DNA of 64,000 nt from a virus, in the IMG/VR virus record IMGVR_UViG_3300022890_000011, positions 62,001 to 126,000 of that record, one strand, 5' to 3'. Position 1 is the first letter of the stretch. Every line of letters begins with the position of its first letter. The notes beneath the pieces are model-generated. The model worked only from the letters and a program-made list of their open reading frames with translations. It searched no databases and was not told where the DNA came from. Shown here piece after piece: positions 1 to 64,000 of the stretch. Position numbers and translations under genes: made by a program.

Positions 1-1
1 A

Positions 2-817
2 CAAAAATTATATAAGAAAAAGAAAGATGTTGATTATGAAGAAGAAGAATTTGAAGAAGTAAAAAAATTGAAGAAAAAAGCCATTCAAAAAATGACTAAT
101 AAAGAGTTTAGAAAGAAAAAAACTCCTCTTCAAATTGAATTATTAAAATTACAAAATTGGTTATATAGAAAAGATAAAAGATTAGCTGTTCTTTTTGAAG
201 GTAGAGATGCTGCAGGAAAAGGTTCAGCAATCAAGACCATTATTGAATTTCTAGACCCAAAATTATTTAAAGTGGCTACGTTTGGTATACCAACAGAAGA
301 AGAAAAATTAAATTGGTTTGAAAGATATACTAAGAAATTACCAAAACCTGGTAAAATATCATTTTTTGATAGAAGTTGGTATAATAGAGCAGTAAATGAC
401 CCTGTTATGGGTTATTGTACAAAAGAACAATATAATGAATTTATAGAAGAAGTTATTCCATTTGAAGATCAATTAATTGATAATGGATTATATTTATTTA
501 AATTTTGGTTCTCAGTGAGCCAAGAAACTCAAGAATTAAGGTTTCAAATTAGACAAGCAAATCCATTAAAGACCTGGAAATTTAGTGAAAATGATTTATT
601 AACTATGAATAAATGGGATAAATTTACAGCATATAAAGAGAGAATGTTTTTACAAACTTCTACAGAAAAATCACCTTGGGTAATTGTTGATTCTAATGAT
701 AAGAAATTGGCTCAAATTAACATAATGAAATATATTTTAGAACAGATACCATATAAAAATAAAGATGTTAAAAGAGTTGGTCATCCATTACCAGAAATCG
801 TAATACCTTTGAAATGA
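2..817 (+). CDS. ppk2: Polyphosphate kinase 2 (PPK2), 5' end outside window
   Basis: The frame is open from the window edge through an acidic/lysine-rich stretch (DVDYEEEEFEEVKK), so the true start lies upstream; the TTG at 68 is probably not it. Seen: the P-loop GRDAAGKGSA, the second motif DRSWYNRAV, and the PPK2-typical segments FWFSVSQETQ and NPLKTWKFS. The sequence ends with the usual QIPYKNKDV region, so the catalytic domain looks whole. Family knowledge: PPK2 enzymes transfer phosphate between inorganic polyphosphate and nucleotides, often regenerating ATP or GTP in the cytoplasm. It overlaps the next start by four bases (ATGA), suggesting co-translation. A role in nucleotide supply during infection is inference. 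Confidence 0.93.
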   Translation, partial: QKLYKKKKDVDYEEEEFEEVKKLKKKAIQKMTNKEFRKKKTPLQIELLKLQNWLYRKDKRLAVLFEGRDAAGKGSAIKTIIEFLDPKLFKVATFGIPTEEEKLNWFERYTKKLPKPGKISFFDRSWYNRAVNDPVMGYCTKEQYNEFIEEVIPFEDQLIDNGLYLFKFWFSVSQETQELRFQIRQANPLKTWKFSENDLLTMNKWDKFTAYKERMFLQTSTEKSPWVIVDSNDKKLAQINIMKYILEQIPYKNKDVKRVGHPLPEIVIPLK

Positions 818-1230
818 AATATTTAAAAAAATTTGAAGATATTATTACTACTACTTATGATAATATTGATATACCTATTGATTATACAGATGATATATTA
901 TTTGATTTAGATTTTGAAACATTTAAATCAGTTTTAAATCTTATAAATATTGGTAGGCCACTTAATGCTTTAAAAAGTATTAAACATAAATTAGATTATG
1001 GTTTAAAACAATGCAAAGATTTGATGGGGAGAATGTGTTCTCTATTAGGTTATGATAGATTTAATATTAAATCTAATGAAAATGATCAATTTAATTATCA
1101 AGATGAAATAATAGATAAATATCCAGAATTAATATCATTAATTAGTAATTCAGAAAGATTTAATTTATTACCAGAAATAAGAGAAATATATGATGATTTA
1201 ATTCAAGGAAGTGAGTTGGGATTATTGTAA
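814..1230 (+). CDS. Unknown protein with head-targeting-like N-terminus and LGLL C-terminus
   Basis: 138 residues, no family recognised. It starts MKYLKKFEDI and ends GSELGLL, so it carries both the N-terminal motif and the C-terminal motif that recur through the window. The body is helical-looking and acidic, with no transmembrane segment. Its ATG overlaps the PPK2 stop. If the N-terminus works like the T4 capsid-targeting peptide, this would be packaged in the head; that is inference. Confidence 0.75.
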   Translation: MKYLKKFEDIITTTYDNIDIPIDYTDDILFDLDFETFKSVLNLINIGRPLNALKSIKHKLDYGLKQCKDLMGRMCSLLGYDRFNIKSNENDQFNYQDEIIDKYPELISLISNSERFNLLPEIREIYDDLIQGSELGLL

Positions 1231-1270
1231 TTTTAAAATTTAATATATAATAAAAAATTAACGAAATATA

Positions 1271-2152
1271 ATGAAAGAATTAAAAAATCTATCAAGTTAT
1301 AAAGATTTCTTATTAGAAGCTACAAATACTTATCAAGTTAAATGTAATGATAAAGTAACTGGTTCATTAGGAAATTATAAAGATACATTAAAAGTTTTTA
1401 AACAATCTTGTGAAGGTGGTAAAGATGGTGATGAAATTCAAATGATAAAAATTAAAGATAATAAAGGTAAAGATGTTAATGTTGTTAGTAAAACTAAAAC
1501 TATTGGAGGATCATCTAAGAAAGATACTAAAACAAAAGATGTTAGTTCAACTTCTATGTCAAAATCAACAAAAAATGTTGGTGTTGGTGAATTTAAGAAA
1601 GCATTAAAAGATCAATTATTAGATTTATTTGAACCACCTGCAAAAGATGTTAAATATGAATATGATAATGAAGGTAAACCAATTAAGATTACTTGTTTAG
1701 TAAATGCTAAAGATTGTGTTAATAAAATTAATCCAGATGAACAATTAAAAAATTTCAGTTTTGGTGTAAGTAAGAAAAAACCTTATTTAGTTACAGTTGG
1801 AAATGTTATCGTTGATGATGAAACAACAAGTAAAGCTAAAGATTCAGTTGTAACAAGTGGTGATGCAGCAGATAAAGATAGAATTTATAAAATTTCTTAT
1901 CCTATTTCTTATAAATCGAATAAAGAATTTGGTAAGAAGAAAGAAGAATTAGAAAGAAATTTTGATAAAGATTCATCACCACAATTAAAATCTAAGTTAA
2001 AATCAGATAAATACTCAGAAAAACAAAAAGATGAAATGAGAGACATTTTAAAGGAAAGAGGTGTTAGGATTAGAAGTGAATTTGAGGAAGATTATAAAAC
2101 AGATAAAGAAATGGAAAAAGAAGCTGAAGAAGCAGTAAAAAAAGTTAAATAA
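1271..2152 (+). CDS. Lysine-rich unknown protein with head-targeting-like N-terminus
   Basis: 293 residues. The start MKELKNLSSYKDFLLEA resembles T4 internal head protein leaders (MKTYQEFIAEA), with LLE before A as a possible prohead-protease site (h-x-E then a small residue). A Lys/Asp/Ser/Thr-rich linker occupies roughly residues 75-105; the C-terminal third is highly charged and coiled-coil-like (many K/E pairs). No enzyme motif seen. The next ATG follows the stop directly. It could be an internal virion protein. Confidence 0.75.
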   Translation: MKELKNLSSYKDFLLEATNTYQVKCNDKVTGSLGNYKDTLKVFKQSCEGGKDGDEIQMIKIKDNKGKDVNVVSKTKTIGGSSKKDTKTKDVSSTSMSKSTKNVGVGEFKKALKDQLLDLFEPPAKDVKYEYDNEGKPIKITCLVNAKDCVNKINPDEQLKNFSFGVSKKKPYLVTVGNVIVDDETTSKAKDSVVTSGDAADKDRIYKISYPISYKSNKEFGKKKEELERNFDKDSSPQLKSKLKSDKYSEKQKDEMRDILKERGVRIRSEFEEDYKTDKEMEKEAEEAVKKVK

Positions 2153-2776
2153 ATGTTAACATATAAACTATTTTTAGAATCCACGCATTGTTTTAATTGC
2201 GTGGATTGTCATAAAAAGATAAAAGTAAATACCAAAGATTATTATATGGTACATGATCATATTTGGGAAGAAGGAGTACAAGAAGAAAATAGAGGTAATT
2301 TAATATGTTTAGATTGTTTAGAAAAAAGATTGGGTAGGAAGTTAAAGATAGAAGATTTTACAGATTATCCTGTTAATGAACCAATTAAAGATGAATTGAA
2401 TGAAGGTTTATTTACTGATTATAAAAAGAAGTTTAAGACAAAATACGAAGATTTATTAAAAGAACACTTACATGAAGATATAATTTTTATTGTTAAAGTA
2501 ATACAACGGAAAGGAATTAAACAAATAACTAAAAGATTAAGTGAAATACATAAAGTTAAAGCCAAAAATATTTTGGAAGTTTATTTAAAATTTCCTAAAA
2601 TATCACATATTTATTCTTATATGTCATATCATGATGAACATACGATGAATACACAAAAATTAAGAAATTTGATTCTTCTTTTAAAAGAACAAAAAACTCT
2701 TGGTGAAGAAATTTATTTCACAGAAAGTAATAATGGCTTGTGTATAAAATTATATATTGATAAAAATGGGAAATAA
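2153..2776 (+). CDS. Zinc-binding unknown protein
   Basis: 207 residues. It begins MLTYKLFLES, a form of the head-targeting-like leader, then has Cys pairs C-x2-C-x2-C near residues 14-20 and a second C-x2-C (ICLDCLEKRLGR) near residues 54-60, most likely one bound zinc. The segment YYMVHDHIWEE with GNLICLDCLEKRLGR is a pattern I associate with phage-encoded HNH-like or zinc-ribbon hypothetical proteins, but no catalytic His pair is convincing. The C-terminal half is a separate helical region. Codons 9-18 lie in a perfect 10-bp hairpin (2178-2207). Confidence 0.75.
   Translation: MLTYKLFLESTHCFNCVDCHKKIKVNTKDYYMVHDHIWEEGVQEENRGNLICLDCLEKRLGRKLKIEDFTDYPVNEPIKDELNEGLFTDYKKKFKTKYEDLLKEHLHEDIIFIVKVIQRKGIKQITKRLSEIHKVKAKNILEVYLKFPKISHIYSYMSYHDEHTMNTQKLRNLILLLKEQKTLGEEIYFTESNNGLCIKLYIDKNGK
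2178..2207 (+). other. Perfect 10-bp hairpin inside the start of a zinc-protein gene
   Basis: AATCCACGCA and TGCGTGGATT are exact reverse complements separated by ten bases. The stem is much GC-richer than its surroundings and lies 25-55 bases after the ATG, where RNA structure could affect early translation. It also encodes part of the first Cys cluster, so the symmetry may be partly coding chance. Confidence 0.6.
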
Positions 2777-3098
2777 AATAAATCCAATTGCAATTAAATC
2801 GCTAAAAAAATTTTTAGAAGAATATTTTAAAAGATTTAGTATCTCACCTTTTTTAAGTTTTACACATGGTTCTTATTTTATTCAATGTAGAGTTGAAAAT
2901 AGTTTGAATTTTGATGAAACTCTTAAACTTATTGATATGGTTGAAACTTTAAATAGAGAAAACAATCTTTTACATCCTGCTATATTAGGTTGTATTGTCA
3001 ATTACCATCAACCTTCTATTGAATTAAGATTTTCAATAGATGCAGTAGAAACAAAATTTAGACATTTAATTGAAGCTGATAAAATGAATTTAATATAA
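2766..3098 (+). CDS. Unknown small protein ending MNLI
   Basis: About 110 residues beginning MGNKINPIAIKSL; an in-frame TTG nine bases upstream is less likely. It overlaps the end of the zinc protein by 11 bases. No family recognised. It ends ADKMNLI, a variant of the KLGLL-type terminus. Its stop overlaps the next ATG by one base (TAATG), so the genes from 814 to 3448 look like one transcription unit. Confidence 0.7.
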   Translation: MGNKINPIAIKSLKKFLEEYFKRFSISPFLSFTHGSYFIQCRVENSLNFDETLKLIDMVETLNRENNLLHPAILGCIVNYHQPSIELRFSIDAVETKFRHLIEADKMNLI

Positions 3099-3448
3099 TG
3101 AGACACCTAAAAACATATTTTGAGTCTTACGATGAATCGAATGACGAATTTAACGAAGAAATAATTGATAATTTTGATGAAGTTAGTGAAGAAATTATTG
3201 ACATAATTAAAAATATCGAAAATAAAACCACTGACATTGAAAGCGCGATGGAAAAATTAGACTTTATGATAGAAGGTTCTGGAGTAGAAACTATTAATAA
3301 GGGGGAAGAAGAGGATGATTATTGGTTAAATATAAAATCAATTTATGTTAATATTGGAGATCCTGATATGAAAACAATCTTTTATAATGTAGAAGATAGT
3401 GAGTGGTATTGTAAAAGTTACAATGAGTATATTAAAAAAGAGGATTAA
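3098..3448 (+). CDS. Acidic unknown protein with head-targeting-like N-terminus
   Basis: 116 residues, strongly acidic. The start MRHLKTYFESYDES fits the recurring leader. No enzyme motif seen. Its last codons (IKKED) lie in a palindromic terminator shared with the convergent dnaJ gene, so both proteins end in the same residues. Confidence 0.7.
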   Translation: MRHLKTYFESYDESNDEFNEEIIDNFDEVSEEIIDIIKNIENKTTDIESAMEKLDFMIEGSGVETINKGEEEDDYWLNIKSIYVNIGDPDMKTIFYNVEDSEWYCKSYNEYIKKED

Positions 3449-3459
3449 TCCTCTTTTTT
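3434..3459. terminator. Bidirectional terminator between convergent genes
   Basis: A run of A, the stem AGAGGAT/ATCCTCT and a run of T form a symmetric intrinsic terminator. It spans the last codons of the plus-strand gene ending at 3448 and the minus-strand gene ending at 3445, serving both. Confidence 0.85.
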
Positions 3460-4476
3460 TATTCTATTATAATCAATTATAATATTTATTTTAAACAATA
3501 ATGGTTGCCTTTGTTTTTTGGTTAATAATAAACCTTTGTTCTTTATTCTTATGATTTCTCCATTTTTTGTTTCTTTTGGAATAGTAAATTTATATTTTTT
3601 ATTGTCTAAATGTTTATGTTCATACTTATATCCATTAATAGCATCTTCATAATGTACATCTAATTGATAAATTAAACCATTTTTTAAAGGTTGATATTTT
3701 TCATCTGGAATATAATTAATAAGTAAAACTAAATTACCCACTTTACCTGGATAGTATTTAGAATGATGTCCATAACCTGATAAATATTCTTTACTTGAAC
3801 CTGTTAATTTGTATATATTATCTAAATTAAATTTAACTTGTTTTATTTTTACTTTATCACCGTTACAAGTTTTACAAGTGTCTGTAAAAATTTTTCCTAT
3901 ACCTTGACATTGAGGGCATTGTACGATCATTCTAGTTCCTTTAAATTTTGGGTCTTGTCCAGTGCCATCACAAACTTCACATATTTCTGAATGACCATTT
4001 TTATCAAACCCTGTTCCATCACAATCTTCACAACTTATATATCTTTGATAATCTACTTCAGTTGTTTTATTATTATAAACATCAGCAAGAGTTACATCAA
4101 TTTGTTGTTGTATATCTAAATCTTCTCTAAATCCTTGTTGATCTCTAAAACCTCTATTACCACCAAAAAATGAATCAAAAATATCTTGTGGACTTCCACC
4201 AAATGGATTAAAACCTCCACTACCTGGAAAACCAAATCCTCCCGTTGGGTTATAATTTGCACCATGGGGACTCATCATATCATACTGTTCTCTATTTTTA
4301 TTAAGAATAGTATTAGCTTCGTTAGCTTCTTTGAATTTTTCTTCTAATTCTTTGTCACCTTTTGTTTTGTCTGGATGATATTTTACAGCAAGTTTTCTGT
4401 AAGCTTTTTTAATATCTTCTTCTGAAGCGTCTTTTGTAACATCTAATATTTTGTAATAATCTTTATTTGGATCCAT
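3445..4476 (-). CDS. dnaJ: DnaJ (Hsp40) co-chaperone
   Basis: 343 residues with full type I architecture. The J domain has YYKILDVTKDASEEDIKKAY and the HPD triad near residues 34-36, required to stimulate DnaK. A Gly/Phe-rich linker follows (GGFGFPGSGGFNPFGG), then four C-x2-C-x-G-x-G-type zinc motifs (CEDCDGTG, CEVCDGTG, CPQCQGIG, CKTCNGD; the last is degenerate) and a substrate-binding C-terminal domain. It is somewhat shorter than bacterial DnaJ (about 370-380). No DnaK is seen nearby, so it would recruit host DnaK. A promoter-like element lies upstream at 4513-4527. Confidence 0.96.
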   Translation of the reverse strand: MDPNKDYYKILDVTKDASEEDIKKAYRKLAVKYHPDKTKGDKELEEKFKEANEANTILNKNREQYDMMSPHGANYNPTGGFGFPGSGGFNPFGGSPQDIFDSFFGGNRGFRDQQGFREDLDIQQQIDVTLADVYNNKTTEVDYQRYISCEDCDGTGFDKNGHSEICEVCDGTGQDPKFKGTRMIVQCPQCQGIGKIFTDTCKTCNGDKVKIKQVKFNLDNIYKLTGSSKEYLSGYGHHSKYYPGKVGNLVLLINYIPDEKYQPLKNGLIYQLDVHYEDAINGYKYEHKHLDNKKYKFTIPKETKNGEIIRIKNKGLLLTKKQRQPLLFKINIIIDYNRIKKED

Positions 4477-4512
4477 AGTTTAATGATTTTCGTTATAATT
4501 TATATTATAGTA

Positions 4513-4527
4513 CAATATAAGAAAAAA
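4513..4527 (-). promoter_or_regulatory. Candidate promoter element upstream of dnaJ
   Basis: On the minus strand this reads TTTTTTCTTATATTG, about 35 bases before the dnaJ start. Similar T-rich/TATATT elements precede several transcription-unit starts (51152, 55644, 59464, 62657, 63193). Assignment rests only on recurrence. Confidence 0.4.
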
Positions 4528-4553
4528 GTATGAATTTAAAAAATAAATTTATT

Positions 4554-4582
4554 AAAAAAGCCATTTTTAAAATGGCTTTTTT
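4554..4582. terminator. Strong intrinsic terminator
   Basis: A-run, GCCATTTT stem, AAAATGGC stem, T-run, symmetric on both strands. It lies just downstream of the minus-strand secreted-protein operon (stop at 4601). Confidence 0.85.
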
Positions 4583-4600
4583 ATTTATTATAAATAATTT

Positions 4601-7600
4601 TTATCTTATTACTGTTACAGCACCAACTTCTACATGTTCTACACCTAAATGGTCTTTAAATATACAATACCAAGCATATACACCATTTTTAACATAATCA
4701 TTTATTTTACCATCCCATGTTTCTTTTATATCAAAGGATTCAAAAATCATTTCACCCCATCTATCATATATGAGTAAATTAAAGTCATTATTTATATTTT
4801 TGCCATATACTCTAAAATAATCATTTATACCATCATTGTCTGGTGAAAATGCTGTTGGTGCATAAAATGTGTATTGGTCTTGAACCTGTATATCTGTGTA
4901 TATTGTATCTCTACAATCATGATTTGTTGTAACTATTAGTTGAAGTATATAAGTTCCAGAATAATATGGATATACATGTATTGGGTTAACAATCGTAGAA
5001 TATTTACCATCACCAAAAATCCAATAATTTGTGACATTTAATAATGACATATTATTTATATAAATAGTTGGATTTATTATATTTACTATTTCATTATCAA
5101 CAATAAATTTAGCAGTTGGTAATGGATATACAGTTATCATATTAGTAATTGTGTTTGTATTTGAACAACCTTCTGATGAAGTTACAGTTAATGATATATC
5201 ATATACACCATAATCTTCAAATGTGTATGTTGGTGAATTACTATATGAAAAATTATCTCCAAAATCCCAAACATATGTCTGATTACTATCTAGACTTATT
5301 TCAAGAAAATTAACAGTAAGTGGTTGACACCCGCTCATAATATTAGATGACATGCTTATTGTAGGTTTATCATACACATTTATTGTATATGATTGTGTAG
5401 CTGTTGAACCACAATTGTCTGTTACAGTAAAATTATATGTTGTTGTTTGACTAGGATATGTAATATACGGTGAACTTTCATTATTATTATTTATTAGTAT
5501 TGTATATGGTGGTACTCCTAATGAAGGTGAAATGTTTATAGTTGCAGGTTCCCCTGGACAAACATAATCAGTATTTGAAAATATTGATAGTTGTACTGAT
5601 GTAGAAACTCCTATTGTTGTTGAAACATAATTACTTAAACAACCATTAGCATCTTCAATATGAACTACATATGTTGTTTCTATTATAGGTGATACATCAA
5701 TATTATTTATGGTTGTACTTGTGTTACTCCAAACATAATTGAATGGTAGTATACCACCAATACTTGATACTGAAATATTTGTACTTTGACCATTACATAT
5801 AGTGTGATCAGGTGTCATTGAAATAATTATTTCTGTTGGTTCATCTATTGTAAAATTAGTTGTAATTGAACAATCATTTAAATCTGTTATTATAATTGTA
5901 TACATACCAGGTGTTAAATTATTAAAATTTCCTGTTGATTGTGATGTACCATTAATAGAATATGTTAATGGTTGAACTCCTCCAGAAGCATTAATATTTA
6001 TATTTCCATTATTATATCCATAACAAGTTATATTTGTTGATGATTGAGTATTTATTATAATTTCAGGTGGTTCGTTTATTATTATTGGACTTATTATAGT
6101 ACAACCATTTAAATCTGTTATCAAAACATCATAAGTATTTGCACTTAATCCAAAGAAACAACCACTTAAATTTGTAACTATTCCTATATTATATGTTAAT
6201 GGTGGTAAACCACCAGAGCCAGTTATTGTAATTGTACCATTATTATTTCCAAAACAATCAACATTAGTTGAAGATATAGAATTAACAGTTAATATAGTGT
6301 TTTCATATATTGTTGAAGTTATTGAATCAGTACAACCATTTGAATCTGTTACTGTTACATTTATATCGCCATCACAAAGATTTATAGCTGTTTGTGTGGT
6401 TTGTGAATCATTCCAAAAATATGTATAGTTTGGTGTTCCACCATTTACTGTTACTGTAGCATCACCATCACAAAAACCGAAACAAGTAATATTTGTTGTA
6501 GAAATTGTTGCAGTTGGTTCTTCAAATATTTCAATATCAAATATAGTTACATCATTACAAGAATTTAGTATTGCCGTTTGTGTAATTGAATATATGCCAG
6601 GTGTGTTCCAAGTTATTCCAGTTGGATTTTCTGTTGTATCGTTTAATATTGAACCACCTGGAAAAGACCAAGTCCAATGTATAATTCCTCCAGTATCACC
6701 AGTATTCGTAAAATCAAATGAATTACCATTTAAACATTGATTAGGGTTTGTAATAAAACCTGATATAACATTACCAGTAGCACCAACAGTAACTATTTCT
6801 GTTTCAGTACAACCATTATCATCTGTAATTGTGATAATATATGGTCCTGCTGATAAACTATCAAACACATTAGTAGAAACTTGTCCTGAGCCTATATCAT
6901 ATAATAATGGTGGTGTTCCGCCATTAACTATAATAGTTACACTACCATCAGATAGACCACAAGTTTCTGGTGTGTTTGTTGATGTTATAGTTAATAATAT
7001 AGGATCAATTATAGTTATACTTGTAGATCCTGTACAACCCATATCATCAGTTACTATTACAGTATAAGTTCCTGCATTTAATCCTGTTATATTTTGAGTT
7101 GTGTCTGTATTTGACCACAAATAAGTATAAGGACCTGTTCCTGTTGTCATATTTAGTATTCCGCCTGTTCCATCAAAACTCCCACAACATAAAGGATTAG
7201 TAAATATAGAATCAACTATTAAATCAGGTAAAACAGTAACAGTAGTTGGAAATCGACAACTTACAGGCATCCATCCACATGATAAGCCAGGATTAACTAT
7301 ATCAACTGTTGATGTTTGGCAAATCCAGTCAATTTCTGTATTAGTATCTGTATTCCCTATTCTTTGTAAACTTGTATTTACTCCAGAACAAGGTAAAATG
7401 GCACCATTACCAATCCACTCTGGTCCTATTGTAATATTAAAACCATTAATTGTGGTATTCATACTGGCTATTTCCGCAGCAGACCATCCCCAAACACAAA
7501 AATCTACAACATTACCAACATCATCAATAATAATTGACCAACTTTGACTTGTTCCATTCCAAAAAATATTATTTCCCCAGTAATTAGCTGGATATCCAGA

Positions 7601-8653
7601 ATCATCACATCTCCAAACAACTGAACATGCAGTAAATGAAGAAGGTAGTTGCCAAAGTATTGAGTTTACAGAATTTATATCAGAATAAGAATCGCTAACT
7701 GCAGCAACCCAACCTGTAGTATTAATAGTTGTAGAATATAAATTAGAAATTTCAAGATAATCTTCACTACCAGAACCTCCCATAAATCCTTCTAATCCAG
7801 ATTCTGTGATTAGTATTGTACCAACTGTAGATGTTTGTCCTGTGGTTTGTGTCCAATATGTTGTAGTTGTTGTTAATGGAGGTGTTGTATAAACACCTGT
7901 TGTATCTAAAAGATTACCACCAATTTGGTCACTCCACCATTCATAATTTCCTAAAAGACCAGTTGCTGTAAGTGTGGTAAAATCGCCTGCACAAAGAGTT
8001 GTATTTCCAGTAATAGTAGGTGCTGGAATTACTTCAATTAAAAATGTATCTGAAACAATAATTCCTGGACAAACATCACATCTAACTTCGATAGTAAAAG
8101 TTGTAGTAGTTGGAGGAGAAGCATAATAAACGGATGTTGTGCTCCATGGTTGTATCACAGTTGCACCGTCTAAAATTTGATATTCATAATTGCCTGTACA
8201 ACCACCATTAATGGTAAAATTAATCGTATCTTGACCACCACCACAATTCATTATTACTTGTGGGTCTGGAGTAACAGAAGTTGGTCCACATGGGGGAGGT
8301 GGACAGTTTGCGATAACATTATTAATATTTGCACTAACACTACCACTGCCAACTAGAGTCCCCTGACTATCAGTTAATGTAAAATGACATTCTGAGGTCC
8401 ATGAACCAATAGGGTTAAATATTATATCTATATCATCTCCAAGATTAACAGGAACATCATAACAGACAGGTCCTGACCCAGTAGTGAAAGCAGGGCCGTA
8501 AGTTGCAACTAATGCCCCATTTACAAAAACATCGATTGTGTTACCATTCCAGCCATCACCATAGTCATCTGTTAGACAAACCTCATAAATGCATTGACTA
8601 TTAACAATTAAAGTACTTAAAAATATTGCAATTAAAAAAATTATTTTTTTCAT
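4601..8653 (-). CDS. Giant secreted repeat protein with gliding-motility (T9SS) C-terminal domain
   Basis: 1350 residues. An N-terminal signal peptide (MKKIIFLIAIFLSTLIVNSQ) is followed by a jelly-roll-like CxxDDYGDGWNG region, then a lamin-tail-like domain (TILITESGLEGF...EDYLEISN, about residues 280-420). Next come at least five SprB-type repeats (pattern GxPPYTYxWS..TxxIxxLxAGxYxVxITDxNGC), PKD-like domains (VWDFGDN; WIFGDG) and a C-terminal domain of the gliding-motility-associated type (YAPTAFSPDNDGINDYFRV, YDRWGEMIFES, TWDGK). In Bacteroidota such proteins are exported by type IX secretion and attached at or released from the surface. Finding one beside phage-like genes is odd; it could be an adhesin or moron. 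It is followed by the terminator at 4554. Confidence 0.9.
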   Translation of the reverse strand: MKKIIFLIAIFLSTLIVNSQCIYEVCLTDDYGDGWNGNTIDVFVNGALVATYGPAFTTGSGPVCYDVPVNLGDDIDIIFNPIGSWTSECHFTLTDSQGTLVGSGSVSANINNVIANCPPPPCGPTSVTPDPQVIMNCGGGQDTINFTINGGCTGNYEYQILDGATVIQPWSTTSVYYASPPTTTTFTIEVRCDVCPGIIVSDTFLIEVIPAPTITGNTTLCAGDFTTLTATGLLGNYEWWSDQIGGNLLDTTGVYTTPPLTTTTTYWTQTTGQTSTVGTILITESGLEGFMGGSGSEDYLEISNLYSTTINTTGWVAAVSDSYSDINSVNSILWQLPSSFTACSVVWRCDDSGYPANYWGNNIFWNGTSQSWSIIIDDVGNVVDFCVWGWSAAEIASMNTTINGFNITIGPEWIGNGAILPCSGVNTSLQRIGNTDTNTEIDWICQTSTVDIVNPGLSCGWMPVSCRFPTTVTVLPDLIVDSIFTNPLCCGSFDGTGGILNMTTGTGPYTYLWSNTDTTQNITGLNAGTYTVIVTDDMGCTGSTSITIIDPILLTITSTNTPETCGLSDGSVTIIVNGGTPPLLYDIGSGQVSTNVFDSLSAGPYIITITDDNGCTETEIVTVGATGNVISGFITNPNQCLNGNSFDFTNTGDTGGIIHWTWSFPGGSILNDTTENPTGITWNTPGIYSITQTAILNSCNDVTIFDIEIFEEPTATISTTNITCFGFCDGDATVTVNGGTPNYTYFWNDSQTTQTAINLCDGDINVTVTDSNGCTDSITSTIYENTILTVNSISSTNVDCFGNNNGTITITGSGGLPPLTYNIGIVTNLSGCFFGLSANTYDVLITDLNGCTIISPIIINEPPEIIINTQSSTNITCYGYNNGNININASGGVQPLTYSINGTSQSTGNFNNLTPGMYTIIITDLNDCSITTNFTIDEPTEIIISMTPDHTICNGQSTNISVSSIGGILPFNYVWSNTSTTINNIDVSPIIETTYVVHIEDANGCLSNYVSTTIGVSTSVQLSIFSNTDYVCPGEPATINISPSLGVPPYTILINNNNESSPYITYPSQTTTYNFTVTDNCGSTATQSYTINVYDKPTISMSSNIMSGCQPLTVNFLEISLDSNQTYVWDFGDNFSYSNSPTYTFEDYGVYDISLTVTSSEGCSNTNTITNMITVYPLPTAKFIVDNEIVNIINPTIYINNMSLLNVTNYWIFGDGKYSTIVNPIHVYPYYSGTYILQLIVTTNHDCRDTIYTDIQVQDQYTFYAPTAFSPDNDGINDYFRVYGKNINNDFNLLIYDRWGEMIFESFDIKETWDGKINDYVKNGVYAWYCIFKDHLGVEHVEVGAVTVIR

Positions 8654-8676
8654 TTTATTTATTTATTTATTTTTAT

Positions 8677-11600
8677 TTATCTAATTAGTGTTACTACACC
8701 TGTATGTTCATTATAGACATCGTTATCTAATTTAAATTTACATAACCAAGTATATACACCATTTTTTACTATTTCTTTACTATTATTTCTTACACGACCG
8801 TTCCAACCTTCATTTATATCATTAGTTTCAAATATAATTTCTCCCCATCTATCAAACACATATAATGTAAAATTACTTTTTGTATTTATACCATTACCAA
8901 AGACTCTAAAATAATCATTAATTCCATCAAAATCTGGTGAAAATGCTGTAGGTGCATAAAACGTATATTCATTTGTAATAGTTATTTCCATGTATACAGT
9001 ATCTCTACAACCTTTATCACTTTCCGCAATTAATTGTACATTATATGTACCTGTTGGGTATGTTGGATAAACATGATATGGATTTATCATAGTTGAACCT
9101 GATTCATCTCCAAAATCCCAGTAATATTTTATTGCACCTTCTGAATAATTATTAAAATATATAGTAGGATTTATAATACTAACTATTTGTGGATCTGCTA
9201 TAAATGCGGCTTTCGGTACTTTATATACATATATTAGATTATTTATTGTTTGTGTATTTACACAATTATTTGAATCAGATACTTGTAAAGTAACATCATA
9301 TATACCACTTTCATTATATTCGTATATTGGACTATTACTATAAGATACCGAGTTATCTCCAAAATTCCATAACAAATTACCATTATTTGAACTATTAAAT
9401 GATACTGTTAATGGTACACAACCACTTATTATATCACTTGAAAATGAAACTATAGGTAAATCATATACTGTAAAATCAATACTTGCATCATCAATAGAAC
9501 CACACATATCAGTTATTGTAAATGTTATAGTTTCACTTTGATTAGGATAATGAAAATATGGAGTAGTTATTGTATTACCATTATAAGTAATTACATATGG
9601 TGGTACTCCAGAAGAGCCAACTAATTCTATATATACTTTTTCTCCGATACAAAGACTTGCATCAGTAGGTATTACTGTTAAATTAACACCTGGTTGTATA
9701 TTAACAACTGTTGAAACTACATTACCAAGACAGCCATTAACGTCTGTAACTTGACATACATAACTTGTATTTGATGTTGGAGAAACTATAATATTTGGTG
9801 TATTATCCATATGAGCCCATAAATAATTATATGGTGGGTTACCGCCAATAATGGTAACAGAAATATTTGCGTTTGCACCATTGCATATTGTTTGATTAGG
9901 TGTAATATTTACAATTATTTCATCTGGTTCAATTAATGTAAATGGTGTAGTAATTGAACATCCATTATCATCTGTTATAGTTATATTATATATATCAGGA
10001 GATAAATTAACAAAATTACCACTTGTTGATGAATAAGAACCAAAATTATATGTTAATGTACCTATACCACCACTCGCATTAATAGTTATTGTTCCGTCAT
10101 CATAATTATAACAAGTTGAATTTGTAAATGATTGGTTATCAATAACTATTGCATTTGGTTCAGTAATTATAATTTCTTGTGTCACTGAACAATTATTACA
10201 ATCAGTTATAGTAACATTATATGTATCAGCACCTAAACCAAAAAATTGTCCTGTTTGATTAGTTATACCTCCAAGTGAGTATGTAATAGGAGAACAACCA
10301 CCTGATGCAATAGTAGTTATTGTTCCATCGATATTACCATTACAAGAAGGTTCTGTAAATAGAAAATTATCTATATTGATTGGATTTGCTGCATTAACAA
10401 TTCCATTATTTATTGATGTGCAATTATTTGCGTCAGTTATTGTAACATCATAATTATTAGGACATAAACCAATTATTGTTTGTGTTATATCTGTAGTATT
10501 CCATTCATATGTATAAGGATTATTTCCATTTAATGGATTTGCTGTTGCTGTTCCATCACATAAATTTACACAAGTTTCATCTGTAGTTATAACTGTTACA
10601 AATGGCATTTCAAACACTTCAATTGTTAATGTATCAGTATCGTTACAACCTCCAAGATGTGTTGTTTGCGTTACATCATATTGTCCGGGAATAGTCCATG
10701 TTACGCCTGTTGGATTTTCATTTGCTGAAGACGACGGTGTTCCACCTGAAAAAGACCATGTCCATGTAATTCCACCACCTGTATCTCCTGTATTTGTAAA
10801 ATTAAAAGAATTACCTATTAAACATTGATCTATACTGGTAGTAAAACCTGAAGCAACAGAACCACTTGTACCTACTGTTACTAATTCTGTGATAGTGCAA
10901 CCATTAACATCTGTAATTGTAATGGTGTATGGACCTGCAAGAAGACTTGTAAAATTGCCTGTTGCCTGTCCGCCTGAGCCAATATTATAGCTTAAAGCTC
11001 CTGTTCCTCCTGTTGCAGTAACAGATATTGCACCATCTGATGATCCACATACTTCCGGTGTAGAACCCGAAGAAGATACTGTTATTTCTGGAGGAATTGT
11101 AACACTGATATTTATTACGTTCGGTGCACAAGTTGGATCGGTTACTGTTAAAGTAATATTTGGCGTTGAACCAGATGTGGAATAAGTTACAGTATGTGGT
11201 CCAACTGTATTTGCTGTAGCTAGAGTTGCCCCTGTTCCAAAATTCCATACATAAGTAGCACCAGGGTCAACAGTTCCCGGAACATAAGTAAATGTAATAG
11301 GTGAATCATAACAGTCTGGTGTCGTTGCAGTAATACTACCGGGAGGCGTTACACAACCCATGCAAGGAGCAGGAGCAGTATATGTTATAGTATAATTACA
11401 ACCATCATCAGTAAAATAAGAGTATAAAGTATGTGTGAGACCATCAGCCGGAATACCAGTTATACTAAAATTAGTAGGACTAAAAAAGTTTGGAGTAGGT
11501 ATAAAAGAATCAAAAAAACCGGGACCTGCATCGTCTTCAATAATTAAACTTCCTGTTGCAGGTGGATTAATATATACAATCGTACCTGTAATATCATAAG

Positions 11601-12159
11601 TATTTGTAACAGGATCACATGGACCAACATTTACTGTAATATTTGTCATTGTACAAGGAACAACAATACTGCAATCAGTTTCGCCGGTACTTGTTCCAGA
11701 TGAAAATTCCACATCAGTTGTACTATTAGAATAATTTGTTAAAAGAAACATATAAAATTCACCAACTTGGGCATTTGGAATATAACAATCTTCCACAGAC
11801 GCTGTGCTATAGCTACAATCTACAGTGTTACCAGCTGTTAATCCTGCTGTACATGCACCTGTTGCAGTAGTAAATGGTCCCCAACATATAAAATCAATAT
11901 CATACACACCAGGAGTTGATTCCATATGAATATTAATATTTCCCGCTACAGAAATCTGTAAAAAATACCAAACCGGATTTGGTTGTGTTAACAAACAACC
12001 ATAGTCTGGTCCTGTTTCTGAAGATGTTCCGGTTGCTAAAGGATAGTTATAAACCGAATCTGTACAAAATGGCTCTGCATCATTGCAAAAGGGTTGCTGT
12101 GCGTAACTTGTTATTCCAAATACTAATAGTAATATTAGTAAATTAATTATTTTTTTCAT
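8677..12159 (-). CDS. Large secreted repeat protein with T9SS C-terminal domain, paralogue of the neighbour
   Basis: 1160 residues: a signal peptide (MKKIINLLILLLVFGITSYAQ), a Cys-rich N-terminal domain, a PKD-like domain (YVWNFGTGATL), several SprB-type repeats (SCNGNIDGTITTIASGG; TITDDNGCSITTPF), two more PKD-like domains (LLWNFGDN; YYWDFGDES) and the same C-terminal sorting domain as the 4601-8653 protein (YAPTAFSPDFDGINDYFRV, FDRWGEIIFET, WNGR). The two were clearly made by duplication. The intergenic gap is 23 bases, indicating one operon. Function beyond a secreted, probably surface-attached role is unknown. Confidence 0.9.
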   Translation of the reverse strand: MKKIINLLILLLVFGITSYAQQPFCNDAEPFCTDSVYNYPLATGTSSETGPDYGCLLTQPNPVWYFLQISVAGNINIHMESTPGVYDIDFICWGPFTTATGACTAGLTAGNTVDCSYSTASVEDCYIPNAQVGEFYMFLLTNYSNSTTDVEFSSGTSTGETDCSIVVPCTMTNITVNVGPCDPVTNTYDITGTIVYINPPATGSLIIEDDAGPGFFDSFIPTPNFFSPTNFSITGIPADGLTHTLYSYFTDDGCNYTITYTAPAPCMGCVTPPGSITATTPDCYDSPITFTYVPGTVDPGATYVWNFGTGATLATANTVGPHTVTYSTSGSTPNITLTVTDPTCAPNVINISVTIPPEITVSSSGSTPEVCGSSDGAISVTATGGTGALSYNIGSGGQATGNFTSLLAGPYTITITDVNGCTITELVTVGTSGSVASGFTTSIDQCLIGNSFNFTNTGDTGGGITWTWSFSGGTPSSSANENPTGVTWTIPGQYDVTQTTHLGGCNDTDTLTIEVFEMPFVTVITTDETCVNLCDGTATANPLNGNNPYTYEWNTTDITQTIIGLCPNNYDVTITDANNCTSINNGIVNAANPINIDNFLFTEPSCNGNIDGTITTIASGGCSPITYSLGGITNQTGQFFGLGADTYNVTITDCNNCSVTQEIIITEPNAIVIDNQSFTNSTCYNYDDGTITINASGGIGTLTYNFGSYSSTSGNFVNLSPDIYNITITDDNGCSITTPFTLIEPDEIIVNITPNQTICNGANANISVTIIGGNPPYNYLWAHMDNTPNIIVSPTSNTSYVCQVTDVNGCLGNVVSTVVNIQPGVNLTVIPTDASLCIGEKVYIELVGSSGVPPYVITYNGNTITTPYFHYPNQSETITFTITDMCGSIDDASIDFTVYDLPIVSFSSDIISGCVPLTVSFNSSNNGNLLWNFGDNSVSYSNSPIYEYNESGIYDVTLQVSDSNNCVNTQTINNLIYVYKVPKAAFIADPQIVSIINPTIYFNNYSEGAIKYYWDFGDESGSTMINPYHVYPTYPTGTYNVQLIAESDKGCRDTVYMEITITNEYTFYAPTAFSPDFDGINDYFRVFGNGINTKSNFTLYVFDRWGEIIFETNDINEGWNGRVRNNSKEIVKNGVYTWLCKFKLDNDVYNEHTGVVTLIR

Positions 12160-12496
12160 TTCTTTCTTTTTTATTTAATTTTTCATCATACTTTTTTTCC
12201 ATGAATATATTTCTATCTTGAATTGCATCGTTTAATGCAGGTTTAAATGCATTTTCAATCCAGTCAAGTTTAAATGATTCTTTATATTCATCTTTACTAT
12301 ATAAAACATGTTCATACTTTTTAAGTACATCAGCAATTCTTTTATTATAATACTCTATTTTATTCATATTTGAATAGTCTTCATATTTATATTCTACTTT
12401 AGTCATTTCCCATAATTTTTCATTTATCTTATACTCTTGCGAATATAAAACTATTGAAAATATACATATTAGCATTATCATAATTATTTTTTTCAT
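12143..12496 (-). CDS. Small secreted unknown protein
   Basis: 117 residues with a signal peptide (MKKIIMIMLICIFSIVLYSQ) and a mature charged helical part rich in K, E and Y. No family recognised. Its 3' end overlaps the start of the downstream giant protein by 17 bases, indicating co-translation in the T9SS-type operon. Confidence 0.75.
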   Translation of the reverse strand: MKKIIMIMLICIFSIVLYSQEYKINEKLWEMTKVEYKYEDYSNMNKIEYYNKRIADVLKKYEHVLYSKDEYKESFKLDWIENAFKPALNDAIQDRNIFMEKKYDEKLNKKERNEKNN

Positions 12497-12505
12497 CTTT
12501 TTTAT

Positions 12506-13330
12506 TTATTTTTTAATTAATGTTACTGTTCCTTGTTTTTCTATCCATTTACCATTATCATCTTGAACTGATAAAATCCATACATATACACCTTTTATAT
12601 TATTTTTACCATCCCAACTAAAATCTGGGTTTACAGATTCAAATACTAATTCACCCCATCTATTATAAATCATAAGTTTATATCTTAAATATTCGAGATT
12701 TGTTCCTATAATATTAAATTCATCATTTTTACCATCATTATTTGGTGTGAATGCATTAGGCAAATAATAAGTAGGTGTTGGAGTATATACTACTATGGTT
12801 GTATCGATAAATATTGAATTATCATCTACTGAATCGAGTTTCAATTCAATATATAATTCTTCATTTTCTTTTAATTTATTTTCTTGAAGAAATTCTTCTA
12901 ATTCTTCTAATTCTTCTACTTCTAATTCTTCTACTTCTAATTCTTCTTCGAAATTAACATCAGTAAAAATAGGTTCTTCTAATTGTATTTCAATATTATT
13001 TTCAACTAAAGGTATAATTTCTTTTGAATTGGTTTTAAATTTAGTTGCAACTTCTTTTTTAACTTCAATTGGTGATAAATATATTTCTTTAAAAATTGGT
13101 ATTTTTGTTTCAACTATAGTTTTGGTTAGATTGATAGGTTTATAATTGTAATAGAATATACCACTAGTAATCAGAAGTATTGTAATAATTGAGTAAATTA
13201 TATATTTTGTGTTTTTATATTTTATGTTTTTATTAGGAAGTTTCTTTTTGAATTTTTTCCATGATGAATTATCATAAGGTGATTTGTAATTTTCTACTTT
13301 GTTTTTGATTATTGAATAAAATCCGTCCAT
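12506..13330 (-). CDS. Membrane-anchored protein with gliding-motility C-terminal domain
   Basis: 274 residues. There is no cleaved signal; a cytoplasmic N-terminus (NKVENYKSPYDNSSWKKFKK) precedes one transmembrane helix (YIIYSIITILLITSGIFYY, about residues 44-62). Then come a Glu/Leu-rich low-complexity stretch with EELEVEELE repeats and a C-terminal domain of the gliding-motility type (YLPNAFTPNNDGKNDEF, YNRWGELVFES, WDGK, GTVTLIKK). The N-terminal part recalls Bacteroidota single-pass proteins with a conserved Trp/Phe motif before the helix. It is the first gene of the operon and may anchor or help export its partners (inference). Confidence 0.85.
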   Translation of the reverse strand: MDGFYSIIKNKVENYKSPYDNSSWKKFKKKLPNKNIKYKNTKYIIYSIITILLITSGIFYYNYKPINLTKTIVETKIPIFKEIYLSPIEVKKEVATKFKTNSKEIIPLVENNIEIQLEEPIFTDVNFEEELEVEELEVEELEELEEFLQENKLKENEELYIELKLDSVDDNSIFIDTTIVVYTPTPTYYLPNAFTPNNDGKNDEFNIIGTNLEYLRYKLMIYNRWGELVFESVNPDFSWDGKNNIKGVYVWILSVQDDNGKWIEKQGTVTLIKK

Positions 13331-13411
13331 GTTTAAAAATTTTTTACTTATATTATATAGACGTAAAAATAAAATTTAGGTTGCCTTAAAAAATTTATTT
13401 ATTTTTATTTT

Positions 13412-13866
13412 TTACATTAATCCTAATTTATCAGCTTCCATTGTTGAATCATCTATTATTGAATCCATTAAAAATGATGTCAATTCAGACGAATTTATTG
13501 AAGATATTTTGTCGTGTTTATGAAATTTAAATAACCATCTTCATTTTCTTTAATTTCAATGAGTGAGTCCCAATCAAAATCAGGTAATTCTTCAACAACA
13601 TCAATATCATATTCATAGTATTTTGAATTATTAGATAGTAAGAGGATTCAAGAATTTTTATTTTCTTTAGGATATTGAATTAATATTTTATGATTTTTTA
13701 ATTTTCCTGGTATTCTTAATATAAAGATATCATGGTTTTTGTCTGAATCTTCTTCACTAAAAGTACTGAATTTTTCTAATTCCTTGATCCTGTTTATTAA
13801 TTCTTCATTTAGGTTTTTTATTTGATGATTATCATTGAATTCATAAAATTTAGTCTTCATCTTCAT
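13412..13866 (-). pseudogene. Broken gene with head-targeting-like N-terminus and KLGLM C-terminus
   Basis: The intact 5' part (13648-13866) encodes MKMKTKFYEFNDN... and stops at a TGA (13648-13650). The same frame then continues as good coding sequence (YYEYDIDVVEELPDFDWDSL) to about 13530. A one-base shift there leads into a second frame (FHKHDKISSINSSELTSF) ending EADKLGLM with TAA at 13412. Joined, this is a protein of about 150 residues carrying both terminal motifs. Two lesions suggest decay. Confidence 0.65.
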
Positions 13867-14179
13867 CTAATTTCTTTTTTAAATTCATTTGTAATAAAGC
13901 TTTAATTTTTTTAATAGCTTTCTTTCTTTTTTGACCTTCATTAGAAATTGGATTTTCTAGATTATCTTTCCATTTATCTTTGAATATACTACCTTTACTT
14001 GTAGCACCACCAGTTTTGTACCATTCTCCACCTATTTGTCCCCCCTGGCCACCAGCTACATTATCAGTAGATATTTGTGTTCTGTTATCGCCACTAAATT
14101 GTGTTAAATTTGGTCCGTTGTAAGTATCATATGGTACACCTTCATGTACTTTTTTATATTCTTTAAACTTTATAATCAT
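13850..14179 (-). CDS. Gly-rich probable virion protein with head-targeting-like N-terminus
   Basis: 109 residues starting MIIKFKEYKKVHEGVP; V-H-E before G is a plausible prohead-protease site. A Gly/Gln/Thr-rich middle (NVAGGQGGQIGGEWYKTGG) and a Lys-rich tail follow. The first 16 residues are nearly identical to those of the 14255-14497 protein. Its stop overlaps the start of the broken gene downstream. No family recognised. Confidence 0.7.
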   Translation of the reverse strand: MIIKFKEYKKVHEGVPYDTYNGPNLTQFSGDNRTQISTDNVAGGQGGQIGGEWYKTGGATSKGSIFKDKWKDNLENPISNEGQKRKKAIKKIKALLQMNLKKKLDEDED

Positions 14180-14255
14180 GTATATTTTTTAATTTTTTAA
14201 TTAAATCTTCATTATATTTAATCCTTAATAAATTTATATTTTCACTAAAATTCAT
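14163..14255 (-). CDS. Very small unknown ORF
   Basis: 30 codons (MNFSENINLLRIKYNEDLIK...), start overlapping the upstream stop by one base (TAATG) and end overlapping the next gene by 17 bases. The coupling supports translation, but there is no recognisable motif. Confidence 0.35.
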   Translation of the reverse strand: MNFSENINLLRIKYNEDLIKKLKNIHDYKV

Positions 14256-14497
14256 TATAATTTTAAATTATTCTTTTTAATTATATTTACTAAGATATTT
14301 TCAACTGATGTTAACCGTTTATCTATATTTTTGATATTACTATTAACTTTTTTAAAATTTGTTTCCATTGTTTTTCTTTGATAAGATAATTCAACTAAAA
14401 TTTTATCCATTTTATTTTCATTTAAAATATCTTCGTTTAATGTTAAATTTGGTACACCTTCATATACTTTTTTATATTCTTTAAATTTTATAATCAC
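14255..14497 (-). CDS. Coiled-coil small protein with head-targeting-like N-terminus
   Basis: 80 residues starting MIIKFKEYKKVYEGVP, followed by a coiled coil (ILVELSYQRKTMETNFKKV) and ending IIKKNNLKL. The KIL-ELSYQRKT segment and the NNLK ending recur in the adjacent 14502-14924 protein, so the two are paralogues in this part. Confidence 0.7.
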   Translation of the reverse strand: MIIKFKEYKKVYEGVPNLTLNEDILNENKMDKILVELSYQRKTMETNFKKVNSNIKNIDKRLTSVENILVNIIKKNNLKL

Positions 14498-14501
14498 AAA
14501 A

Positions 14502-14924
14502 TTATTTTGTTTTTAAATTGTTTAAATGTATAATTTCAACTAAAAATTTATTAGTTGTATTAACATTTTGAATTGTTTCTTCTAGTCTTTTTTCAATTTT
14601 ATCAAATCTTTTTTCAAATGTTTTTCGTTGATATGATAATTCAATAAGTATTTTATCAAATTTTACATCTTCGGTTAATAAATCATATGCCTCATTTAAT
14701 TTTTCAAACATAGAACCTTCTCCTAAATTTACAATATGATTATAAACATCATTTTCAGACATATCTAATGTTTCTGCTGTATCTTCTAATGCTTGCCATA
14801 TATCACTAGATTTTTTAAATTCTTCATAATATGTATTATATACATTTTGAGATATTTTAATATCAGATTTTATTTCTGATTGTACTTGTGTTTCTAAAAA
14901 TTCGTATAATTTATGTATTTTCAT
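14502..14924 (-). CDS. Coiled-coil protein, paralogue of neighbour, head-targeting-like N-terminus
   Basis: 140 residues starting MKIHKLYEFLETQVQSE. The C-terminal half (FDKILIELSYQRKTFEKRF ... LVEIIHLNNLKTK) matches the 14255-14497 protein. The middle segment (AEDT/AETLDMSENDVYNHIVNLG) may be a small helical domain. It is part of the minus-strand group 13.4-16.2 kb. Confidence 0.7.
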   Translation of the reverse strand: MKIHKLYEFLETQVQSEIKSDIKISQNVYNTYYEEFKKSSDIWQALEDTAETLDMSENDVYNHIVNLGEGSMFEKLNEAYDLLTEDVKFDKILIELSYQRKTFEKRFDKIEKRLEETIQNVNTTNKFLVEIIHLNNLKTK

Positions 14925-14938
14925 AATTTTATATTATT

Positions 14939-15709
14939 TTAATCTAATTTTCGTGTAGTTTCTGCATCGAATAATTTCTCATTAATATAATCTATAAGTT
15001 CATTGTATTCATTGTTAGAAATAAATTTGTCAAATATTGTATTATAAAGATCATATTGATGAATAGCATTAAAAAATATATCACATTCTAATTCATCTAT
15101 ATCTTTTTCATATGAAATATTAATTCTATAAAATTCTTCTTCCATTCCTTCAAATTTAATATTATAATCACACATTTGTAGACCTGTGTCTTCAGATAAA
15201 TTGCGATTATCCATATCAACACTAACCACACCATCAATCATATTTATATCTTTTTTAATTTCGTGAAATTGTGTATTAAAATCTGATTCGTTTTCTATAT
15301 TCGATTTTATATTTTCATCTCCCCAAGTATAATTCGGTTCTGAGAAATAATTTTCAAATGTTTTTAAAAAATAATCCTCATTCATTGATTCTTTTGGATA
15401 ATCCCAGTCTGTATATTTGCTTATATACATTGTAGATTTATCTTCAGATTCATAACTTTCTTTTTTAGATTTTTTAGATTTTCTTTTAGATTTTGGTTTA
15501 TCTTTTTTCTTTTTCTTTTCATCTTTAGAAACTTGATGAGTTGAAGATCCAGCTGGAAGATCACCAGAACCTTTTATAGAACCTGCCACATCACCTGGAG
15601 TAGATGAAGGTTGAGGAGTAACCACTGCACCCATACCACCTGTATTTCCAGCGGTCGCCATTGCCATGCCTTCTTCATTTATAAAATCATTGTATCTTTT
15701 TATTTTCAT
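14939..15709 (-). CDS. Probable internal virion protein with GGMGAVVTPQP motif
   Basis: 256 residues. The leader MKIKRYNDFINEEG (I-N-E then E/G, a possible prohead-protease site) is followed by NTGGMGAVVTPQPSSTPGD, a Gly/Ser/Pro segment, and a Lys/Ser-rich basic stretch (about residues 62-86), then an acidic folded domain. The GGMGxxVTPQP motif recurs in the next gene upstream. A T4-like prohead-core or internal-protein role is inference. Confidence 0.7.
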   Translation of the reverse strand: MKIKRYNDFINEEGMAMATAGNTGGMGAVVTPQPSSTPGDVAGSIKGSGDLPAGSSTHQVSKDEKKKKKDKPKSKRKSKKSKKESYESEDKSTMYISKYTDWDYPKESMNEDYFLKTFENYFSEPNYTWGDENIKSNIENESDFNTQFHEIKKDINMIDGVVSVDMDNRNLSEDTGLQMCDYNIKFEGMEEEFYRINISYEKDIDELECDIFFNAIHQYDLYNTIFDKFISNNEYNELIDYINEKLFDAETTRKLD

Positions 15710-15734
15710 AATAATTTTTTAGCTTTTTCAGAAT

Positions 15735-16232
15735 TTAATAAATTTTATTTAAAATACCACGAGACTTAATATGATACCAATCTGTAAATGTTATTTCTTT
15801 ACTGGTTTCAGATCTATATGCATCAATATTTGACATTCTGTTTCCCATCCATCCATATTTTGAAAATTCACCTGATTTTGTTTTGACATATATTTCAATG
15901 AAAAAATCTTCACCATGATAATCATAACTTTTAGTAAAAGTTTCTAAAAAACTATTAATATCAATATTCAAATTGTAAAAATAACTAATAATCGAAATAT
16001 TATTTGAAATATCATAATCCATAATTCCATTTATATTTGTTATTATTAATTTAAAATTACTATCAGTTTCTCTTAATTTAATTTCTTCTTTAGGTTTACT
16101 AAAACCTTCTAATATAAAATCATCAAAAGATTTCATATTTCTCCAAACAGAACCAGGCACTTTTTTTGGTTGAGGAGTGACTATAGGTCCCATTCCACCT
16201 TGATTTCCTTTAGTACTATATGATTTACCCAT
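15735..16232 (-). CDS. Unknown protein with GGMGPIVTPQP and internal head-targeting-like segment
   Basis: 165 residues. It starts MGKSYSTKGNQGGMGPIVTPQP and only then has MKSFDDFILEG (internal ATG at 16136), the reverse of the motif order in the 14939-15709 protein. Either start is possible; the upstream one is preferred because the GGMG motif is shared. The remainder looks like a mixed alpha/beta domain. It is divergent from the 16320 gene. Confidence 0.65.
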   Translation of the reverse strand: MGKSYSTKGNQGGMGPIVTPQPKKVPGSVWRNMKSFDDFILEGFSKPKEEIKLRETDSNFKLIITNINGIMDYDISNNISIISYFYNLNIDINSFLETFTKSYDYHGEDFFIEIYVKTKSGEFSKYGWMGNRMSNIDAYRSETSKEITFTDWYHIKSRGILNKIY

Positions 16233-16319
16233 AAAATTTATTTAATTTGATTTATATTAATGGTATATATAAAAATAGAATTTTCATTTAATATATAGTC
16301 TAAAAATAGAAATAATAAA

Positions 16320-16895
16320 ATGATAAAAATATATGAGAATTTTGTAGAACAAAATGCAATAGTTGAGAAACTTAATGCATTAATGAAAGGATTTATGAAA
16401 ACTATTAAACAATGGTTTACAACAGGTTCATTTTCAAAACACGGTCTCACATTATACGATCTTGAAGAAAGTTCGATTACAGATAAATTAGAAAAAAGTC
16501 TGATATTTTCATTTAGTGATGATAGCAACTTTTATCAAGTAGAATTTGTCATCAGATTAGCCGATTATCAAGAAGGAATATTCAAAAAAGCTTTTCTTAA
16601 AGTTAAAAAATATGCTCTACACGAACAACCAACTGATAGTTTATCTGGTATGATGGTTGATGTGTGGGATTCTAATGATCCAAATAATAATCCAAAAGGT
16701 GATGGTCAAATTGACATTTCTGAATTTACAGAAGATAAAATTATTGACATAATCTCTGAAATGGATAATGAGCCTCAAGCTCCTGGTACTAGTGAAGAAG
16801 GTACAAAATCTATGGAGGGTGATGTTGTTAAACAAGAATTACCACAACCTCAAACACAAGAAGGTGGTGAATTACAAGATGAATTTGAATTTTAA
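16320..16895 (+). CDS. Unknown protein with head-targeting-like N-terminus and EF-hand-like loop
   Basis: 191 residues starting MIKIYENFVEQNAIVEKL. Near residues 118-135 it has DPNNNPKGDGQIDISEF, resembling a calcium-binding DxNxDGxIDxxE loop. The C-terminus is a Pro/Gln/Glu-rich tail. It opens the plus-strand group 16.3-20.6 kb from the divergent spacer 16233-16319. Confidence 0.7.
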   Translation: MIKIYENFVEQNAIVEKLNALMKGFMKTIKQWFTTGSFSKHGLTLYDLEESSITDKLEKSLIFSFSDDSNFYQVEFVIRLADYQEGIFKKAFLKVKKYALHEQPTDSLSGMMVDVWDSNDPNNNPKGDGQIDISEFTEDKIIDIISEMDNEPQAPGTSEEGTKSMEGDVVKQELPQPQTQEGGELQDEFEF

Positions 16896-16910
16896 AAATA
16901 ATATTTTTTT

Positions 16911-17429
16911 ATGAGTAAACTAAAACCATTAAAAATTGTTGCAAGTTCACAAGTATTAAGAATATTTTCAAAAATAGAAATATTTGTTCTCGATTTAGGT
17001 TTTAATTTAACAGGTCCTGTTGATTATAAGAAAAAGGAACCTATGAAAATTAAAATTTCAGACCCATTTATTAAAAAATATAAAGCTGATTATAACCGAT
17101 ATATACATAAATTTGGTGATATTGGTATATTAAAATTTTATAGTGATGAAAATTTACTTTTAAATGAAATGTATATTTTTGATGATGATAATATTTATGA
17201 AATAGAATTAGATATTACTGAAATTAAAAGAGAACCAAGAAAATATTTATCAGTAATCATAGAAAAAATTAATACTCATCAAAAAATGCCAAATATAATT
17301 TCAAGTCCTTTAAGTGAAGTTAAAGGTTATGGTAACGTGCCTGATGAATTAGAATCACCTAAACTAAGTTTACCAAAAGAGGAATTTATAAGACAAATGG
17401 TAGAGTATCATGAGAATCAATTTAAATAA
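16911..17429 (+). CDS. Unknown, possibly structural protein
   Basis: 172 residues. No signal, no transmembrane segment, no motif I recognise. Beta-rich centre (YIHKFGDIGILKFYSDENLL) and a helical C-terminus. It lies between two probable virion genes and is spaced like them, which is the only hint of a role. Confidence 0.6.
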   Translation: MSKLKPLKIVASSQVLRIFSKIEIFVLDLGFNLTGPVDYKKKEPMKIKISDPFIKKYKADYNRYIHKFGDIGILKFYSDENLLLNEMYIFDDDNIYEIELDITEIKREPRKYLSVIIEKINTHQKMPNIISSPLSEVKGYGNVPDELESPKLSLPKEEFIRQMVEYHENQFK

Positions 17430-17452
17430 TTATAAAATCAATTTAAAATAAT

Positions 17453-18742
17453 ATGTCAAATAAGAAAGCAAAAACAGGTTTAATACAAGACCAAAAAGCC
17501 TTACATCCAGGATGGAGAAGCGGTGGACAAGGTAAACAAAAACAAACTGCAAATTTTATTGGTGATCAATTATATAAACCAACATCAACGGTTGAAACAC
17601 CTAAAGGTCAAAATGCATATAATCAACCAAATATTATTAGCGATAATGTTATAGATACTGATATGGATGCTTATAATCAACCAAATATTGAAGATGATAA
17701 TTTAATGCTATCTGATGAAGAAGTATATATTCAACCAAATATAGAAAATGATAATGTTCCAAATGATTATTTTGATGCCTATTCACAACCAAATATTGAA
17801 AATGATAACGTGATATCATCTAATGAAGATGCTTATATTCAACCAGATATTGAAGATGATAATTTAATGACTACGAATGAAGAAGTATATATTCAACCAG
17901 ATATTGAAAATGATAATTTAATGCCATCTAATGAAGATGCTTATTTACAACCGGAATTAATTGAAACTACTTTACAAGGTGATGTAGAGGTTTATGAACA
18001 ACCAACTGTTGTTTTTGATAATGAGATGGTAACTGGTTTAGATGCTTATTTACAACCTGAGTTAATTAAAGATAAATTTGAAGGTGATACAAAATCTTAT
18101 GAACAACCAGATATTCAATTAGATAAATATGATGGTGATAAAGATGTTTATAAACAACCAAATCCTTTAAAAACCGAATTTGAAAAAAATCCAATTTCTT
18201 ATAAACAACCTGAAATTGAAATAAATAAATTTGAAGGTGAAAGAGATGCATATACTCAACCTAATATTCAACAAATGATTGATGAAGAAATGGCTAAATT
18301 AGGTAATATATATAATGAAGTTACACTCAAAGCTATTAGAAGAAAATTAGAACATGAAATGGTTTATAAATTTCAACAAAAAAAGAAAAAAGTTGAATTG
18401 GGTAATATTGGTGTAACTAAAGAGAAAGAAGAAAAATTAGAAGATAAATTATATGCTGAAGGATATGATGAAAATACTATAAAAGCAATTGATAGAAAAT
18501 TACAAGGTGAAATTTTATATGAACAAAAGAGTTTAGAAAGTGCTAGAAAAAATATAATGGTTAAAAAATCTCTTGGTGATGTTACACAAAAAATTAATGT
18601 AGGGTTTAATTTAGGTAACATATATGATGAAACTATTATAACAAATGCAACTAAAAATCTAGATAATCAAAGATCAACATCAAATGATATTGAAGAAAAA
18701 ATTAAAGAAATCGCAAGAAAAAGGCAAATAGGAGAATTATAA
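17453..18742 (+). CDS. Tandem-repeat protein (thirteen YxQP repeats)
   Basis: 429 residues. After a basic start (KAKTGLIQDQKALHPGWRSGG), about residues 57-275 consist of thirteen acidic repeats of roughly 18 residues centred on AYxQPNIExDN (YNQP, YIQP, YSQP, YLQP, YEQP, YKQP, YTQP). The C-terminal part has two or three copies of a helical unit (LGNIYNEVTLKAIRRKL; LYAEGYDENTIKAIDRKL). Probably a fibrous or scaffold-like structural protein; the regular repeats suggest a binding array. No family recognised. Confidence 0.75.
   Translation: MSNKKAKTGLIQDQKALHPGWRSGGQGKQKQTANFIGDQLYKPTSTVETPKGQNAYNQPNIISDNVIDTDMDAYNQPNIEDDNLMLSDEEVYIQPNIENDNVPNDYFDAYSQPNIENDNVISSNEDAYIQPDIEDDNLMTTNEEVYIQPDIENDNLMPSNEDAYLQPELIETTLQGDVEVYEQPTVVFDNEMVTGLDAYLQPELIKDKFEGDTKSYEQPDIQLDKYDGDKDVYKQPNPLKTEFEKNPISYKQPEIEINKFEGERDAYTQPNIQQMIDEEMAKLGNIYNEVTLKAIRRKLEHEMVYKFQQKKKKVELGNIGVTKEKEEKLEDKLYAEGYDENTIKAIDRKLQGEILYEQKSLESARKNIMVKKSLGDVTQKINVGFNLGNIYDETIITNATKNLDNQRSTSNDIEEKIKEIARKRQIGEL
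17620..18270 (+). repeat. Degenerate tandem repeats encoding YxQP units
   Basis: Thirteen in-frame units of about 54 bases with the core coding A/V-Y-x-Q-P. The first seven are more similar to one another (NIENDN type) than the last six, suggesting stepwise amplification. Confidence 0.75.
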
Positions 18743-18744
18743 AT

Positions 18745-18924
18745 ATGAACTTAAACGAAAATAATTTAAATATAAACATATCATTATTAGATTTTTGTAA
18801 ATTTATTAAAAAAGAACATATAGGTAAAGAAGATGATATAGTATATCATTATATAGAAAATTTTTTAAAAATTGAAGAATTTATAGATATTGATAATATT
18901 AAAGATTTATTAGAAAATCAATAA
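18745..18924 (+). CDS. Small acidic unknown protein
   Basis: 59 codons: MNLNENNLNINISLLDFCK... ending KDLLENQ. It follows the repeat protein by two bases and has normal local codon use. The LLDFCKFIKKEHIGKEDDI segment looks like a compact helical fold. No family recognised. Confidence 0.6.
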   Translation: MNLNENNLNINISLLDFCKFIKKEHIGKEDDIVYHYIENFLKIEEFIDIDNIKDLLENQ

Positions 18925-18952
18925 AAATAAACGTAAAAATAAAACAAAATTT

Positions 18953-19624
18953 ATGAAAAAAGGAATGATATCTAAATTGTTAAATAAATCAAAAAATAAA
19001 TGTAAAATTATGGCAAAATCTAAATGTAAAGTGTTATTGGATAATGGTCACGGTGGAATTATAAATGGCATTTATCAAACTGCTGGAAAAAGATCACCTG
19101 TTTGGCCTGATGGTAGACAATTATTTGAAGGTGAATTTAATAGAGCAATTGTTAGTAGAGTTGCAAAATTATTAGATGATAAAGGTATTGATAATATGAT
19201 ATTAGTACCTGAACTTAAAGATATATCTCTTGGAACTAGAGTTAGTAGAGCTAATAAAGAATATATACATGATAAAAGATGTATTTTTTTATCAGTTCAT
19301 GCAAATGCTGGAAAAGGTACTGGATTCGAAGTATTTACAAGTCCTGGAGAGACTAAATCAGATAAACATGCTACTATTTATTTTAATGAATATAAAAAAG
19401 AATTTCCTGAATTAAGAGCAAGACAAGATATAACTGATGGAGATCCAGACAAAGAGGCTAATTACTATGTATTAGTTCATACTTACATGCCCGCTTGTTT
19501 AATGGAATGTTCATTTATGGATACATTAGAACCAGATTGTGAGATGTTGTTTAGTGATGATGATAGAGATAGATTTGCTCAAGCTTTAGTTGATGGTATA
19601 TTAGAAATTGAAAAGACATATTAA
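18953..19624 (+). CDS. N-acetylmuramoyl-L-alanine amidase (Amidase_3)
   Basis: 223 residues. The zinc-amidase motifs are in order: DNGHGG (first His), EGEFNRAI (Glu ligand), SVHANA (second His) and the catalytic-type Glu in LMECSFM. This family cuts the bond between N-acetylmuramic acid and the stem peptide. A basic N-terminal extension (about 20 residues) precedes the domain; there is no signal peptide, as expected for a phage lysin released by a holin or carried in the virion. Neighbouring virion-like genes allow either role. Confidence 0.92.
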   Translation: MKKGMISKLLNKSKNKCKIMAKSKCKVLLDNGHGGIINGIYQTAGKRSPVWPDGRQLFEGEFNRAIVSRVAKLLDDKGIDNMILVPELKDISLGTRVSRANKEYIHDKRCIFLSVHANAGKGTGFEVFTSPGETKSDKHATIYFNEYKKEFPELRARQDITDGDPDKEANYYVLVHTYMPACLMECSFMDTLEPDCEMLFSDDDRDRFAQALVDGILEIEKTY

Positions 19625-19629
19625 TTTTA

Positions 19630-19872
19630 ATGAACAAAATGATGAAATTTAAGCACTTTGTTAATGAAAACCTAACCGAAAAAAGATTTATTGATAATTT
19701 CAAGGAAAAATTCTTGTTTTATTTCAATAATAATGAACTATATAATAATAAATTTAAAAAGCATATAGATAAGAGGATATATTCATTTTTTATTGATTTA
19801 AAGAAACATTATAAAAATATGAGAGAACCAGGATGGAAAGACAAATATAATCTCACAGAACATGATAACTAA
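19630..19872 (+). CDS. Small protein with head-targeting-like N-terminus, relative of the HELTH protein's C-terminus
   Basis: 80 residues: leader MNKMMKFKHFVNENLTE, then a segment (FKKHIDKRIYSFFIDLKKHY) that matches the C-terminal end of the following gene (FQKHIDKRLYLLYQNL). It is a partial duplication of that domain with its own leader. Overlaps the next gene by 11 bases. Confidence 0.7.
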   Translation: MNKMMKFKHFVNENLTEKRFIDNFKEKFLFYFNNNELYNNKFKKHIDKRIYSFFIDLKKHYKNMREPGWKDKYNLTEHDN

Positions 19873-20629
19873 ATTTAAATTATTCGAAAGAAGTGATATT
19901 GAACAAAGTGAAAAATTTGAAAAAATTTCTCGTTATATATTACGTGTTATTAAAAGACACTTCAATAAATGTATTAAGAATTTTTTAGATGATGATGACA
20001 AAGAACAATTAAATAATAATTTACAATCATTAAAATATAAAGATACCACTATACAACTTGTAAAAAATATGAATATTTCATATGCTAAAGACACTACTGG
20101 TAATAAATATTTAAATATAGGTTTAGAATCAATATTAGTATTAATAAAAGAAATAGAAACTGCTGCTAAACAAGGTAAATTAACAAAAGATTATATTAAA
20201 AATGTCAATATTTATAACTTATTAGATAAGTGGGAAAAATCTGCAATTATACATGAATTAACACACAAATCTGATGATGAAACATTTGATTTATTTGGTG
20301 ATCTCTTATTAAAGATTTATGGTAAAAAAGAACCAACAAAAGAAGAAATAGAAAAAGATTCTTTTGAAAAATATATGAAAATATATAATGATATTCCAAC
20401 TGAATATAATGCATATTTTATACAAATGACAAATGTAATTATAAATAAAATAAAAATAAATCCAAAAATATTAAATTCTTTTGGTGTATTTAAAAAATAC
20501 TTTTTAATATATTTTAAACATTATTCAAATGATTTATATGATAAAGGCAGGTTTCAAAAACATATTGATAAAAGATTATATTTATTGTACCAGAATCTTA
20601 CAGATAAAGAAAAAGTCAACATTAGTTGA
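19862..20629 (+). CDS. Putative zinc metallopeptidase (HELTH) with head-targeting-like N-terminus
   Basis: 255 residues. Leader MITKFKLFERSDIEQ, with L-F-E then R. The central motif IIHELTHKSDDE gives HExxH, the zinc-peptidase signature. Beyond this motif I cannot name a family; the third ligand is not obvious. The C-terminus (FQKHIDKRLYLLYQNL) is shared with the 80-residue gene before it. If packaged in the head it could act on host proteins or on virion maturation; inference only. A terminator follows at 20611. Confidence 0.7.
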   Translation: MITKFKLFERSDIEQSEKFEKISRYILRVIKRHFNKCIKNFLDDDDKEQLNNNLQSLKYKDTTIQLVKNMNISYAKDTTGNKYLNIGLESILVLIKEIETAAKQGKLTKDYIKNVNIYNLLDKWEKSAIIHELTHKSDDETFDLFGDLLLKIYGKKEPTKEEIEKDSFEKYMKIYNDIPTEYNAYFIQMTNVIINKIKINPKILNSFGVFKKYFLIYFKHYSNDLYDKGRFQKHIDKRLYLLYQNLTDKEKVNIS

Positions 20630-20634
20630 CTTTT
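20611..20634. terminator. Bidirectional terminator between convergent genes
   Basis: AAAAGTCAAC, a four-base loop and GTTGACTTTT form a perfect stem between the stops of the plus-strand gene (20629) and the minus-strand gene (20641). Confidence 0.8.
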
Positions 20635-20640
20635 CTTGTT

Positions 20641-20856
20641 TTAGAAATCATACCATTTACCATTTTTCTTTGTTTTGTGTAGTTCATTTATTTTAAAACT
20701 CCACGAATTAAAATCAAGTAATCTACAACCTGATTTTATGATAATTTTATGTACTTCTTTATAAATTTTCGCCTCCACTATCTGATAGGGGGCTTGGTAT
20801 CCATTACGATGGACCCATTCGACTCTCCAAAGTCGTAATCTACTTTTAGATTCCAT
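20641..20856 (-). CDS. Small basic unknown protein
   Basis: 71 residues rich in K, R and W (RLRLWRVEWVHRNGYQAPYQ). No family recognised. Last gene of the minus-strand group 20.6-22.2 kb. Confidence 0.6.
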   Translation of the reverse strand: MESKSRLRLWRVEWVHRNGYQAPYQIVEAKIYKEVHKIIIKSGCRLLDFNSWSFKINELHKTKKNGKWYDF

Positions 20857-20874
20857 GATTAAACAAGGAAATCA

Positions 20875-21084
20875 TTAAGTATCTGGGTCTTTATATATAC
20901 ACCAAACTTCTTCTACATCATCTAAAACAGTTAATATTTCTGTAGTTGTATTATACACAAATTTATGTTTTGTTTTTAATTGATCTATATTATTAGTGAA
21001 AACTTCTGTAACAAAATCAGAATTAATAGTAAATAAACTATTATTATTAATAAGTGACTTTCTTTTAAGATTCGTCAGTTTCAT
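20875..21084 (-). CDS. Small unknown protein
   Basis: 69 residues, MKLTNLKRKSLINNNSL..., no recognised motif; overlaps the upstream gene by 20 bases. Confidence 0.55.
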   Translation of the reverse strand: MKLTNLKRKSLINNNSLFTINSDFVTEVFTNNIDQLKTKHKFVYNTTTEILTVLDDVEEVWCIYKDPDT

Positions 21085-21403
21085 CTATTATATTTTGTTT
21101 TTTAATTACAATCTCATTTAATATTGATATCATTCGTAGAAAAAATTCTTGATTTTGTTTAAAATTATCTAAGAATTCATCACTACCATATTCTTCAACT
21201 AATTGTTTTTTAGTTTCTAATATAACTGGATCTTTAACTTCATCGTTAAAAAATAAGACATAAAGTTGCTGCAATGTCATATGATAAAAATGCTCTGGTG
21301 CAATCTTACCATTTTCTTCATACAAAAACCAATCATATGTGTATATTTCTTCACCCTTATCAGTTATTAACTTTTTCGGTATTATTTTAATATATGCTTC
21401 CAT
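21065..21403 (-). CDS. Unknown protein
   Basis: 112 residues, acidic, possibly alpha/beta (YTYDWFLYEENGKIAPEHFY). No family recognised. Start overlaps the upstream stop by one base. Confidence 0.6.
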   Translation of the reverse strand: MEAYIKIIPKKLITDKGEEIYTYDWFLYEENGKIAPEHFYHMTLQQLYVLFFNDEVKDPVILETKKQLVEEYGSDEFLDNFKQNQEFFLRMISILNEIVIKKQNIIDETDES

Positions 21404-21660
21404 TAGTATTTTAATTGTATTTCTTCTACATCAAATTCTTCTAAAAATTCATTGAACCAACTTTGCACTTCATTTATTATCTCTTGTTCTTTATCATCTT
21501 CATATGGTATTTTATAAGGTTCTTCATAATTCCATAGTGAACCCATTGATTTTTCTATATATTCAAATTCTAATAAACGATGATATACACCTTTTATTTT
21601 AAATGTTGTTTCAATAAATTCAGCAAATTCTGTTGCATCTATATAGTTATAAATCTTCAT
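21403..21660 (-). CDS. Small acidic protein ending IQLKY
   Basis: 85 residues, acidic. Its final residues (VEEIQLKY) match the end of the gene before it (QEDIQLKY), and the junction DNA ATACAATTAAAATACTAATG is identical in both places. Function unknown. Confidence 0.6.
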   Translation of the reverse strand: MKIYNYIDATEFAEFIETTFKIKGVYHRLLEFEYIEKSMGSLWNYEEPYKIPYEDDKEQEIINEVQSWFNEFLEEFDVEEIQLKY

Positions 21661-22166
21661 TAGTATTTTAATTGTATGTCTTCTTGAGGATTATTCCATA
21701 CTAAATCTATATGATCCATTGTATATAATTCTTCTAGATTTTCAGAATATCTATTTCCTGAAATTTTATACCATCTTCCATCTGGTGCTGCAAAATATAC
21801 ATAATTACCCCATGTAACATCCATATGAAATAAAATATCATATTCATCAAAATAATGTAATATTTCTTCCCAAGTTCTTCCTTTTCCTCCAAATTTAGGT
21901 TTTTCACATCTTTTTACAGGTATTCTTTCATTCATTAAAAATAACCATTTATATGCTTTTTCTCTTTGTTTTCTTGGTAAAATAGTAATTGTAGGTTCAA
22001 AATAATATTCACTTTCTTCTTCATGCTTTGATAAATACCCTTCATTTGATAAATCTACTAGTAGAGGATATTCTTCACTGTCTACTTTAAATTTTATTTG
22101 TTTTTTTCTTTTGTGATAATTGTTAACGAGTTTATATACATCTCGATGTTGATTTGTTATTTCCAT
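21660..22166 (-). CDS. Unknown protein ending IQLKY
   Basis: 168 residues. It contains WLFLMNERIPVKRCEKPKF and AAPDGRWYKISGNRYSENL, suggesting a folded alpha/beta domain; no family recognised. First gene of the minus-strand group. Confidence 0.6.
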   Translation of the reverse strand: MEITNQHRDVYKLVNNYHKRKKQIKFKVDSEEYPLLVDLSNEGYLSKHEEESEYYFEPTITILPRKQREKAYKWLFLMNERIPVKRCEKPKFGGKGRTWEEILHYFDEYDILFHMDVTWGNYVYFAAPDGRWYKISGNRYSENLEELYTMDHIDLVWNNPQEDIQLKY

Positions 22167-22247
22167 TAGAATTTTTTATCTTTAAAAATATATATGTGAA
22201 AATTTTTTTTTTGTTTTTTATTAGAGGAGAAAGAATTTGTTCTCAGA

Positions 22248-22820
22248 CTACAATAACCCCATAGAAATTGAGTCAATTATTTGTTTACAATCTGGATCTT
22301 TTAAAATATTTGGATTTATATCTAGATCATTATTCATTAATAGTTTAAAAAATTCTAAGTTATTATTTATTAAATATTTTTGTATTACTTCTGTTTTAAA
22401 AAAATTACTTGAATATAAATTTTGATACATTCTATATGAAATTAATTTATCTAAACTAACTCTTTTATCTAATAAATAAATAAATTTTAAAACGTCTGAA
22501 TTATCAAATGCATCTACAACACCTAATTCTAAATCACTTTTAAGATAATATTCTGATACTTTCCATTTCTTACCACAATCTTCGGAAAAACAATCTTCAA
22601 TAAATACATTATCTCCAATAAATCTACCTTTTTTAAAATCTATTTTATTATCATATTTTTTCATAGATTCTATGAATTGTTCACCATGTAACCATCTAAT
22701 TAAATAAGATAAATTTGGCATTGAATTTGTAATATCTCTATCAAGAGGATCTTCAAATACAACACTAAAATGATCATGTTTTGCCCATTTATCTTCATTA
22801 TATTTCTTTAAATGATTCAT
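22248..22820 (-). CDS. Unknown protein with head-targeting-like N-terminus and MGLL C-terminus
   Basis: 190 residues starting MNHLKKYNEDKWAKH and ending ISMGLL, thus bearing both recurrent motifs. The C-terminal half (FFKTEVIQKYLINNNLEFF, KLLMNNDLDINPNIL) has ankyrin-like spacing. No enzyme motif seen. Confidence 0.7.
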   Translation of the reverse strand: MNHLKKYNEDKWAKHDHFSVVFEDPLDRDITNSMPNLSYLIRWLHGEQFIESMKKYDNKIDFKKGRFIGDNVFIEDCFSEDCGKKWKVSEYYLKSDLELGVVDAFDNSDVLKFIYLLDKRVSLDKLISYRMYQNLYSSNFFKTEVIQKYLINNNLEFFKLLMNNDLDINPNILKDPDCKQIIDSISMGLL

Positions 22821-22892
22821 TATTTATTATATATATTTAAATTTCCTTTGAAAAAAGAATTAATTAGAAGTTAAAATAATATCATAATCTTG

Positions 22893-22912
22893 CACCAATT
22901 ACTTAATTGGTG
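22893..22912. other. Hairpin in a non-coding gap (22821-22981)
   Basis: CACCAATT, four bases, AATTGGTG: a perfect 8-bp stem, followed by a less AT-rich stretch with no ORF. It could be a small RNA or the end of a lost mobile element. Nothing else is recognisable in the gap. Confidence 0.4.
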
Positions 22913-22981
22913 GAATTTAGTTGCTGAAAATTCTACTAGTCGCTGAATTAGACGTTACTAACTATTAAATATTCATTTCAT

Positions 22982-23065
22982 TTAGTTTTTTATATCAACG
23001 AGAGCTTTATTATCAAAATCAATTTCGTCATAGATTTTTTCGTTATATTTTTTTAAGTATTTCAT
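22982..23065 (-). CDS. 27-residue ORF with head-targeting-like N-terminus
   Basis: MKYLKKYNEKIYDEIDFDNK... then a stop. Its ATG overlaps the upstream stop (ATGA). Either a genuine mini-protein or a truncated remnant that kept the leader. Confidence 0.4.
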   Translation of the reverse strand: MKYLKKYNEKIYDEIDFDNKALVDIKN

Positions 23066-23502
23066 AATAGTCCTAATTCACCTCCTTGTAGTATATATTC
23101 ATATTTATTTTCTTCTACCCAATTATAAAAATTATATTGAGTAGGATGATGTCCATTTGGATCTGAAAAATATATATCTTCTGTTTCAGCTGTTAATGTA
23201 TAATATAATGGTTCACTTTCTACACTTCCTTCATTTATTACAATAAACCAAATAAAATTTGGTTCTTTTTCAGCTTTAATTTTAATGTAATTTAAAAATT
23301 GTTGTTTTGTTCCTGATGTCATGTTTCTATTTCCAAAAACTATGATATCATCATTATAATGTTCACACATTAATTTAATTGCATTAACAATGTCTTTTCC
23401 TTTTATAAATTTATATCCCCATGATTTTTGATGATTTGTTGGTTTATCATTTTGTATAGGTTTCGATTTAAAAAAGCCTTCGTATGTTTTTAGATTATTC
23501 AT
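23062..23502 (-). CDS. Unknown protein with head-targeting-like N-terminus and ELGLL C-terminus
   Basis: 146 residues, MNNLKTYEGFF... ending GGELGLL. The middle (GKDIVNAIKLMCEHYNDDII) looks like a Rossmann-type helix-strand pair, but no family is recognised. Divergent from the 23537 gene across a 34-base spacer. Confidence 0.7.
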   Translation of the reverse strand: MNNLKTYEGFFKSKPIQNDKPTNHQKSWGYKFIKGKDIVNAIKLMCEHYNDDIIVFGNRNMTSGTKQQFLNYIKIKAEKEPNFIWFIVINEGSVESEPLYYTLTAETEDIYFSDPNGHHPTQYNFYNWVEENKYEYILQGGELGLL

Positions 23503-23536
23503 TTAAATTATATATTAATTTTAATATATAACAATA

Positions 23537-23962
23537 ATGAAATCATATGAAAAATATATAGAATTTAATAAAAAGATTGAATCTTTAAAAAGTGAAATGT
23601 GTATTGAACTTTATAATGAGTTATTAAAAATGAAAAAGTTTGGTGTTAAACCAGAGAGTAATAGTCAAGGTTTAGATCTTATAATACCTTTTAAAGTTAA
23701 AATTTATGATAATGATTATAATGGATTTGGTATTTATTATCACAGGGTACAAGGTAGAGAAAATATTAGTATATATGTTGGTATTGTAGATGATATTGAT
23801 AATTTTGGTTGGGAGGGGTTAATTATAACAGTTTCTGTTAAAGGTTATATTCAAGGAGATTTGATTGAAAATGAACAAAATAAACAATTTAAAATAATAT
23901 TTAAGTTTTTAATGGAAGATGCTCTGCCATATTTAGAGTCAAGAAATTTAGGATTAATGTAA
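23537..23962 (+). CDS. Unknown protein with LGLM C-terminus
   Basis: 141 residues: MKSYEKYIEFNKKIESL... ending RNLGLM. A beta-rich middle (FGIYYHRVQGRENISIYVGIV). The leader is a looser form of the recurrent motif. Followed immediately by the LRR gene. Confidence 0.65.
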   Translation: MKSYEKYIEFNKKIESLKSEMCIELYNELLKMKKFGVKPESNSQGLDLIIPFKVKIYDNDYNGFGIYYHRVQGRENISIYVGIVDDIDNFGWEGLIITVSVKGYIQGDLIENEQNKQFKIIFKFLMEDALPYLESRNLGLM

Positions 23963-24502
23963 ATGAAGTATTTAAAAACATATTCAGAAAATCAATTAAT
24001 TAAAGACCATTTAAGTGATAATGGTAAAACATTAGATTTATCTAATTTAGATTTAACTGAATTACCTGAATTACCTGAAGGATTAGAAAGATTATATTGT
24101 GGTAATAACCAATTACCTGAATTACCTGAATTACTTAAAGAATTAAAAGTATTATATTGTTATAATAACCAATTAACTAAATTACCTGAATTACCTGAAG
24201 GATTAGAAAGATTATATTGTTATTATAACCAATTAACTAAATTACCTGAATTACCTAAAGGATTAAAAAGATTATATTGTTATTATAACCAATTAACTAA
24301 ATTACCTGAATTACCTAAAGGGTTAGAAGTATTATCTTGTTATTATAACCAATTAACTAAATTACCTGAATTACCTAAAGGGTTAAAAATATTAGATTGT
24401 GATTATAACCAATTAACATATAAAGATTTAGATGGTTATTGGAAATGGTTTTGGAAAGAAAATCCAGACCTTCATAATGCAAATAAAATGGGATTATATT
24501 AA
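23963..24502 (+). CDS. Leucine-rich-repeat protein with head-targeting-like N-terminus
   Basis: 179 residues. Leader MKYLKTYSEN, then LRRs of the bacterial short type with 20-residue period (LPELPKGLKRLYCYYNQLTK), about six near-identical units, a capping segment (LDGYWKWFWKENPD) and the end NKMGLY. LRRs are protein-binding scaffolds. The near-identity of repeat DNA implies recent expansion or gene conversion. Confidence 0.85.
   Translation: MKYLKTYSENQLIKDHLSDNGKTLDLSNLDLTELPELPEGLERLYCGNNQLPELPELLKELKVLYCYNNQLTKLPELPEGLERLYCYYNQLTKLPELPKGLKRLYCYYNQLTKLPELPKGLEVLSCYYNQLTKLPELPKGLKILDCDYNQLTYKDLDGYWKWFWKENPDLHNANKMGLY
24049..24414 (+). repeat. 60-base tandem repeats within the LRR gene
   Basis: Six consecutive units of exactly 60 bases coding for LPELPxGLxxLYCxxNQLTK, differing at only a few bases each. 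An exact 20-codon period permits copy-number change without frameshift. Confidence 0.9.
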
Positions 24503-24901
24503 ATGAAGTATTTAAAAACATATGAAGAGTTGTTATATGTAAATTATAAGTATGTTATAGTTTGTAAAAATGAAAAAGAATTTGTTGATGTTCAAAAATA
24601 TATTAAAAAGAATGTACCACAGATAAAATTCAATTTTCAAAAATCTTATTATGATGTTAAAAATGATTTTATTAGTAGTTCAGATTTTAGTAGTAACAGA
24701 ACAATAGATGAAGTTTATCCTAATTTGAAAGATGAAAACTCACCTATTTTTCTTTATATTTTACCAGATTTAGAAATTATTACAGGTGATATTGATAAGT
24801 GGATTGAATATTATGATAAAAAAGGAATACCAGTTATAAAAGGCAATGATATTGAACAATTATCAGTATTTATAGAATCAAAAAAATTAGGACTAATGTA
24901 A
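24503..24901 (+). CDS. Unknown protein with head-targeting-like N-terminus and KLGLM C-terminus
   Basis: 132 residues: MKYLKTYEELLYV... ending SKKLGLM. The first 21 bases are identical to those of the LRR gene and of the stub that follows. No family recognised. Confidence 0.7.
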   Translation: MKYLKTYEELLYVNYKYVIVCKNEKEFVDVQKYIKKNVPQIKFNFQKSYYDVKNDFISSSDFSSNRTIDEVYPNLKDENSPIFLYILPDLEIITGDIDKWIEYYDKKGIPVIKGNDIEQLSVFIESKKLGLM

Positions 24902-24930
24902 TGAAGTATTTAAAAACATATGAAGATTAA
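24901..24930 (+). pseudogene. Orphan leader stub (MKYLKTYED then stop)
   Basis: ATG overlaps the preceding stop by one base; nine codons of the leader, then TAA. This looks like the surviving 5' end of a further member of the array, cut off where the opposite-strand gene (24927-25085) begins. Confidence 0.6.
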
Positions 24931-25085
24931 ATTAAACCTTTCTTTTTCAATTTTTTAATTTTACCTTTAATTTTACTATTTCCAATATTTAATAATTTTG
25001 AACAATAATCAACACCTTTTAAATAATTGTCTGTTAAAATTATTTCTTCTTCTTTTGTCCATTTATGGTTTTTATTTTCACTCAA
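24927..25085 (-). CDS. Small SANT/Myb-like helix-turn-helix protein
   Basis: 52 codons from a TTG start: ...HKWTKEEEIILTDNYLKG... then YCSKLLNIGNSKIKGKIKKL. The Trp-x2-Glu-Glu start and Cys-Ser-Lys helix resemble the DNA-binding modules found in phage homing endonucleases and small regulators. The in-frame region extends upstream to a stop without an ATG, so it may be a fragment. Confidence 0.5.
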   Translation of the reverse strand: MSENKNHKWTKEEEIILTDNYLKGVDYCSKLLNIGNSKIKGKIKKLKKKGLI

Positions 25086-25118
25086 AACGTGTATTTTTTT
25101 GTAAATTGATCTTTCATA

Positions 25119-25292
25119 TTATAATTTTATTTTAGAAATATCTAATTCACATTTTTTAAAATATTCAAATAAAGCAAATTCAATATATCTTGATCTATTT
25201 GTGGTATTTTCTTCTAATTTAGAATGAATTTCTGGAGAAATTGAAATAGAAATTCTTATTCTTTTATTTTTATTGTTTTTTAACCTTTTCAT
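25119..25292 (-). CDS. Ribbon-helix-helix DNA-binding protein
   Basis: 57 residues from MKRLKNNKNK. Basic N-terminal arm, a beta strand (RIRISISISPEIHSKLEE), then NRSRYIEFALFEYFKK as the second helix. Typical Arc/MetJ-class repressor size. The upstream ATG at 25346 would add a hydrophobic, less likely extension that reads through the probable operator at 25318-25330. Confidence 0.75.
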   Translation of the reverse strand: MKRLKNNKNKRIRISISISPEIHSKLEENTTNRSRYIEFALFEYFKKCELDISKIKL

Positions 25293-25317
25293 ATTGTATA
25301 TATATAAAAATATAAAA

Positions 25318-25330
25318 GTCATAAAATGAC
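25318..25330. promoter_or_regulatory. Candidate operator between divergent regulators
   Basis: GTCAT AAA ATGAC is a perfect palindrome in the 88-base spacer between two divergent ribbon-helix-helix genes (25292 minus, 25381 plus). Proteins of this class usually repress their own genes from such sites. Confidence 0.5.
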
Positions 25331-25380
25331 ATTTTTTCATCAACATTTTAATTAATTTAAAATAAATAAAATTATAATTA

Positions 25381-25557
25381 TGCCAAGAAATAAAATGAAA
25401 CCGGAAGAAAAAAAAATTAGTTTTGGTATTACACTTGACCCTTTAATTGTTAAATTGTTAAATGAACAATCAGAACTGGAAGGAAAATCTAAATCAAAAT
25501 TAATAGAAGATGTCGTTAAAGAACATTTTAAAAATATAAATTTAGAAGATGACTAAA
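25381..25557 (+). CDS. Ribbon-helix-helix DNA-binding protein
   Basis: 58 residues: basic arm (MPRNKMKPEEKK), strand (ISFGITLDPLIVKLLNEQ), helix with SKSKLIEDVVKEHFKN. Overlaps the start of the SbcD-SbcC gene by nine bases, so it is likely translationally coupled and may control that gene. Confidence 0.75.
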
Positions 25558-28500
25558 ATAGTACATTTAGCAGATATACATATCGTAAATAATCCACATG
25601 AACATTTTAAATATAGAGAACAATTTAAAAAATTATATGATGAACTTGATAAAATTAAACCAACTAAGATAGTTTTAGTTGGTGATACATTAGATAATTT
25701 TATTGAAATATCTCTAGAAGCAGAATTATTAACTTCAGAATTTTTGAACAAATTATCTACATATTGTGAAGTTATTGTTGTATTAGGCAATCATGAAATT
25801 AGGAAAAAAGATTTATCTAGAAAATCTTCAATAGGTTCTATTATTAAGATGATAAATAATAAAAATATTACATTTTTTGAAAAATCTGGTTTTTATGATG
25901 ATTCAACTGAAGATATAGTATGGGTAAATTATTCACATCTTGAAAAAACAATAATCCCTTGGAAAGATATTAAACACAACAAAACAAATAAAACATATAT
26001 TGGGTTATATCATGATCCTATTTATGGTTGTAAATTACCAAGTGGTTTAAGTATGAATAAAAAAAAGTTGCCTAAATTTGAAGATTTTTCCAATAATGAT
26101 TTAAATTTGTTTGGTGATATACATTTGCGTCAATTTTTTGATGATAAATGTGCTTTTTGTGGATCTTTCATGCAATTGAATTTTGGTGAAAAAGTAGAAA
26201 ATCATGGGTTTTTGTTATGGGAAATTGACAATGGTGAAATATCAGTTAAAGAATATAATTTGGAAAATGAATACAATTTTATAAATTTGTGTGTTGGAAG
26301 TGGCGTGAATTATGATAATTTAAATATATTAACAAAACATGCGAAAAAACATTCAAAATTCAAGGTACATTGGAAAGAATTAAGTTCTCAAATTAATCTT
26401 GAAAATGAGGTTAAAATAAGAAATTATATAGGTTCTAAATATAATATAGATCCAAATAAAATTAAGATTGATAAAGAATTTTTATATACATCAATAATAG
26501 AATCACAAATGCTAAGTGAAAGTGTTGACATAACAGATAAAACTATTCAACATGAAATTTTTAATGAATATCTCGAAAATAAAGGATATAGTGAAGAACA
26601 AATTAAACAAATATTAGAAATAGATGATATTGTTGATGAAAGGTTAGAATTAAAACCTATTTTAAATAACATTAATTATTCACTTGATGAATTATGGATA
26701 GATAATTTTAAGTCATATGGTTTAAAAAATAATTTACCATGGAAAGACAGTAATGGAGTTATTCAAATAACAGGAGAAAATCAACAAGGAAAAACAACAA
26801 TAATTGATGCAATAACATATTTATTTTTTGGAACTACAATGGCCACAAATATTTTAGGTGGTGGTAAAAAAGAAAAATTTGGAGATCAAAGATATATTAA
26901 TAATAAAAACAAACATGATTATTGCAAAGTTGATGGTAAAATAACAATTGATGGTGAAACATTAACATTAAAAAGAAGAACTGATAGACAATGGACAAAA
27001 AATAATACAGTTAAGGCTTGTCCTACAATTTTCACTATTTTAAATGATCAAGGATTGCCTTTAAATGAAGAAACAAGAGCTAAAACCCAGAGAAAACTTG
27101 ATTCTATATTGGGTACATTTGATGATTTTGTTAGAATGATTTTAACAAATGCTGATAATTTAAATGCTTTGTTATCTTTGAACAGGTCTATTTTTATAGA
27201 TTCTTTAATTAAAGATGCAGGTTATGATGTATTTGATAAGAAATTAAAAGAGTTTAAATCTTATAAAAAAGAAGAGGAAGAGTCTGAAGAAACTATTAAT
27301 ATAAATATTATTGATGTTGAATCAGATATTAAAGAATCTGAAGAAGAAATATCAGATTATGAAGATTTAAATACAACTAATTTGGATAAAATAGAAATTA
27401 TAGATATAAAACTTAAAACTTCATTTAATGAAAGAGACGAAGAAATTAAGAAATTACATAAGATTGATGCTGAAATTGTAGAGTTAGATATTGATGAGTT
27501 AAATCAAAGACTTGAACAATATAAAGAAGCAATTATAACTAATCAAAATAAACAAACTAAAAATTCTGAATATATGAAGAATCTAAAACAAGAGTTTGAT
27601 GAAGATAAGTTAAAATCTTTGTATAAAGAAGTTCAAAATATAGATAAATCCGTGATGGATATTCAGTTATCTATCAAAGATACAGATAATAAAATATCAA
27701 AAGAAAATCAAGTTATTGATAAAGTAGATGATAAAATTGATAATATGAAAGATAAAGAGATTGATAGAAAGAGATCTTTGATTGATGATATTAATGATAA
27801 AATAAATAATTTAGATTCACTATATCAAAAAGCGGTTGACGATAAGGTTAAAGATGTTGAAAAAGAAGTTAATAGTATTAATAGTGAAATTAAATTAACT
27901 AAGTCTGAATTAAAACATATTAGAGAAACAGGTATTGGTAAGAAGAAAGAGATTTCTAAATTAGAAAAAGAAATTGAAGATTTAGAAGATAGTAAAGTTT
28001 GTCCTACATGTAATAGAGAGTGGGATGATGAAGATAAACAGAAACATATTAGAAATTGGGTAGATAAATATAGAGATAATATAAAAATTTTAGATCAAGA
28101 AATTCAGGGTTTATTTGATAAAGTTAAACCAGAACAAAGTAAATTAATGACATTAAAAAGTTTGATGTTAGAGAAAGAGGAAAAAGTTTTTGATTTAAAG
28201 AATGATATTATAAGTGGATTCAGTGATTTAGAGATATTAAAGGAAGATCATTTAAAGAAGAAAGAGGAATTAGTGGATAATATAACTTCTATTGAGGTTA
28301 TAATTAATGAGATTAAGGATGGTGATTATAAGAATGTCAAAATTCTAGAAGAAAATATACTTAAGGGTTTAACAGTAAAAGAAAATTCTTTAAAACAAAT
28401 TAGAATTTTTCAATTAGAAAATAAAGAAAAAGTACAGCTAATTAAGGATAAAAAATCTGAGATTGAAACTGTCGAAATGGATATAAATCTCTTAGAGAAA

Positions 28501-29295
28501 GAGCAAGAACAAGTTAAGAAATGGCAAGTTCTTTTTAATGATAATGAAAAACTTAAATTAGAGATTGATAAATACAGACTTACTATTGAGAAATTTAATG
28601 AGAAGTTCAAAAGATATAATGAGCATCTTAATTATATTGAAGACAATAAGAAGATTGAGTTATTGATTTCTGATATTGAATTTTCTATATCTGATAATGA
28701 AGATCGTAAAAAATTATTAACAGATAAGATTTCTAATAATAGTATTGAAATTAATATTTATAAAAAAGAAATAGAGAAAAATCTTAAAAAAATTGAAATA
28801 TTTAAAGAACAAGAAAGGAGAAAATCTTTATGGAAAGAATATGAAACACTTGTTCACAGAGACGGATTACCAAGTTACTTACTCAAAAAGTCAATACATT
28901 TAATAAATCATAAATTGAGTGAAATGTTAGGTGGTGTTGATTTTGATGTTTATTTTAACGAAGATTTAAATCTTAGAATGTTTATGAAATCTAGTCCAGA
29001 TGTAGAGCAAAATGCAATTGAAAGTTCAGGTAAGGAGCGAGTTTTTATCGCTGTTGCGTTAAAATCAGCATTAAGACACATAAATAATAGAAGTAAAATT
29101 AATATGTTGTTATTGGATGAGATTATGGGAAAATTATTGAATAAATCTGTTGATGAATTTAGAAATTTACTATTGAATCTAAAAAATGATATCGACAAGA
29201 TAGTTATCATAGAACATATACATCCAATACAACCTGATTATATCATTGATGTAATTAAAAATGAAGATGGAATTAGTTCATTTAATTTAAGTTAA
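25549..29295 (+). CDS. Single-chain Mre11-Rad50 (SbcD-SbcC) fusion, DNA end-processing nuclease
   Basis: 1248 residues. N-terminal Mre11/SbcD phosphodiesterase: D9/H11 in LADIH, GDTLD (45-49), GNHE (80-83), GLYHD and FGDIHLR. After a linker of about 90 residues comes the Rad50/SbcC half: WIDNFKSYG, Walker A GENQQGKTT (about 405), two long coiled coils joined by the zinc hook CPTCNREW (about 820), the signature SSGKERVFIAVALKSAL and Walker B MLLLDEI, then EHIHP as switch histidine. Known members are two proteins (sbcD/sbcC; T4 gp47/gp46) acting in recombination and DNA-end repair. A single chain would fix a 1:1 ratio. It lies on its own with an RHH gene in front. Confidence 0.93.
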   Translation: MTKIVHLADIHIVNNPHEHFKYREQFKKLYDELDKIKPTKIVLVGDTLDNFIEISLEAELLTSEFLNKLSTYCEVIVVLGNHEIRKKDLSRKSSIGSIIKMINNKNITFFEKSGFYDDSTEDIVWVNYSHLEKTIIPWKDIKHNKTNKTYIGLYHDPIYGCKLPSGLSMNKKKLPKFEDFSNNDLNLFGDIHLRQFFDDKCAFCGSFMQLNFGEKVENHGFLLWEIDNGEISVKEYNLENEYNFINLCVGSGVNYDNLNILTKHAKKHSKFKVHWKELSSQINLENEVKIRNYIGSKYNIDPNKIKIDKEFLYTSIIESQMLSESVDITDKTIQHEIFNEYLENKGYSEEQIKQILEIDDIVDERLELKPILNNINYSLDELWIDNFKSYGLKNNLPWKDSNGVIQITGENQQGKTTIIDAITYLFFGTTMATNILGGGKKEKFGDQRYINNKNKHDYCKVDGKITIDGETLTLKRRTDRQWTKNNTVKACPTIFTILNDQGLPLNEETRAKTQRKLDSILGTFDDFVRMILTNADNLNALLSLNRSIFIDSLIKDAGYDVFDKKLKEFKSYKKEEEESEETININIIDVESDIKESEEEISDYEDLNTTNLDKIEIIDIKLKTSFNERDEEIKKLHKIDAEIVELDIDELNQRLEQYKEAIITNQNKQTKNSEYMKNLKQEFDEDKLKSLYKEVQNIDKSVMDIQLSIKDTDNKISKENQVIDKVDDKIDNMKDKEIDRKRSLIDDINDKINNLDSLYQKAVDDKVKDVEKEVNSINSEIKLTKSELKHIRETGIGKKKEISKLEKEIEDLEDSKVCPTCNREWDDEDKQKHIRNWVDKYRDNIKILDQEIQGLFDKVKPEQSKLMTLKSLMLEKEEKVFDLKNDIISGFSDLEILKEDHLKKKEELVDNITSIEVIINEIKDGDYKNVKILEENILKGLTVKENSLKQIRIFQLENKEKVQLIKDKKSEIETVEMDINLLEKEQEQVKKWQVLFNDNEKLKLEIDKYRLTIEKFNEKFKRYNEHLNYIEDNKKIELLISDIEFSISDNEDRKKLLTDKISNNSIEINIYKKEIEKNLKKIEIFKEQERRKSLWKEYETLVHRDGLPSYLLKKSIHLINHKLSEMLGGVDFDVYFNEDLNLRMFMKSSPDVEQNAIESSGKERVFIAVALKSALRHINNRSKINMLLLDEIMGKLLNKSVDEFRNLLLNLKNDIDKIVIIEHIHPIQPDYIIDVIKNEDGISSFNLS

Positions 29296-29429
29296 AATCT
29301 TTTTCACTTTTATAGTTTTTAGTACTGTTTAAAGTTTTTTTAGTTATACACAAATTATTTATTCCACCTATTATAATTGGTAGAATGTTATATTTTCATA
29401 CTTATATATATTAAAAATAAAAACCAAAA

Positions 29430-29449
29430 AGTATAAAATTAGTATAAAA
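29430..29449. promoter_or_regulatory. Candidate operator: paired AGTATAAAA boxes
   Basis: AGTATAAAA occurs at 29430 and again at 29441, 11 bases apart (one helical turn), upstream of a ribbon-helix-helix gene. The same geometry occurs before another such gene (58733/58744). The remaining gap 29296-29516 holds no ORF; it has a weak inverted repeat near 29360-29387. Confidence 0.45.
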
Positions 29450-29516
29450 ATTGAAAAAATACTTAATTTAAACATTAATTAAATAATTATATATAATATA
29501 AAATGAAATTATATTC

Positions 29517-29699
29517 ATGAGGAAGAAGATCCCAGATGAGAAAAAGAAGAAAAAAACTGCTGTTTCTATTGACAAGGAATTATCAATTATTTTAATAGAT
29601 TTTTTAAAAGATAAGAATTTAAAAAGATCTAAATATATAGAAAATCTTATCAGAAATGATATGGAAAAACGAGGCAAGGGAATAGAAAGGGAATTCTAA
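29517..29699 (+). CDS. Ribbon-helix-helix DNA-binding protein
   Basis: 60 residues: Lys-rich arm (MRKKIPDEKKKKK), strand AVSIDKELSIILIDFL, helix RSKYIENLIRNDMEKRG. Very similar in layout and ending (GxxxEREF/VEKEF) to the protein at 59284. It heads the tagged small-gene block and is a candidate regulator of it. Confidence 0.78.
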   Translation: MRKKIPDEKKKKKTAVSIDKELSIILIDFLKDKNLKRSKYIENLIRNDMEKRGKGIEREF

Positions 29700-29721
29700 C
29701 ATTTACATTTACATTTGGATA

Positions 29722-30156
29722 ATGGAAGTATATAACGTAAAATATTATAAGAGTGGAATTTATGAAGGTATATACACTTTAAAAATAGAAGAAGAAGTTG
29801 TGTCTGGTCTTTTAATAGGCAATCATCAAGTAACACCAAGTGAAATAAAACATAAATTTACATTAATTAAAGATGATAATTTAATAGATGAATATTTAGA
29901 TCAATGGGAATCAAACTACATTTTTAAAAATGACCGAAGTAATAGAGATATTAGATTTGAGAATCAATTTTTAGAAGTTGAATTGACAAGACCTATTTTA
30001 AAATCTATTTGTGAAGATGTTGATAACGGTGTTTATGAATATGAATATCAACAAGATTATTACTCAATGAATTTTGATGTTGATAAATATCAAAAGTATC
30101 TTATTAGAAAAGAAAGAAAAAATAAATTAGATAGAATACGTGAATCCGATAAATAA
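29722..30156 (+). CDS. Unknown protein with basic C-terminal tail
   Basis: 144 residues, acidic body (YEGIYTLKIEEEVVSGLL...), ending RKERKNKLDRIRESDK, the first of the basic tails that recur to 44 kb. No family recognised. Overlaps the next gene by 17 bases if GTG 30140 is used; an ATG at 30164 would remove the overlap. Confidence 0.65.
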   Translation: MEVYNVKYYKSGIYEGIYTLKIEEEVVSGLLIGNHQVTPSEIKHKFTLIKDDNLIDEYLDQWESNYIFKNDRSNRDIRFENQFLEVELTRPILKSICEDVDNGVYEYEYQQDYYSMNFDVDKYQKYLIRKERKNKLDRIRESDK

Positions 30157-30385
30157 TTTTATTATGAGTCTTAATATTAAAGAAAAATATAATGATATTT
30201 ATAAGTTGATTTTAGAATATGATTTGAATATTTTATTAAAACCAAATAATTCAAATATTGAATTTGTTATTGAATATGATGGTTATCAAATAGAGATAAA
30301 ACAAGGTATAACTGAAAAAGAATTTCAAAAGAAAATTATAAAGTTTCTTAGAAAGATTAAAATGAAGAGGTTGAAAAGTGAATAG
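30140..30385 (+). CDS. Small unknown protein with basic C-terminal tail
   Basis: 81 residues from GTG, or 73 from ATG 30164 (MSLNIKEKYND). Ends FLRKIKMKRLKSE. No family recognised. Confidence 0.6.
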   Translation: MNPINNFIMSLNIKEKYNDIYKLILEYDLNILLKPNNSNIEFVIEYDGYQIEIKQGITEKEFQKKIIKFLRKIKMKRLKSE

Positions 30386-30623
30386 AGAGTTTTTAAATGA
30401 TAATAAACAATTAATCAGAGAATATTTGTGTGATTTATGTACTTGTGATGTTGATGTTATTGAATTTTTTTTATATCCTGAAGATGGTAGGTGGAGAGTT
30501 ATGTATATGAATATTGAACTTGATTATTTTAATTATGATAGGATAAAATTAAATGAAAATGATGTTATTAAATATATTAGGAAACGTAAAATAGAGAGGG
30601 TAAAAGACAATGATAACAAATGA
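30378..30623 (+). CDS. Small unknown protein with basic C-terminal tail
   Basis: 81 residues from a GTG start, acidic body, ending YIRKRKIERVKDNDNK. The tail codons double as the purine-rich region before the next ATG (overlap 14 bases). Confidence 0.6.
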   Translation: MNREFLNDNKQLIREYLCDLCTCDVDVIEFFLYPEDGRWRVMYMNIELDYFNYDRIKLNENDVIKYIRKRKIERVKDNDNK

Positions 30624-30813
30624 ACAATATCTTAGTACAAAGTATGGTAAGAAATTAATCGAAATTATTGAAGATGATGATGACTGTTGTGTTTATGTGT
30701 TAGATATAAATGGTATTATCATTGTTCAGAAGTTGGTTTTGTCAGATGAGGATAAAAAAGAGTATTTAAGAATTAGTAGAAAACTAAAATTAGAGAGGGT
30801 AAAAGATGTTTGA
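30610..30813 (+). CDS. Small unknown protein with basic C-terminal tail
   Basis: 67 residues, MITNEQYLSTKYGKKL..., ending ISRKLKLERVKDV. Acidic centre (EIIEDDDDCCVYVLDING). Overlaps both neighbours. Confidence 0.6.
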   Translation: MITNEQYLSTKYGKKLIEIIEDDDDCCVYVLDINGIIIVQKLVLSDEDKKEYLRISRKLKLERVKDV

Positions 30814-31021
30814 TTGGAATATAGTTGATGATATGTTAGATCGGTTAGATTTACACATGAGTATTATAAATTTTAATGGTAATGATAATATAGTTTTTCA
30901 GTATAAGGTTGAAAAAATAAGTACTAAAAATATACGGAAATTTAATTCTGATCATGATTTATTAAAATATCTTCAAAGATTAGAACGAAAACTTAAATTA
31001 GATAGAGTTAATGATAAATAG
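30806..31021 (+). CDS. Small unknown protein with basic C-terminal tail
   Basis: 71 residues, MFDWNIVDDMLDRLDLH..., ending LERKLKLDRVNDK. No family recognised. Confidence 0.6.
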   Translation: MFDWNIVDDMLDRLDLHMSIINFNGNDNIVFQYKVEKISTKNIRKFNSDHDLLKYLQRLERKLKLDRVNDK

Positions 31022-31169
31022 AGAATATTATTTTGATGAATTATGGCCTGAAAAACCTTTGCCATCACCACAAGGAAAAATAATATATCTTGATTATGTA
31101 TATCCTAATTTTAATATAATAGAAATAGAGAAAAACATAATAGAAAGGTTAAATGGAAAACTGGATTGA
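31011..31169 (+). CDS. Small protein ending IEKNIIERLN type
   Basis: 52 codons: MINREYYFDELWPEKPLPSP... ending EIEKNIIERLNGKLD. It overlaps its neighbours by 11 and 17 bases. The IExNIIERLN end recurs in the 32703 gene, so a second tail type exists in this block. Confidence 0.55.
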   Translation: MINREYYFDELWPEKPLPSPQGKIIYLDYVYPNFNIIEIEKNIIERLNGKLD

Positions 31170-31451
31170 AGTAAGTGATAGATTAGATACAAAGACGAAA
31201 TATATTTAGTATTGGAGTATGTAGGTAATTCTAGAATAGATGATTTGCCAATTTATAGAATTGGATATAGTAATATTTTGTGTAATACAAATGAATTAAA
31301 TAAATATATTAGATATAATTATGTCAAATCCATTTCTGAGGCTCATACTAACATTACTAGTATTGAGCAAAATGTGATACGTAGATTCACTTTAAATAAT
31401 ATGATTATTAAGATTTATAAATATAATAAAGATGTACTAAATGAAAATTAA
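31153..31451 (+). pseudogene. Probable frameshifted small gene (IEQNVIRRF tail)
   Basis: ATG 31153 opens MENWIEVSDRLDTKTKYI then TAG (31207). A second frame (RYKDEIYLVLEYVGNSRIDD...) is coding from about 31182 and runs to 31451, but has only a TTG start (31212). Joining the frames near 31185-31195 gives one ordinary gene of about 98 residues with SIEQNVIRRFTLNN near the end. A single-base lesion is the simplest reading; TTG initiation at 31212 is the alternative. Confidence 0.5.
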
Positions 31452-31725
31452 GGAAATAACAAAAGAATTGATGACTGAAGCATTTCAAGAAATTCTTAAA
31501 AAATATGATTTAAATGATATTGTAAATGGCGATTTTAAAGAAATGGGATTTGTAATGGATTATCCAGTTAAACTTAATGAAGAAGTTGAAGAGGATGATT
31601 TATATACTATTATAGAGGAAGAAATTATTGAAAAGTTCAAAGATAGATCTGGAATGAAAGAAAAGATTAAAGAAATTAAACGTAAAGAAAGGAAAGATAA
31701 AATTGAGAGACTTAGAAACGAGTAA
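31441..31725 (+). CDS. Unknown protein with basic C-terminal tail
   Basis: 94 residues, MKIKEITKELMTEAFQEIL..., acidic centre, ending RKERKDKIERLRNE. Overlaps the next gene by 23 bases. Confidence 0.6.
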   Translation: MKIKEITKELMTEAFQEILKKYDLNDIVNGDFKEMGFVMDYPVKLNEEVEEDDLYTIIEEEIIEKFKDRSGMKEKIKEIKRKERKDKIERLRNE

Positions 31726-32098
31726 TTTATTAGATATTTATAATTATTGTAAGAGTTATTTGGATGACACATTTTCAGTTTTACAATTAATTAAATCATA
31801 TTGTGTTATTCAAAATAAAGAGTTATTTTTAACAATGAATATTGATGATAATGCATTTGAAAATTTAAGTGAAAAAGTACGATATATTTGTGAGAAGGTT
31901 ATTTCTAAAATTTATCCATCTTTTGATTTAAATCTTATAACTATAAATATAACAAAATCTGATTTTGATTCGATAAATGTTGATTTTGAGTTTAATAAAC
32001 CGGTTCTTAAAGATGCATTATGTAAAGAATTTACATCTAAGGAGTTTATTAGATTAGATAGAAAACGTAAACTTAAAAGAGTTAAATATGGAAGATAA
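31703..32098 (+). CDS. Unknown protein with basic C-terminal tail
   Basis: 131 residues from ATG 31703, ending LDRKRKLKRVKYGR. No family recognised. Confidence 0.6.
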   Translation: MRDLETSNLLDIYNYCKSYLDDTFSVLQLIKSYCVIQNKELFLTMNIDDNAFENLSEKVRYICEKVISKIYPSFDLNLITINITKSDFDSINVDFEFNKPVLKDALCKEFTSKEFIRLDRKRKLKRVKYGR

Positions 32099-32351
32099 TT
32101 TAATATTTGTAGAAGGATATGTTATTAAATATTTACATGATAATATTAATATATTAAGTAATGAGTTAAAAGTACAATTAAATTATTTAGATTCTCAGAA
32201 TTTGAAATATTTTTTTGAGATTATAATTAGTGGTGGTGCTTATTCTTTGCAAGTTAATGAAATGGATTGTAACTTAGAATTTATACCAGATAAAGAATTT
32301 TTAAGATATGTTAGAAAAGAAAAACTAAAAAGAATTAAAGATGCTAGATAA
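32088..32351 (+). CDS. Small unknown protein with basic C-terminal tail
   Basis: 87 residues, MEDNLIFVEGYVIKYLHDN..., ending YVRKEKLKRIKDAR. No family recognised. Confidence 0.6.
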   Translation: MEDNLIFVEGYVIKYLHDNINILSNELKVQLNYLDSQNLKYFFEIIISGGAYSLQVNEMDCNLEFIPDKEFLRYVRKEKLKRIKDAR

Positions 32352-32706
32352 AGATATTATATTATTAATGATTCAATATACTGATAAACAAATTGATGAA
32401 AAATTTAATGAATGTGAAATTGATTTACCAACTGAATCTTTAGAATATAATTATGAAGTTGATTTAGTTAAATCTAAAATAGAGAGATTAAATAGATTAC
32501 AAGAGTCAATTGTAGAAGCTAAAGAAGTATTAAATTATAGATTAACTGAAAATAAATTGACAAATGAATCTATAATTAATTGTTTAGTAGAATGTGAAAG
32601 AATAGACGGTTCTGTTTATTGTAATTATCATTCATTTGATTTTGATGAAAAGAGGTATAATAGAATTATGAGAAAATTAAAATTGAAAAGAGTTAGAGGA
32701 ATATGA
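32341..32706 (+). CDS. Unknown helical protein with basic C-terminal tail
   Basis: 121 residues, mostly charged helices (VDLVKSKIERLNRLQESIV), ending RIMRKLKLKRVRGI. ATGA overlap with the next gene. Confidence 0.62.
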   Translation: MLDKDIILLMIQYTDKQIDEKFNECEIDLPTESLEYNYEVDLVKSKIERLNRLQESIVEAKEVLNYRLTENKLTNESIINCLVECERIDGSVYCNYHSFDFDEKRYNRIMRKLKLKRVRGI

Positions 32707-32891
32707 ATCAGAAAATAGTTAATAAATTAAATAAAGCTGCTCATAAATTACATCAAAGGTCAATGTACGGTGCAGCTAATCATATTATAGTTAGCGAAGA
32801 ATATATGGAAGTTGTTCAATTGATGTTTGATATTCAAACAATAGAACAAAATATAATAGAAAGATTAAATGATAAGTGGAACAGTGATTAA
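32703..32891 (+). CDS. Small protein ending IEQNIIERLN type
   Basis: 62 residues: MNQKIVNKLNKAAHKLHQRS..., ending TIEQNIIERLNDKWNSD, like the 31011 gene. The region GAANHIIVSEEYMEVVQ resembles short segments of phage virion proteins, but this is too short to assign. Confidence 0.58.
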   Translation: MNQKIVNKLNKAAHKLHQRSMYGAANHIIVSEEYMEVVQLMFDIQTIEQNIIERLNDKWNSD

Positions 32892-33153
32892 AAAGTATAA
32901 AGAATTAGGTATTAGGTCTATTATGATTAATGGTAATGATACAATGTTTGTTTATATTGATGATTGGTATTTATTTAAAGATTGGTGTGATTTTCCATTC
33001 ATGGTTATTTCTACTGAAAAAAATTGGAATATGAATTCAATAACCAACAATCCTTGGAGTATTCAAATAGAAGATCCTGAAACTAAATTAAAACTTTTTG
33101 ATAGAAAACTCAGGAAGTTAAAAATAAAAAGAATTAAAAATGAAGAAATTTAA
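32869..33153 (+). CDS. Unknown protein with basic C-terminal tail
   Basis: 94 residues, aromatic-rich (YIDDWYLFKDWCDFPF), ending DRKLRKLKIKRIKNEEI. Overlaps its neighbours by 23 and 14 bases. Confidence 0.6.
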   Translation: MISGTVIKKYKELGIRSIMINGNDTMFVYIDDWYLFKDWCDFPFMVISTEKNWNMNSITNNPWSIQIEDPETKLKLFDRKLRKLKIKRIKNEEI

Positions 33154-33316
33154 AGTAACAAAAGGCAACGGAGAACCAGTAATCATGGAAGAAACTGAAA
33201 TTTATCCTATGATAGAACAAAGATCATCAGCATTTGCTGGTATGTTAAAAGGATTAAAGGTTGGAGAAGGAGTATATTCTAATGATACAATGACAAATTT
33301 CGAAAGAGTGGAATAA
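33140..33316 (+). CDS. Small unknown protein
   Basis: 58 codons: MKKFKVTKGNGEPVIMEE... ending TNFERVE. The segment AFAGMLKGLKVGEGVYSNDT looks like a compact folded domain. One-base stop/start overlap with the next gene. No family recognised. Confidence 0.55.
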   Translation: MKKFKVTKGNGEPVIMEETEIYPMIEQRSSAFAGMLKGLKVGEGVYSNDTMTNFERVE

Positions 33317-33723
33317 TGAAACAGAATATTGAAATAGGAAATGGTCGAAGTTATCATGTTGACACATTTGACATGGTGGCTGATCCTTCTTTTAAAAATT
33401 CTACTTTAGGAGAAATTGAACATCCTGTACTATCATATACAGAACATTTAGCAAATTGTATTGAAACTAATATTTCATATAATGAGTATATCGTAGAACG
33501 AACGAAAATTAATATACCATATAAAGATAAACAAATATGGAAACCGTTGATTGAAGATTATGTTGATAAACCGTGTTCTTCTTTTTGTCAAGAAAAATTT
33601 TTCAAACAACCAATTAATTTCATTAAAAGTTTTTTTGTTAAAGAAAAAGTTGATTTTTCAATTAAAGATATTAGAAATAATGTTGAAAGAAATAGAAAAG
33701 AAATAAAAAACTTAGAATTATAA
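33316..33723 (+). CDS. Unknown protein
   Basis: 135 residues. Begins MKQNIEIGNGRSYHVDTFD; helical basic C-terminus (NVERNRKEIKNLEL). No family recognised, no tail motif. Confidence 0.6.
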   Translation: MKQNIEIGNGRSYHVDTFDMVADPSFKNSTLGEIEHPVLSYTEHLANCIETNISYNEYIVERTKINIPYKDKQIWKPLIEDYVDKPCSSFCQEKFFKQPINFIKSFFVKEKVDFSIKDIRNNVERNRKEIKNLEL

Positions 33724-34118
33724 TGGATAAGAATATTGAAGATTTACAAAAGAAATTAGAACAGTTCGGTATGTTATCTGAACCTAAAATAGAACACAAA
33801 GAAGAAAATATTCCACTTGAAAAAAAGTATATTTTTGCTGATGATAAAAATGCAATAATAGTTTCTTCTTCTAAGAAAGAATTTTTTAGAATTACCAATG
33901 AAGGTGAATTTATAGTTAATGGTGAAAAAATTGATGTAGATAAAGAATTTATACAATCTTTCACAATTGTATTAGAAGAGTTATTAGGAGAATCTCATGG
34001 TGAAATGATGAAAAGAGTTCGCAGAGAAGCAAGACAGGATGTTATTAAAGATTTAGAAAGATTATATGAGGATATAGATGAAATATTAATTAAAGAATTA
34101 ATTGAAAAATGGAAATAG
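33723..34118 (+). CDS. Unknown charged protein
   Basis: 131 residues. A coiled start (IEDLQKKLEQFGMLS), a beta segment (FFRITNEGEFIVNGEKIDV) like that seen in small phage proteins, and a helical charged end. The beta segment suggests a head-to-tail pattern EGEFxVNGEKI; role unknown. Confidence 0.6.
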   Translation: MDKNIEDLQKKLEQFGMLSEPKIEHKEENIPLEKKYIFADDKNAIIVSSSKKEFFRITNEGEFIVNGEKIDVDKEFIQSFTIVLEELLGESHGEMMKRVRREARQDVIKDLERLYEDIDEILIKELIEKWK

Positions 34119-34131
34119 AAAAATTTTTTAT

Positions 34132-34154
34132 ATTTTAAAATTTTTGTATTTTGA
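34132..34154 (+). promoter_or_regulatory. Candidate promoter element
   Basis: TTTTAAAATTTTTGTATTTT, a variant of the recurrent T-rich/TATATT element, about 35-55 bases before the 34189 start at a break in the overlapping gene run. Confidence 0.3.
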
Positions 34155-34188
34155 AGAAAATAGATTTTTAATTTAAAATTATAGAAAA

Positions 34189-34680
34189 ATGTCAACATTA
34201 TTATTATGGTGTACAATTATTGCATCAGCTTCAATATTATCAATTATTATAGGATTTATTATAGATGATGAAAATTTTATTTCTTTTGGTATAGCTTTTG
34301 CTTTTATTATTGGTATTCTTGGATTTGCTATTTTGGCAAATTGTCTTACAAATAAGATGGTAACTACTGAAATATTTCCAAAAGTTGTCATAGAAAAAAA
34401 TGTTAATGTTATCACAGTTATTTGGAGTCATGATGAAATTCAACATGAAACTAAATATTTTGATGAAATTAATAAAATAAATGAACATACAAAATGGACA
34501 ATGATTGAGAAATTCAATCATTATGGTTCTTTTAATGGATCTTATATTAAGTATGAAACACCTATAGAATATATTTATGCAGATACATCAAATGTCGAAA
34601 TAATACAATTTCAAAAAAGCCCACCAGATAGTATTAAAAAAGAGATTAAGTTGAATAAGCCTAATATTATGATAAAATGA
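34189..34680 (+). CDS. Two-transmembrane protein with soluble C-terminal domain
   Basis: 163 residues. Helices at about 5-24 (LLLWCTIIASASILSIIIGF) and 31-50 (FGIAFAFIIGILGFAILAN), then a soluble beta-rich domain of about 100 residues starting EIFPKVVIEKNVNVITVIW. Same layout as the proteins at 35658, 38822 and 39349. Function unknown; inner-membrane location is inferred. Confidence 0.7.
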   Translation: MSTLLLWCTIIASASILSIIIGFIIDDENFISFGIAFAFIIGILGFAILANCLTNKMVTTEIFPKVVIEKNVNVITVIWSHDEIQHETKYFDEINKINEHTKWTMIEKFNHYGSFNGSYIKYETPIEYIYADTSNVEIIQFQKSPPDSIKKEIKLNKPNIMIK

Positions 34681-34868
34681 TAAATCTTAATAAACCAGAA
34701 TATATTCAACATAAAGAATATATTATAAAAGTATCGGATATTTCTGCATTGAGATTTATATTATCTAGTGGAAAGAAAGAAGAATGGAGTGTTAGTAGTA
34801 ATGAATATGAAATATGTAAAAAGAAATTAATAAATTTATTAGAACCAGTTGATTTGGGTGATCTTTAA
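34677..34868 (+). CDS. Small unknown protein
   Basis: 63 residues, MINLNKPEYIQHKEYIIKV..., no recognised motif; ATGA overlap with the membrane-protein gene before it. Confidence 0.5.
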   Translation: MINLNKPEYIQHKEYIIKVSDISALRFILSSGKKEEWSVSSNEYEICKKKLINLLEPVDLGDL

Positions 34869-34879
34869 AACAAATATAA

Positions 34880-35270
34880 ATGAATATATCTGTATCAAAT
34901 AAAAAAGAAGGTTGGTTTATTAATCTATATATTAATGTACCTTATGATAGGATTTCAATAATGGTTTCTGATATAACTGAATTATATTTTCAAGGTGCAA
35001 AGATTAATACATATCCTGATTATTTTAAAAATGAATTTGATTTTGTTAAGAAAGTAAGAAAGTTTAGAGATAGACTTAAATATATTAAAACTGAGAATTG
35101 GGGTATGACCGAAGAATATTATTTTAAAGATGGTGAATTACATAGGTTATGGGGACCTGCGATTGAATATAAATAGAGGTGAAATTAAAACGAAAGAAGA
35201 ATATAGTAAAATGCCTGAAGTACAAAGATTTACAAGAAAATTAAAATTAGAAAGAGTAAGGAGAAAATAA
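34880..35270 (+). pseudogene. MORN-like phage protein frameshifted before its basic tail
   Basis: The first frame (34880-35176) encodes 98 residues ending EYYFKDGELHRLWGPAIEYK; the KDGELHRxxGPAIEY pattern is common in phage repeat proteins. Just after the stop, another frame continues NRGEIKTKEEYSKMPEVQRF and then TRKLKLERVRRK, stopping at 35270. Removing one A near 35168-35172 joins them into one protein with the usual basic tail. The tail would otherwise be an orphan 19-codon ORF (35211-35270). Confidence 0.55.
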
Positions 35271-35572
35271 TGGATGGATATTATCTAGAAGTAAAAAATA
35301 AAGATGAATCAATAGCTTTTCAAGATGTTTGTCGTGAATTAGGTTATGATTGGTTTTTAACAACAAATAAAAATGTAGAAGATAATTATTATATTGTTCC
35401 AAATTATCCTTGTGTAATGTTTATGCAATCTAAGAATATGTCATTAAGGTGGTGTAGTGTGGAATTTTGGAATAGTTCGAGTTTAAAGCCTTATTATACA
35501 TCTACACAAGAATGTAAAGAATATATGAGAAAATTAAGAAAATTAAAACTTTGGAGGGTAAAAGAATGTTAG
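35270..35572 (+). CDS. Unknown protein with basic C-terminal tail
   Basis: 100 residues, MDGYYLEVKNKDESIAFQD..., ending YMRKLRKLKLWRVKEC. No family recognised. Confidence 0.6.
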   Translation: MDGYYLEVKNKDESIAFQDVCRELGYDWFLTTNKNVEDNYYIVPNYPCVMFMQSKNMSLRWCSVEFWNSSSLKPYYTSTQECKEYMRKLRKLKLWRVKEC

Positions 35573-35661
35573 TAATGAATATTATAGCTATAGTAATAGT
35601 ATGTTATTTAGTTAGTGATTATGAAATAAAAGATTTATTAAATTTAAAAGGGAAAAAATGA
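35566..35661 (+). CDS. 31-residue single-span membrane peptide
   Basis: MLVMNIIAIVIVCYLVSDYE... then a charged tail; one hydrophobic helix. It overlaps the preceding gene by seven bases and the following ATG by four (ATGA), supporting translation. Confidence 0.5.
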   Translation: MLVMNIIAIVIVCYLVSDYEIKDLLNLKGKK

Positions 35662-36095
35662 CGTTAGGAATATTAATTTGTAGTGGTTTAACATTACTTG
35701 GGATTATAATATTAATTATAGGAATTGTAAAAGGTTATAAAGGTGAAGGTAAACAAATAGTAGGAACTGTGATATTAGTATTAACTGGTTTTATAGGATG
35801 GGGTGTTTGTAATATTGAATGTGTATCTAAAAAAAATATTGAAAAAATTGATGTTGAAGTTGTCATGACTAGTAAATCAGCAATAGTTGAATATATGTAT
35901 GATGATAGACTTAGACAAAAAGTTTACGAAAATGTTGCAGAATATACTATGATTAGAGATTATGAACTTGAATGGACTATAACAACTAAATATAATCAAT
36001 ATAGTTATGAATCATTTGGAAGTCTCGATTATAGTGTTATTGAAAAGAAAGAAAAAAAGGAAGAAAATAAAGTTAAATCTAATAATTTACAATGA
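35658..36095 (+). CDS. Two-transmembrane protein with soluble C-terminal domain
   Basis: 145 residues. Helices LGILICSGLTLLGIIILIIG and IVGTVILVLTGFIGWGVCN, then a soluble domain (EKIDVEVVMTSKSAIVEYMY...) and a Lys-rich tail. Same architecture as the 34189, 38822 and 39349 proteins. Confidence 0.7.
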   Translation: MTLGILICSGLTLLGIIILIIGIVKGYKGEGKQIVGTVILVLTGFIGWGVCNIECVSKKNIEKIDVEVVMTSKSAIVEYMYDDRLRQKVYENVAEYTMIRDYELEWTITTKYNQYSYESFGSLDYSVIEKKEKKEENKVKSNNLQ

Positions 36096-36797
36096 ATAAT
36101 TCTACAAATTTTTTAGCTAACATTTCACCTAATGAAGATGAATCGAAAATAAGATTATTTGAGTTATTTAAAGAATCTTGTGATTCAAATTCTAAATTAA
36201 TTGATATTGTTAACAATGGTAATTTTAGAGATGAAAATAATGTTTGGAAAATTGGTTTAGATAAGTTACCAAAAATACGAGAATATCGTGGATATAAATG
36301 GAATAGAAAAGATGACGTTAAATATACTTATTCTTCTATGAAGAGGTTTAGATTTGCTGATAATGAAACATTAGATATAATTGCCTGTTATTATAATTAT
36401 GCTGAACAATATATTATAAAAGAGAAATATAGGAAATTACAATTCTTTGGTCTTTGGCACATTGATTCTGTTAGAAGTGTAAATATATTTGATAAATTAA
36501 AACCAGTTGTAGAAGATTTGATGCCAATTATGAAATCTGAATATTCTAAATACAATTATGAAATCTGAATATTCTAAATACAATTGGGAAACTGAATATC
36601 AGAAATATGGAACAGATGCATATCAAGAAATATATTTTGGTTGTAAAAAATATTATTTAGAATATGATAAATTATATTGTGAAATTAGTAAAGGAGAATT
36701 AGATTGTCTTAATGAATATTATGAAAATGGTATTAAAGATATATTATTTGAAAAATTAGAAAGAAGATTATATAAATTAAAGAATGAACAGGATTAA
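36092..36797 (+). pseudogene. Gene split in two by a 28-base tandem duplication
   Basis: The upstream frame (36092-36568, 158 residues) ends MKSEYSKYNYEI; the next (36558-36797, 79 residues) begins MKSEYSKYNWETEYQKYG. Both contain the same duplicated 28 bases, so collapsing the duplication restores one gene of about 225 residues ending LERRLYKLKNEQD, a variant of the basic tail. No domain recognised. Both halves may still be translated separately. Confidence 0.65.
36530..36585 (+). repeat. Perfect 28-base tandem duplication
   Basis: Two identical 28-base units (36530-36557, 36558-36585), each starting ATGAAATCTG. The length is not a multiple of three, hence the frameshift; a further CAATT precedes the first copy. 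Confidence 0.92.
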
Positions 36798-37077
36798 AAG
36801 TTTTTTACGATATAATTTTTCGAATAAAAAGAAAGTACGAAAATACCTTGGAGGTTATTGGGAATATTGGACTGTTAATGAATTTGGTGAATTGTGGTTA
36901 AAAGTTTCAGAGAAAAATGCTTTTAAAAAAGATTATAAACCTCCTCTTGATAGAGAAACACCATATTGTGAATATTATGATATAGGTTTTTTTGGTAATA
37001 AGAGGGAATTAACTGATAAAATGTTAAAAAGATTAGACAGAAAAAGAAAATTAAAAAGAGTAAAAAATGAAAATTAG
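36784..37077 (+). CDS. Unknown protein with basic C-terminal tail
   Basis: 97 residues, MNRIKSFLRYNFSNKKKVRK..., aromatic centre, ending LDRKRKLKRVKNEN. Overlaps the first of the SNSSSSSF genes by 11 bases. Confidence 0.62.
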   Translation: MNRIKSFLRYNFSNKKKVRKYLGGYWEYWTVNEFGELWLKVSEKNAFKKDYKPPLDRETPYCEYYDIGFFGNKRELTDKMLKRLDRKRKLKRVKNEN

Positions 37078-37393
37078 AAGTGGTTTTGTAAGTAATTCTT
37101 CAAGTAGTTCTTTTATAATTGAAAGAAAGAATCTTACTAAGAAACAAATAAGTAAGATTAAAAATCATATTGATGAACATAATAAAATGGATCCTTTGGA
37201 TCAATATAATCATTGTGATGGATGGTCTATTTATGAAAATTTACCAGAAGGTTATAGTGAATATGATGATAAAGTAAAAAGAAAATATCGTCAAGGACAT
37301 ATTGAAGGGTATTGTAACATGGATAATTTTAGTATGTATAGTTTTCTGGAAGAAATAGGTGTGCTTGATAATGATATTAATTGGACATATTAA
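37067..37393 (+). CDS. SNSSSSSF-leader protein
   Basis: 108 residues, N-terminus MKIRSGFVSNSSSSSFII, then a helical/aromatic domain (NLTKKQISKIKNHIDEHNK; CDGWSIYENLPEGYSEYD). The leader is shared with seven other genes here. The body resembles the 42301 protein (LSDEQISSVIEHKKH). Function unknown. Confidence 0.72.
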   Translation: MKIRSGFVSNSSSSSFIIERKNLTKKQISKIKNHIDEHNKMDPLDQYNHCDGWSIYENLPEGYSEYDDKVKRKYRQGHIEGYCNMDNFSMYSFLEEIGVLDNDINWTY

Positions 37394-37437
37394 TTAAACA
37401 ATTAAGAATAAAAATCATAAAAAAAGAAAAATTAAAT

Positions 37438-37743
37438 ATGAAAATTAGAAATGGATTTGTAAGTAATTCTTCAAGTAGCTCATTTGTCATAATTGGATTT
37501 ATTCCTACAAAAGATGAATATGAAAAGTATGAGGAACAATTAGAAGATTTTGATCACACTTGTGAATCTTTTGACAATGGTGATGCGTATGGATTTTTTA
37601 TTGCAGTAGATGATGGAGAAGGTGACCAAGTAGAGAGTGAGATTGATTTTGATCAAATCACAAAATGGAGAGATGAACTTATTGAAAAGTTTGAAATTGA
37701 TGAAGAAAGAATTAAGTTATATTCAGGTATAATGATGTCTTAA
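37438..37743 (+). CDS. SNSSSSSF-leader protein
   Basis: 101 residues from the ATG at 37438 (MKIRNGFVSNSSSSSFVI); a TTG at 37381 opens the same frame but would bury the conserved leader. Acidic body (QLEDFDHTCESFDNGDAYGF). No family recognised. Confidence 0.7.
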   Translation: MKIRNGFVSNSSSSSFVIIGFIPTKDEYEKYEEQLEDFDHTCESFDNGDAYGFFIAVDDGEGDQVESEIDFDQITKWRDELIEKFEIDEERIKLYSGIMMS

Positions 37744-37799
37744 ATGAGATAAATTATGATTAAAAAAGAAGATTTAGAATTAAAAAATAAATAAAAAAT

Positions 37800-38306
37800 A
37801 TGAAAATTAGAAATGGATTTGTAAGTAATAGTAGTTCCAGTTCATATATATGTGATGTGTGTGGACATGATGAATCAGGTTGGGATTTGTGTTTATCAGA
37901 TGCAGAAATGGTAGAATGTGCATCAGGACATGTAATGTGTTGTTCGCATGTTGAAGCAACAAAAGCCGAAATATATATTGCTATGGTTGAAGAAGGAATA
38001 GAAAAATATGGTAATACATATGATCATGAAGATAAATTGAAAGAAATTCAAGTTATTGAAGATGAAAAAGAAAGAGAAAATTTTTGTAATGATGCTTTAT
38101 ATGAAACAGATTGGGAATATTCTTTTCCTTCAAAATTGTGTCCTATTTGTTCATTAAAGCAAATAAATGATAGTGAATTAGTACAATATTTAAAACATGG
38201 TGTAGGAATTGACATGGATTCTGTTATGAAAGATATGCGAAGTAAGTTTAAGGATTATGATGAATTTCAAACATTTTTAATAGAAAGGAGGAAAAATGAA
38301 AATTAG
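37800..38306 (+). CDS. SNSSSSSY-leader zinc-binding protein
   Basis: 168 residues. MKIRNGFVSNSSSSSYICDVCG: the leader runs directly into a C-x2-C, followed by CASGHVMCCSH and a later CPIC, a treble-clef or RING-like zinc set. Paralogous to the next gene and to 41635. The C-terminus is a helical domain (MRSKFKDYDEFQTFLIE) common to all three. Confidence 0.75.
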   Translation: MKIRNGFVSNSSSSSYICDVCGHDESGWDLCLSDAEMVECASGHVMCCSHVEATKAEIYIAMVEEGIEKYGNTYDHEDKLKEIQVIEDEKERENFCNDALYETDWEYSFPSKLCPICSLKQINDSELVQYLKHGVGIDMDSVMKDMRSKFKDYDEFQTFLIERRKNEN

Positions 38307-38829
38307 ATTAGGATTTGTAAGTAACAGTAGCTCAAGTAGTTATATTTGTGATATTTGTGGTGAAGATGCAACAGGTTATGATATTTCTTTAGAAGAATAT
38401 GAGATGTATGTTTGTAAGAATGGTCATGTTTTTTGTGAAGAACATATGAAAGTTATTCCAACAAATATTGAATTATTAAAAGTTATTTTTGAAGGTGAAG
38501 TGAAAAAGTATAAAAAATGGCTTGAAGATAATCCTGGTGAAGATTATGAAAAATGGTTAAAAGAGGCTGAAGATAATATTAATGAATTGAATACTCTTTC
38601 AGAATCTGAAATTGAAAAAAAAGTAGATGATGAATGGTATGATTATATTAGTGAATCAAGGTATGAATATCCTCCTAAATATTGCCCGTTGTGTAGATTT
38701 GATTATTTATCAAAAAAAGATGTTTATGAATATGTTGATAAGAAATATTCAATAGAGAAAGTTAAAAAAGAAATCAATGAAAAATTTGATAATTATGAAC
38801 AATTTAAAAACCATTTAAAAAATGATTAA
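38296..38829 (+). CDS. SNSSSSSY-leader zinc-binding protein
   Basis: 177 residues: MKIRLGFVSNSSSSSYICDICG, CKNGHVFCEEH, CPLC, and the C-terminal INEKFDNYEQFKNHL, so same fold as its neighbour. RING-like Cys/His spacing (C-x2-C...C-x3-H-x2-C-x2-H...C-x2-C). Role unknown; protein or nucleic-acid binding is possible. Confidence 0.75.
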   Translation: MKIRLGFVSNSSSSSYICDICGEDATGYDISLEEYEMYVCKNGHVFCEEHMKVIPTNIELLKVIFEGEVKKYKKWLEDNPGEDYEKWLKEAEDNINELNTLSESEIEKKVDDEWYDYISESRYEYPPKYCPLCRFDYLSKKDVYEYVDKKYSIEKVKKEINEKFDNYEQFKNHLKND

Positions 38830-39343
38830 TACACTAATACTTGGAGGATTTGCCATAATATTGACTTATTGTGGAATTATGCTGTTTATAAATGCAAAGA
38901 AACGAAATGATGAGTGGGCTGCATTTCATGGTATTTTGTCATTAGTTGTCATAATATTTTTTCTTGTCTTTGGAAATGTTAAAATATACGAACATGAAAT
39001 AGATATAAGCGATAAATGTATTATGTTTGATATTAATAATGGTGTTTGTGTTGAATATCAAGGTGTGTATTATACAGATAAAAGTGTTTCTGCTAGAAAA
39101 TATAAATACGATTCACCAACTGTCATATTACATGATACATATACATTATTTTCAGATTCTAAGGATCAAGAAAATTATATAAAAATAAAACCTAATAAAA
39201 AGAAAAAGAAAGTAAATGAAAAGAAAGTAACAGATAAAGTTACTGATAAATGGCCATCGGATACTATCGGGGACTTTAATAAGGAACAAAAAGTAAATTC
39301 TGAAAATCAGAATTTTAAGAAAAATATAACAACTTTAAATTAA
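38822..39343 (+). CDS. Two-transmembrane protein with soluble C-terminal domain
   Basis: 173 residues. Helices TLILGGFAIILTYCGIMLFI and GILSLVVIIFFLVFG, then a beta-rich domain (VCVEYQGVYYTDKSVSARKY) and a long Lys-rich end. Third member of this architecture. Confidence 0.7.
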   Translation: MINTLILGGFAIILTYCGIMLFINAKKRNDEWAAFHGILSLVVIIFFLVFGNVKIYEHEIDISDKCIMFDINNGVCVEYQGVYYTDKSVSARKYKYDSPTVILHDTYTLFSDSKDQENYIKIKPNKKKKKVNEKKVTDKVTDKWPSDTIGDFNKEQKVNSENQNFKKNITTLN

Positions 39344-39348
39344 AAAAC

Positions 39349-39768
39349 ATGTTTTTAGGATTTTCAATAATAATAATATTATTCTTTGCAATTTTATTTA
39401 TTTTTTCTATAAAGAAAAATTATGAAGGAAATGTAGTTTATTCTAGTATATTTGGTGTGATTTCAATAATTTTTTTAACATGTGCATTATTTGTATTACC
39501 AGTTAAACAAGAACTAATAATATTAGATGAAAGTGAATATTTATATGAAACTTTTATTGAAAATGGAAAATTAAATGTAGAAATCGAGTGGAAAAATAAA
39601 AGTTTTTTCACTAAATCAGGGGTTGGTTATTTAGAAGGTGATTGTGAAGTAATTTTAATTCGAGAAATATCATCATTCGGCACCACCATTAATATATATG
39701 ATGATTACATTTTATACATAGTTCCAAAAGAGAAATTAGAAAAAGTTAACGATAAATATAAAAAATAA
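39349..39768 (+). CDS. Two-transmembrane protein with soluble C-terminal domain
   Basis: 139 residues. Helices LGFSIIIILFFAILFIFSI and VYSSIFGVISIIFLTCALFV, then a beta domain (LNVEIEWKNKSFFTKSGVGY) and a Lys-rich end. Fourth member; adjacent to the third. Confidence 0.7.
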   Translation: MFLGFSIIIILFFAILFIFSIKKNYEGNVVYSSIFGVISIIFLTCALFVLPVKQELIILDESEYLYETFIENGKLNVEIEWKNKSFFTKSGVGYLEGDCEVILIREISSFGTTINIYDDYILYIVPKEKLEKVNDKYKK

Positions 39769-40787
39769 TGAGTCATTTTACAGTCCTAGTAATAGGAGAT
39801 AACCCAGAAGAACAACTAGCACCATTTCAAGAAAACAATATGGATGATTGTCCAAAAGAATATTTAGAATTCTATGAAACAGAATTAGGATATCAAGAGG
39901 AATGGGATTTAAACGAACTCAAGATCAGAAAACATTATCCAAATAAAAAAATTGATATCACGGAAGATCAACTTGAGCAATTGTGTGTAAAAGGCACAAT
40001 TAATATGGAGAAAGAATTTGAATCATGGAACAAAGTTAATGAAAATGATATTTGTGAACTTAATTGTAATCAAATAGTGAGTTTTGGTGTTGTTAAAGGT
40101 ATTTTATTTGATGAAGAAAGCAAACTTCAAAATTTTGTAATTATTCAAATGGAAAATAAAGAGAAAACTATTCAAGAACAGTATGGTACTTTTGAAAATT
40201 TTGTTTCTGAATACCATGGATTGTCTGAAAGAGATTCAGAATATAATAGATATGGTTATTGGGAAAATACTAGAGCTAAATGGGATTGGTATGAATTAGG
40301 TGGTAGATGGAGTGGTTTTTTTAGATTAAAAAATGGTTCGCATGGAAGTTTAGGTAGACCAGGTGTATTTGATAATATTCCTGAACATGGTACAGTGGAT
40401 CAAGCTTATAAGAAGGATATTAATTTTGATTTAATGAGAACAGAAAATTTTGAAAGAGCTTCAGAAAAGTGGGAAAAATGGGAAGAATTGAATAATTCTA
40501 ATACAGAAGACGCAAAAAATAAAGCTTATTGGTCATTTGGTATTATTAATATTGGAGATAAAGATAATTTTATACCAGAAGATAAAATAAGTTATTTGAA
40601 AAGACAAAGTAATATAAACACATTTGCAATTTTAAAAGATGGTGAATGGTATGAAAAAGGTGAAATGGGTTGGTTTGGTATGTATAATGATGAAATGAGT
40701 GAAGATGAATGGGGAGAAAAATTTGATGAACTTTTAGTTAATTTAACAGGTGACACATTACTTAGCGTATATGATTGTCATATTTAA
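39768..40787 (+). CDS. Conserved phage hypothetical protein (MSHFTVLVIG family)
   Basis: 339 residues starting MSHFTVLVIGDNPEEQLAPF, an N-terminus I recognise from hypothetical proteins of many large phages. Further conserved-looking stretches: YGYWENTRAKWDWYELGGRW, FAILKDGEWYEKGEMGWFG. No catalytic assignment. Its presence supports a phage origin. Confidence 0.75.
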   Translation: MSHFTVLVIGDNPEEQLAPFQENNMDDCPKEYLEFYETELGYQEEWDLNELKIRKHYPNKKIDITEDQLEQLCVKGTINMEKEFESWNKVNENDICELNCNQIVSFGVVKGILFDEESKLQNFVIIQMENKEKTIQEQYGTFENFVSEYHGLSERDSEYNRYGYWENTRAKWDWYELGGRWSGFFRLKNGSHGSLGRPGVFDNIPEHGTVDQAYKKDINFDLMRTENFERASEKWEKWEELNNSNTEDAKNKAYWSFGIINIGDKDNFIPEDKISYLKRQSNINTFAILKDGEWYEKGEMGWFGMYNDEMSEDEWGEKFDELLVNLTGDTLLSVYDCHI

Positions 40788-40852
40788 AAATATAAAAATA
40801 TGAGAGAAAAAGATTATAAACAAGTATCATTTCAAAATAAGTTAAAATTATA

Positions 40853-41113
40853 ATGGAGATTTATAAATCATTTTGTATAGATAAAATAAGTAGAACTTTG
40901 GTTGGTTATAATAAAATTTGTATAGTTCATTTTATGATAGATTCTGTTTTAATAGGTTATTATAAAGGTTGTCATACTTATCCATTTAATGTTGATCAAG
41001 GTGCATATGTTATGGAAAAAATGTCATTTCTTGATTTAATACTTAGATTTGAAATTGATGCTAAAGATTATGTACCTGAATTAATTGAAGGCAATAAAAT
41101 GGATTTATTATGA
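40853..41113 (+). CDS. Small unknown protein ending MDLL
   Basis: 86 residues ending EGNKMDLL, a variant of the KLGLL-type terminus. No family recognised. A 17-codon ORF (MREKDYKQVSFQNKLKL, 40801-40854) precedes it and may be a remnant. Confidence 0.6.
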   Translation: MEIYKSFCIDKISRTLVGYNKICIVHFMIDSVLIGYYKGCHTYPFNVDQGAYVMEKMSFLDLILRFEIDAKDYVPELIEGNKMDLL

Positions 41114-41562
41114 AAAGATTATTTATTATAAGACACGGAAAAGCAGAAGATCACGATCAATCAGATTTTGAAAGATCTTTAACAAAAAAAGGCAAAAGGG
41201 TTAGTAGAGAAGTGGCTAAATCGTTATATAATGATGGATACCAAATTGATAATTTTATTACGAGTCCTGGTTTTAGATCATTAGAAACTTGTATAATATT
41301 TGCAGATGAATTTGGTTATAATGTTGAAGATATAATAATTAATAGTGATTTATATTTTAATGTTACAACTAATGAATATCAAAATATTTTTGACCAATGT
41401 CCGGGTTCTGATAATATTGCTATAGTTGGACATAATCCGTTTTTATCATTTTTAGTTCATCATCTAACTGGTAAAATTGTTAATATGATTAAAAGTGGAG
41501 TGTCAGTTATAGAATTTAATGATGGTATGACAGAAGCTAAATTAATTTTATATAAAAACTAA
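41110..41562 (+). CDS. SixA-like phosphohistidine phosphatase
   Basis: 150 residues. The histidine-phosphatase signature FIIRHGKAE (catalytic RHG), TSPGFRSLET, and VGHNP with the second catalytic His. Length and motifs match SixA, which removes phosphate from histidine in His-containing phosphotransfer domains. Cytoplasmic. A phage copy might rewire host signalling or phosphotransfer (inference). ATGA overlap upstream and TAATG overlap downstream. Confidence 0.88.
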   Translation: MKRLFIIRHGKAEDHDQSDFERSLTKKGKRVSREVAKSLYNDGYQIDNFITSPGFRSLETCIIFADEFGYNVEDIIINSDLYFNVTTNEYQNIFDQCPGSDNIAIVGHNPFLSFLVHHLTGKIVNMIKSGVSVIEFNDGMTEAKLILYKN

Positions 41563-41645
41563 TGAAAATAACAAAACAAGAAGGTGGAGATATAGAATAT
41601 CAAATTGAAGAAGATATAATCGAATTAATTAAAGATGAAAATTAG
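41562..41645 (+). CDS. 27-residue acidic ORF
   Basis: MKITKQEGGDIEYQIEED... ending KDEN; overlaps the SixA stop by one base and the next ATG by 11 bases. Coupled position is the only support. Confidence 0.35.
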   Translation: MKITKQEGGDIEYQIEEDIIELIKDEN

Positions 41646-41985
41646 AAAAGGATTTGTGAGTAACAGCTCATCAAGTAGTTATATTTGTGATATTTGTGGT
41701 GATGCTTTTGAAATGTGGGATGAGTCTCCTACTTCATGTGAATATGGTCATTATTTTTGTTATGATTGTATTCCAGATAACTGTGAAGGTGAAGGAAGTG
41801 TTGAAGAAAAGGATTGTCCTTATTGTTCATTTGAGAAAATTTCAGAATATGATTTTAATAATTATATTTTAGCTAAATATAATTTAAATAAAGGAGATAT
41901 TGAAAATGAAATTTATGAGAGATTTGAGAACTTTTCAGAATTTATAATTTATATTAACGAAAATAAGAATAGAAAATGCGATTAG
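41635..41985 (+). CDS. SNSSSSSY-leader zinc-binding protein
   Basis: 116 residues: MKIRKGFVSNSSSSSYICDICG, CEYGHYFCYDC, CPYC and the end YERFENFSEFIIYI. Shorter paralogue of the 37800 and 38296 proteins. Confidence 0.75.
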   Translation: MKIRKGFVSNSSSSSYICDICGDAFEMWDESPTSCEYGHYFCYDCIPDNCEGEGSVEEKDCPYCSFEKISEYDFNNYILAKYNLNKGDIENEIYERFENFSEFIIYINENKNRKCD

Positions 41986-42311
41986 AAAATTTAGAAACAA
42001 GAGTAATTGGTTATATTGGTGTAGATGCAGGTATTGTGTGGATTGGAGACCCATGTTATATAATGCATAAAGATAAACCTTATAAATCTATTGGTAAAGA
42101 TTGGGGTGATTTTTGTGATAAACTTGGTGATAGTTATGTTAAATCATTTAATTATGACATGGGGCACGAGGGTTTAGGTGTTTGTACATCTACTAAACAC
42201 GGTGATGGTCATTATCCAGTTATCGGGTTTTTTGAACCAGGTGCACAAAGACCATCATGTGTAATGGTTGATTTTGATAACATTTTTAATAACGAAGAAG
42301 ATGAAGATTAG
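41976..42311 (+). CDS. Conserved phage hypothetical protein (GIVWIGDPCYI family)
   Basis: 111 residues with GVDAGIVWIGDPCYIMH and DGHYPVIGFFEPGAQRPSCV, a pattern I know from phage hypothetical proteins. The Cys and Asp/His in conserved loops could be catalytic, but the function is unknown. Confidence 0.68.
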   Translation: MRLENLETRVIGYIGVDAGIVWIGDPCYIMHKDKPYKSIGKDWGDFCDKLGDSYVKSFNYDMGHEGLGVCTSTKHGDGHYPVIGFFEPGAQRPSCVMVDFDNIFNNEEDED

Positions 42312-42753
42312 AAGTGGTTTTGTAAGTAATAGTAGTTCATCATCTTTCTTAATTTTAAAAGAAGGATTAAGTGATGAACAAATTAGTTCTGTGATAGAAC
42401 ATAAGAAACATGCTGATAATTATTTTAATAGTAATGATAGATTAACTGATGAATATCATGAGAATGAAGAAGATGGTTATTCACCTTTTCATCAATTGTA
42501 TGGATTTTGGGATATAGATGGTTATGATGTGTGGAATATAGAAGATCATTTAAATTATATATTAACTGAAAATGGTATGGATAATTTTGATTTGATGAGT
42601 TTTTGTATTGATATATTTAATATACCAAAAGATAATATTTATACGGTTGAAAGTGATATGTATTATTATATTAATGATGTAGATAGTTTTGTAAAACAGA
42701 CAATTACAGAAAGTCGTAAAAATAAACTCGAAAGAGTAAAAAATAAAAAATAA
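42301..42753 (+). CDS. Protein with SNSSSSSF leader and basic C-terminal tail
   Basis: 150 residues from ATG 42301 (MKIRSGFVSNSSSSSFLI), ending RKNKLERVKNKK: both block-specific motifs in one protein. An ATG at 42268 gives an out-of-family extension. Body acidic and aromatic (FWDIDGYDVWNIEDHLNYIL). Confidence 0.72.
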   Translation: MKIRSGFVSNSSSSSFLILKEGLSDEQISSVIEHKKHADNYFNSNDRLTDEYHENEEDGYSPFHQLYGFWDIDGYDVWNIEDHLNYILTENGMDNFDLMSFCIDIFNIPKDNIYTVESDMYYYINDVDSFVKQTITESRKNKLERVKNKK

Positions 42754-42756
42754 AGA

Positions 42757-43242
42757 ATGGGAACGAGAAGTTCAATTGCAATTAAAACAGAAGATGGTAC
42801 ATATAAAGGAATATATTGTCATTGGGATGGTTATTTAGACCATAATGGTATTATACTATATGAATCTTATGACACTTATGAAAAAGTACTTGAATTAGTA
42901 AATTTAGGTGATGCTTCATCTTTAGATCATAGTTCTAAATTAGTTGAAGGACATACATATGATACAAAAAAAGAAGGATGTTCCACATTCTATCATCGAG
43001 ATAGAGGTGAAAAATGGGAGGATGTTGCTCCAAAAGAGTTCGATACATATAAAGAATTGTTAGATTATTTAGGTCAAGGATATGATTATATTTTTGAAGA
43101 TGGTGAATGGTATGATAATGGAAAAGGTAAATTAGAGGATTTACTTATTAATACTGAACATGCTTCAAGAGTAAAGGAATTAAAGAAAAAGAGAATACAA
43201 ACAGATAGAAAACTTAAAATAGAGAGAATAAATGAAGATTAG
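42757..43242 (+). CDS. Conserved phage hypothetical protein (MGTRSSIA family) with basic tail
   Basis: 161 residues starting MGTRSSIAIKTEDGTYKGIY and CHWDGYLDHNG, a family I recognise from phages and bacteria as hypothetical. The C-terminus TDRKLKIERINED is the block's basic tail added to a known core, which argues that the tail is a transferable module. Confidence 0.75.
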   Translation: MGTRSSIAIKTEDGTYKGIYCHWDGYLDHNGIILYESYDTYEKVLELVNLGDASSLDHSSKLVEGHTYDTKKEGCSTFYHRDRGEKWEDVAPKEFDTYKELLDYLGQGYDYIFEDGEWYDNGKGKLEDLLINTEHASRVKELKKKRIQTDRKLKIERINED

Positions 43243-43792
43243 AAGTGGTTTTGTAAGCAATAGTAGTTCATCATCTTTCATATTAAGAAAAGATGATTAT
43301 TTTCCTGATTCATATAGCTTAGCGGCTAGCATGATAAAAGTTAGAGAATGGAATAATGATGGTGAACTAGTTGATAAATTAATTAGTAAAGTGGAGGCTG
43401 GTGAAAGTTATCCTAATATTAGTTTTGCATCTTGTAATTATGATACGTTTATAGTTGATGAAGGAGATTATTTATTATGTGAAACTTGTAATAATCATGC
43501 ACATTGGAATATAACTGATTATGGTGATAATATTAGTTTTGCATCTTTACCAGAAGAAATAAGATTAAAATATAGTAGAGATGGTGATATGAATCTTACT
43601 GGAAAATATAGTGAAGAAGAAAAAGATTGTGATGAATTTTGGTTTGTAGAACATGATATAATTGGTAAATTAGCTTCTAAATATACTAATGGAAAATATA
43701 ATAATGATACATATTGTTCTGAATGTTATACTGATTATGTTGTAATTGATGGTGTTGCACAATGTCCAAGATGTAGAAAAGTAGATGAATAA
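43232..43792 (+). CDS. SNSSSSSF-leader protein with C-terminal zinc ribbon
   Basis: 186 residues: MKIRSGFVSNSSSSSFIL, later CETCNNH and a C-terminal CSECYTDY...CPRC. The first 51 bases are almost identical to those of the 42301 gene, suggesting recent leader exchange. Function unknown. Confidence 0.72.
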   Translation: MKIRSGFVSNSSSSSFILRKDDYFPDSYSLAASMIKVREWNNDGELVDKLISKVEAGESYPNISFASCNYDTFIVDEGDYLLCETCNNHAHWNITDYGDNISFASLPEEIRLKYSRDGDMNLTGKYSEEEKDCDEFWFVEHDIIGKLASKYTNGKYNNDTYCSECYTDYVVIDGVAQCPRCRKVDE

Positions 43793-44431
43793 GTATTTTA
43801 AAGATATATTAAATAATTCTCAGTTTACAATGATATCAGGAAAAACTAATAGTGGCAAAACTAGATTTTTAATGTGGTTAGCTGCTTTATGTTCAGAAAA
43901 TAACAAGGTCTTATACATTTCTACAGAAATGAGTGAAAGACATGTTATTAATAATTTTTCACCATTATTGAATGTTGATTTACATAAAAAATGGATTAGA
44001 ACTGCTAGAAAACTTAAAATGGATAGAATTAAAGGTAATATCGAATATAAAAATATACCAGGTATTGTTATTAAACATACTCAATATGTTGATGATATTA
44101 AAAAATTGGTTGGTGATTATGATGTTGTTGTTATTGATTCTATATTAATTTAATATTGGAAAAAGATAGAAGGTTATATTCATATAAAGAACAAAATGAT
44201 TTTATTAATATATTTACGGGAAAAGTTATTATATCATCTCAATTATATAGAAATGGAGATATTTTAACATCTAGTTTTCCAATGAAATTGTTTACGAATA
44301 GTGATTCTGTATTTTCTATTGAAAAAGAAGATAATTTTTTATTAAGTAAGATTGAATGTCACAAAAATAGATATTTACCTATTGGTTTAGTACCTAAAAA
44401 ATTTGATTTATCAAAAATGAATTTTGTTTAA
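43785..44431 (+). pseudogene. RecA/DnaB-like P-loop ATPase split by a frameshift
   Basis: First part (43785-44153): Walker A ISGKTNSGKTRF, YISTEMSE and Walker B-like VVVIDSILI, then stop. Second part (44156-44431, only a TTG start) continues as EKDRRLYSYKEQNDF and VIISSQLYRNGDI, typical of the next strand of a RecA-like fold. A missing base near 44147-44152 explains the break. Inside the ATPase, before the second half, sits KWIRTARKLKMDRIKG, a copy of the basic tail in an internal position. Joined length about 213 residues. Confidence 0.6.
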
Positions 44432-44630
44432 AAATAAAATATTAGAGATGAGAGAATTTTTATTAGAATTAAAGAATAAATATCCAAATGATCAAGATTT
44501 TGGTGAAAAAATGAGAGAATTGTTATTAGATGAAGAATTATTATATTTTTTATCTGAAATTGAAGAAGATTTTATAATGAATGTTTGGTATGATGATAAA
44601 GTAAATGAATTAAAAAAGAAATATTTATAA
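44424..44630 (+). CDS. Small acidic unknown protein
   Basis: 68 residues, MFKNKILEMREFLLELKNKY..., helical, acidic. Overlaps the ATPase remnant by eight bases. No family recognised. Confidence 0.55.
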   Translation: MFKNKILEMREFLLELKNKYPNDQDFGEKMRELLLDEELLYFLSEIEEDFIMNVWYDDKVNELKKKYL

Positions 44631-44812
44631 TGAAATATTAAAAATTATTTGACGAAGAAGTATTAAAAAATATGATACTTTCAAATTTATATGAATCTTT
44701 TGATAGAGGTGGTATTGAATTAGAAGATTATGTTGATGATCTTGATTTAGAAGTACGTGTTTATATATCAATGATTGAACCATGGAAAACGACAATAAAA
44801 TTCGAAGATTAA
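44630..44812 (+). pseudogene. Head-targeting-leader gene with stop at codon 4
   Basis: ATG AAA TAT TAA AAA: the leader MKYLK with TTA changed to TAA (44639-44641). The frame then continues LFDEEVLKNMILSNLYESFD to IKFED and a stop at 44812. Re-start at ATG 44672 would give 46 residues. It is the only such leader in this block. Confidence 0.5.
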
Positions 44813-44857
44813 AAACTTAAAATTTATTTAAGTATAAATAATAAATACAAGAAAAAT

Positions 44858-45607
44858 ATGAAAATTAGAAACGGATTTGTAAGTAATTCAAGTAGTAGTT
44901 CATTTGTTATAATGTCTACAAATAAAATAGAGTCAAATGATGATATATATGAAAAGTTTTTGATACCTGAAGCATCACCTTTAAGTAGTTTGTCATATGA
45001 TATATCTCGCACTTTTTTTAATCAAAGTGAAGAAATGTCATATGAAGATATAGTAGATGAATATTATTATGGTGATAAAGAACTTATTCTAGAAGATGTG
45101 TCTCTCTTACATGAAGAATGTAGTTGGTTGTTTAGTTTAGAAGAATTACAAAAAATAAAAGATGAAAAATTATTTGTAAGATATGGTTCTGTTTCTAGTG
45201 ATAGTGGAGAACCAATTGATCAGTTGATATATTATGGTGCAGATATTAATATAGATACAGAAGATTTTAAAATAAATAGAAAATTAATGGAACAATTTAC
45301 AATTATGTTTAATGGAAAAGAATTTAAAATTAAATCACGAGAACATGAATTAATATTCTTTTCTATGTGGAAAGCAATAAGCCAAATATTACCTGAATTT
45401 ATTGGAGAAGAATATTATGCTCAATGCAATAATTCATTTATAAATGTAAATAAAGCAATTAATAAACAAAAACATAATCATGAATTTTTTAACGCCTTCT
45501 TCATGAAAAAAAATATAATCAATGAAAATACTGTAATTTTTATTAAACCTGTAAAAGCGTGTTATGATTGGAAAAAGAAATATGACAAATATATATTTGT
45601 AATATAA
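44858..45607 (+). CDS. SNSSSSSF-leader protein (largest member)
   Basis: 249 residues, MKIRNGFVSNSSSSSFVIMS. Acidic centre (SYEDIVDEYYYGDKELILED), no Cys cluster. No family recognised. A 36-base piece of its coding sequence (45257-45291) recurs imperfectly just downstream (45655-45693). Confidence 0.72.
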   Translation: MKIRNGFVSNSSSSSFVIMSTNKIESNDDIYEKFLIPEASPLSSLSYDISRTFFNQSEEMSYEDIVDEYYYGDKELILEDVSLLHEECSWLFSLEELQKIKDEKLFVRYGSVSSDSGEPIDQLIYYGADINIDTEDFKINRKLMEQFTIMFNGKEFKIKSREHELIFFSMWKAISQILPEFIGEEYYAQCNNSFINVNKAINKQKHNHEFFNAFFMKKNIINENTVIFIKPVKACYDWKKKYDKYIFVI

Positions 45608-45693
45608 AAAAAATATTTCCTGAAATGTAGCACCAAAAGAAATAAGATTATTAGACAGAAGATTTTAAAATAAAAATAGAAAATTAATATGGA
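45257..45693 (+). repeat. Imperfect 36-base direct repeat flanking a gene end
   Basis: ACAGAAGATTTTAAAATAAA followed by a related A-rich end occurs at 45257-45291 inside the gene and at 45655-45693 in the leader of the next gene, with two 2-base insertions. It suggests a past duplication or template switch. Confidence 0.6.
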
Positions 45694-46210
45694 AGAAGAA
45701 ATATTAAACGTTATACAGAATTTACCACCAGATAAATTATTAGAATTATCTGAAATGGTAGTAAAAACATTAGAGACTAATATAAAATTTGAATCATTAG
45801 AATTGAGTGCTAGACATGAAAAATTAGTTGAAACTATTAAAACACATTTAAAGGAGATAAAAGATATTTATGAATCGTCTACTTTATTTGAAAAATATTC
45901 AAAAATATCTGATGATATTAGAACAAGAATCAGTGATTTGAATAGTGATACTTATCATAATATTGAAAACAGATCAGATCAAGTTGAAGATATTAAAGGT
46001 ACTTGTAGTGATATGTATGATATTAAAGAAGAAATAAAAGAGTTAATTTCAGAAATGGATGAACATGATATTGAAATTATAAATGAAATAATGTTAGATT
46101 TAACTGATTTGATGCATGATCTTGAGAGTTATATTGAGAGTGGTGATATAATTGTAAATCAACATGAAATTCTAGAATATAAAATTGAAGATTTTTTAAG
46201 AAATTTTTAA
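45689..46210 (+). CDS. Helical unknown protein
   Basis: 173 residues, almost wholly charged amphipathic helices (LELSARHEKLVETIKTHLKE; DLTDLMHDLESYIESGD). Possibly a coiled-coil partner of the AAA+ peptidase 18 bases downstream. No family recognised. Confidence 0.62.
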   Translation: MEEEILNVIQNLPPDKLLELSEMVVKTLETNIKFESLELSARHEKLVETIKTHLKEIKDIYESSTLFEKYSKISDDIRTRISDLNSDTYHNIENRSDQVEDIKGTCSDMYDIKEEIKELISEMDEHDIEIINEIMLDLTDLMHDLESYIESGDIIVNQHEILEYKIEDFLRNF

Positions 46211-46228
46211 TTAAAATAAATAAATAAT

Positions 46229-48508
46229 ATGAAAATAAGCCAAAAAGACCAACAAGACATTCTTGATAAGAATAAAAGATTAGAATCAATTAAACCAATT
46301 CTTAAATCAGAATTTATTGGAATAGATGATGTTATAGATAATATAATTGAATCTATAAGACCATTTTATGTTTTTCCAAAATCTCTTAAAAGACCTTTAG
46401 TGGTTAACTTATGGGGATTAACTGGAACTGGTAAAACATCTATTGTTGATAGAATAGTTGATTTATTAGAATTAAATAATAGATATTCTAAATTTGATGT
46501 TGGTGAATATTCTTCATCTAATTCAGATTGGAAATTAAAACAAGATTTAGGAGAAGCTACTTCTAATATTGATACCAAAAATATGATATTTGCATTTGAT
46601 GAGTTTCAACTAGGTAGAACTATTAATGAGATGGGAGCTGAAGTTGATAGAATTGCTTTAAGACCTATGTGGGAAGTTATTGATCATGGAATTATTTACG
46701 AATTTAATTACTCATATTCACGTGTATTTGATATACTTAAGAAAATAAAACAATGTGCTGATTCTGGTGTAGAGGTTAAAAAAGGTTATGTTGTTAAAAA
46801 TGAACATGTTTATAATTCAGTTTTTAGACGTGAAGAATTAAGACCTTGTGATTTTAAGGTTTGTACATATCAAGAACAAATAGAAGATGAAGATGAAAAT
46901 CATAATCATCCCGATAGAGAACCACCAATAGTTGTTAGTAGAAGTAATAAAATAACAGAAGAAGCTAAAGAGATTAGAATTAATAAAATAGTCGATCCTG
47001 ATTCAGTTTCATCTTATTATTTTGATATTTCAGATGAAGAAATGAAACATTTTGTACAACCTAGAATGATTAAATATTATCATTATTGTAAATTTTATGA
47101 AGCTAACCCTGCATTTTTTGAAAATGAGTTTAATTTTAAAAAACATATTGATAAGTTTAATTTGCCATTTCCATTGTTAATTGAAATGATTAGTAAAAAT
47201 TTCATTATGAATTCATCATTAATGAGAAAGAAAGATTTTTCACAATCATTAGTATTTTGTGTTGGTAATGTTGATGAAGCATATACAATGGCTTTTTCTT
47301 CTGATCCTGATGCGGATGCGGATTTATTTTGGGAACATTCTTTAAAGATTAATATTCCTAAAATGAAAAATGCTTTATCTCATAGATTTAGAATGGAACA
47401 AATTGGTAGATTAGGTAATAATCATATTGTATATCCAGCTCTCAATAAAAATTCTTATGAAAAGATTATTGAACTTTATTTTAACAAAAGAGTTGAACAT
47501 TTTGAAGAACAATTTGGAATTAAATTAGAAGTGGATGAAAGTTTAAAAGATATTATGTATAAAGAATCAGTTTTTCCGTCCCAAGGTGTGAGACCAATTT
47601 TATCATCTTTTAATACATTAGTAGACTCTTATGTTTCAAGATTGATTTCGGATTTAATTTTCCAAAATCCTACATGTGATAAAGTTAACTGGAAATATAG
47701 CAGAAAAGATGAGAAATATATTATTTCATCAACAGGAGAGAAAGAAGAAGTTATTATTGAATATCCAGTTAAACTTAATATTGAAAATTTAAGAGAATCT
47801 GATTATTCAGAGAATCAAGCATTTACCGCTGTTCATGAAGCTGGTCATGCAGTTATTTCTGTTGTTGCAGCCGATTTAGTTCCAAAAGAAGTTGTTTCTA
47901 AAACAGCATCTATTGCTGAAGGTTTTTGTAGAATTGAATATCCAGAACAAATGACTAGAGATTTATCTATTAAACAAATCAAAGTATTATTAGCTGGTAT
48001 TGAATCTGAAAGATTTCTATTTGGTGATGAATTAATTAGTTCAGGTGCTTTTTCTGATTTATCAAGAGCAACTGATTTAGCTGTGTCTATGATTAAAGAA
48101 TTTGGTATGGGCGAAAGTCTTTGTCAAATAAGAGCGACAACAGATTCCACTATGGTTGGTATGAAAGTAATGAGTGAAGATTATGAAGAAGTTATCGCTA
48201 AGATGATTGATGATCTTCAAAAAGATGTTCAAAAATTATTAAAAGATAATGAAGAGTTTTTATTAGAATTGTCTCATTTTTTATCTAATAATTCTAAGAT
48301 TGAGAAGGATGAACTAACTAAAATGGCTAAAAAATATCATACAAAATTCAGAGATAAAGATCATTATTATGATTTTAAAGATACTATTAAAACTCGTATG
48401 AACAAGATTGATATGTCAGAATCACCAGATTCTATTGTTAAAGAACAGATTTATGAGTTTTCTCAAAATAAGAAGAAGAAAAATAATGGAAACGGAAAAT
48501 CAAAATAA
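46229..48508 (+). CDS. Soluble AAA+ ATPase fused to an M41 (FtsH-type) metallopeptidase
   Basis: 759 residues. N-terminal AAA+ domain: Walker A LWGLTGTGKTS (about 65-75), a Walker B-like FAFDEF (about 118), a sensor region VFCVGNVDEAY, and an arginine-containing ALSHRFRMEQIGR. A ClpB-type small domain follows (YKESVFPSQGVRPILSS). The C-terminal half is an M41 peptidase: FTAVHEAGHAVIS gives HExxH, and FSDLSRATDLA the third ligand Asp. No transmembrane helix, unlike FtsH, and the ATPase resembles Clp-type more than FtsH. Predicted role: ATP-dependent protein unfolding and degradation in the cytoplasm. The combination is unfamiliar to me. Confidence 0.85.
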   Translation: MKISQKDQQDILDKNKRLESIKPILKSEFIGIDDVIDNIIESIRPFYVFPKSLKRPLVVNLWGLTGTGKTSIVDRIVDLLELNNRYSKFDVGEYSSSNSDWKLKQDLGEATSNIDTKNMIFAFDEFQLGRTINEMGAEVDRIALRPMWEVIDHGIIYEFNYSYSRVFDILKKIKQCADSGVEVKKGYVVKNEHVYNSVFRREELRPCDFKVCTYQEQIEDEDENHNHPDREPPIVVSRSNKITEEAKEIRINKIVDPDSVSSYYFDISDEEMKHFVQPRMIKYYHYCKFYEANPAFFENEFNFKKHIDKFNLPFPLLIEMISKNFIMNSSLMRKKDFSQSLVFCVGNVDEAYTMAFSSDPDADADLFWEHSLKINIPKMKNALSHRFRMEQIGRLGNNHIVYPALNKNSYEKIIELYFNKRVEHFEEQFGIKLEVDESLKDIMYKESVFPSQGVRPILSSFNTLVDSYVSRLISDLIFQNPTCDKVNWKYSRKDEKYIISSTGEKEEVIIEYPVKLNIENLRESDYSENQAFTAVHEAGHAVISVVAADLVPKEVVSKTASIAEGFCRIEYPEQMTRDLSIKQIKVLLAGIESERFLFGDELISSGAFSDLSRATDLAVSMIKEFGMGESLCQIRATTDSTMVGMKVMSEDYEEVIAKMIDDLQKDVQKLLKDNEEFLLELSHFLSNNSKIEKDELTKMAKKYHTKFRDKDHYYDFKDTIKTRMNKIDMSESPDSIVKEQIYEFSQNKKKKNNGNGKSK

Positions 48509-48608
48509 GTTTGATGAAGAAATGAAACATAATCCTATTATATCATTTGAAGATTTGATCCGTCAAGCAAAACATGTTCTAATTGTGGTTCAATCAATAA
48601 AGAATTGA
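48488..48608 (+). pseudogene. Truncated gene start interrupted by a TnpB fragment
   Basis: ATG 48488 opens METENQNKFDEEMKHNPIIS, then FEDL; at about 48557 the sequence becomes TnpB-like in another frame and this frame ends at TGA 48608. The first ~24 codons look like the surviving head of an unrelated gene. Confidence 0.45.
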
Positions 48609-48757
48609 CTTTAAAGGATAGGGAATGGATTTGCTCTAAATGTGGAAAAGAACATGATAGAGATATTAATGCTGCTATAAATATAAGAAATTTTGGGTTG
48701 AGGAACCAACCCAGTGTCACCCAAAGTGAATGGTTACATTGTGCTTGTGGCGTATAA
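48557..48757 (+). pseudogene. TnpB C-terminal zinc-ribbon remnant (IS200/IS605-type)
   Basis: The frame reads [20 protein letters not shown], then [19 protein letters not shown] and INIRNFG: the C-terminal zinc ribbon (C-x2-C...C-x2-C) and the conserved HDRDxNAAxNI of TnpB RNA-guided nucleases. Only about 67 of the usual ~370-400 residues remain, with no start codon. It ends [20 protein letters not shown]. Confidence 0.85.
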
Positions 48758-48782
48758 ACACATTAGTCTTTAGCTAATGTGT
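48758..48782. other. Hairpin after the TnpB remnant, possible element end or omega-RNA piece
   Basis: ACACATTAG, seven bases, CTAATGTGT: a perfect 9-bp stem immediately after the tnpB stop. IS200/IS605 elements carry subterminal hairpins, and the omega RNA covers the end of tnpB. Whether an RNA is still made is unknown. No ORF between 48783 and 48861. Confidence 0.6.
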
Positions 48783-48861
48783 AAGTTCATAAGAGGTTAT
48801 TTAGTAGTGAAAGCATAAAACAATAAATACGATTGGGAAAAATTAATAAAAAATATTAATA

Positions 48862-49194
48862 ATGAAAGAAAAAGTAGAAAAATTATTAGGTTTAATAGGT
48901 AATGAAGATCTTTTCAAAAAATTGAGAGATGAATATTTAAAACATTTAAATGAACAGATAGATGATCCTGAGATATTTGAAGAATTTATGTGTCTTATAA
49001 TAAATGAATTTAAATATGAAACATTCAGAGATGAAACTAGTAAGAATTATATGGAAATTTATACAGAGGAAGAAATGGATTATATGTTGAATTATTATAG
49101 TAGTGATATAGGACAAAGTATAATTGAAAAGAATACTATTATGGTAACAAGAAGTATGACATTGAGCCAAAAGATTGTCGTTAATTTCTTCTAA
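48862..49194 (+). CDS. DUF2059-like small protein
   Basis: 110 residues. The segment MEIYTEEEMDYMLNYYSSDI, followed by GQSIIEK, matches the DUF2059 pattern (YxxPxGQ-K). No signal peptide, unlike most members. The last residues (LSQKIVVNFF) may belong to a junction with the convergent gene. Confidence 0.6.
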   Translation: MKEKVEKLLGLIGNEDLFKKLRDEYLKHLNEQIDDPEIFEEFMCLIINEFKYETFRDETSKNYMEIYTEEEMDYMLNYYSSDIGQSIIEKNTIMVTRSMTLSQKIVVNFF

Positions 49195-49437
49195 TTTATC
49201 TAATATCTCTTGACTATTATTATCATTTATTCCACCTGGATTTAACATTTCAATTCTAGTTTCACCTTCTTTTATAGGTAAAAAAAATTGAATAATATCA
49301 TGATAATCTTTTTCTAAAGAATAATATTGTTTAAAATAATTAAGACCTTGTCTTGCTTGCTGTTTACTTAAACCATCGACATTTATATAAAATATAAATA
49401 TTATTTTATCTTTGATTGATTGTTTATTTAAATTCAT
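49170..49437 (-). CDS. Unknown protein, 3' end running into the convergent gene
   Basis: It starts MNLNKQSIKDKIIFIFYIN, with GLSKQQARQGLNYFKQYYSL and LPIKEGETRIEMLNPGG, a normal-looking coding sequence to about residue 89 (EEINDNL). Beyond 49170 the open frame (to 48946) is antisense to the DUF2059 gene and is probably not native, so the real end was probably lost at a junction. No family recognised. Confidence 0.5.
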
Positions 49438-49442
49438 TAATT

Positions 49443-51077
49443 ATGTTTATTTTTATAATAATCATCAATTTTATCAAGAATCATAGCACTAAATATATAT
49501 TTGTTACAGGAGGAGTTTCTTCATCATTAGGCAAAGGTATTATTTCTGCATCACTTGCAAAACTTTTACAGGCAAGAGGATATCGGGTTACTATTCAGAA
49601 ACTTGATCCATATATTAATATAGATCCCGGAACTCTTAATCCTTATGAACATGGCGAATGTTTTGTTACTGATGATGGTGCTGAAACAGATCTTGACCTT
49701 GGACATTATGAAAGATTTTTGAATATTAATACTTCACAAGCAAATAATGTTACTACTGGTAGAATTTATCAAACAGTTATTGATAAAGAAAGAAGAGGTG
49801 ATTTTTTAGGAAAAACAGTTCAGATTATACCTCATATTACTGATGAAATAAAAAGAAATATTAAATTTTTAAGTAAAAAACAAAAATATGATTTTATTAT
49901 TACTGAAATAGGTGGTACTGTTGGTGATATTGAATCGTTACCATATATTGAATCATTACGACAGTTAAAATGGGAAATGCCAGGAAATGTCATTACAATA
50001 CATCTTACTCTTTTACCTTATTTGAATGCAACAGGAGAATTAAAAACAAAACCAACCCAACATTCGGTAAAAACACTTCTCGAAGCAGGGGTACAACCAG
50101 ATATTCTTATATTAAGAACAGAAAAATCGATTAATAATGATATTAGAAAAAAAGTAGCTTTATTTTGCAATGTTGATATTTCTTCTGTAATTGAATCAAA
50201 AGATGTTTCAACTATTTATGAAGTGCCTGTTTTAATGCAAAAAGAAAAATTAGATAGAATAGTACTTTCTAAATTACAAATGCCTTTAAAAGAAGAGCCA
50301 AAACTTACACCATGGAAAGATTTTCTTAAAAAATACAATAACCCAAAAAAAGAAGTTAAAATTGGATTGATTGGTAAATATATTGAACTTGCTGATGCAT
50401 ATAAATCAATAATAGAATCTTTTATTCATGCTGGAGCCGAAAATGAATGTCGGGTAAACCTTGAATTAATTAATTCGTCAGATCTAACAAATAACACATA
50501 TTCTAATAAACTAAAAGATTTAAAAGGAATTATAATAGCTCCAGGTTTTGGTCACCGTGGTTTTGAAGGAAAAATCTTAGCTGCAAAATATGCCCGTGAA
50601 AACAATATTCCTTTTCTTGGTATTTGTTTGGGAATGCAATGTGCAGTTATTGATTTTGCAAGAAATGTGATTGGTTATGAAAAAGCAAACTCTTCTGAAA
50701 TGTCAAGAAATACGTTATATCCGGTTATTGACCTTATGGAAGATCAAAAAGAAATACTTGAGAAAGGTGGAACAATGCGATTAGGATCATTTCCTTGTAA
50801 TATAAAAAAGAATACAAATGCATATAATGCATATAAAAAGAATAAAATAGTAGAACGTCACCGACATAGATATGAATTTAATAATGCATATTTAAAAGAT
50901 TTTGAAAAATCAGGCATGATGTCTACAGGAATAAATCCCGGTACAGGTTTGGTTGAAATTATTGAAATACCAAAACATAAATGGTTTGTTGGTGTTCAGT
51001 TTCACCCAGAATACAGAAGTACGGTTTTAAATCCACATCCATTATTTGTAAATTTTGTAAAAGCAACTTTAAATTGA
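49443..51077 (+). CDS. pyrG: CTP synthase
   Basis: About 544 residues from ATG 49443. Synthetase domain: YIFVTGGVSSSLGKG (P-loop), KLDPYINIDPGTLNP, ECFVTDDGAETDLDLGHYER and GGTVGDIESLPYIE. Class I glutamine amidotransferase domain: GFGHRGFEGK, GICLGMQCAV with the nucleophile Cys, and the FHPEYRS His-Glu. Converts UTP plus glutamine to CTP. The usual start (M-S-x-K-Y-I-F) is missing; the frame reads NHSTKYIF after an added hydrophobic stretch (MFIFIIIINFIK). Richer in G/C third positions than its neighbours, suggesting acquisition from a host. Starts six bases from the divergent 49437 gene. Confidence 0.95.
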   Translation: MFIFIIIINFIKNHSTKYIFVTGGVSSSLGKGIISASLAKLLQARGYRVTIQKLDPYINIDPGTLNPYEHGECFVTDDGAETDLDLGHYERFLNINTSQANNVTTGRIYQTVIDKERRGDFLGKTVQIIPHITDEIKRNIKFLSKKQKYDFIITEIGGTVGDIESLPYIESLRQLKWEMPGNVITIHLTLLPYLNATGELKTKPTQHSVKTLLEAGVQPDILILRTEKSINNDIRKKVALFCNVDISSVIESKDVSTIYEVPVLMQKEKLDRIVLSKLQMPLKEEPKLTPWKDFLKKYNNPKKEVKIGLIGKYIELADAYKSIIESFIHAGAENECRVNLELINSSDLTNNTYSNKLKDLKGIIIAPGFGHRGFEGKILAAKYARENNIPFLGICLGMQCAVIDFARNVIGYEKANSSEMSRNTLYPVIDLMEDQKEILEKGGTMRLGSFPCNIKKNTNAYNAYKKNKIVERHRHRYEFNNAYLKDFEKSGMMSTGINPGTGLVEIIEIPKHKWFVGVQFHPEYRSTVLNPHPLFVNFVKATLN

Positions 51078-51151
51078 TAAGAAAAGGAATTGATAAGAGT
51101 TTTTAAACAATAGTTTAAAATTAATATATAAAATAAATTTTTTTAAATTCT

Positions 51152-51167
51152 AAAATTTACTATATTG
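51152..51167 (+). promoter_or_regulatory. Candidate promoter element before the ClpC-like gene
   Basis: AAAATTTACTATATTG lies about 32 bases before the ATG and fits the recurrent AAAATTT-CTATATT element. It starts a new transcription unit after pyrG. Confidence 0.35.
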
Positions 51168-51198
51168 TAATAGTAAATTTTTAAAATTTTATAATAAT

Positions 51199-53205
51199 AT
51201 GGATGATGTAGAAAATAAAAAATCAAATAAAAACAGTAATTCTGATACACCAACATTAGATTCTTATGGTGTTGACTTGACAAAAGCCGCAATGGAAGAT
51301 AGGTTAGACCCCATAATTGGTCGTGAAGTTGAAATTGAAAGATTGGCTCAAATTTTGAGTAGACGCAAAAAGAACAACCCAGTATTAATCGGGGAGCCTG
51401 GAGTTGGTAAAAGTGCCATAGTAGAGGCTTTGGCTATTAGAATCATAAATAAAAAAGTGTCAAGAGTTCTTTTTGATAGAAAAGTCATGACTTTAGATTT
51501 AGCTTCAGTTATTGCTGGTACTAAATATAGAGGTCAATTTGAAGAAAGGATGAAGGCTATCTTAGATGAATTATCAAAAAATGAGGATGTAATATTATTT
51601 ATTGATGAAATACATACAATAGTTGGAGCAGGTGGTGCATCTGGTTCACTTGATGCTGCAAATATGTTAAAACCAGCTCTTGCTAGAGGTGATATTCAAT
51701 GTATTGGTGCAACGACATTAGATGAATATAGACAACATATTGAAAAAGATGGAGCGTTGGAGAGAAGATTTCAAAAAATAATGGTAGAGCCAACTTCTTC
51801 TGAAGAAACAGTTGAAATACTTCATAAAATTAAAGAAAGATATGAAGATCATCATAATGTAGAATATACTGATGAAGCATTAGAAGCTTGTGTTAAATTA
51901 ACTAATAGGTATATTACAGATAGATGTTTACCTGATAAAGCTATTGATGCTCTTGATGAGGCTGGTTCTAGAGTACATATTTCTAATATTGTTGTTCCTC
52001 AATCTATTTTGGATCTTGAATCTGAATTAGAAATAGCTAAAAAAGATAAATTAGAAGCAGTTAAAGCTCAGAAGTTTGAAGATGCTGCAGAGGCTCGTGA
52101 TTATGAAAAAGATATTTTAAGTGATATTAAATCTGAAAAAATAGAATGGGAAAAAGAACTTTCAAAAAATAAAGAAAAAGTTGACGAACATGATATTGCT
52201 GAAGTTGTTGCGATGATTACTGGTGTTCCAGTTAATAGAATTGCTCAATCAGAAGGTAATAAACTAGTAAAAATGGATGTAGACCTTAAAGGTAAAATTA
52301 TTGGTCAAGATGAAGCACTAAGTAAAATTGTTAAATCTATTAAGAGAAATAGATCTGGGTTGAAAGATCCAAATAAACCAATTGGTACATTTGTATTCTT
52401 AGGTCCTACAGGGGTTGGGAAAACGTGGTTAGCTAAAGTATTATCTGAATATTTATTTGATAGTAAAGATGCTTTAATTAGAATTGATATGAGTGAATAT
52501 ATGGAGAAGTTTGCAGTTTCAAGATTAGTTGGTGCTCCTCCAGGATATGTTGGTTATGAAGAAGGCGGACAATTATCTGAGAAAGTTCGTAGAAAGCCAT
52601 ATTCTGTTGTGTTATTAGATGAAATTGAAAAGGCACATCCAGATGTATTTAATATTTTACTTCAAATTTTAGATGAAGGTAGATTAACTGATAGTTCTGG
52701 TAGAAGAATTGATTTTAGAAATACATTGATTATAATGACTTCTAATATTGGTACTAGACAATTAGCTGAACATGAAGGTGGTGGTATCGGTTTTGATACA
52801 AAAGCAAAATTAGAAGGTAAAGAATCACATAATAATAGTGTTGTACAGAGTGCTTTGAAAAAAGCTTTTGCACCAGAATTTCTAAATAGATTAGATGATG
52901 TAGTTGTATTTAATTCATTGGATATAAATAGTATTAAAGATATTATTGAAATTGAATTAGAGGGTTTATATTCTAGAGTTGAAGAACTTGGTTATAAAGT
53001 TAAATTGTCACCGAAAGCAAAAGATTATATTTGTGAAAAAGGATTTGATCCTAAATATGGTGCTAGACCTTTAAAAAGAGCAATACAAAAATATTTAGAA
53101 GATAAATTAGCAGAAACTCTAATATCTACAAATATTAAGCAAGGTTCTACTATTTCAGTTGGATATAGTAAGAAAAATGATGAAATAACAATTAATGTAA
53201 AGTAG
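51199..53205 (+). CDS. ClpC-like AAA+ unfoldase lacking the N-terminal domain
   Basis: 668 residues, two AAA+ modules. D1: GEPGVGKSAIVEALA, LFIDEIHTIVGAG, GATTLDEYRQHIEKDGALER. A UVR-like middle motif (KAQKFEDAAEARDYEKDI). D2: LGPTGVGKTWLAKVL, RIDMSEYMEKFAVSRLVGAP, VVLLDEIEKAHPDV, and the C-terminal FDPKYGARPLKRAIQ. The usual Clp N-domain (about 150 residues) is absent. No ClpP gene is seen, so it would use host ClpP or act as a disaggregase. A loop of the ClpP-binding (I/L/V)GF type, GGGIGFD (about 527-533), is present. Confidence 0.94.
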   Translation: MDDVENKKSNKNSNSDTPTLDSYGVDLTKAAMEDRLDPIIGREVEIERLAQILSRRKKNNPVLIGEPGVGKSAIVEALAIRIINKKVSRVLFDRKVMTLDLASVIAGTKYRGQFEERMKAILDELSKNEDVILFIDEIHTIVGAGGASGSLDAANMLKPALARGDIQCIGATTLDEYRQHIEKDGALERRFQKIMVEPTSSEETVEILHKIKERYEDHHNVEYTDEALEACVKLTNRYITDRCLPDKAIDALDEAGSRVHISNIVVPQSILDLESELEIAKKDKLEAVKAQKFEDAAEARDYEKDILSDIKSEKIEWEKELSKNKEKVDEHDIAEVVAMITGVPVNRIAQSEGNKLVKMDVDLKGKIIGQDEALSKIVKSIKRNRSGLKDPNKPIGTFVFLGPTGVGKTWLAKVLSEYLFDSKDALIRIDMSEYMEKFAVSRLVGAPPGYVGYEEGGQLSEKVRRKPYSVVLLDEIEKAHPDVFNILLQILDEGRLTDSSGRRIDFRNTLIIMTSNIGTRQLAEHEGGGIGFDTKAKLEGKESHNNSVVQSALKKAFAPEFLNRLDDVVVFNSLDINSIKDIIEIELEGLYSRVEELGYKVKLSPKAKDYICEKGFDPKYGARPLKRAIQKYLEDKLAETLISTNIKQGSTISVGYSKKNDEITINVK

Positions 53206-53997
53206 GTTAAATATATATAATTAAATGTGGAATAAAGAAAAAGATAAAGAATATAAAAAATTAAAGCGTTCTGGATATACTAAAGAACAATTAAAAAAAC
53301 ATTTTGGTGAAGATATATATGATTCAAATTATTTACAAAAATCTGAAAAATTATCATTTTTAAAAGATTATAAATCCTATTTGTTAACTGAAATAAAAAT
53401 AACACCAGAAGAAACAGAATATATTATTAAAAAAGAAAAATCAATATCATATAATGACAAATATGATTATGTTATAAATTTTGAAATAGATGCCAATAAA
53501 TATGTTTTAATTTTATTTTATGTTATATCTAATAATATTCATTCATATGAATTATTATTTACCACAACACAACAATATATCGAATATACGATAGAAATGG
53601 ATAATATATTATCTTTACCTGGTAAACATTTCACTGATAAAGAACAAGAATTTTTAAAAAAGATTGTTGAAAAAGAAACAAATTTTGATGAAGTAATGAA
53701 ATTGATGAAATCAATTTCATATATTTTACTTGATATTTATACAGATTATACATCTATTGATTGTTTTTCAATTCATTCAACAGATAATCCCACAAAAATA
53801 AAATTATACAGAAATATTATAAAAGATTCTTTTAAGAATATAAAAGAAAAGAAAATTGGTGATATTTTTTATTATGAATTTGATTTAGAAGATTTTGATT
53901 AAAATAAAAACAATAAGGTTATGTTTTAGAATAATGTATAAAAGTTTAGTTGGATATAGTAAGAAAAATAATGAAATAACAATTAATGTAAAATAAT
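53157..53997 (+). repeat. 49-base direct repeat of the clpC-like 3' end
   Basis: The last 45 coding bases of the unfoldase (VGYSKKNDEITINVK, 53157-53205) recur with two or three changes at 53949-53997 (VGYSKKNNEITINVK), bracketing the 53225-53902 gene. This looks like a duplication left by insertion of that gene. Confidence 0.85.
53225..53902 (+). CDS. Unknown protein between clpC-tail repeats
   Basis: 225 residues beginning WNKEKDKEYKKLKRSGYTK and KEQLKKHFG; charged and helical, no family recognised. It sits exactly between the two copies of the clpC tail, implying insertion after the unfoldase gene. Confidence 0.65.
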   Translation: MWNKEKDKEYKKLKRSGYTKEQLKKHFGEDIYDSNYLQKSEKLSFLKDYKSYLLTEIKITPEETEYIIKKEKSISYNDKYDYVINFEIDANKYVLILFYVISNNIHSYELLFTTTQQYIEYTIEMDNILSLPGKHFTDKEQEFLKKIVEKETNFDEVMKLMKSISYILLDIYTDYTSIDCFSIHSTDNPTKIKLYRNIIKDSFKNIKEKKIGDIFYYEFDLEDFD

Positions 53998-54423
53998 ATG
54001 GAAAAATTTATTACAGCATTTGCAACAGATAATGAAAAATCATTTACAAATAATCATTTTGGAGATGCTGATTGTTATATGATTTATGAAATTTCATTAT
54101 CTGATGTTAAATTTATAAAAAAAATAAGTAATACATCTGAAGAAGAAGATGAAGAAATTCATGCTGACCCTAAAAAAGCTAAAAGTGTTGCAAAAATGTT
54201 AAAAAATGAAAATGTTAATGTTGTTGTTTCTAGAATTTACGGGCCAAATATAAATCGAATTAAAAAAAAATTTGTTTGTGTTTTAATGGATAATGAAGAA
54301 ATTTCTGAATGTCCAAATATAATTCAAAAAAAATTAAATGTTATAATTGATGAGTGGAATAAGGGAGAAGATAGAAATTATCTTAATTTTAGGGGTGAGA
54401 AAAACGAAGATTTAAATAAATAA
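53998..54423 (+). CDS. NifX/dinitrogenase iron-molybdenum cofactor-type protein
   Basis: 141 residues. FATDNEKSFTNNHFGDADCY and YMIYEI match the start of the NifB/NifX/NafY domain (substrate-cofactor binding fold), and VNVVVSRIYGPNINRIKKKF the later conserved block. No nitrogenase context; homologues outside nitrogen fixers have unknown roles. Function here unknown. Confidence 0.7.
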   Translation: MEKFITAFATDNEKSFTNNHFGDADCYMIYEISLSDVKFIKKISNTSEEEDEEIHADPKKAKSVAKMLKNENVNVVVSRIYGPNINRIKKKFVCVLMDNEEISECPNIIQKKLNVIIDEWNKGEDRNYLNFRGEKNEDLNK

Positions 54424-54432
54424 ATATTTATA

Positions 54433-54819
54433 ATGGAAAAACAAGTAAATAGAGCAATTGAAAATATTTACGGTAATGAATATTGGTTGAATATTGTCAT
54501 AAATGTAGATAAAGATTATAGTAAATCTAATAAATAAATTGTAAAAGATATTAATGATACATTTAAAAAAACTTTTGATGTTAATGAAAAAATACCAAAA
54601 ATTTTTGCGTCTTGGGTAGATAATTATACAGGTGGATTTTTTGTTATATCATTATATAAAGAAAAAACTAATTGGGGTAATAATTTTACATGGGCTTCAA
54701 CATTTTATGATTCAGAAGAAGAATTGAACTCAGATAAAGAATCAAATAAAAATGAGGTTTGGATGAATTATGATGAAATGAATTCACATTTTGATGCTTA
54801 TAAATTAGGATTATTATAA
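54433..54819 (+). pseudogene. Gene with an in-frame stop at codon 35 and KLGLL C-terminus
   Basis: ATG 54433 gives MEKQVNRAIENIYGNEYWLN..., a TAA at 54535-54537, then the same frame runs on as IVKDINDTFKKTFDVNEKIP to AYKLGLL and a stop at 54819. A single AAA-to-TAA change would explain it. Reinitiation downstream is possible. No family recognised. Confidence 0.6.
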
Positions 54820-54915
54820 TTTGATAAAATTTATCAAATTATTGATAAAAAAAGAAGAAATTATCAAGAAAACAAAATAATATGGGAGAACTTAAAATAA
54901 AAAGAATATAAAGAT

Positions 54916-55629
54916 ATGGGAAACAAAATGAATTTTTTATTCGATTATTATAAATATATTAAAAATGTAGATAGTTTAGATACATCAACTGATTTAAAGG
55001 TATATAATATGTTTAAAAAACACACAAAGAATGATAGTTTAGTTATTGTAGAAGGTTTAATAACTACACATCCTATTAAAAAATCAGTAGATATAATAAA
55101 AAGAAGATTCCCAAAATTAAGTGTTAAAGTTGAAGATGAAGGTGAAATATATATAGAAGGTGAAATGAAAAAATTAAAAAATTACATTCCACTTTTTACA
55201 AATTTAGGTTACTTTGTTTCACTTTATACCATCAATGGACAAGATTGGATTAAAGAATATAGTGATAATATAAAACCGATTGCACTATATTTAGAACCAA
55301 AATATGATTTAAAAATAGATGTTATTCCAGAAAAATTATATCATTCTTCTCCAATTAAATTTAAAGACAAAATATCAAAAATTGGATTTATACCGAAAAC
55401 TGGTAATAAATTGTCAAACCATCCTGATAGAATTTATCTTACCGATAGTTTAGACACAGCTATTAACTTTGGATATAATATTATAAAATCTGGATTTTGT
55501 GTTTATGAAATTAATGGTTCTAATATAAAAAATTTATATAGTGATATAAATTTAAGAAATAGTGGATATTATACCCAAGAAAATATATCACCAAATAACT
55601 TTAATTTAATTAAAGAAATAGAAAATTAA
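54916..55629 (+). CDS. Possible ADP-ribosyltransferase-fold protein
   Basis: 237 residues. The N-terminal half has no recognised motif. The C-terminal half has PEKLYHSSPIKFKDKISKIG, HPDRIYLTDSLDTAINFG, and GYYTQENISPNNF, which in order resemble the His-Tyr, Tyr/Ser and C-terminal strand motifs of KptA/ART-like folds. The catalytic Glu is not certain. Could also be a structural relative only. Confidence 0.5.
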   Translation: MGNKMNFLFDYYKYIKNVDSLDTSTDLKVYNMFKKHTKNDSLVIVEGLITTHPIKKSVDIIKRRFPKLSVKVEDEGEIYIEGEMKKLKNYIPLFTNLGYFVSLYTINGQDWIKEYSDNIKPIALYLEPKYDLKIDVIPEKLYHSSPIKFKDKISKIGFIPKTGNKLSNHPDRIYLTDSLDTAINFGYNIIKSGFCVYEINGSNIKNLYSDINLRNSGYYTQENISPNNFNLIKEIEN

Positions 55630-55643
55630 ATATTTTTTATTTT

Positions 55644-55663
55644 GTTAAAATTTTTCTATATTG
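55644..55663 (+). promoter_or_regulatory. Candidate promoter element, near-leaderless
   Basis: GTTAAAATTTTTCTATATTG ends five bases before the ATG at 55668. With TATATT as the -10 box the transcript would start at or next to the ATG. Confidence 0.35.
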
Positions 55664-55667
55664 AAAT

Positions 55668-55820
55668 ATGATTAATTTAGATGAAATAAATGAGATACAC
55701 AAAGAAATACAAAAGATACTAAGTATATCAACGGTTTTTAAAATGAAGGTTGAGAAATATAAGGACGATATAATCGAATTTGAAAATTTTTTAAAAACTC
55801 AAATTATTAAAAATAAATAG
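55668..55820 (+). CDS. Small unknown protein
   Basis: 50 codons: MINLDEINEIHKEIQKILSI... ending TQIIKNK; amphipathic helices. No family recognised. Confidence 0.5.
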   Translation: MINLDEINEIHKEIQKILSISTVFKMKVEKYKDDIIEFENFLKTQIIKNK

Positions 55821-55821
55821 A

Positions 55822-56101
55822 ATGGAAAAAGTTAAAGAACAAGTTAAATTTTGGATGATAGAAGGAATTCAAAAAGTTTTAAATGGCGAAGAAGATAATA
55901 TCAAATTATTATATACTAGACCCTATGATGTAATTGAATATATTGAATCTATAGGAGGCATTGATGAAGATAATGGTGAAGATTTTGATTGTAGGTTGGC
56001 AATGGGATTACCGGAAACAGATTACATATAAAGATAAAAAATATATGATATCAGGTGATGGATATTATCAAGATTATGCAACATTTGGATTAGATAAATA
56101 A
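55822..56101 (+). CDS. Small acidic protein, probably frameshifted near its end
   Basis: The main frame (55822-56031) gives 69 residues ending GLPETDYI. A second frame continues TYKDKKYMISGDGYYQDYAT and FGLDK to 56101; YKDKxYxIxGDGxYQDxAT is a pattern I would expect as the end of such a protein. A one-base change near 56025 would join them. Alternatively the second part is a separate overlapping ORF from ATG about 55965. Confidence 0.45.
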
Positions 56102-56138
56102 ATAGAATGTAAGAAAAAAGATAATAGAAAGAAAAACA

Positions 56139-56223
56139 GGGGAGATGGTGAAATGTTATCATATAATGCAAGGACTCATGAGGAAACGGCATTATGTTTT
56201 GAGTTCGAATCTCAATCTCTTCA
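56139..56223 (+). tRNA. tRNA-like gene with abnormal anticodon loop
   Basis: The acceptor stem GGGGAGA/TCTCTTC pairs with two G-U. D-arm GTGA/TCAT, T-arm TTGAG-TTCGAAT-CTCAA with the canonical T-loop. The anticodon stem TAATG/CATTA encloses 21 bases instead of seven, so the anticodon cannot be assigned; CTCATGA inside the loop could be an ordinary Met/Ile-type loop displaced by an insertion. CCA is not encoded. No long-variable-arm folding fits better. The gap 56102-56282 has nothing else. Confidence 0.6.
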
Positions 56224-56282
56224 CTAATTAAAACTATCTCAAATGAAAAAAGAAAGAAAAACATCAAAACGATTTAACAAAG

Positions 56283-56429
56283 ATGAATAGACAAGAAATA
56301 ATTAGAATTGAATCTTTATTACAAGAGTGGTATTGTAAAAATTGTGATAATATTAAAGATCAAGATGATAAAGAAGATTATCTAAAGATATTAGAAGCAT
56401 TAAGAGAATATAAAATTAAATTAAACTAA
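56283..56429 (+). CDS. Small unknown protein
   Basis: 48 codons: MNRQEIIRIESLLQEWYCKN... ending EALREYKIKLN. Charged helices, a C-x2-C (CKNC). No family recognised. Stops seven bases before the radical SAM gene. Confidence 0.5.
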   Translation: MNRQEIIRIESLLQEWYCKNCDNIKDQDDKEDYLKILEALREYKIKLN

Positions 56430-56436
56430 AGACGAT

Positions 56437-57696
56437 ATGCAAAAAGAAAGAATTAAAGTAAAACCTACAATTTATAAAGATAAACCAATTCACGTACACG
56501 AAATAGAAATGTTTGATGGAAATATTGGAATTGTTAAAGACACCGAATTTATTAAAGTTTTTAAATCAGATGATTATAATTTTTATTTTAATAAGATTGA
56601 CGGGGAATTCATAAGATGGGGTACCGGAGATTACACAAAAGAACCACCAAAAAAAGTTTCTAAAAAACAAATTGAATTGTACCAATTATGGACAATTTTC
56701 TGGGGTGAAGATGTAGGGAATTTCAAAGATTTTGTTAGAGACCTGGAAACGGATGGTAGTGTTACAAATACAGTGCCGGAAATCTTAGATTTTGAGGTAA
56801 GTGATAAGTGTGCAGGTGTGAGTATGGCTGGTGGTAAGGCTTCGCCTTGTAAATTTTGTTATAAATCGAATAATAATAATGGATCTTATATGACAACTGA
56901 AGATTTTACTAAAGTTATGGATAAGATGCCAAAATCTTTATGTCAAATAGCTTTGGGAATTGGTAATGTAGATCAACCAAATTTATTTGATCTAATGGAT
57001 GTGTGTATTCATCGTGGAATCGTGCCAAACTTGACTTTGAATGGAGATCGAATGACTGATGAGATTTGTGATAAATTATCAGAAAGATGTGGAGCAGTTG
57101 CTGTTAGCTATTATGATAAAGATTTAACATTTAATTCAATTTATGAATTGGCTACTGTTAGAAAAATGTCTCAAATTAATATTCATTACTTTTTATCTGA
57201 AGAGACATACGAACAAGGTTTACAGTTAATTGATGATGTTCAAAATGATCCAAGAACTAAAGATTTAAATGCTATTGTTTTTCTTTCAGCAAAAATTAGA
57301 GGAAATGCCGAAAAAAATAATTATCATATTCTTAGTCAGGATAAATATAATATAATTTCACAAAAAGCTTTACATATTGATGTGGCTGTGGGGATGGATA
57401 GTTGTAGTGCATTCAAGACCCTGATTAGTTTTAAAGATGAACCTAATTTTGATTCTTTACAAAATATGATAGAGAGCTGCGAATCAACTATTTATAGTAC
57501 CTATATAAATAAAAAGGGAATTTTTTTTCCATGTAGTTTTGCCCAGGGCATCGGTGATTGGAGTGAAGGTATAAATGTTTTAGAGTGTAATAATTTTTTA
57601 AAAGATGTTTGGCATAACGAAAAAACAAGAAAATTTTCATGTGAAGTTGTAAATTGTAGAAATCAGTGCAAATCTTGTGCTATATTTGAAATTTAA
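56437..57696 (+). CDS. Radical SAM protein with atypical cluster motif and SPASM-like C-terminus
   Basis: 419 residues. DKCAGVSMAGGKASPCKFCY has C-x12-C-x2-C instead of the usual C-x3-C-x2-C for the 4Fe-4S/SAM site. A TIM-barrel-like core follows (IALGIGNVDQPNLFDLMDVC; LNGDRMTDE), and a C-terminal Cys-rich region (FPCSFAQG, CEVVNCRNQCKSCAIF) as in SPASM domains binding further clusters. Substrate unknown. Not next to a recognisable peptide precursor. Confidence 0.8.
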   Translation: MQKERIKVKPTIYKDKPIHVHEIEMFDGNIGIVKDTEFIKVFKSDDYNFYFNKIDGEFIRWGTGDYTKEPPKKVSKKQIELYQLWTIFWGEDVGNFKDFVRDLETDGSVTNTVPEILDFEVSDKCAGVSMAGGKASPCKFCYKSNNNNGSYMTTEDFTKVMDKMPKSLCQIALGIGNVDQPNLFDLMDVCIHRGIVPNLTLNGDRMTDEICDKLSERCGAVAVSYYDKDLTFNSIYELATVRKMSQINIHYFLSEETYEQGLQLIDDVQNDPRTKDLNAIVFLSAKIRGNAEKNNYHILSQDKYNIISQKALHIDVAVGMDSCSAFKTLISFKDEPNFDSLQNMIESCESTIYSTYINKKGIFFPCSFAQGIGDWSEGINVLECNNFLKDVWHNEKTRKFSCEVVNCRNQCKSCAIFEI

Positions 57697-57701
57697 AAAA
57701 A

Positions 57702-58529
57702 TTAAGGTTTCCATTCTTTAATATTATCGTCCAATTTTGTTAATATTTTTCTACATTTGTATCCTTTGTAAGTGTTTGTTTTACCAGTTGAACAACTATA
57801 AAGTGCAGTTGCATGTAATTTAATATCAGTATAATCTTTACAAAATTCACTAACTTTTATTTTATATTCCTTTCCATTTGGAAATGTAATAATATAGAAT
57901 TTAGTGTTTTTGTAGTAAGGATTATTTTTACCTTTTAAGTGTTTTTCTATATAATTATTTTTTTCATCTTTTGAAGCCTTATTTATCCAACATTTATCTT
58001 TTAATTCCTGTTCTGATAATTTTTTTTGATAATTATTATCACCAGTAATATTATTAAGCCATAATTCCCTTTCTTCTTTTGACATTCTTTTTGAAAAATG
58101 TTTTTCTCCTGAAACAAGGTGACCATTTTTATACATACCATTATTCTCACCATATCTATATTTTATTAACCATTTTTTACGTTCTTCTTCAGATAGCCTT
58201 GATAGCCAGTGATTTTCGCCAACTGAACCATAATTACACAAACCACCTTCTGTTAAATTGTATCCATTTTTATTAGGTGCATATGAATTATATTTTTTGA
58301 TATAATAGATTTCTCGTTCTTCTAATATATCACTATCGCATTCTTCTACAACTTCCCATTTAAAATTTTCAACACCATATTTAATTAAAGCTTTATGAAA
58401 AATAGAAAATTTTACACCACTTTTAGCTTCTTTAATATGTTCCTTTTTTCTGATTTTAAGAGTTCTGCCTGTTAATCCGATATAATGTTTACCGTTAATG
58501 TTATTAATTACTTTATAGATTATTCCCAT
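57702..58529 (-). CDS. GIY-YIG homing endonuclease
   Basis: 275 residues. GIY-YIG domain: GIIYKVINNINGKHYIGLTG (GIY/YIG), the catalytic Arg in LKIRKKEH, and the Glu near EEREIYYIKKY; then DNA-binding repeats (HWLSRLSEEERKKW; KHFSKRMSKEERELW) and a C-terminal helix-turn-helix-like part (KVSEFCKDYTDIKLHATALY). Resembles T4 Seg proteins. Freestanding; convergent with the radical SAM gene (5-base gap). Confidence 0.92.
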   Translation of the reverse strand: MGIIYKVINNINGKHYIGLTGRTLKIRKKEHIKEAKSGVKFSIFHKALIKYGVENFKWEVVEECDSDILEEREIYYIKKYNSYAPNKNGYNLTEGGLCNYGSVGENHWLSRLSEEERKKWLIKYRYGENNGMYKNGHLVSGEKHFSKRMSKEERELWLNNITGDNNYQKKLSEQELKDKCWINKASKDEKNNYIEKHLKGKNNPYYKNTKFYIITFPNGKEYKIKVSEFCKDYTDIKLHATALYSCSTGKTNTYKGYKCRKILTKLDDNIKEWKP

Positions 58530-58536
58530 AGTTATT

Positions 58537-58701
58537 TTATATGATTATATTTTCAATATTCTCGCCTTTTAATTTCAGGTCTTTGTATATTAACCATTCT
58601 ATATATTTTGATCTGTTATTAAAATTTTCTTTTATAACCTTTGTTAATTTAGGATCTAGTGAGATTGAAATTGTAGTCTTTGATTTTTTAGATTTTTTCA
58701 T
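58537..58701 (-). CDS. Ribbon-helix-helix DNA-binding protein
   Basis: 54 codons: KKSKKSKTTISISLDPKLTK (arm and strand), NNRSKYIEWLIYKDLKLKGE (helix). Immediately upstream of the homing-endonuclease gene on the same strand (8-base gap). Repeated AGTAAC boxes lie before it. Confidence 0.75.
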   Translation of the reverse strand: MKKSKKSKTTISISLDPKLTKVIKENFNNRSKYIEWLIYKDLKLKGENIENIII

Positions 58702-58732
58702 ATAGTTATATATTAAAATTTAAAAGTCAAAA

Positions 58733-58788
58733 AGTAACATTATAGTAACATAATAAAACAAGAAATAACAAGATATATAGTTACTATA
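58733..58788. promoter_or_regulatory. Candidate operator: repeated AGTAAC boxes
   Basis: AGTAACAT at 58733 and 58744 (11-base spacing) and the inverted GTTACTATA at 58780-58788 pairing with TATAGTAAC at 58741. They precede the ribbon-helix-helix gene that starts at 58701 on the minus strand. Confidence 0.5.
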
Positions 58789-58829
58789 CATTAAACAATA
58801 ATGTCACCAAATAATATTTATTAATAATA

Positions 58830-58977
58830 ATGATGTATAGAATAATTATAAAAGAAGGCAAAGAATGGGTTCAGTATTGAAGGGATTTCACTCAGACATT
58901 TGAAAAACATTCATTATGCAAATAAAGAACAAGATACAATAAATCAAATAATTGAGTTGTTAAAAGATTTAGAATAA
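58830..58977 (+). pseudogene. Degraded small gene
   Basis: ATG 58830: MMYRIIIKEGKEWVQY, then TGA (58878-58880). Coding-like sequence resumes as RDFTQTF in the same frame and, after a shift, KNIHYANKEQDTINQIIELL to KDLE and a stop at 58977. At least two lesions. Confidence 0.45.
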
Positions 58978-59283
58978 AAGTTTTACAAAAATAGTAATAT
59001 AGGTATATATTAAAAAACAAATGTTAAAAATAATAAAAATTATGAATCGTTTTGAACTGAAATCTTGATATAGTTAAGAATTTTTTCTGGACAGATTTTA
59101 AATATTAATATCCTATTTATGAGATCAAAAAATAATAAAAATTAAATGAAAAACATTAAAATGAAAATTAAAATTAATTTTAAAATTAAAATGAAAGTAA
59201 ATATCATAAAAATTGTAAAAATCATTATTACAATTATTTTAATCTTTGTATAAACATTTTTGAAATTTTCAGATAATTAATTA
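58978..59283. other. Non-coding gap
   Basis: About 306 bases with no convincing gene. A 30-codon Lys/Ile-rich ORF (59161-59253, MKIKINFKIKMKV...) with one hydrophobic helix is probably low-complexity chance. No clear hairpin or repeat. Confidence 0.5.
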
Positions 59284-59466
59284 ATGAGAAATAAATTATC
59301 AGAAGAAAAGAAAAAGAAGAAATTTTCGGTTTCAATTAACAAAGATCTTAACATTAAATTGGAGGAATATTTAGAAGATACGAATATTAATAAGTCTAAA
59401 TATATTGAATCTTTGGTTAGAAAAGACCTAGAAGACAGGGGAGAAGATGTTGAAAAAGAATTTTAA
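59284..59466 (+). CDS. Ribbon-helix-helix DNA-binding protein
   Basis: 60 residues: RNKLSEEKKKKKFSVSINK and NKSKYIESLVRKDLEDRGED. Close relative of the 29517 protein, including the VEKEF ending. It precedes the exported-protein cluster and may regulate it. Confidence 0.78.
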   Translation: MRNKLSEEKKKKKFSVSINKDLNIKLEEYLEDTNINKSKYIESLVRKDLEDRGEDVEKEF

Positions 59467-59498
59467 AAAATTTTTTATATTTCTATATTTCCTTATAT
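59464..59498 (+). promoter_or_regulatory. Candidate promoter element before the exported-protein cluster
   Basis: T-rich stretch with TATATTTCTATATTTCCTTA and TATTC; shares CCTTATATTC with the 62657 and 63193 sites. About 35 bases before ATG 59528. Confidence 0.35.
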
Positions 59499-59527
59499 TC
59501 ACATAATTATAAATTTAAAATAAAAAC

Positions 59528-60479
59528 ATGAAAAAATTAGTAAGTATTATGATAGTACTATTTTTTAGTATTATTTGTGTTTATAGGCAATGCACAAAAA
59601 AATTATTGTCAAGACCAAATTAAAGATATTGATTATACTTTAGATGAAAAAGGATATCCAGTGTTTAGTTATATAATATATGATGTGGATACATCTTTTA
59701 TAAATTTATTACAATTGAATTCATATAAAACATATAAAATTGATGGTAGTTATAGAATTTATTGTAATATTTCTTATAATTTTGAAGACAAAACTTACAA
59801 AGACTTTCAGGGAATAGAACATTACAATAATCTCATCATTAAATTTACTGTTTCTGATTATATTATTAAATTTTATAAAAAAGATAAAAAAGATATAAGA
59901 GAATTCTATCCTTTAATTGAAAAAGAAAAAAGAATCCAAGCATATAGATTTAATAAAATGAAAAAGGTATTAGATATAAAGTTTGAAATTTTAAAACAAC
60001 AAATTATACAACGTCATTTCAACCCCAAAATTGTAAAACCAAATTTGACAAATAATTTAACATTCATACAGGGTTTGAATACATTTGTGATAGATAGTAC
60101 AAAGACAATTGACACAATATCAATACCGTTGAGAAATGTTATATTTGCCTTTAATGATAAAATATCAAAATTAGAATCCAAAAATATTCAAGCTGGTAAT
60201 GATTTAATTAATTTTCATGAACAATATTCCTCAGGAATAAGATTAATTGGTCTTGGAATTGTATCAAATATAATTGGAGTAGGAGTTTTATCTGGTGTTT
60301 TATCAGATGAACCATATATTGAATTAGGTTGTGGTCTTATGGTTGGTGGTAGTATTTTAACTATTGCTGGAGGTGTAATAATGATTGATGCTCATAAACA
60401 CATTAAAATGGCTGGGAGAGATTTAAAAATGCAAGTTTCACCAAATAAAGTAAGTATTAAAATGAAATTATACCGTTAA
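59528..60479 (+). CDS. Exported membrane protein with a frameshift in the signal peptide
   Basis: From ATG 59528 the frame gives MKKLVSIMIVLFF, then shifts. The body (59577-60479, about 300 residues) reads FIGNAQKNYCQDQ..., with NAQ the usual Bacteroidota cleavage end. Changing the T6 run at 59561-59566 by one base restores a complete signal peptide. Near the C-terminus are two hydrophobic segments (LIGLGIVSNIIGVGVLSGVL; CGLMVGGSILTIAGGVIMI). No family recognised. Confidence 0.65.
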
Positions 60480-60491
60480 AAAAGAAAAATT

Positions 60492-60821
60492 ATGAAAAAA
60501 TTATTGATTGTTTTAATTATGATAGGGTTTTTATCATGTGAAAAATCTAACAAAATTCAAACAAAATTTATTTATGGAAAATGGATAAGCCAAAGTGAAT
60601 GTGGAACAATATATCTTACTAAAGATAATTGTAAAATTAAAAATGGTTTTTTAATTTTTGAAGATTTAAAAGTTAGAATAATTAATGTAAATGAAAATAC
60701 ATTGGCATTGGATTATGAATGTTTAATTTGGAAGAAACCTAAAGTTTTAACTCCATGTTTGATAAGTTTAGGATATATTTTAGACGATAATGGGAATATT
60801 ATACAAGATACTATAAATTAA
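60492..60821 (+). CDS. Putative lipoprotein
   Basis: 109 residues. Signal peptide and lipobox MKKLLIVLIMIGFLSC then EKSNK. Mature part small, beta-rich, lipocalin-like start (YGKWISQSECGTIYLTKDNC). No specific family. Confidence 0.75.
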   Translation: MKKLLIVLIMIGFLSCEKSNKIQTKFIYGKWISQSECGTIYLTKDNCKIKNGFLIFEDLKVRIINVNENTLALDYECLIWKKPKVLTPCLISLGYILDDNGNIIQDTIN

Positions 60822-60838
60822 AAAGCAAAATAAAAATT

Positions 60839-61573
60839 ATGAAAAAATTATTGATATTGATATTAGGACTAATTATAAGTTTATTATTTACAAGTTGTAA
60901 AAAAGAAGAGTTAAAAAATTTGTCTAATAAACAAGTAATAATAGAAGAGTCAGGTGTTATAAATGAATGGTGTGATATAGTAAAGGTTATACCTGATTTT
61001 AATTATGGTAATAGATTTACAGAAGAAATATATGATCATTATGGATTAGAATTGGAATCGAGTGGTATATTTAAATCAAGTTTGTTATATTATCCTAAAA
61101 CTGATGGTATTATTTCTTCCAGATATGACACAAATTATATTCATAATTTTGGTAGATTAATACGAGATTTTGATGATGATTTGAATTTTAATATATCAGA
61201 AAATAATTTCTATGATAATACATGCTTACCAGGTACATATAGTATTTCAGAAAATGGTATATTTAGAATTAAATTTAATTTACACTTAGAAAGACAAGTA
61301 TATGGTCAAGATATAAAAATAATTATATTTAAAATAAATAAAGCTAGTATATTTTTTAACAAATCATCAATTTCATGGCATACACATCAAGGTATAACAG
61401 AATATACTGAAGAAATATATAAAATGCCTACAAATCTTTTCATTTCTCAACCTTTAGAATTAACTAGTAATGATATTGATTGTATACCAGGTGATATGAT
61501 AGGTATAAAAATAACACCATTAGGTAATGCTAATGTTTTTTTAAATTATATTATAATTCAAAAAGCAAAATAA
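60839..61573 (+). CDS. Putative lipoprotein
   Basis: 244 residues, signal MKKLLILILGLIISLLFTSC then KKEE (lipobox FTSC; K/E after Cys as in Bacteroidota surface lipoproteins). The mature domain looks like a TNF/C1q-type or beta-sandwich fold (GTYSISENGIFRIKFNLHLE; IPGDMIGIKITPLGNANVFL), common in Bacteroidota and phage tip proteins; assignment weak. Confidence 0.72.
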   Translation: MKKLLILILGLIISLLFTSCKKEELKNLSNKQVIIEESGVINEWCDIVKVIPDFNYGNRFTEEIYDHYGLELESSGIFKSSLLYYPKTDGIISSRYDTNYIHNFGRLIRDFDDDLNFNISENNFYDNTCLPGTYSISENGIFRIKFNLHLERQVYGQDIKIIIFKINKASIFFNKSSISWHTHQGITEYTEEIYKMPTNLFISQPLELTSNDIDCIPGDMIGIKITPLGNANVFLNYIIIQKAK

Positions 61574-61578
61574 AAATT

Positions 61579-62220
61579 ATGAAAAAGTTATTATTAATAT
61601 TAAGTTTAATTATGTGTATAACATTTAGTTATTCACAGAAAACAACAGACACATTATATATAGATGAAATATATGAAGATGCATCTAAAAGTTTATTTTC
61701 TACAAAAATATTAGAATTTGATTCTATTTCCAAGCAAGATTTAATGAATAGATTTGAAGCTTGGGGTGGTCAAAATTTTAGGAATTATAGTGAGGTTAAA
61801 ACAAGTAAAACAGAAAACCAAATAACTCTAATGTATATTGGTGGTCATTTTAATGTTTATAGTGGTATGTATATAAAATTAGTTTCTGAATTTAAAGATA
61901 ATAAAATTAGGTTATCTTTTTATGATGATGGTAATACATATTATTATTATCCAGCATCTAAATACCAACCAGGGTATAAAGTAGAATCTCATAAATATAA
62001 AATTAAACATTATTTTAATGGATTTGGTTCAGCTAATCCATATTTATCATATGGTAATAAAATTGTATATAAAACTAAAGATGGTTATATTACAAAGTTG
62101 TTTAGTAGGAGAGTTGTACTATATGCTCTTCAATATAAAAAAGATATTAAAAATACTATAATTTCAATTGATAAATTCCTTAAAATTCAAACAGACGCTA
62201 ATACTGATTCTGATTGGTAA
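61579..62220 (+). CDS. Secreted unknown protein
   Basis: 213 residues, signal peptide MKKLLLILSLIMCITFSYSQ cleaved after SYSQ. The mature part resembles DUF4468-type segments (SKQDLMNRFEAWGGQNFRNY; a stretch ending IRLSFYDDG), Bacteroidota secreted domains. The junction AAAAGCAAAATAAAAATTAT before the ATG repeats that at 60824. Confidence 0.72.
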   Translation: MKKLLLILSLIMCITFSYSQKTTDTLYIDEIYEDASKSLFSTKILEFDSISKQDLMNRFEAWGGQNFRNYSEVKTSKTENQITLMYIGGHFNVYSGMYIKLVSEFKDNKIRLSFYDDGNTYYYYPASKYQPGYKVESHKYKIKHYFNGFGSANPYLSYGNKIVYKTKDGYITKLFSRRVVLYALQYKKDIKNTIISIDKFLKIQTDANTDSDW

Positions 62221-62235
62221 TCTTATATTAAAATT

Positions 62236-62655
62236 ATGAAAAAGTTATTATTAATGCTTATTATTTTTACAATTGGAATTACAAGTTGTAAAAAAATAGA
62301 AATGGAAAATCAAATTGATGGTATATGGAAAAGCACACCCACCATATACAAATATGATGATAATTATGATGAGTATTATGATTTTTATGAATTTGATGGA
62401 GATAAAGTAATTTATAAACATATCTCAATACGTGTAGATTCTGATGGTGAAAATGTATGTGAAGATGGTTATGAAGGAACTTTTAAATTAAAGAAAAGAT
62501 ATTTAATAATTGAATTGCCTAACGATGCATTTAATATTCCGATAATTAAATTTGAAGACATTATTAGTATAAAATATGAATTAACTGATACAAAATTGAT
62601 TTTATATTTTCAAAGTTACGATACTGAATATTCTGCAATATATTTTAAGCAATAA
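62236..62655 (+). CDS. Putative lipocalin-like lipoprotein
   Basis: 139 residues, lipobox ITSC then KKIEM. The mature part IDGIWKSTPTIYKYDDNY, then YEGTFKLKKRYLIIEL, fits lipocalin-like folds (DxxGxW start). Last gene of the exported cluster. Confidence 0.74.
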   Translation: MKKLLLMLIIFTIGITSCKKIEMENQIDGIWKSTPTIYKYDDNYDEYYDFYEFDGDKVIYKHISIRVDSDGENVCEDGYEGTFKLKKRYLIIELPNDAFNIPIIKFEDIISIKYELTDTKLILYFQSYDTEYSAIYFKQ

Positions 62656-62656
62656 T

Positions 62657-62690
62657 TGTTTTTTATAAAAAAATTTTCTTATATTCTCAC
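62657..62690 (+). promoter_or_regulatory. Candidate promoter element
   Basis: TTGTTTTTTATAAAAAAATT followed by TTCTTATATTCTCAC; matches the recurrent element before a new transcription unit. Confidence 0.38.
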
Positions 62691-62738
62691 AATATTAAAA
62701 TTAAAAATAAAAAAAAAGAAAAATTAAGTAATAAAATT

Positions 62739-62969
62739 ATGAAAAGATTTATGGGTATGATGCCTTCAAGTGAAGTAAAAAAAGAAAAACAATTTAAAGT
62801 TGGTGTAGGACAACTTATAGTAACTGTTCAATCAGGAGAAAATGGATGGACTATATTATATGCTGATAGTTCATCTGAATATAAAGATGTTGTTGATACA
62901 ATTGAAAACAATTTTAATGAAGCATTAGATGTATTAACAACACATTTTTCAAATATAAATGAAATTTAA
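62739..62969 (+). CDS. Small unknown protein
   Basis: 76 residues: KRFMGMMPSSEVKKEKQFK, then VGVGQLIVTVQSGENGWTIL, beta then helix. I recall MMPSSE-like N-termini from phage small proteins but cannot name the family. Confidence 0.6.
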   Translation: MKRFMGMMPSSEVKKEKQFKVGVGQLIVTVQSGENGWTILYADSSSEYKDVVDTIENNFNEALDVLTTHFSNINEI

Positions 62970-62972
62970 AAA

Positions 62973-63191
62973 ATGGAACAACCAAAATTCATACACGATT
63001 GCGATAATTGTATTTTCTTAGGAATATATGAAGAATATGATTTATATTATTGTGATAATGAACCTACTATAATTGCAAGATATGGTGATAATGGACCAGA
63101 TTATATGAGTGGGATGATATTTGCACAGCCAGATAAAAGTGAACCATTATATAAAGCAAAACAATTAGCCATTGAAAAAGGGTTATTATAA
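62973..63191 (+). CDS. Small protein with Cys pair, ending GLL
   Basis: 72 residues: IHDCDNCIFLGIYEEYDLYY then CDNEPTIIARYG, with Cys 10, 13 and 28 and ending AIEKGLL. Possible zinc or disulphide site. The GLL end is a weak form of the LGLL motif. Confidence 0.6.
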   Translation: MEQPKFIHDCDNCIFLGIYEEYDLYYCDNEPTIIARYGDNGPDYMSGMIFAQPDKSEPLYKAKQLAIEKGLL

Positions 63192-63192
63192 A

Positions 63193-63214
63193 TTGTTTTA
63201 AATTTCCTTATATT
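63193..63214 (+). promoter_or_regulatory. Candidate promoter element, near-leaderless
   Basis: TTGTTTTAAATTTCCTTATA then TT; TATATT ends six bases before ATG 63221, so transcription would begin at about the start codon. Confidence 0.38.
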
Positions 63215-63220
63215 AAATGA

Positions 63221-63556
63221 ATGGAAGAATATAGATTTAAAATATTTGATTGTGAATATGGCATTAAATTGTACGATTGTATGAAATTTGATGTATCATA
63301 TTTAAAATCAAATGGAAGAAATGAAATGTCATCTAAAGAGGTGTGGGTTGATTGGATTACTGCTATAACATCAACATGGCCTAAACACCAACTTGTTATA
63401 TATGCAAGAGGTGAGTCTTTTGATGTTTATGGTTATGATACTGTAGAAGTATTTGAGAGAGATTATGATACAAGTAAAAATTATCTAAATTTTAAAATTA
63501 GTAGTAGAAAAGATTTTAATATGATAATAGAATCAAAAAAATTAAACTTATTATAA
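63221..63556 (+). CDS. Unknown protein ending KKLNLL
   Basis: 111 residues: MEEYRFKIFDCEYGIKLYDC... ending SKKLNLL, a member of the LGLL-type C-terminus set without the leader. No family recognised. Confidence 0.62.
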   Translation: MEEYRFKIFDCEYGIKLYDCMKFDVSYLKSNGRNEMSSKEVWVDWITAITSTWPKHQLVIYARGESFDVYGYDTVEVFERDYDTSKNYLNFKISSRKDFNMIIESKKLNLL

Positions 63557-63579
63557 ATAAATTAAAAAAAAGAAAAAAC

Positions 63580-63951
63580 ATGGAAGCAATTACAATAACA
63601 TCATCACCAAAAACACCTGAAATTAATTTTAAAGAAGGTCTAATAGAAATAAGTGGTAGATCAATACCAGAAAATTCAATTGAGTTTTATAAACCAATGA
63701 TAGAGTGGTTAAAAGAATATGTAAATGAACCTATTAAAACTGAAGTTAATATAAAATTAGAATATTTTAATACAAGTTCATCAAAGTGTCTTTTAGATGT
63801 ATTTAAAAAATTAGAAGATATTAATAAAAAAACCGAAGTAATTATTAACTGGTGTTATGAAGAAGATGATGAAGATATGCTTGAAGCAGGAGAAGATTAT
63901 GAATCAATAATTAAAATACCATTTAATATGGTGGAAGTTGAGGAAATTTAA
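63580..63951 (+). CDS. SiaC/DUF1987-like protein
   Basis: 123 residues. PKTPEINFKEGLIEISGRSI and the later YFNTSSSKCLLDVFKKLEDI resemble the SiaC family (DUF1987; STAS-like), whose bacterial members are signalling-controlled anchors of a diguanylate cyclase pathway. The SSSKCLLD strand-helix matches well. A role in this element is unknown. Confidence 0.65.
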   Translation: MEAITITSSPKTPEINFKEGLIEISGRSIPENSIEFYKPMIEWLKEYVNEPIKTEVNIKLEYFNTSSSKCLLDVFKKLEDINKKTEVIINWCYEEDDEDMLEAGEDYESIIKIPFNMVEVEEI

Positions 63952-64000
63952 GAGGTTTCAAAATATTTCATTTATTTTTAGCATAAAACACACAAGTCTT

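Follow-up and report, generated by a model that had tools for sequence, protein, structure and literature searches.

How might a phage mark a large set of unrelated proteins for loading into its head? This question is raised by a 64,000-nucleotide stretch of DNA (the window; positions 62,001 to 126,000 of IMG/VR virus record IMGVR_UViG_3300022890_000011), which is part of a 166.6-kb fragment. A sequence-only reading had proposed that about twenty proteins encoded between positions 814 and 24930 begin with a peptide resembling the capsid-targeting leader of the T4 internal head proteins. This observation was confirmed and turned out to be larger than reported. Within the phage collection, the nearest relative of the fragment by DNA polymerase is the 735-kb LR756501 (W01 hereafter; W02 is LR756502). 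Genes were called mechanically (longest ORF, greedy), without a trained gene finder. LR756502 was covered except for its last 2.4 kb and LR756500 except for 2.0 kb; LR745206 and LR756504 were left out of the leader search.

Leader genes in the window

Scoring with models trained on W01 and W02 only showed that 52 of the 249 genes of the fragment reach at least 9 bits, against 2.5 for shuffled N-termini. Between 814 and 24930, 13 of 33 genes reach this threshold, versus none of the 71 lying wholly in positions 26000-64000 of the window (Fisher p 4.7e-8). All 14 quoted N-termini are present at their positions and 11 pass 9 bits, those below being 2153 (8.7), 13648 (6.2) and 14502 (1.4); two unquoted genes, 23537 and the LRR gene 23963, also pass. 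Because the 13 passing genes, the doubtful 2153, 13648 and 14255, and 15735-16136 read from an internal Met amount to at most about 17, the proposed number of leaders was slightly high.

At the left edge, a PPK2 polyphosphate kinase (1..817, + strand; PF03976, 1.2e-79), whose gene starts outside the window at record position 61603, carries the leader MKHLKTYDDLINES. It is followed on the + strand by the leader proteins MKYLKKFEDI (814..1230; 14.9 bits), which ends in the C-terminal tag ..LIQGSELGLL, and MKELKNLSSYKDFLLE before A (1271..2152; 12.1 bits), preceded by a promoter-like AATATATA element (1242..1249, +), by the probable leader protein MLTYKLFLE before S (2153..2776; 8.7 bits, just below threshold) and by the leader protein MRHLKTYFES (3098..3448; 16.5 bits). 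A weaker candidate is found at 2757-3098 (6.8 bits). On the − strand lie the doubtful MKMKTKFYEF (13648..13866; 6.2 bits), the leader protein MIIKFKEYKKVHEG (13850..14179; 10.4 bits), a doubtful GTG-start ORF with the near-identical start MIIKFKEYKKVYEG (14255..14497; 6.8 bits), MKIHKLYEFLE (14502..14924; 1.4 bits), which had been quoted and is unsupported as a leader, the leader protein MKIKRYNDFINE before E (14939..15709; 19.1 bits) and, from an internal Met and judged by eye, the possible leader protein MKSFDDFILE before G (15735..16136; the longer ORF scores −1.7 bits). The 14939 protein has a AMATAGNTGGMGAVVTPQPS stretch after its leader, and small leader proteins in W01 and W02 have a similar one. 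A search with a GMG-PQP small leader protein gave matches only in its own record and LR745206.

Further along, the + strand encodes the leader proteins MIKIYENFVEQ (16320..16895; 10.2 bits), with a AATATATA element in front (16290..16297, +), MKFKHFVNE before N (19630..19872; 15.0 bits) and MITKFKLFERS (19862..20629; 12.7 bits). MKFKHFVNEN begins at an internal Met of its ORF, after MNKM. The leader proteins MNHLKKYNED (22248..22820, −; 15.2 bits; C tag ..SMGLL) and MNNLKTYEGF (23062..23502, −; 15.1 bits; ..GGELGLL) are preceded by AATATATA elements at 22830..22837 and 23509..23516, both on the − strand. The + strand then carries a further element (23523..23530) before the leader protein MKSYEKYIEF (23537..23962; 11.4 bits; ..YLESRNLGLM), the LRR protein MKYLKTYSEN (23963..24502; 11.7 bits; ..NANKMGLY) and the leader protein MKYLKTYEE (24503..24901; 18.2 bits; ..FIESKKLGLM). 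Genes similar to the LRR gene occur elsewhere in the record.

Two of these proteins had been singled out as cargo. The LRR assignment was upheld (LRR_4, PF12799, 1.2e-27). The HELTH motif is indeed present in the 19862 protein, but its designation as a peptidase gained no support: Pfam (up to E 0.1) and the phage collection (E 1e-3) gave no match to the protein, and its single-sequence fold prediction was unusable (pLDDT 43).

For relatives and controls, a motif matrix that began from a hand-made pattern, with the T4 peptide in mind, was used; the same matrix underlies the C-terminal tag, cleavage, family, upstream-element and membrane analyses. At 9 bits it identified 122, 69 and 28 leader genes in W01, W02 and W07. 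In phage G (300 of 498 kb covered) and phiKZ (240 of 280 kb) leader counts were at or near chance, the full motif occurring in 1 of 297 phiKZ genes (shuffle 0.2), and neither has an S77 match. Counts were also near chance in a Lak phage with an S77 protease (4/479, shuffle 1.9; 400 of 541 kb) and in the part of PAU examined (2/193, shuffle 0.9). DUF723-like endonucleases, NusG and SMC were false positives of the leader model.

Recovery of the T4 internal proteins

In each of four phages, the strongest N-terminal motif obtained from random starts placed IPI, IPII, IPIII and 61.1 in the top 19, mostly the top 7-8, of 253 T4 proteins, a set without spliced genes and some very short or nested CDS. 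The W02 model ranked IPI, 61.1, IPIII and IPII first to fourth, the W01 model 61.1, IPIII and IPII first to third, and the fragment's own 12-wide model 61.1 first, IPI fourth, IPIII sixth and IPII seventh. These ranks allow the motif to overhang the N-terminus of every T4 protein; no overhang had been possible in earlier random-start scoring, which therefore gave the T4 proteins low ranks (10 to 243 across five training sets). An early motif search that merely aligned the initiator Met was dropped, and the part of MA9V-2 covered yielded no meaningful motif from random starts. The T4 core proteins gp22, gp67, gp68 and Alt were not recovered by the leader model.

The information peaks of the W01 motif are two aromatics (1.88 and 1.81 bits) at IPIII residues 4 and 7. 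According to section 2.6 of PMC9026906, these residues mainly carry targeting, and residues 8 and 10 processing. In W01 alone are the aromatics the clear peaks; for W02, W07 and G000, one or both of them are strong and other peaks occur as well. W02 has an extra preceding [HY]-[LI] that is equally informative and a less informative second aromatic (1.38 bits), and MKYLKTY(S/N)x leaders have no second aromatic.

Cleavage residues and the prohead protease

Many of the leaders had been said to carry h-x-E before a small residue, the T4 cleavage rule. The residues are enriched at the T4 spacing, but the full site is confined to a minority: among the genes at 814-24930 it is found in 1271, 14939 and 19630, and in 15735 from its internal start. 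Across the fragment, h-x-E follows 13 of 47 N-terminal aromatic cores (28%) versus 10 of 198 internal ones (5%), and the corresponding values in W01, W02, W07 and G000 are 16-33% versus 1.5-5%. The P1′ residue is Ser in 22% (background 7%) and Ala in 20% (3%) of cases (n=117).

A gp21-like prohead protease had been expected elsewhere in the genome; within the 166.6-kb fragment no S77 match was found, nor a portal or MCP. All seven large related phage records have an S77 (gp21-type) match, four of them over Pfam's cut-off, those of W01-W03 falling below it. The S77 part of the MA9V-2 protease aligns to proteins of W01, W02 and W07 (E 1e-15 to 1e-26), and the W01 match sits between portal and MCP. 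MA9V-2 encodes an 82-aa leader protein between portal and protease, where T4 has gp67/gp68.

An upstream element and C-terminal tags

The AATATATA element lies upstream of 73 of 106 leader genes, 13 of 22 structural genes, none of 12 replication genes and 243 of 1073 others. It was picked from the leader set and afterwards compared between structural and replication genes (13/22 vs 0/12, p 5.4e-4; with seven named structural functions, 9/16 vs 0/12, p 1.7e-3). The structural count takes one best match per query (an earlier 15/25 included secondary matches) and excludes the protein at record 2311-2724, which matches only the DUF5856 part of the MA9V-2 protease. Before W07 structural genes the element is weak (1/6). 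The T4 late-promoter sequence TATAAATA was not enriched upstream of leader genes.

Genome-specific C-terminal tags occur in three of the four phages: h-x-E-[GAS]-x-K-M-G-L-L in the fragment, NADDFG[LF] in LR756500 and DPYGEExW in LR756501.

Proteins that carry the leader

Most leader proteins have no Pfam match in W01, W02, W07 and the fragment. The W01 scan covered 121 of 122 leader proteins, one at a tile edge being left out. The second scan (n=111) comprised 48 from W02 (at least 10 bits, of 69 at 9), 28 from W07 and 35 from the fragment, the latter being 42 at 8 bits minus eight judged doubtful plus the RNA ligase (6.4 bits, hand-seeded matrix). Among the Pfam families listed, 25 of 30 and 25 of 28 in the two scans, readable functions are RNA ligase, polynucleotide-3′-phosphatase-like, PPK2, LigT/Acb1-like phosphoesterase and NUDIX.

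The leader is present in all three PPK2 orthologues aligned, and in the RNA ligase (Rnl1) it is a removable prefix. Eleven orthologue pairs have it in both members, at least one being a DUF723-like false positive and two sharing the one PPK2 gene of the fragment; 25 pairs are one-sided, many near threshold, and the figure between classes is 12 of 390 pairs. Searches of viral_contigs retrieved no relative of PPK2, of the HELTH protein or of the 14939 protein.

A probable capsid-targeting leader and its alternatives

The leader is probably a T4-type capsid-targeting sequence (CTS), in a system greatly expanded over that of T4. The T4-like character of the many N-termini is supported by the recovery of T4 internal proteins with models not built on them, and also by the agreement with mapped targeting residues, the P1′ preference, the control phages at or near chance, the peptide-level conservation, the upstream element common to structural genes and the S77 matches in relatives. 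Late in infection, the promoter class of virion genes would drive production of dozens of proteins, for the most part soluble and unrelated to one another. Docking of each on the prohead core would rely on a predicted N-terminal helix whose two aromatics are spaced three residues apart (K-[FY]-x-x-[FY]), a gp21-type (S77) protease would remove the leader in the subset with h-x-E before Ser, Ala or Asn, and the proteins would accompany the DNA inside the head and immediately enter the next host. Their readable functions would fit immediate RNA repair and counter-defence. A T4-like tag on dozens of unrelated proteins suggests that, along with their DNA, some giant phages may bring into the cell an extensive set of tools made in advance, RNA-repair enzymes among them. 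Counting against this reading are the lack of a full cleavage site in most leaders, the missing second aromatic of MKYLKTY(S/N)x leaders, the near-chance counts in Lak and PAU, the S77 matches of W01-W03 below the cut-off, the false positives of the model, the T4 core proteins that it did not recover, the scores between classes of the W01 portal and structural-cluster protein, the weak element before W07 structural genes, the failure to find portal, MCP or S77 protease in the fragment, and a predicted membrane segment in 9 of 121 W01 leader proteins.

An address for another phage-made place, such as a replication compartment or the host membrane, is an unlikely alternative. Cell partitioning occurs in some jumbo phages, enzymes of nucleic-acid metabolism are among the leader carriers and the additional genome-specific tags exist. 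However, the W01 replication proteins checked lack the leader: DNA polymerases, topoisomerase and clamp loader score below 4 bits, as do MCP, terminase, sheath, tube and neck (the portal, 6.2, and a structural-cluster protein with a c059 match, 7.7, score between classes). Predicted membrane segments are depleted in leader proteins (10/247 vs 225/2529, p 0.004), the upstream element is common to leader and structural genes, and the T4 proteins that the leader matches have a known destination.

It is less probable still that the leader docks scaffold or assembly aids on the prohead core, to be degraded or left behind, and that the host receives little of them. In W01, three tandem leader genes located 6-9 kb upstream of portal-protease-MCP would fit this, and PMC9026906, in its account of the T4 core proteins gp22 and gp67, describes small fragments of them remaining in the head. 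Against it, the cargoes include enzymes whose catalytic domains are complete (PPK2, Rnl1), and mature parts, with the leader removed, are mostly unrelated, those of 30 leader proteins in the fragment falling into 29 families and those of 122 in W01 into 79.

This diversity, together with the removable prefix of the RNA ligase, also makes it very improbable that the leaders are remains of one duplicated gene family; paralogy alone is disfavoured, although some paralogues exist (the LRR copies of the fragment and W01 clusters of 26 and 13). A translated DNA-level element (repeat, ribosome-binding or regulatory site) belongs to the same very improbable class. KTY-type leaders share codons slightly above expectation (0.758 vs 0.703, sd 0.048), as does above all the fragment's C-terminal tag (0.621 vs 0.475, sd 0.053), but codon agreement of the matrix-defined leaders is close to that expected from genome codon use (0.714 observed and 0.750 expected in the fragment; 0.571 and 0.583 in W01), which points to a peptide-level signal and disfavours a DNA-level repeat. 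Chance in AT-rich genomes, whose composition favours K, Y, F, N, I and E, is rejected by the composition-preserving shuffles and by the controls phage G (30% GC), phiKZ and Lak (26% GC), and in W01 residues 1-14 hold the full motif at about 54 times the density of residues 30-100.

Comparison with known systems

The proposed capsid-targeting system resembles several known ones. Phages of the SPN3US/phiKZ type are large phages with many head proteins, some of them cut by a prohead protease; phiKZ differs in its lack of an S77 match and in its single full leader motif. By description, the DarA/DarB type of P1 is also similar, consisting of defence-countering, head-associated proteins. As in IPI, IPII and IPIII, a K-[FY]-x-x-F core lies at the N-terminus and the mature parts are unrelated; a subset of the leaders also has a candidate cleavage site, with h-x-E preceding a small residue. 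In contrast to the three internal proteins of T4, the leader genes number 122, 69 and 28 in W01, W02 and W07, with enzymes among the carriers; many leaders are 2-3 residues longer in front and without cleavage residues, and three of the four phages here add C-terminal tags. PMC12373910 describes T4 Ip1-3 as injected inhibitors of type IV restriction enzymes.

Should the leader prove to be a packaging ticket, a sequence rule would place tens to more than 100 genes per genome in one compartment at the moment of infection, would point to genes likely to counter defence in some of the largest known phages, and would put a loading tag on offer beyond the T4-like phages of enterobacteria. A broader proposal is advanced with hesitation: in some Mahaphages, about 4-20% of genes may be head-preloaded cargo, with a transferable N-terminal ticket that enzymes gain and lose delivering an infection-start proteome for RNA repair, nucleotide metabolism and counter-defence, and the second, genome-specific tag may be a C-terminal propeptide or distinguish sub-classes. 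In studied or cultured phages, predicted cargo open to testing comprises T4 61.1 and five candidates among the 172 MA9V-2 genes examined.

The leader in the record and its relatives

All fourteen N-termini quoted by the sequence-only reading as resembling the T4 capsid-targeting sequence (MKTYQEFIAEA) are present in the window. The family-B-type DNA polymerase of the 166,601-base record has its best match in LR756501 (735,411 bases; 54.5% identity), and likewise in LR756503, which is equal in length; the next matches are records of 634-642 kb at 40-42% identity. The clade of such very large phage genomes was named Mahaphage, and members above 634 kb were predicted to replicate in Bacteroidetes (PMC7162821, in part). 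No portal, major capsid protein (MCP) or S77 (gp21-type) prohead protease was found in the record, which is therefore probably a small piece of a far larger phage genome. The genomes compared were LR756501 (W01) whole, LR756502 (W02) and LR756500 (W07) nearly whole, and a set of comparison phages, with genes called mechanically in all and leader score thresholds fixed from shuffled N-termini.

Scored, against circularity, with motif models trained on W01 and W02 only, 52 of the 249 genes of the record reached at least 9 bits, where shuffled N-termini predict 2.5, and 50 reached at least 10 bits, where they predict 0.9. In the interval where the leaders had been noticed (window 814-24930), 13 of 33 genes reached at least 9 bits, against none of the 71 genes lying wholly in window 26000-64000 (p = 4.7e-8). 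At the same threshold, a hand-seeded matrix, begun from a pattern written with the T4 peptide in mind, found 122/1066 genes in W01 (shuffles 5.3), 69/999 in W02 (5.6), 28/702 in W07 (3.9) and 30/249 in the record (1.4). Leaders of the type MKYLKTY(S/N)x form a degenerate class. AT content as the source of these counts was rejected, since phage G (30% GC; 2/405, shuffles 1.6) and Lak phage MK250019 (Lak-A2; 26% GC, TAG read as Gln; 4/479, shuffles 1.9) stay low; phiKZ gave 2/297 (0.5). Few leaders were found in other phages that bear an S77 protease, namely T4 (3/253, shuffles 0.6), KVP40 (6/404, 0.9) and the parts analysed of MA9V-2 (5/172, 0.7) and PAU (2/193, 0.9). The expansion is not general among S77-bearing relatives, because Lak has an S77 protease yet a near-chance leader count.

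Resemblance to the T4 internal proteins

The top N-terminal motifs obtained from random starts were IKKFKEFINE (W01), KHLKKYNEFE (W02), KYIKEYEEFLNE (W07) and KYLKTYEEFNNN (record), with log-likelihoods from 120 starts of 576.5 in W01 and 321.2 in the record; 60 starts on shuffled N-termini gave 181.8 and 165.5. When the 253 T4 proteins were ranked, IPI, 61.1, IPIII and IPII took places 1-4 with both W02 models; with both W01 models, 61.1, IPIII and IPII took places 1-3 and IPI came 8th or 13th. The 12-wide model of the record placed 61.1 first, IPI 4, IPIII 6 and IPII 7, its 10-wide model being weaker (IPI 1, 61.1 3, IPIII 11, IPII 19); for W07, the ranks of 61.1, IPI, IPIII and IPII were 1, 4, 6 and 7 (10-wide) and 10, 14, 3 and 4 (12-wide). 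The two most informative columns in W01 are the aromatics; in W02 the preceding [HY]-[LI] carries as much information, the second aromatic carries less, and W07 and the record are intermediate. In the T4 IPIII leader, residues 4 and 7 mainly serve targeting and residues 8 and 10 processing (PMC9026906, section 2.6); in MKTYQEFIAE these are Y, F, I and E.

T4 gene 61.1 (NC_000866 18966-19130; start MKTFKEFIKED) took first or second place in six of the eight models and third and tenth in the other two. Its product, gp61.1, is a predicted T4 internal protein, for which one literature search turned up no report.

A conserved peptide on mostly unrelated proteins

Codon agreement between genes carrying matrix-defined leaders was 0.714 in the record (0.750 predicted by genome codon use) and 0.571 in W01 (0.583 predicted), which argues that the peptide and not the DNA is conserved; for the KTY-type leaders of the record agreement was slightly high (0.758 vs 0.703 expected, sd 0.048). 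Stripped of the leader, 30 proteins of the record fell into 29 families, 69 of W02 into 63, 28 of W07 into 24 and 122 of W01 into 79. The RNA ligases show that the leader may serve as a removable prefix: those of the record's phage and W02 carry about 20 residues ahead of the start they have in common with the shorter W01 ligase; T4 RnlA likewise lacks the prefix. In PPK2 the leader was kept in the three phages aligned, and the region after it has diverged. Among 390 reciprocal best pairs from four phages, the leader was present in both members of 11, in one of 25 and in neither of 342, with 12 between classes.

Cleavage residues and the prohead protease

N-terminal aromatic cores were picked regardless of the downstream residues and then checked for the T4-type cleavage residues h-x-E, with internal cores as comparison. 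The residues followed 55/194 N-terminal cores in W01 (31/756 internal), 25/158 in W02 (19/665), 21/63 in W07 (7/472), 13/47 in the record (10/198), 3/10 in the MA9V-2 part (2/118) and 0/6 in the PAU part (5/146). Of 117 pooled cases, 22% had Ser and 20% had Ala as the next residue, where the background is 7% and 3%.

A search for the prohead protease, which the sequence-only reading had suggested looking for elsewhere in the genome, gave no S77 match in the record itself; in the large related records, the S77 family PF03420, which matches T4 and KVP40 strongly, was matched in 7/7, four over the cut-off and three (W01-W03) under it. The S77 part of the MA9V-2 protease aligns with the W01, W02 and W07 proteins (E 1e-15 to 1e-26), and the W01 protein is encoded between portal (71969) and MCP (76340). 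In MA9V-2, a cultured Chryseobacterium phage, an 82-aa leader protein starting MKTFTYFINEA (OR513085 166687-166935) is encoded between portal and prohead protease, the position of gp67 and gp68 in T4; another leader candidate of this phage is a 268-aa product at 162897-163703. Jumbo-phage groups 1 and 2 of PMC7824862 use the S77 prohead peptidase.

Proteins that carry the leader

At E 1e-4 most leader proteins matched nothing in Pfam. The 121 W01 members gave 30 families and the 111 leader proteins of W02, W07 and the record gave 28, several of which overlap on the same protein. The matches, each function being supported by one or few members, include PPK2, RNA ligase 1, a polynucleotide-kinase-3'-phosphatase-like protein, NUDIX, a LigT protein with Acb1 similarity (top match 2'-5' RNA ligase), a poly(A)-polymerase-type nucleotidyltransferase, HD, deaminase, GNAT, methyltransferases, HSP20 and LRR proteins. 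With NusG, SMC and endonucleases that we take to be DUF723-like, the match runs over the start of the domain itself, so these are apparently false positives of the leader model. In W01 the MCP, DNA polymerases, topoisomerase, clamp loader, terminase, sheath, tube and neck genes all scored below 4 bits and have no leader; the portal scored 6.2 bits and the protein matching MA9V-2 CDS 059 scored 7.7. Predicted membrane segments were rarer in leader proteins (10/247 vs 225/2529).

Timing and possible delivery

Among operon-first genes, 73/106 with a leader have the 8-mer AATATATA in the 70 bases upstream, compared with 0/12 for replication and 243/1073 of the remainder. The 8-mer preceded 13/22 structural genes (W01 4/6, W02 8/10, W07 1/6; p = 5.4e-4 vs replication), counting one best match per query, or 15/25 in a looser set. 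Of the leader genes in W01, W02, W07 and the record, 29, 27, 7 and 10 had it, where Markov shuffles predict 2.5, 3.2, 1.2 and 0.9. As the element was first found in the leader set, only the structural and replication counts are independent; this upstream sequence suggests that leader and structural genes may be expressed jointly and late.

The simplest account would be large-scale use of a T4-type capsid-targeting sequence. A single copy of every W01 leader protein adds up to 3.2 MDa, which is small beside the estimated ~480 MDa of 735 kb of DNA, so the head might hold tens of copies of each. RNA-repair enzymes delivered at time zero would fit this account. The T4 proteins Ip1-3, of which the leader is the only common part, inhibit type IV restriction upon injection (PMC12373910, in part). 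The literature search, with preprints and most subscription journals outside it, found work on T4, P1 and SPN3US but nothing on T4-type leaders in Mahaphages.

Second tags and other observations

A C-terminal tag like [M/L]-G-L-[L/M/I], frequently after h-x-E-[GAS], occurs in 33 genes of the record, 26 of which carry the leader by a looser rule (odds ratio 13). In W07, 11 proteins end in DFG[LF], mostly NADDFG, eight of them with the leader; this tag resembles the NANKMGLY end of the window's LRR protein. In W01, DPYG[EN]E is found at any position in 91/1066 proteins, in many cases no more than 12 residues from the C-terminus, and 48 have the leader (odds ratio 4.5); the peptide is conserved, the codons are not, and 86 have the full 8-residue form. 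No such second tag was seen in W02 leader proteins. Because T4 Alt is cleaved at both ends (PMC9026906), one possibility is that the C-terminal tag is a C-terminal propeptide.

A second N-terminal leader family, MKIRxGFVSNSSSSS[FY], is shared with varied codons by nine otherwise different proteins, eight in window 37067-45607 and one at record 147549-148193; it has no match in W01, and AATATATA preceded none of its three operon-first genes. A basic C-terminal tag, R-K-[LIE]-K-[LIM]-x-R-[VIL], was found with one regular expression in eight small proteins of window 30140-43242 and two more elsewhere in the record, and in none of W01; further look-alikes were seen by eye, and codons vary. Three proteins at window 4601-13330 (minus strand), unusual as phage cargo, have a C-terminal region that we take to be like T9SS type-B sorting domains; two exceed 1100 aa and have a signal-peptide-like start. 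Other genes of the window are presumably DnaJ-like (3445-4476), CTP-synthase-like (49416-51077) and Clp-ATPase-like (51199-53205).
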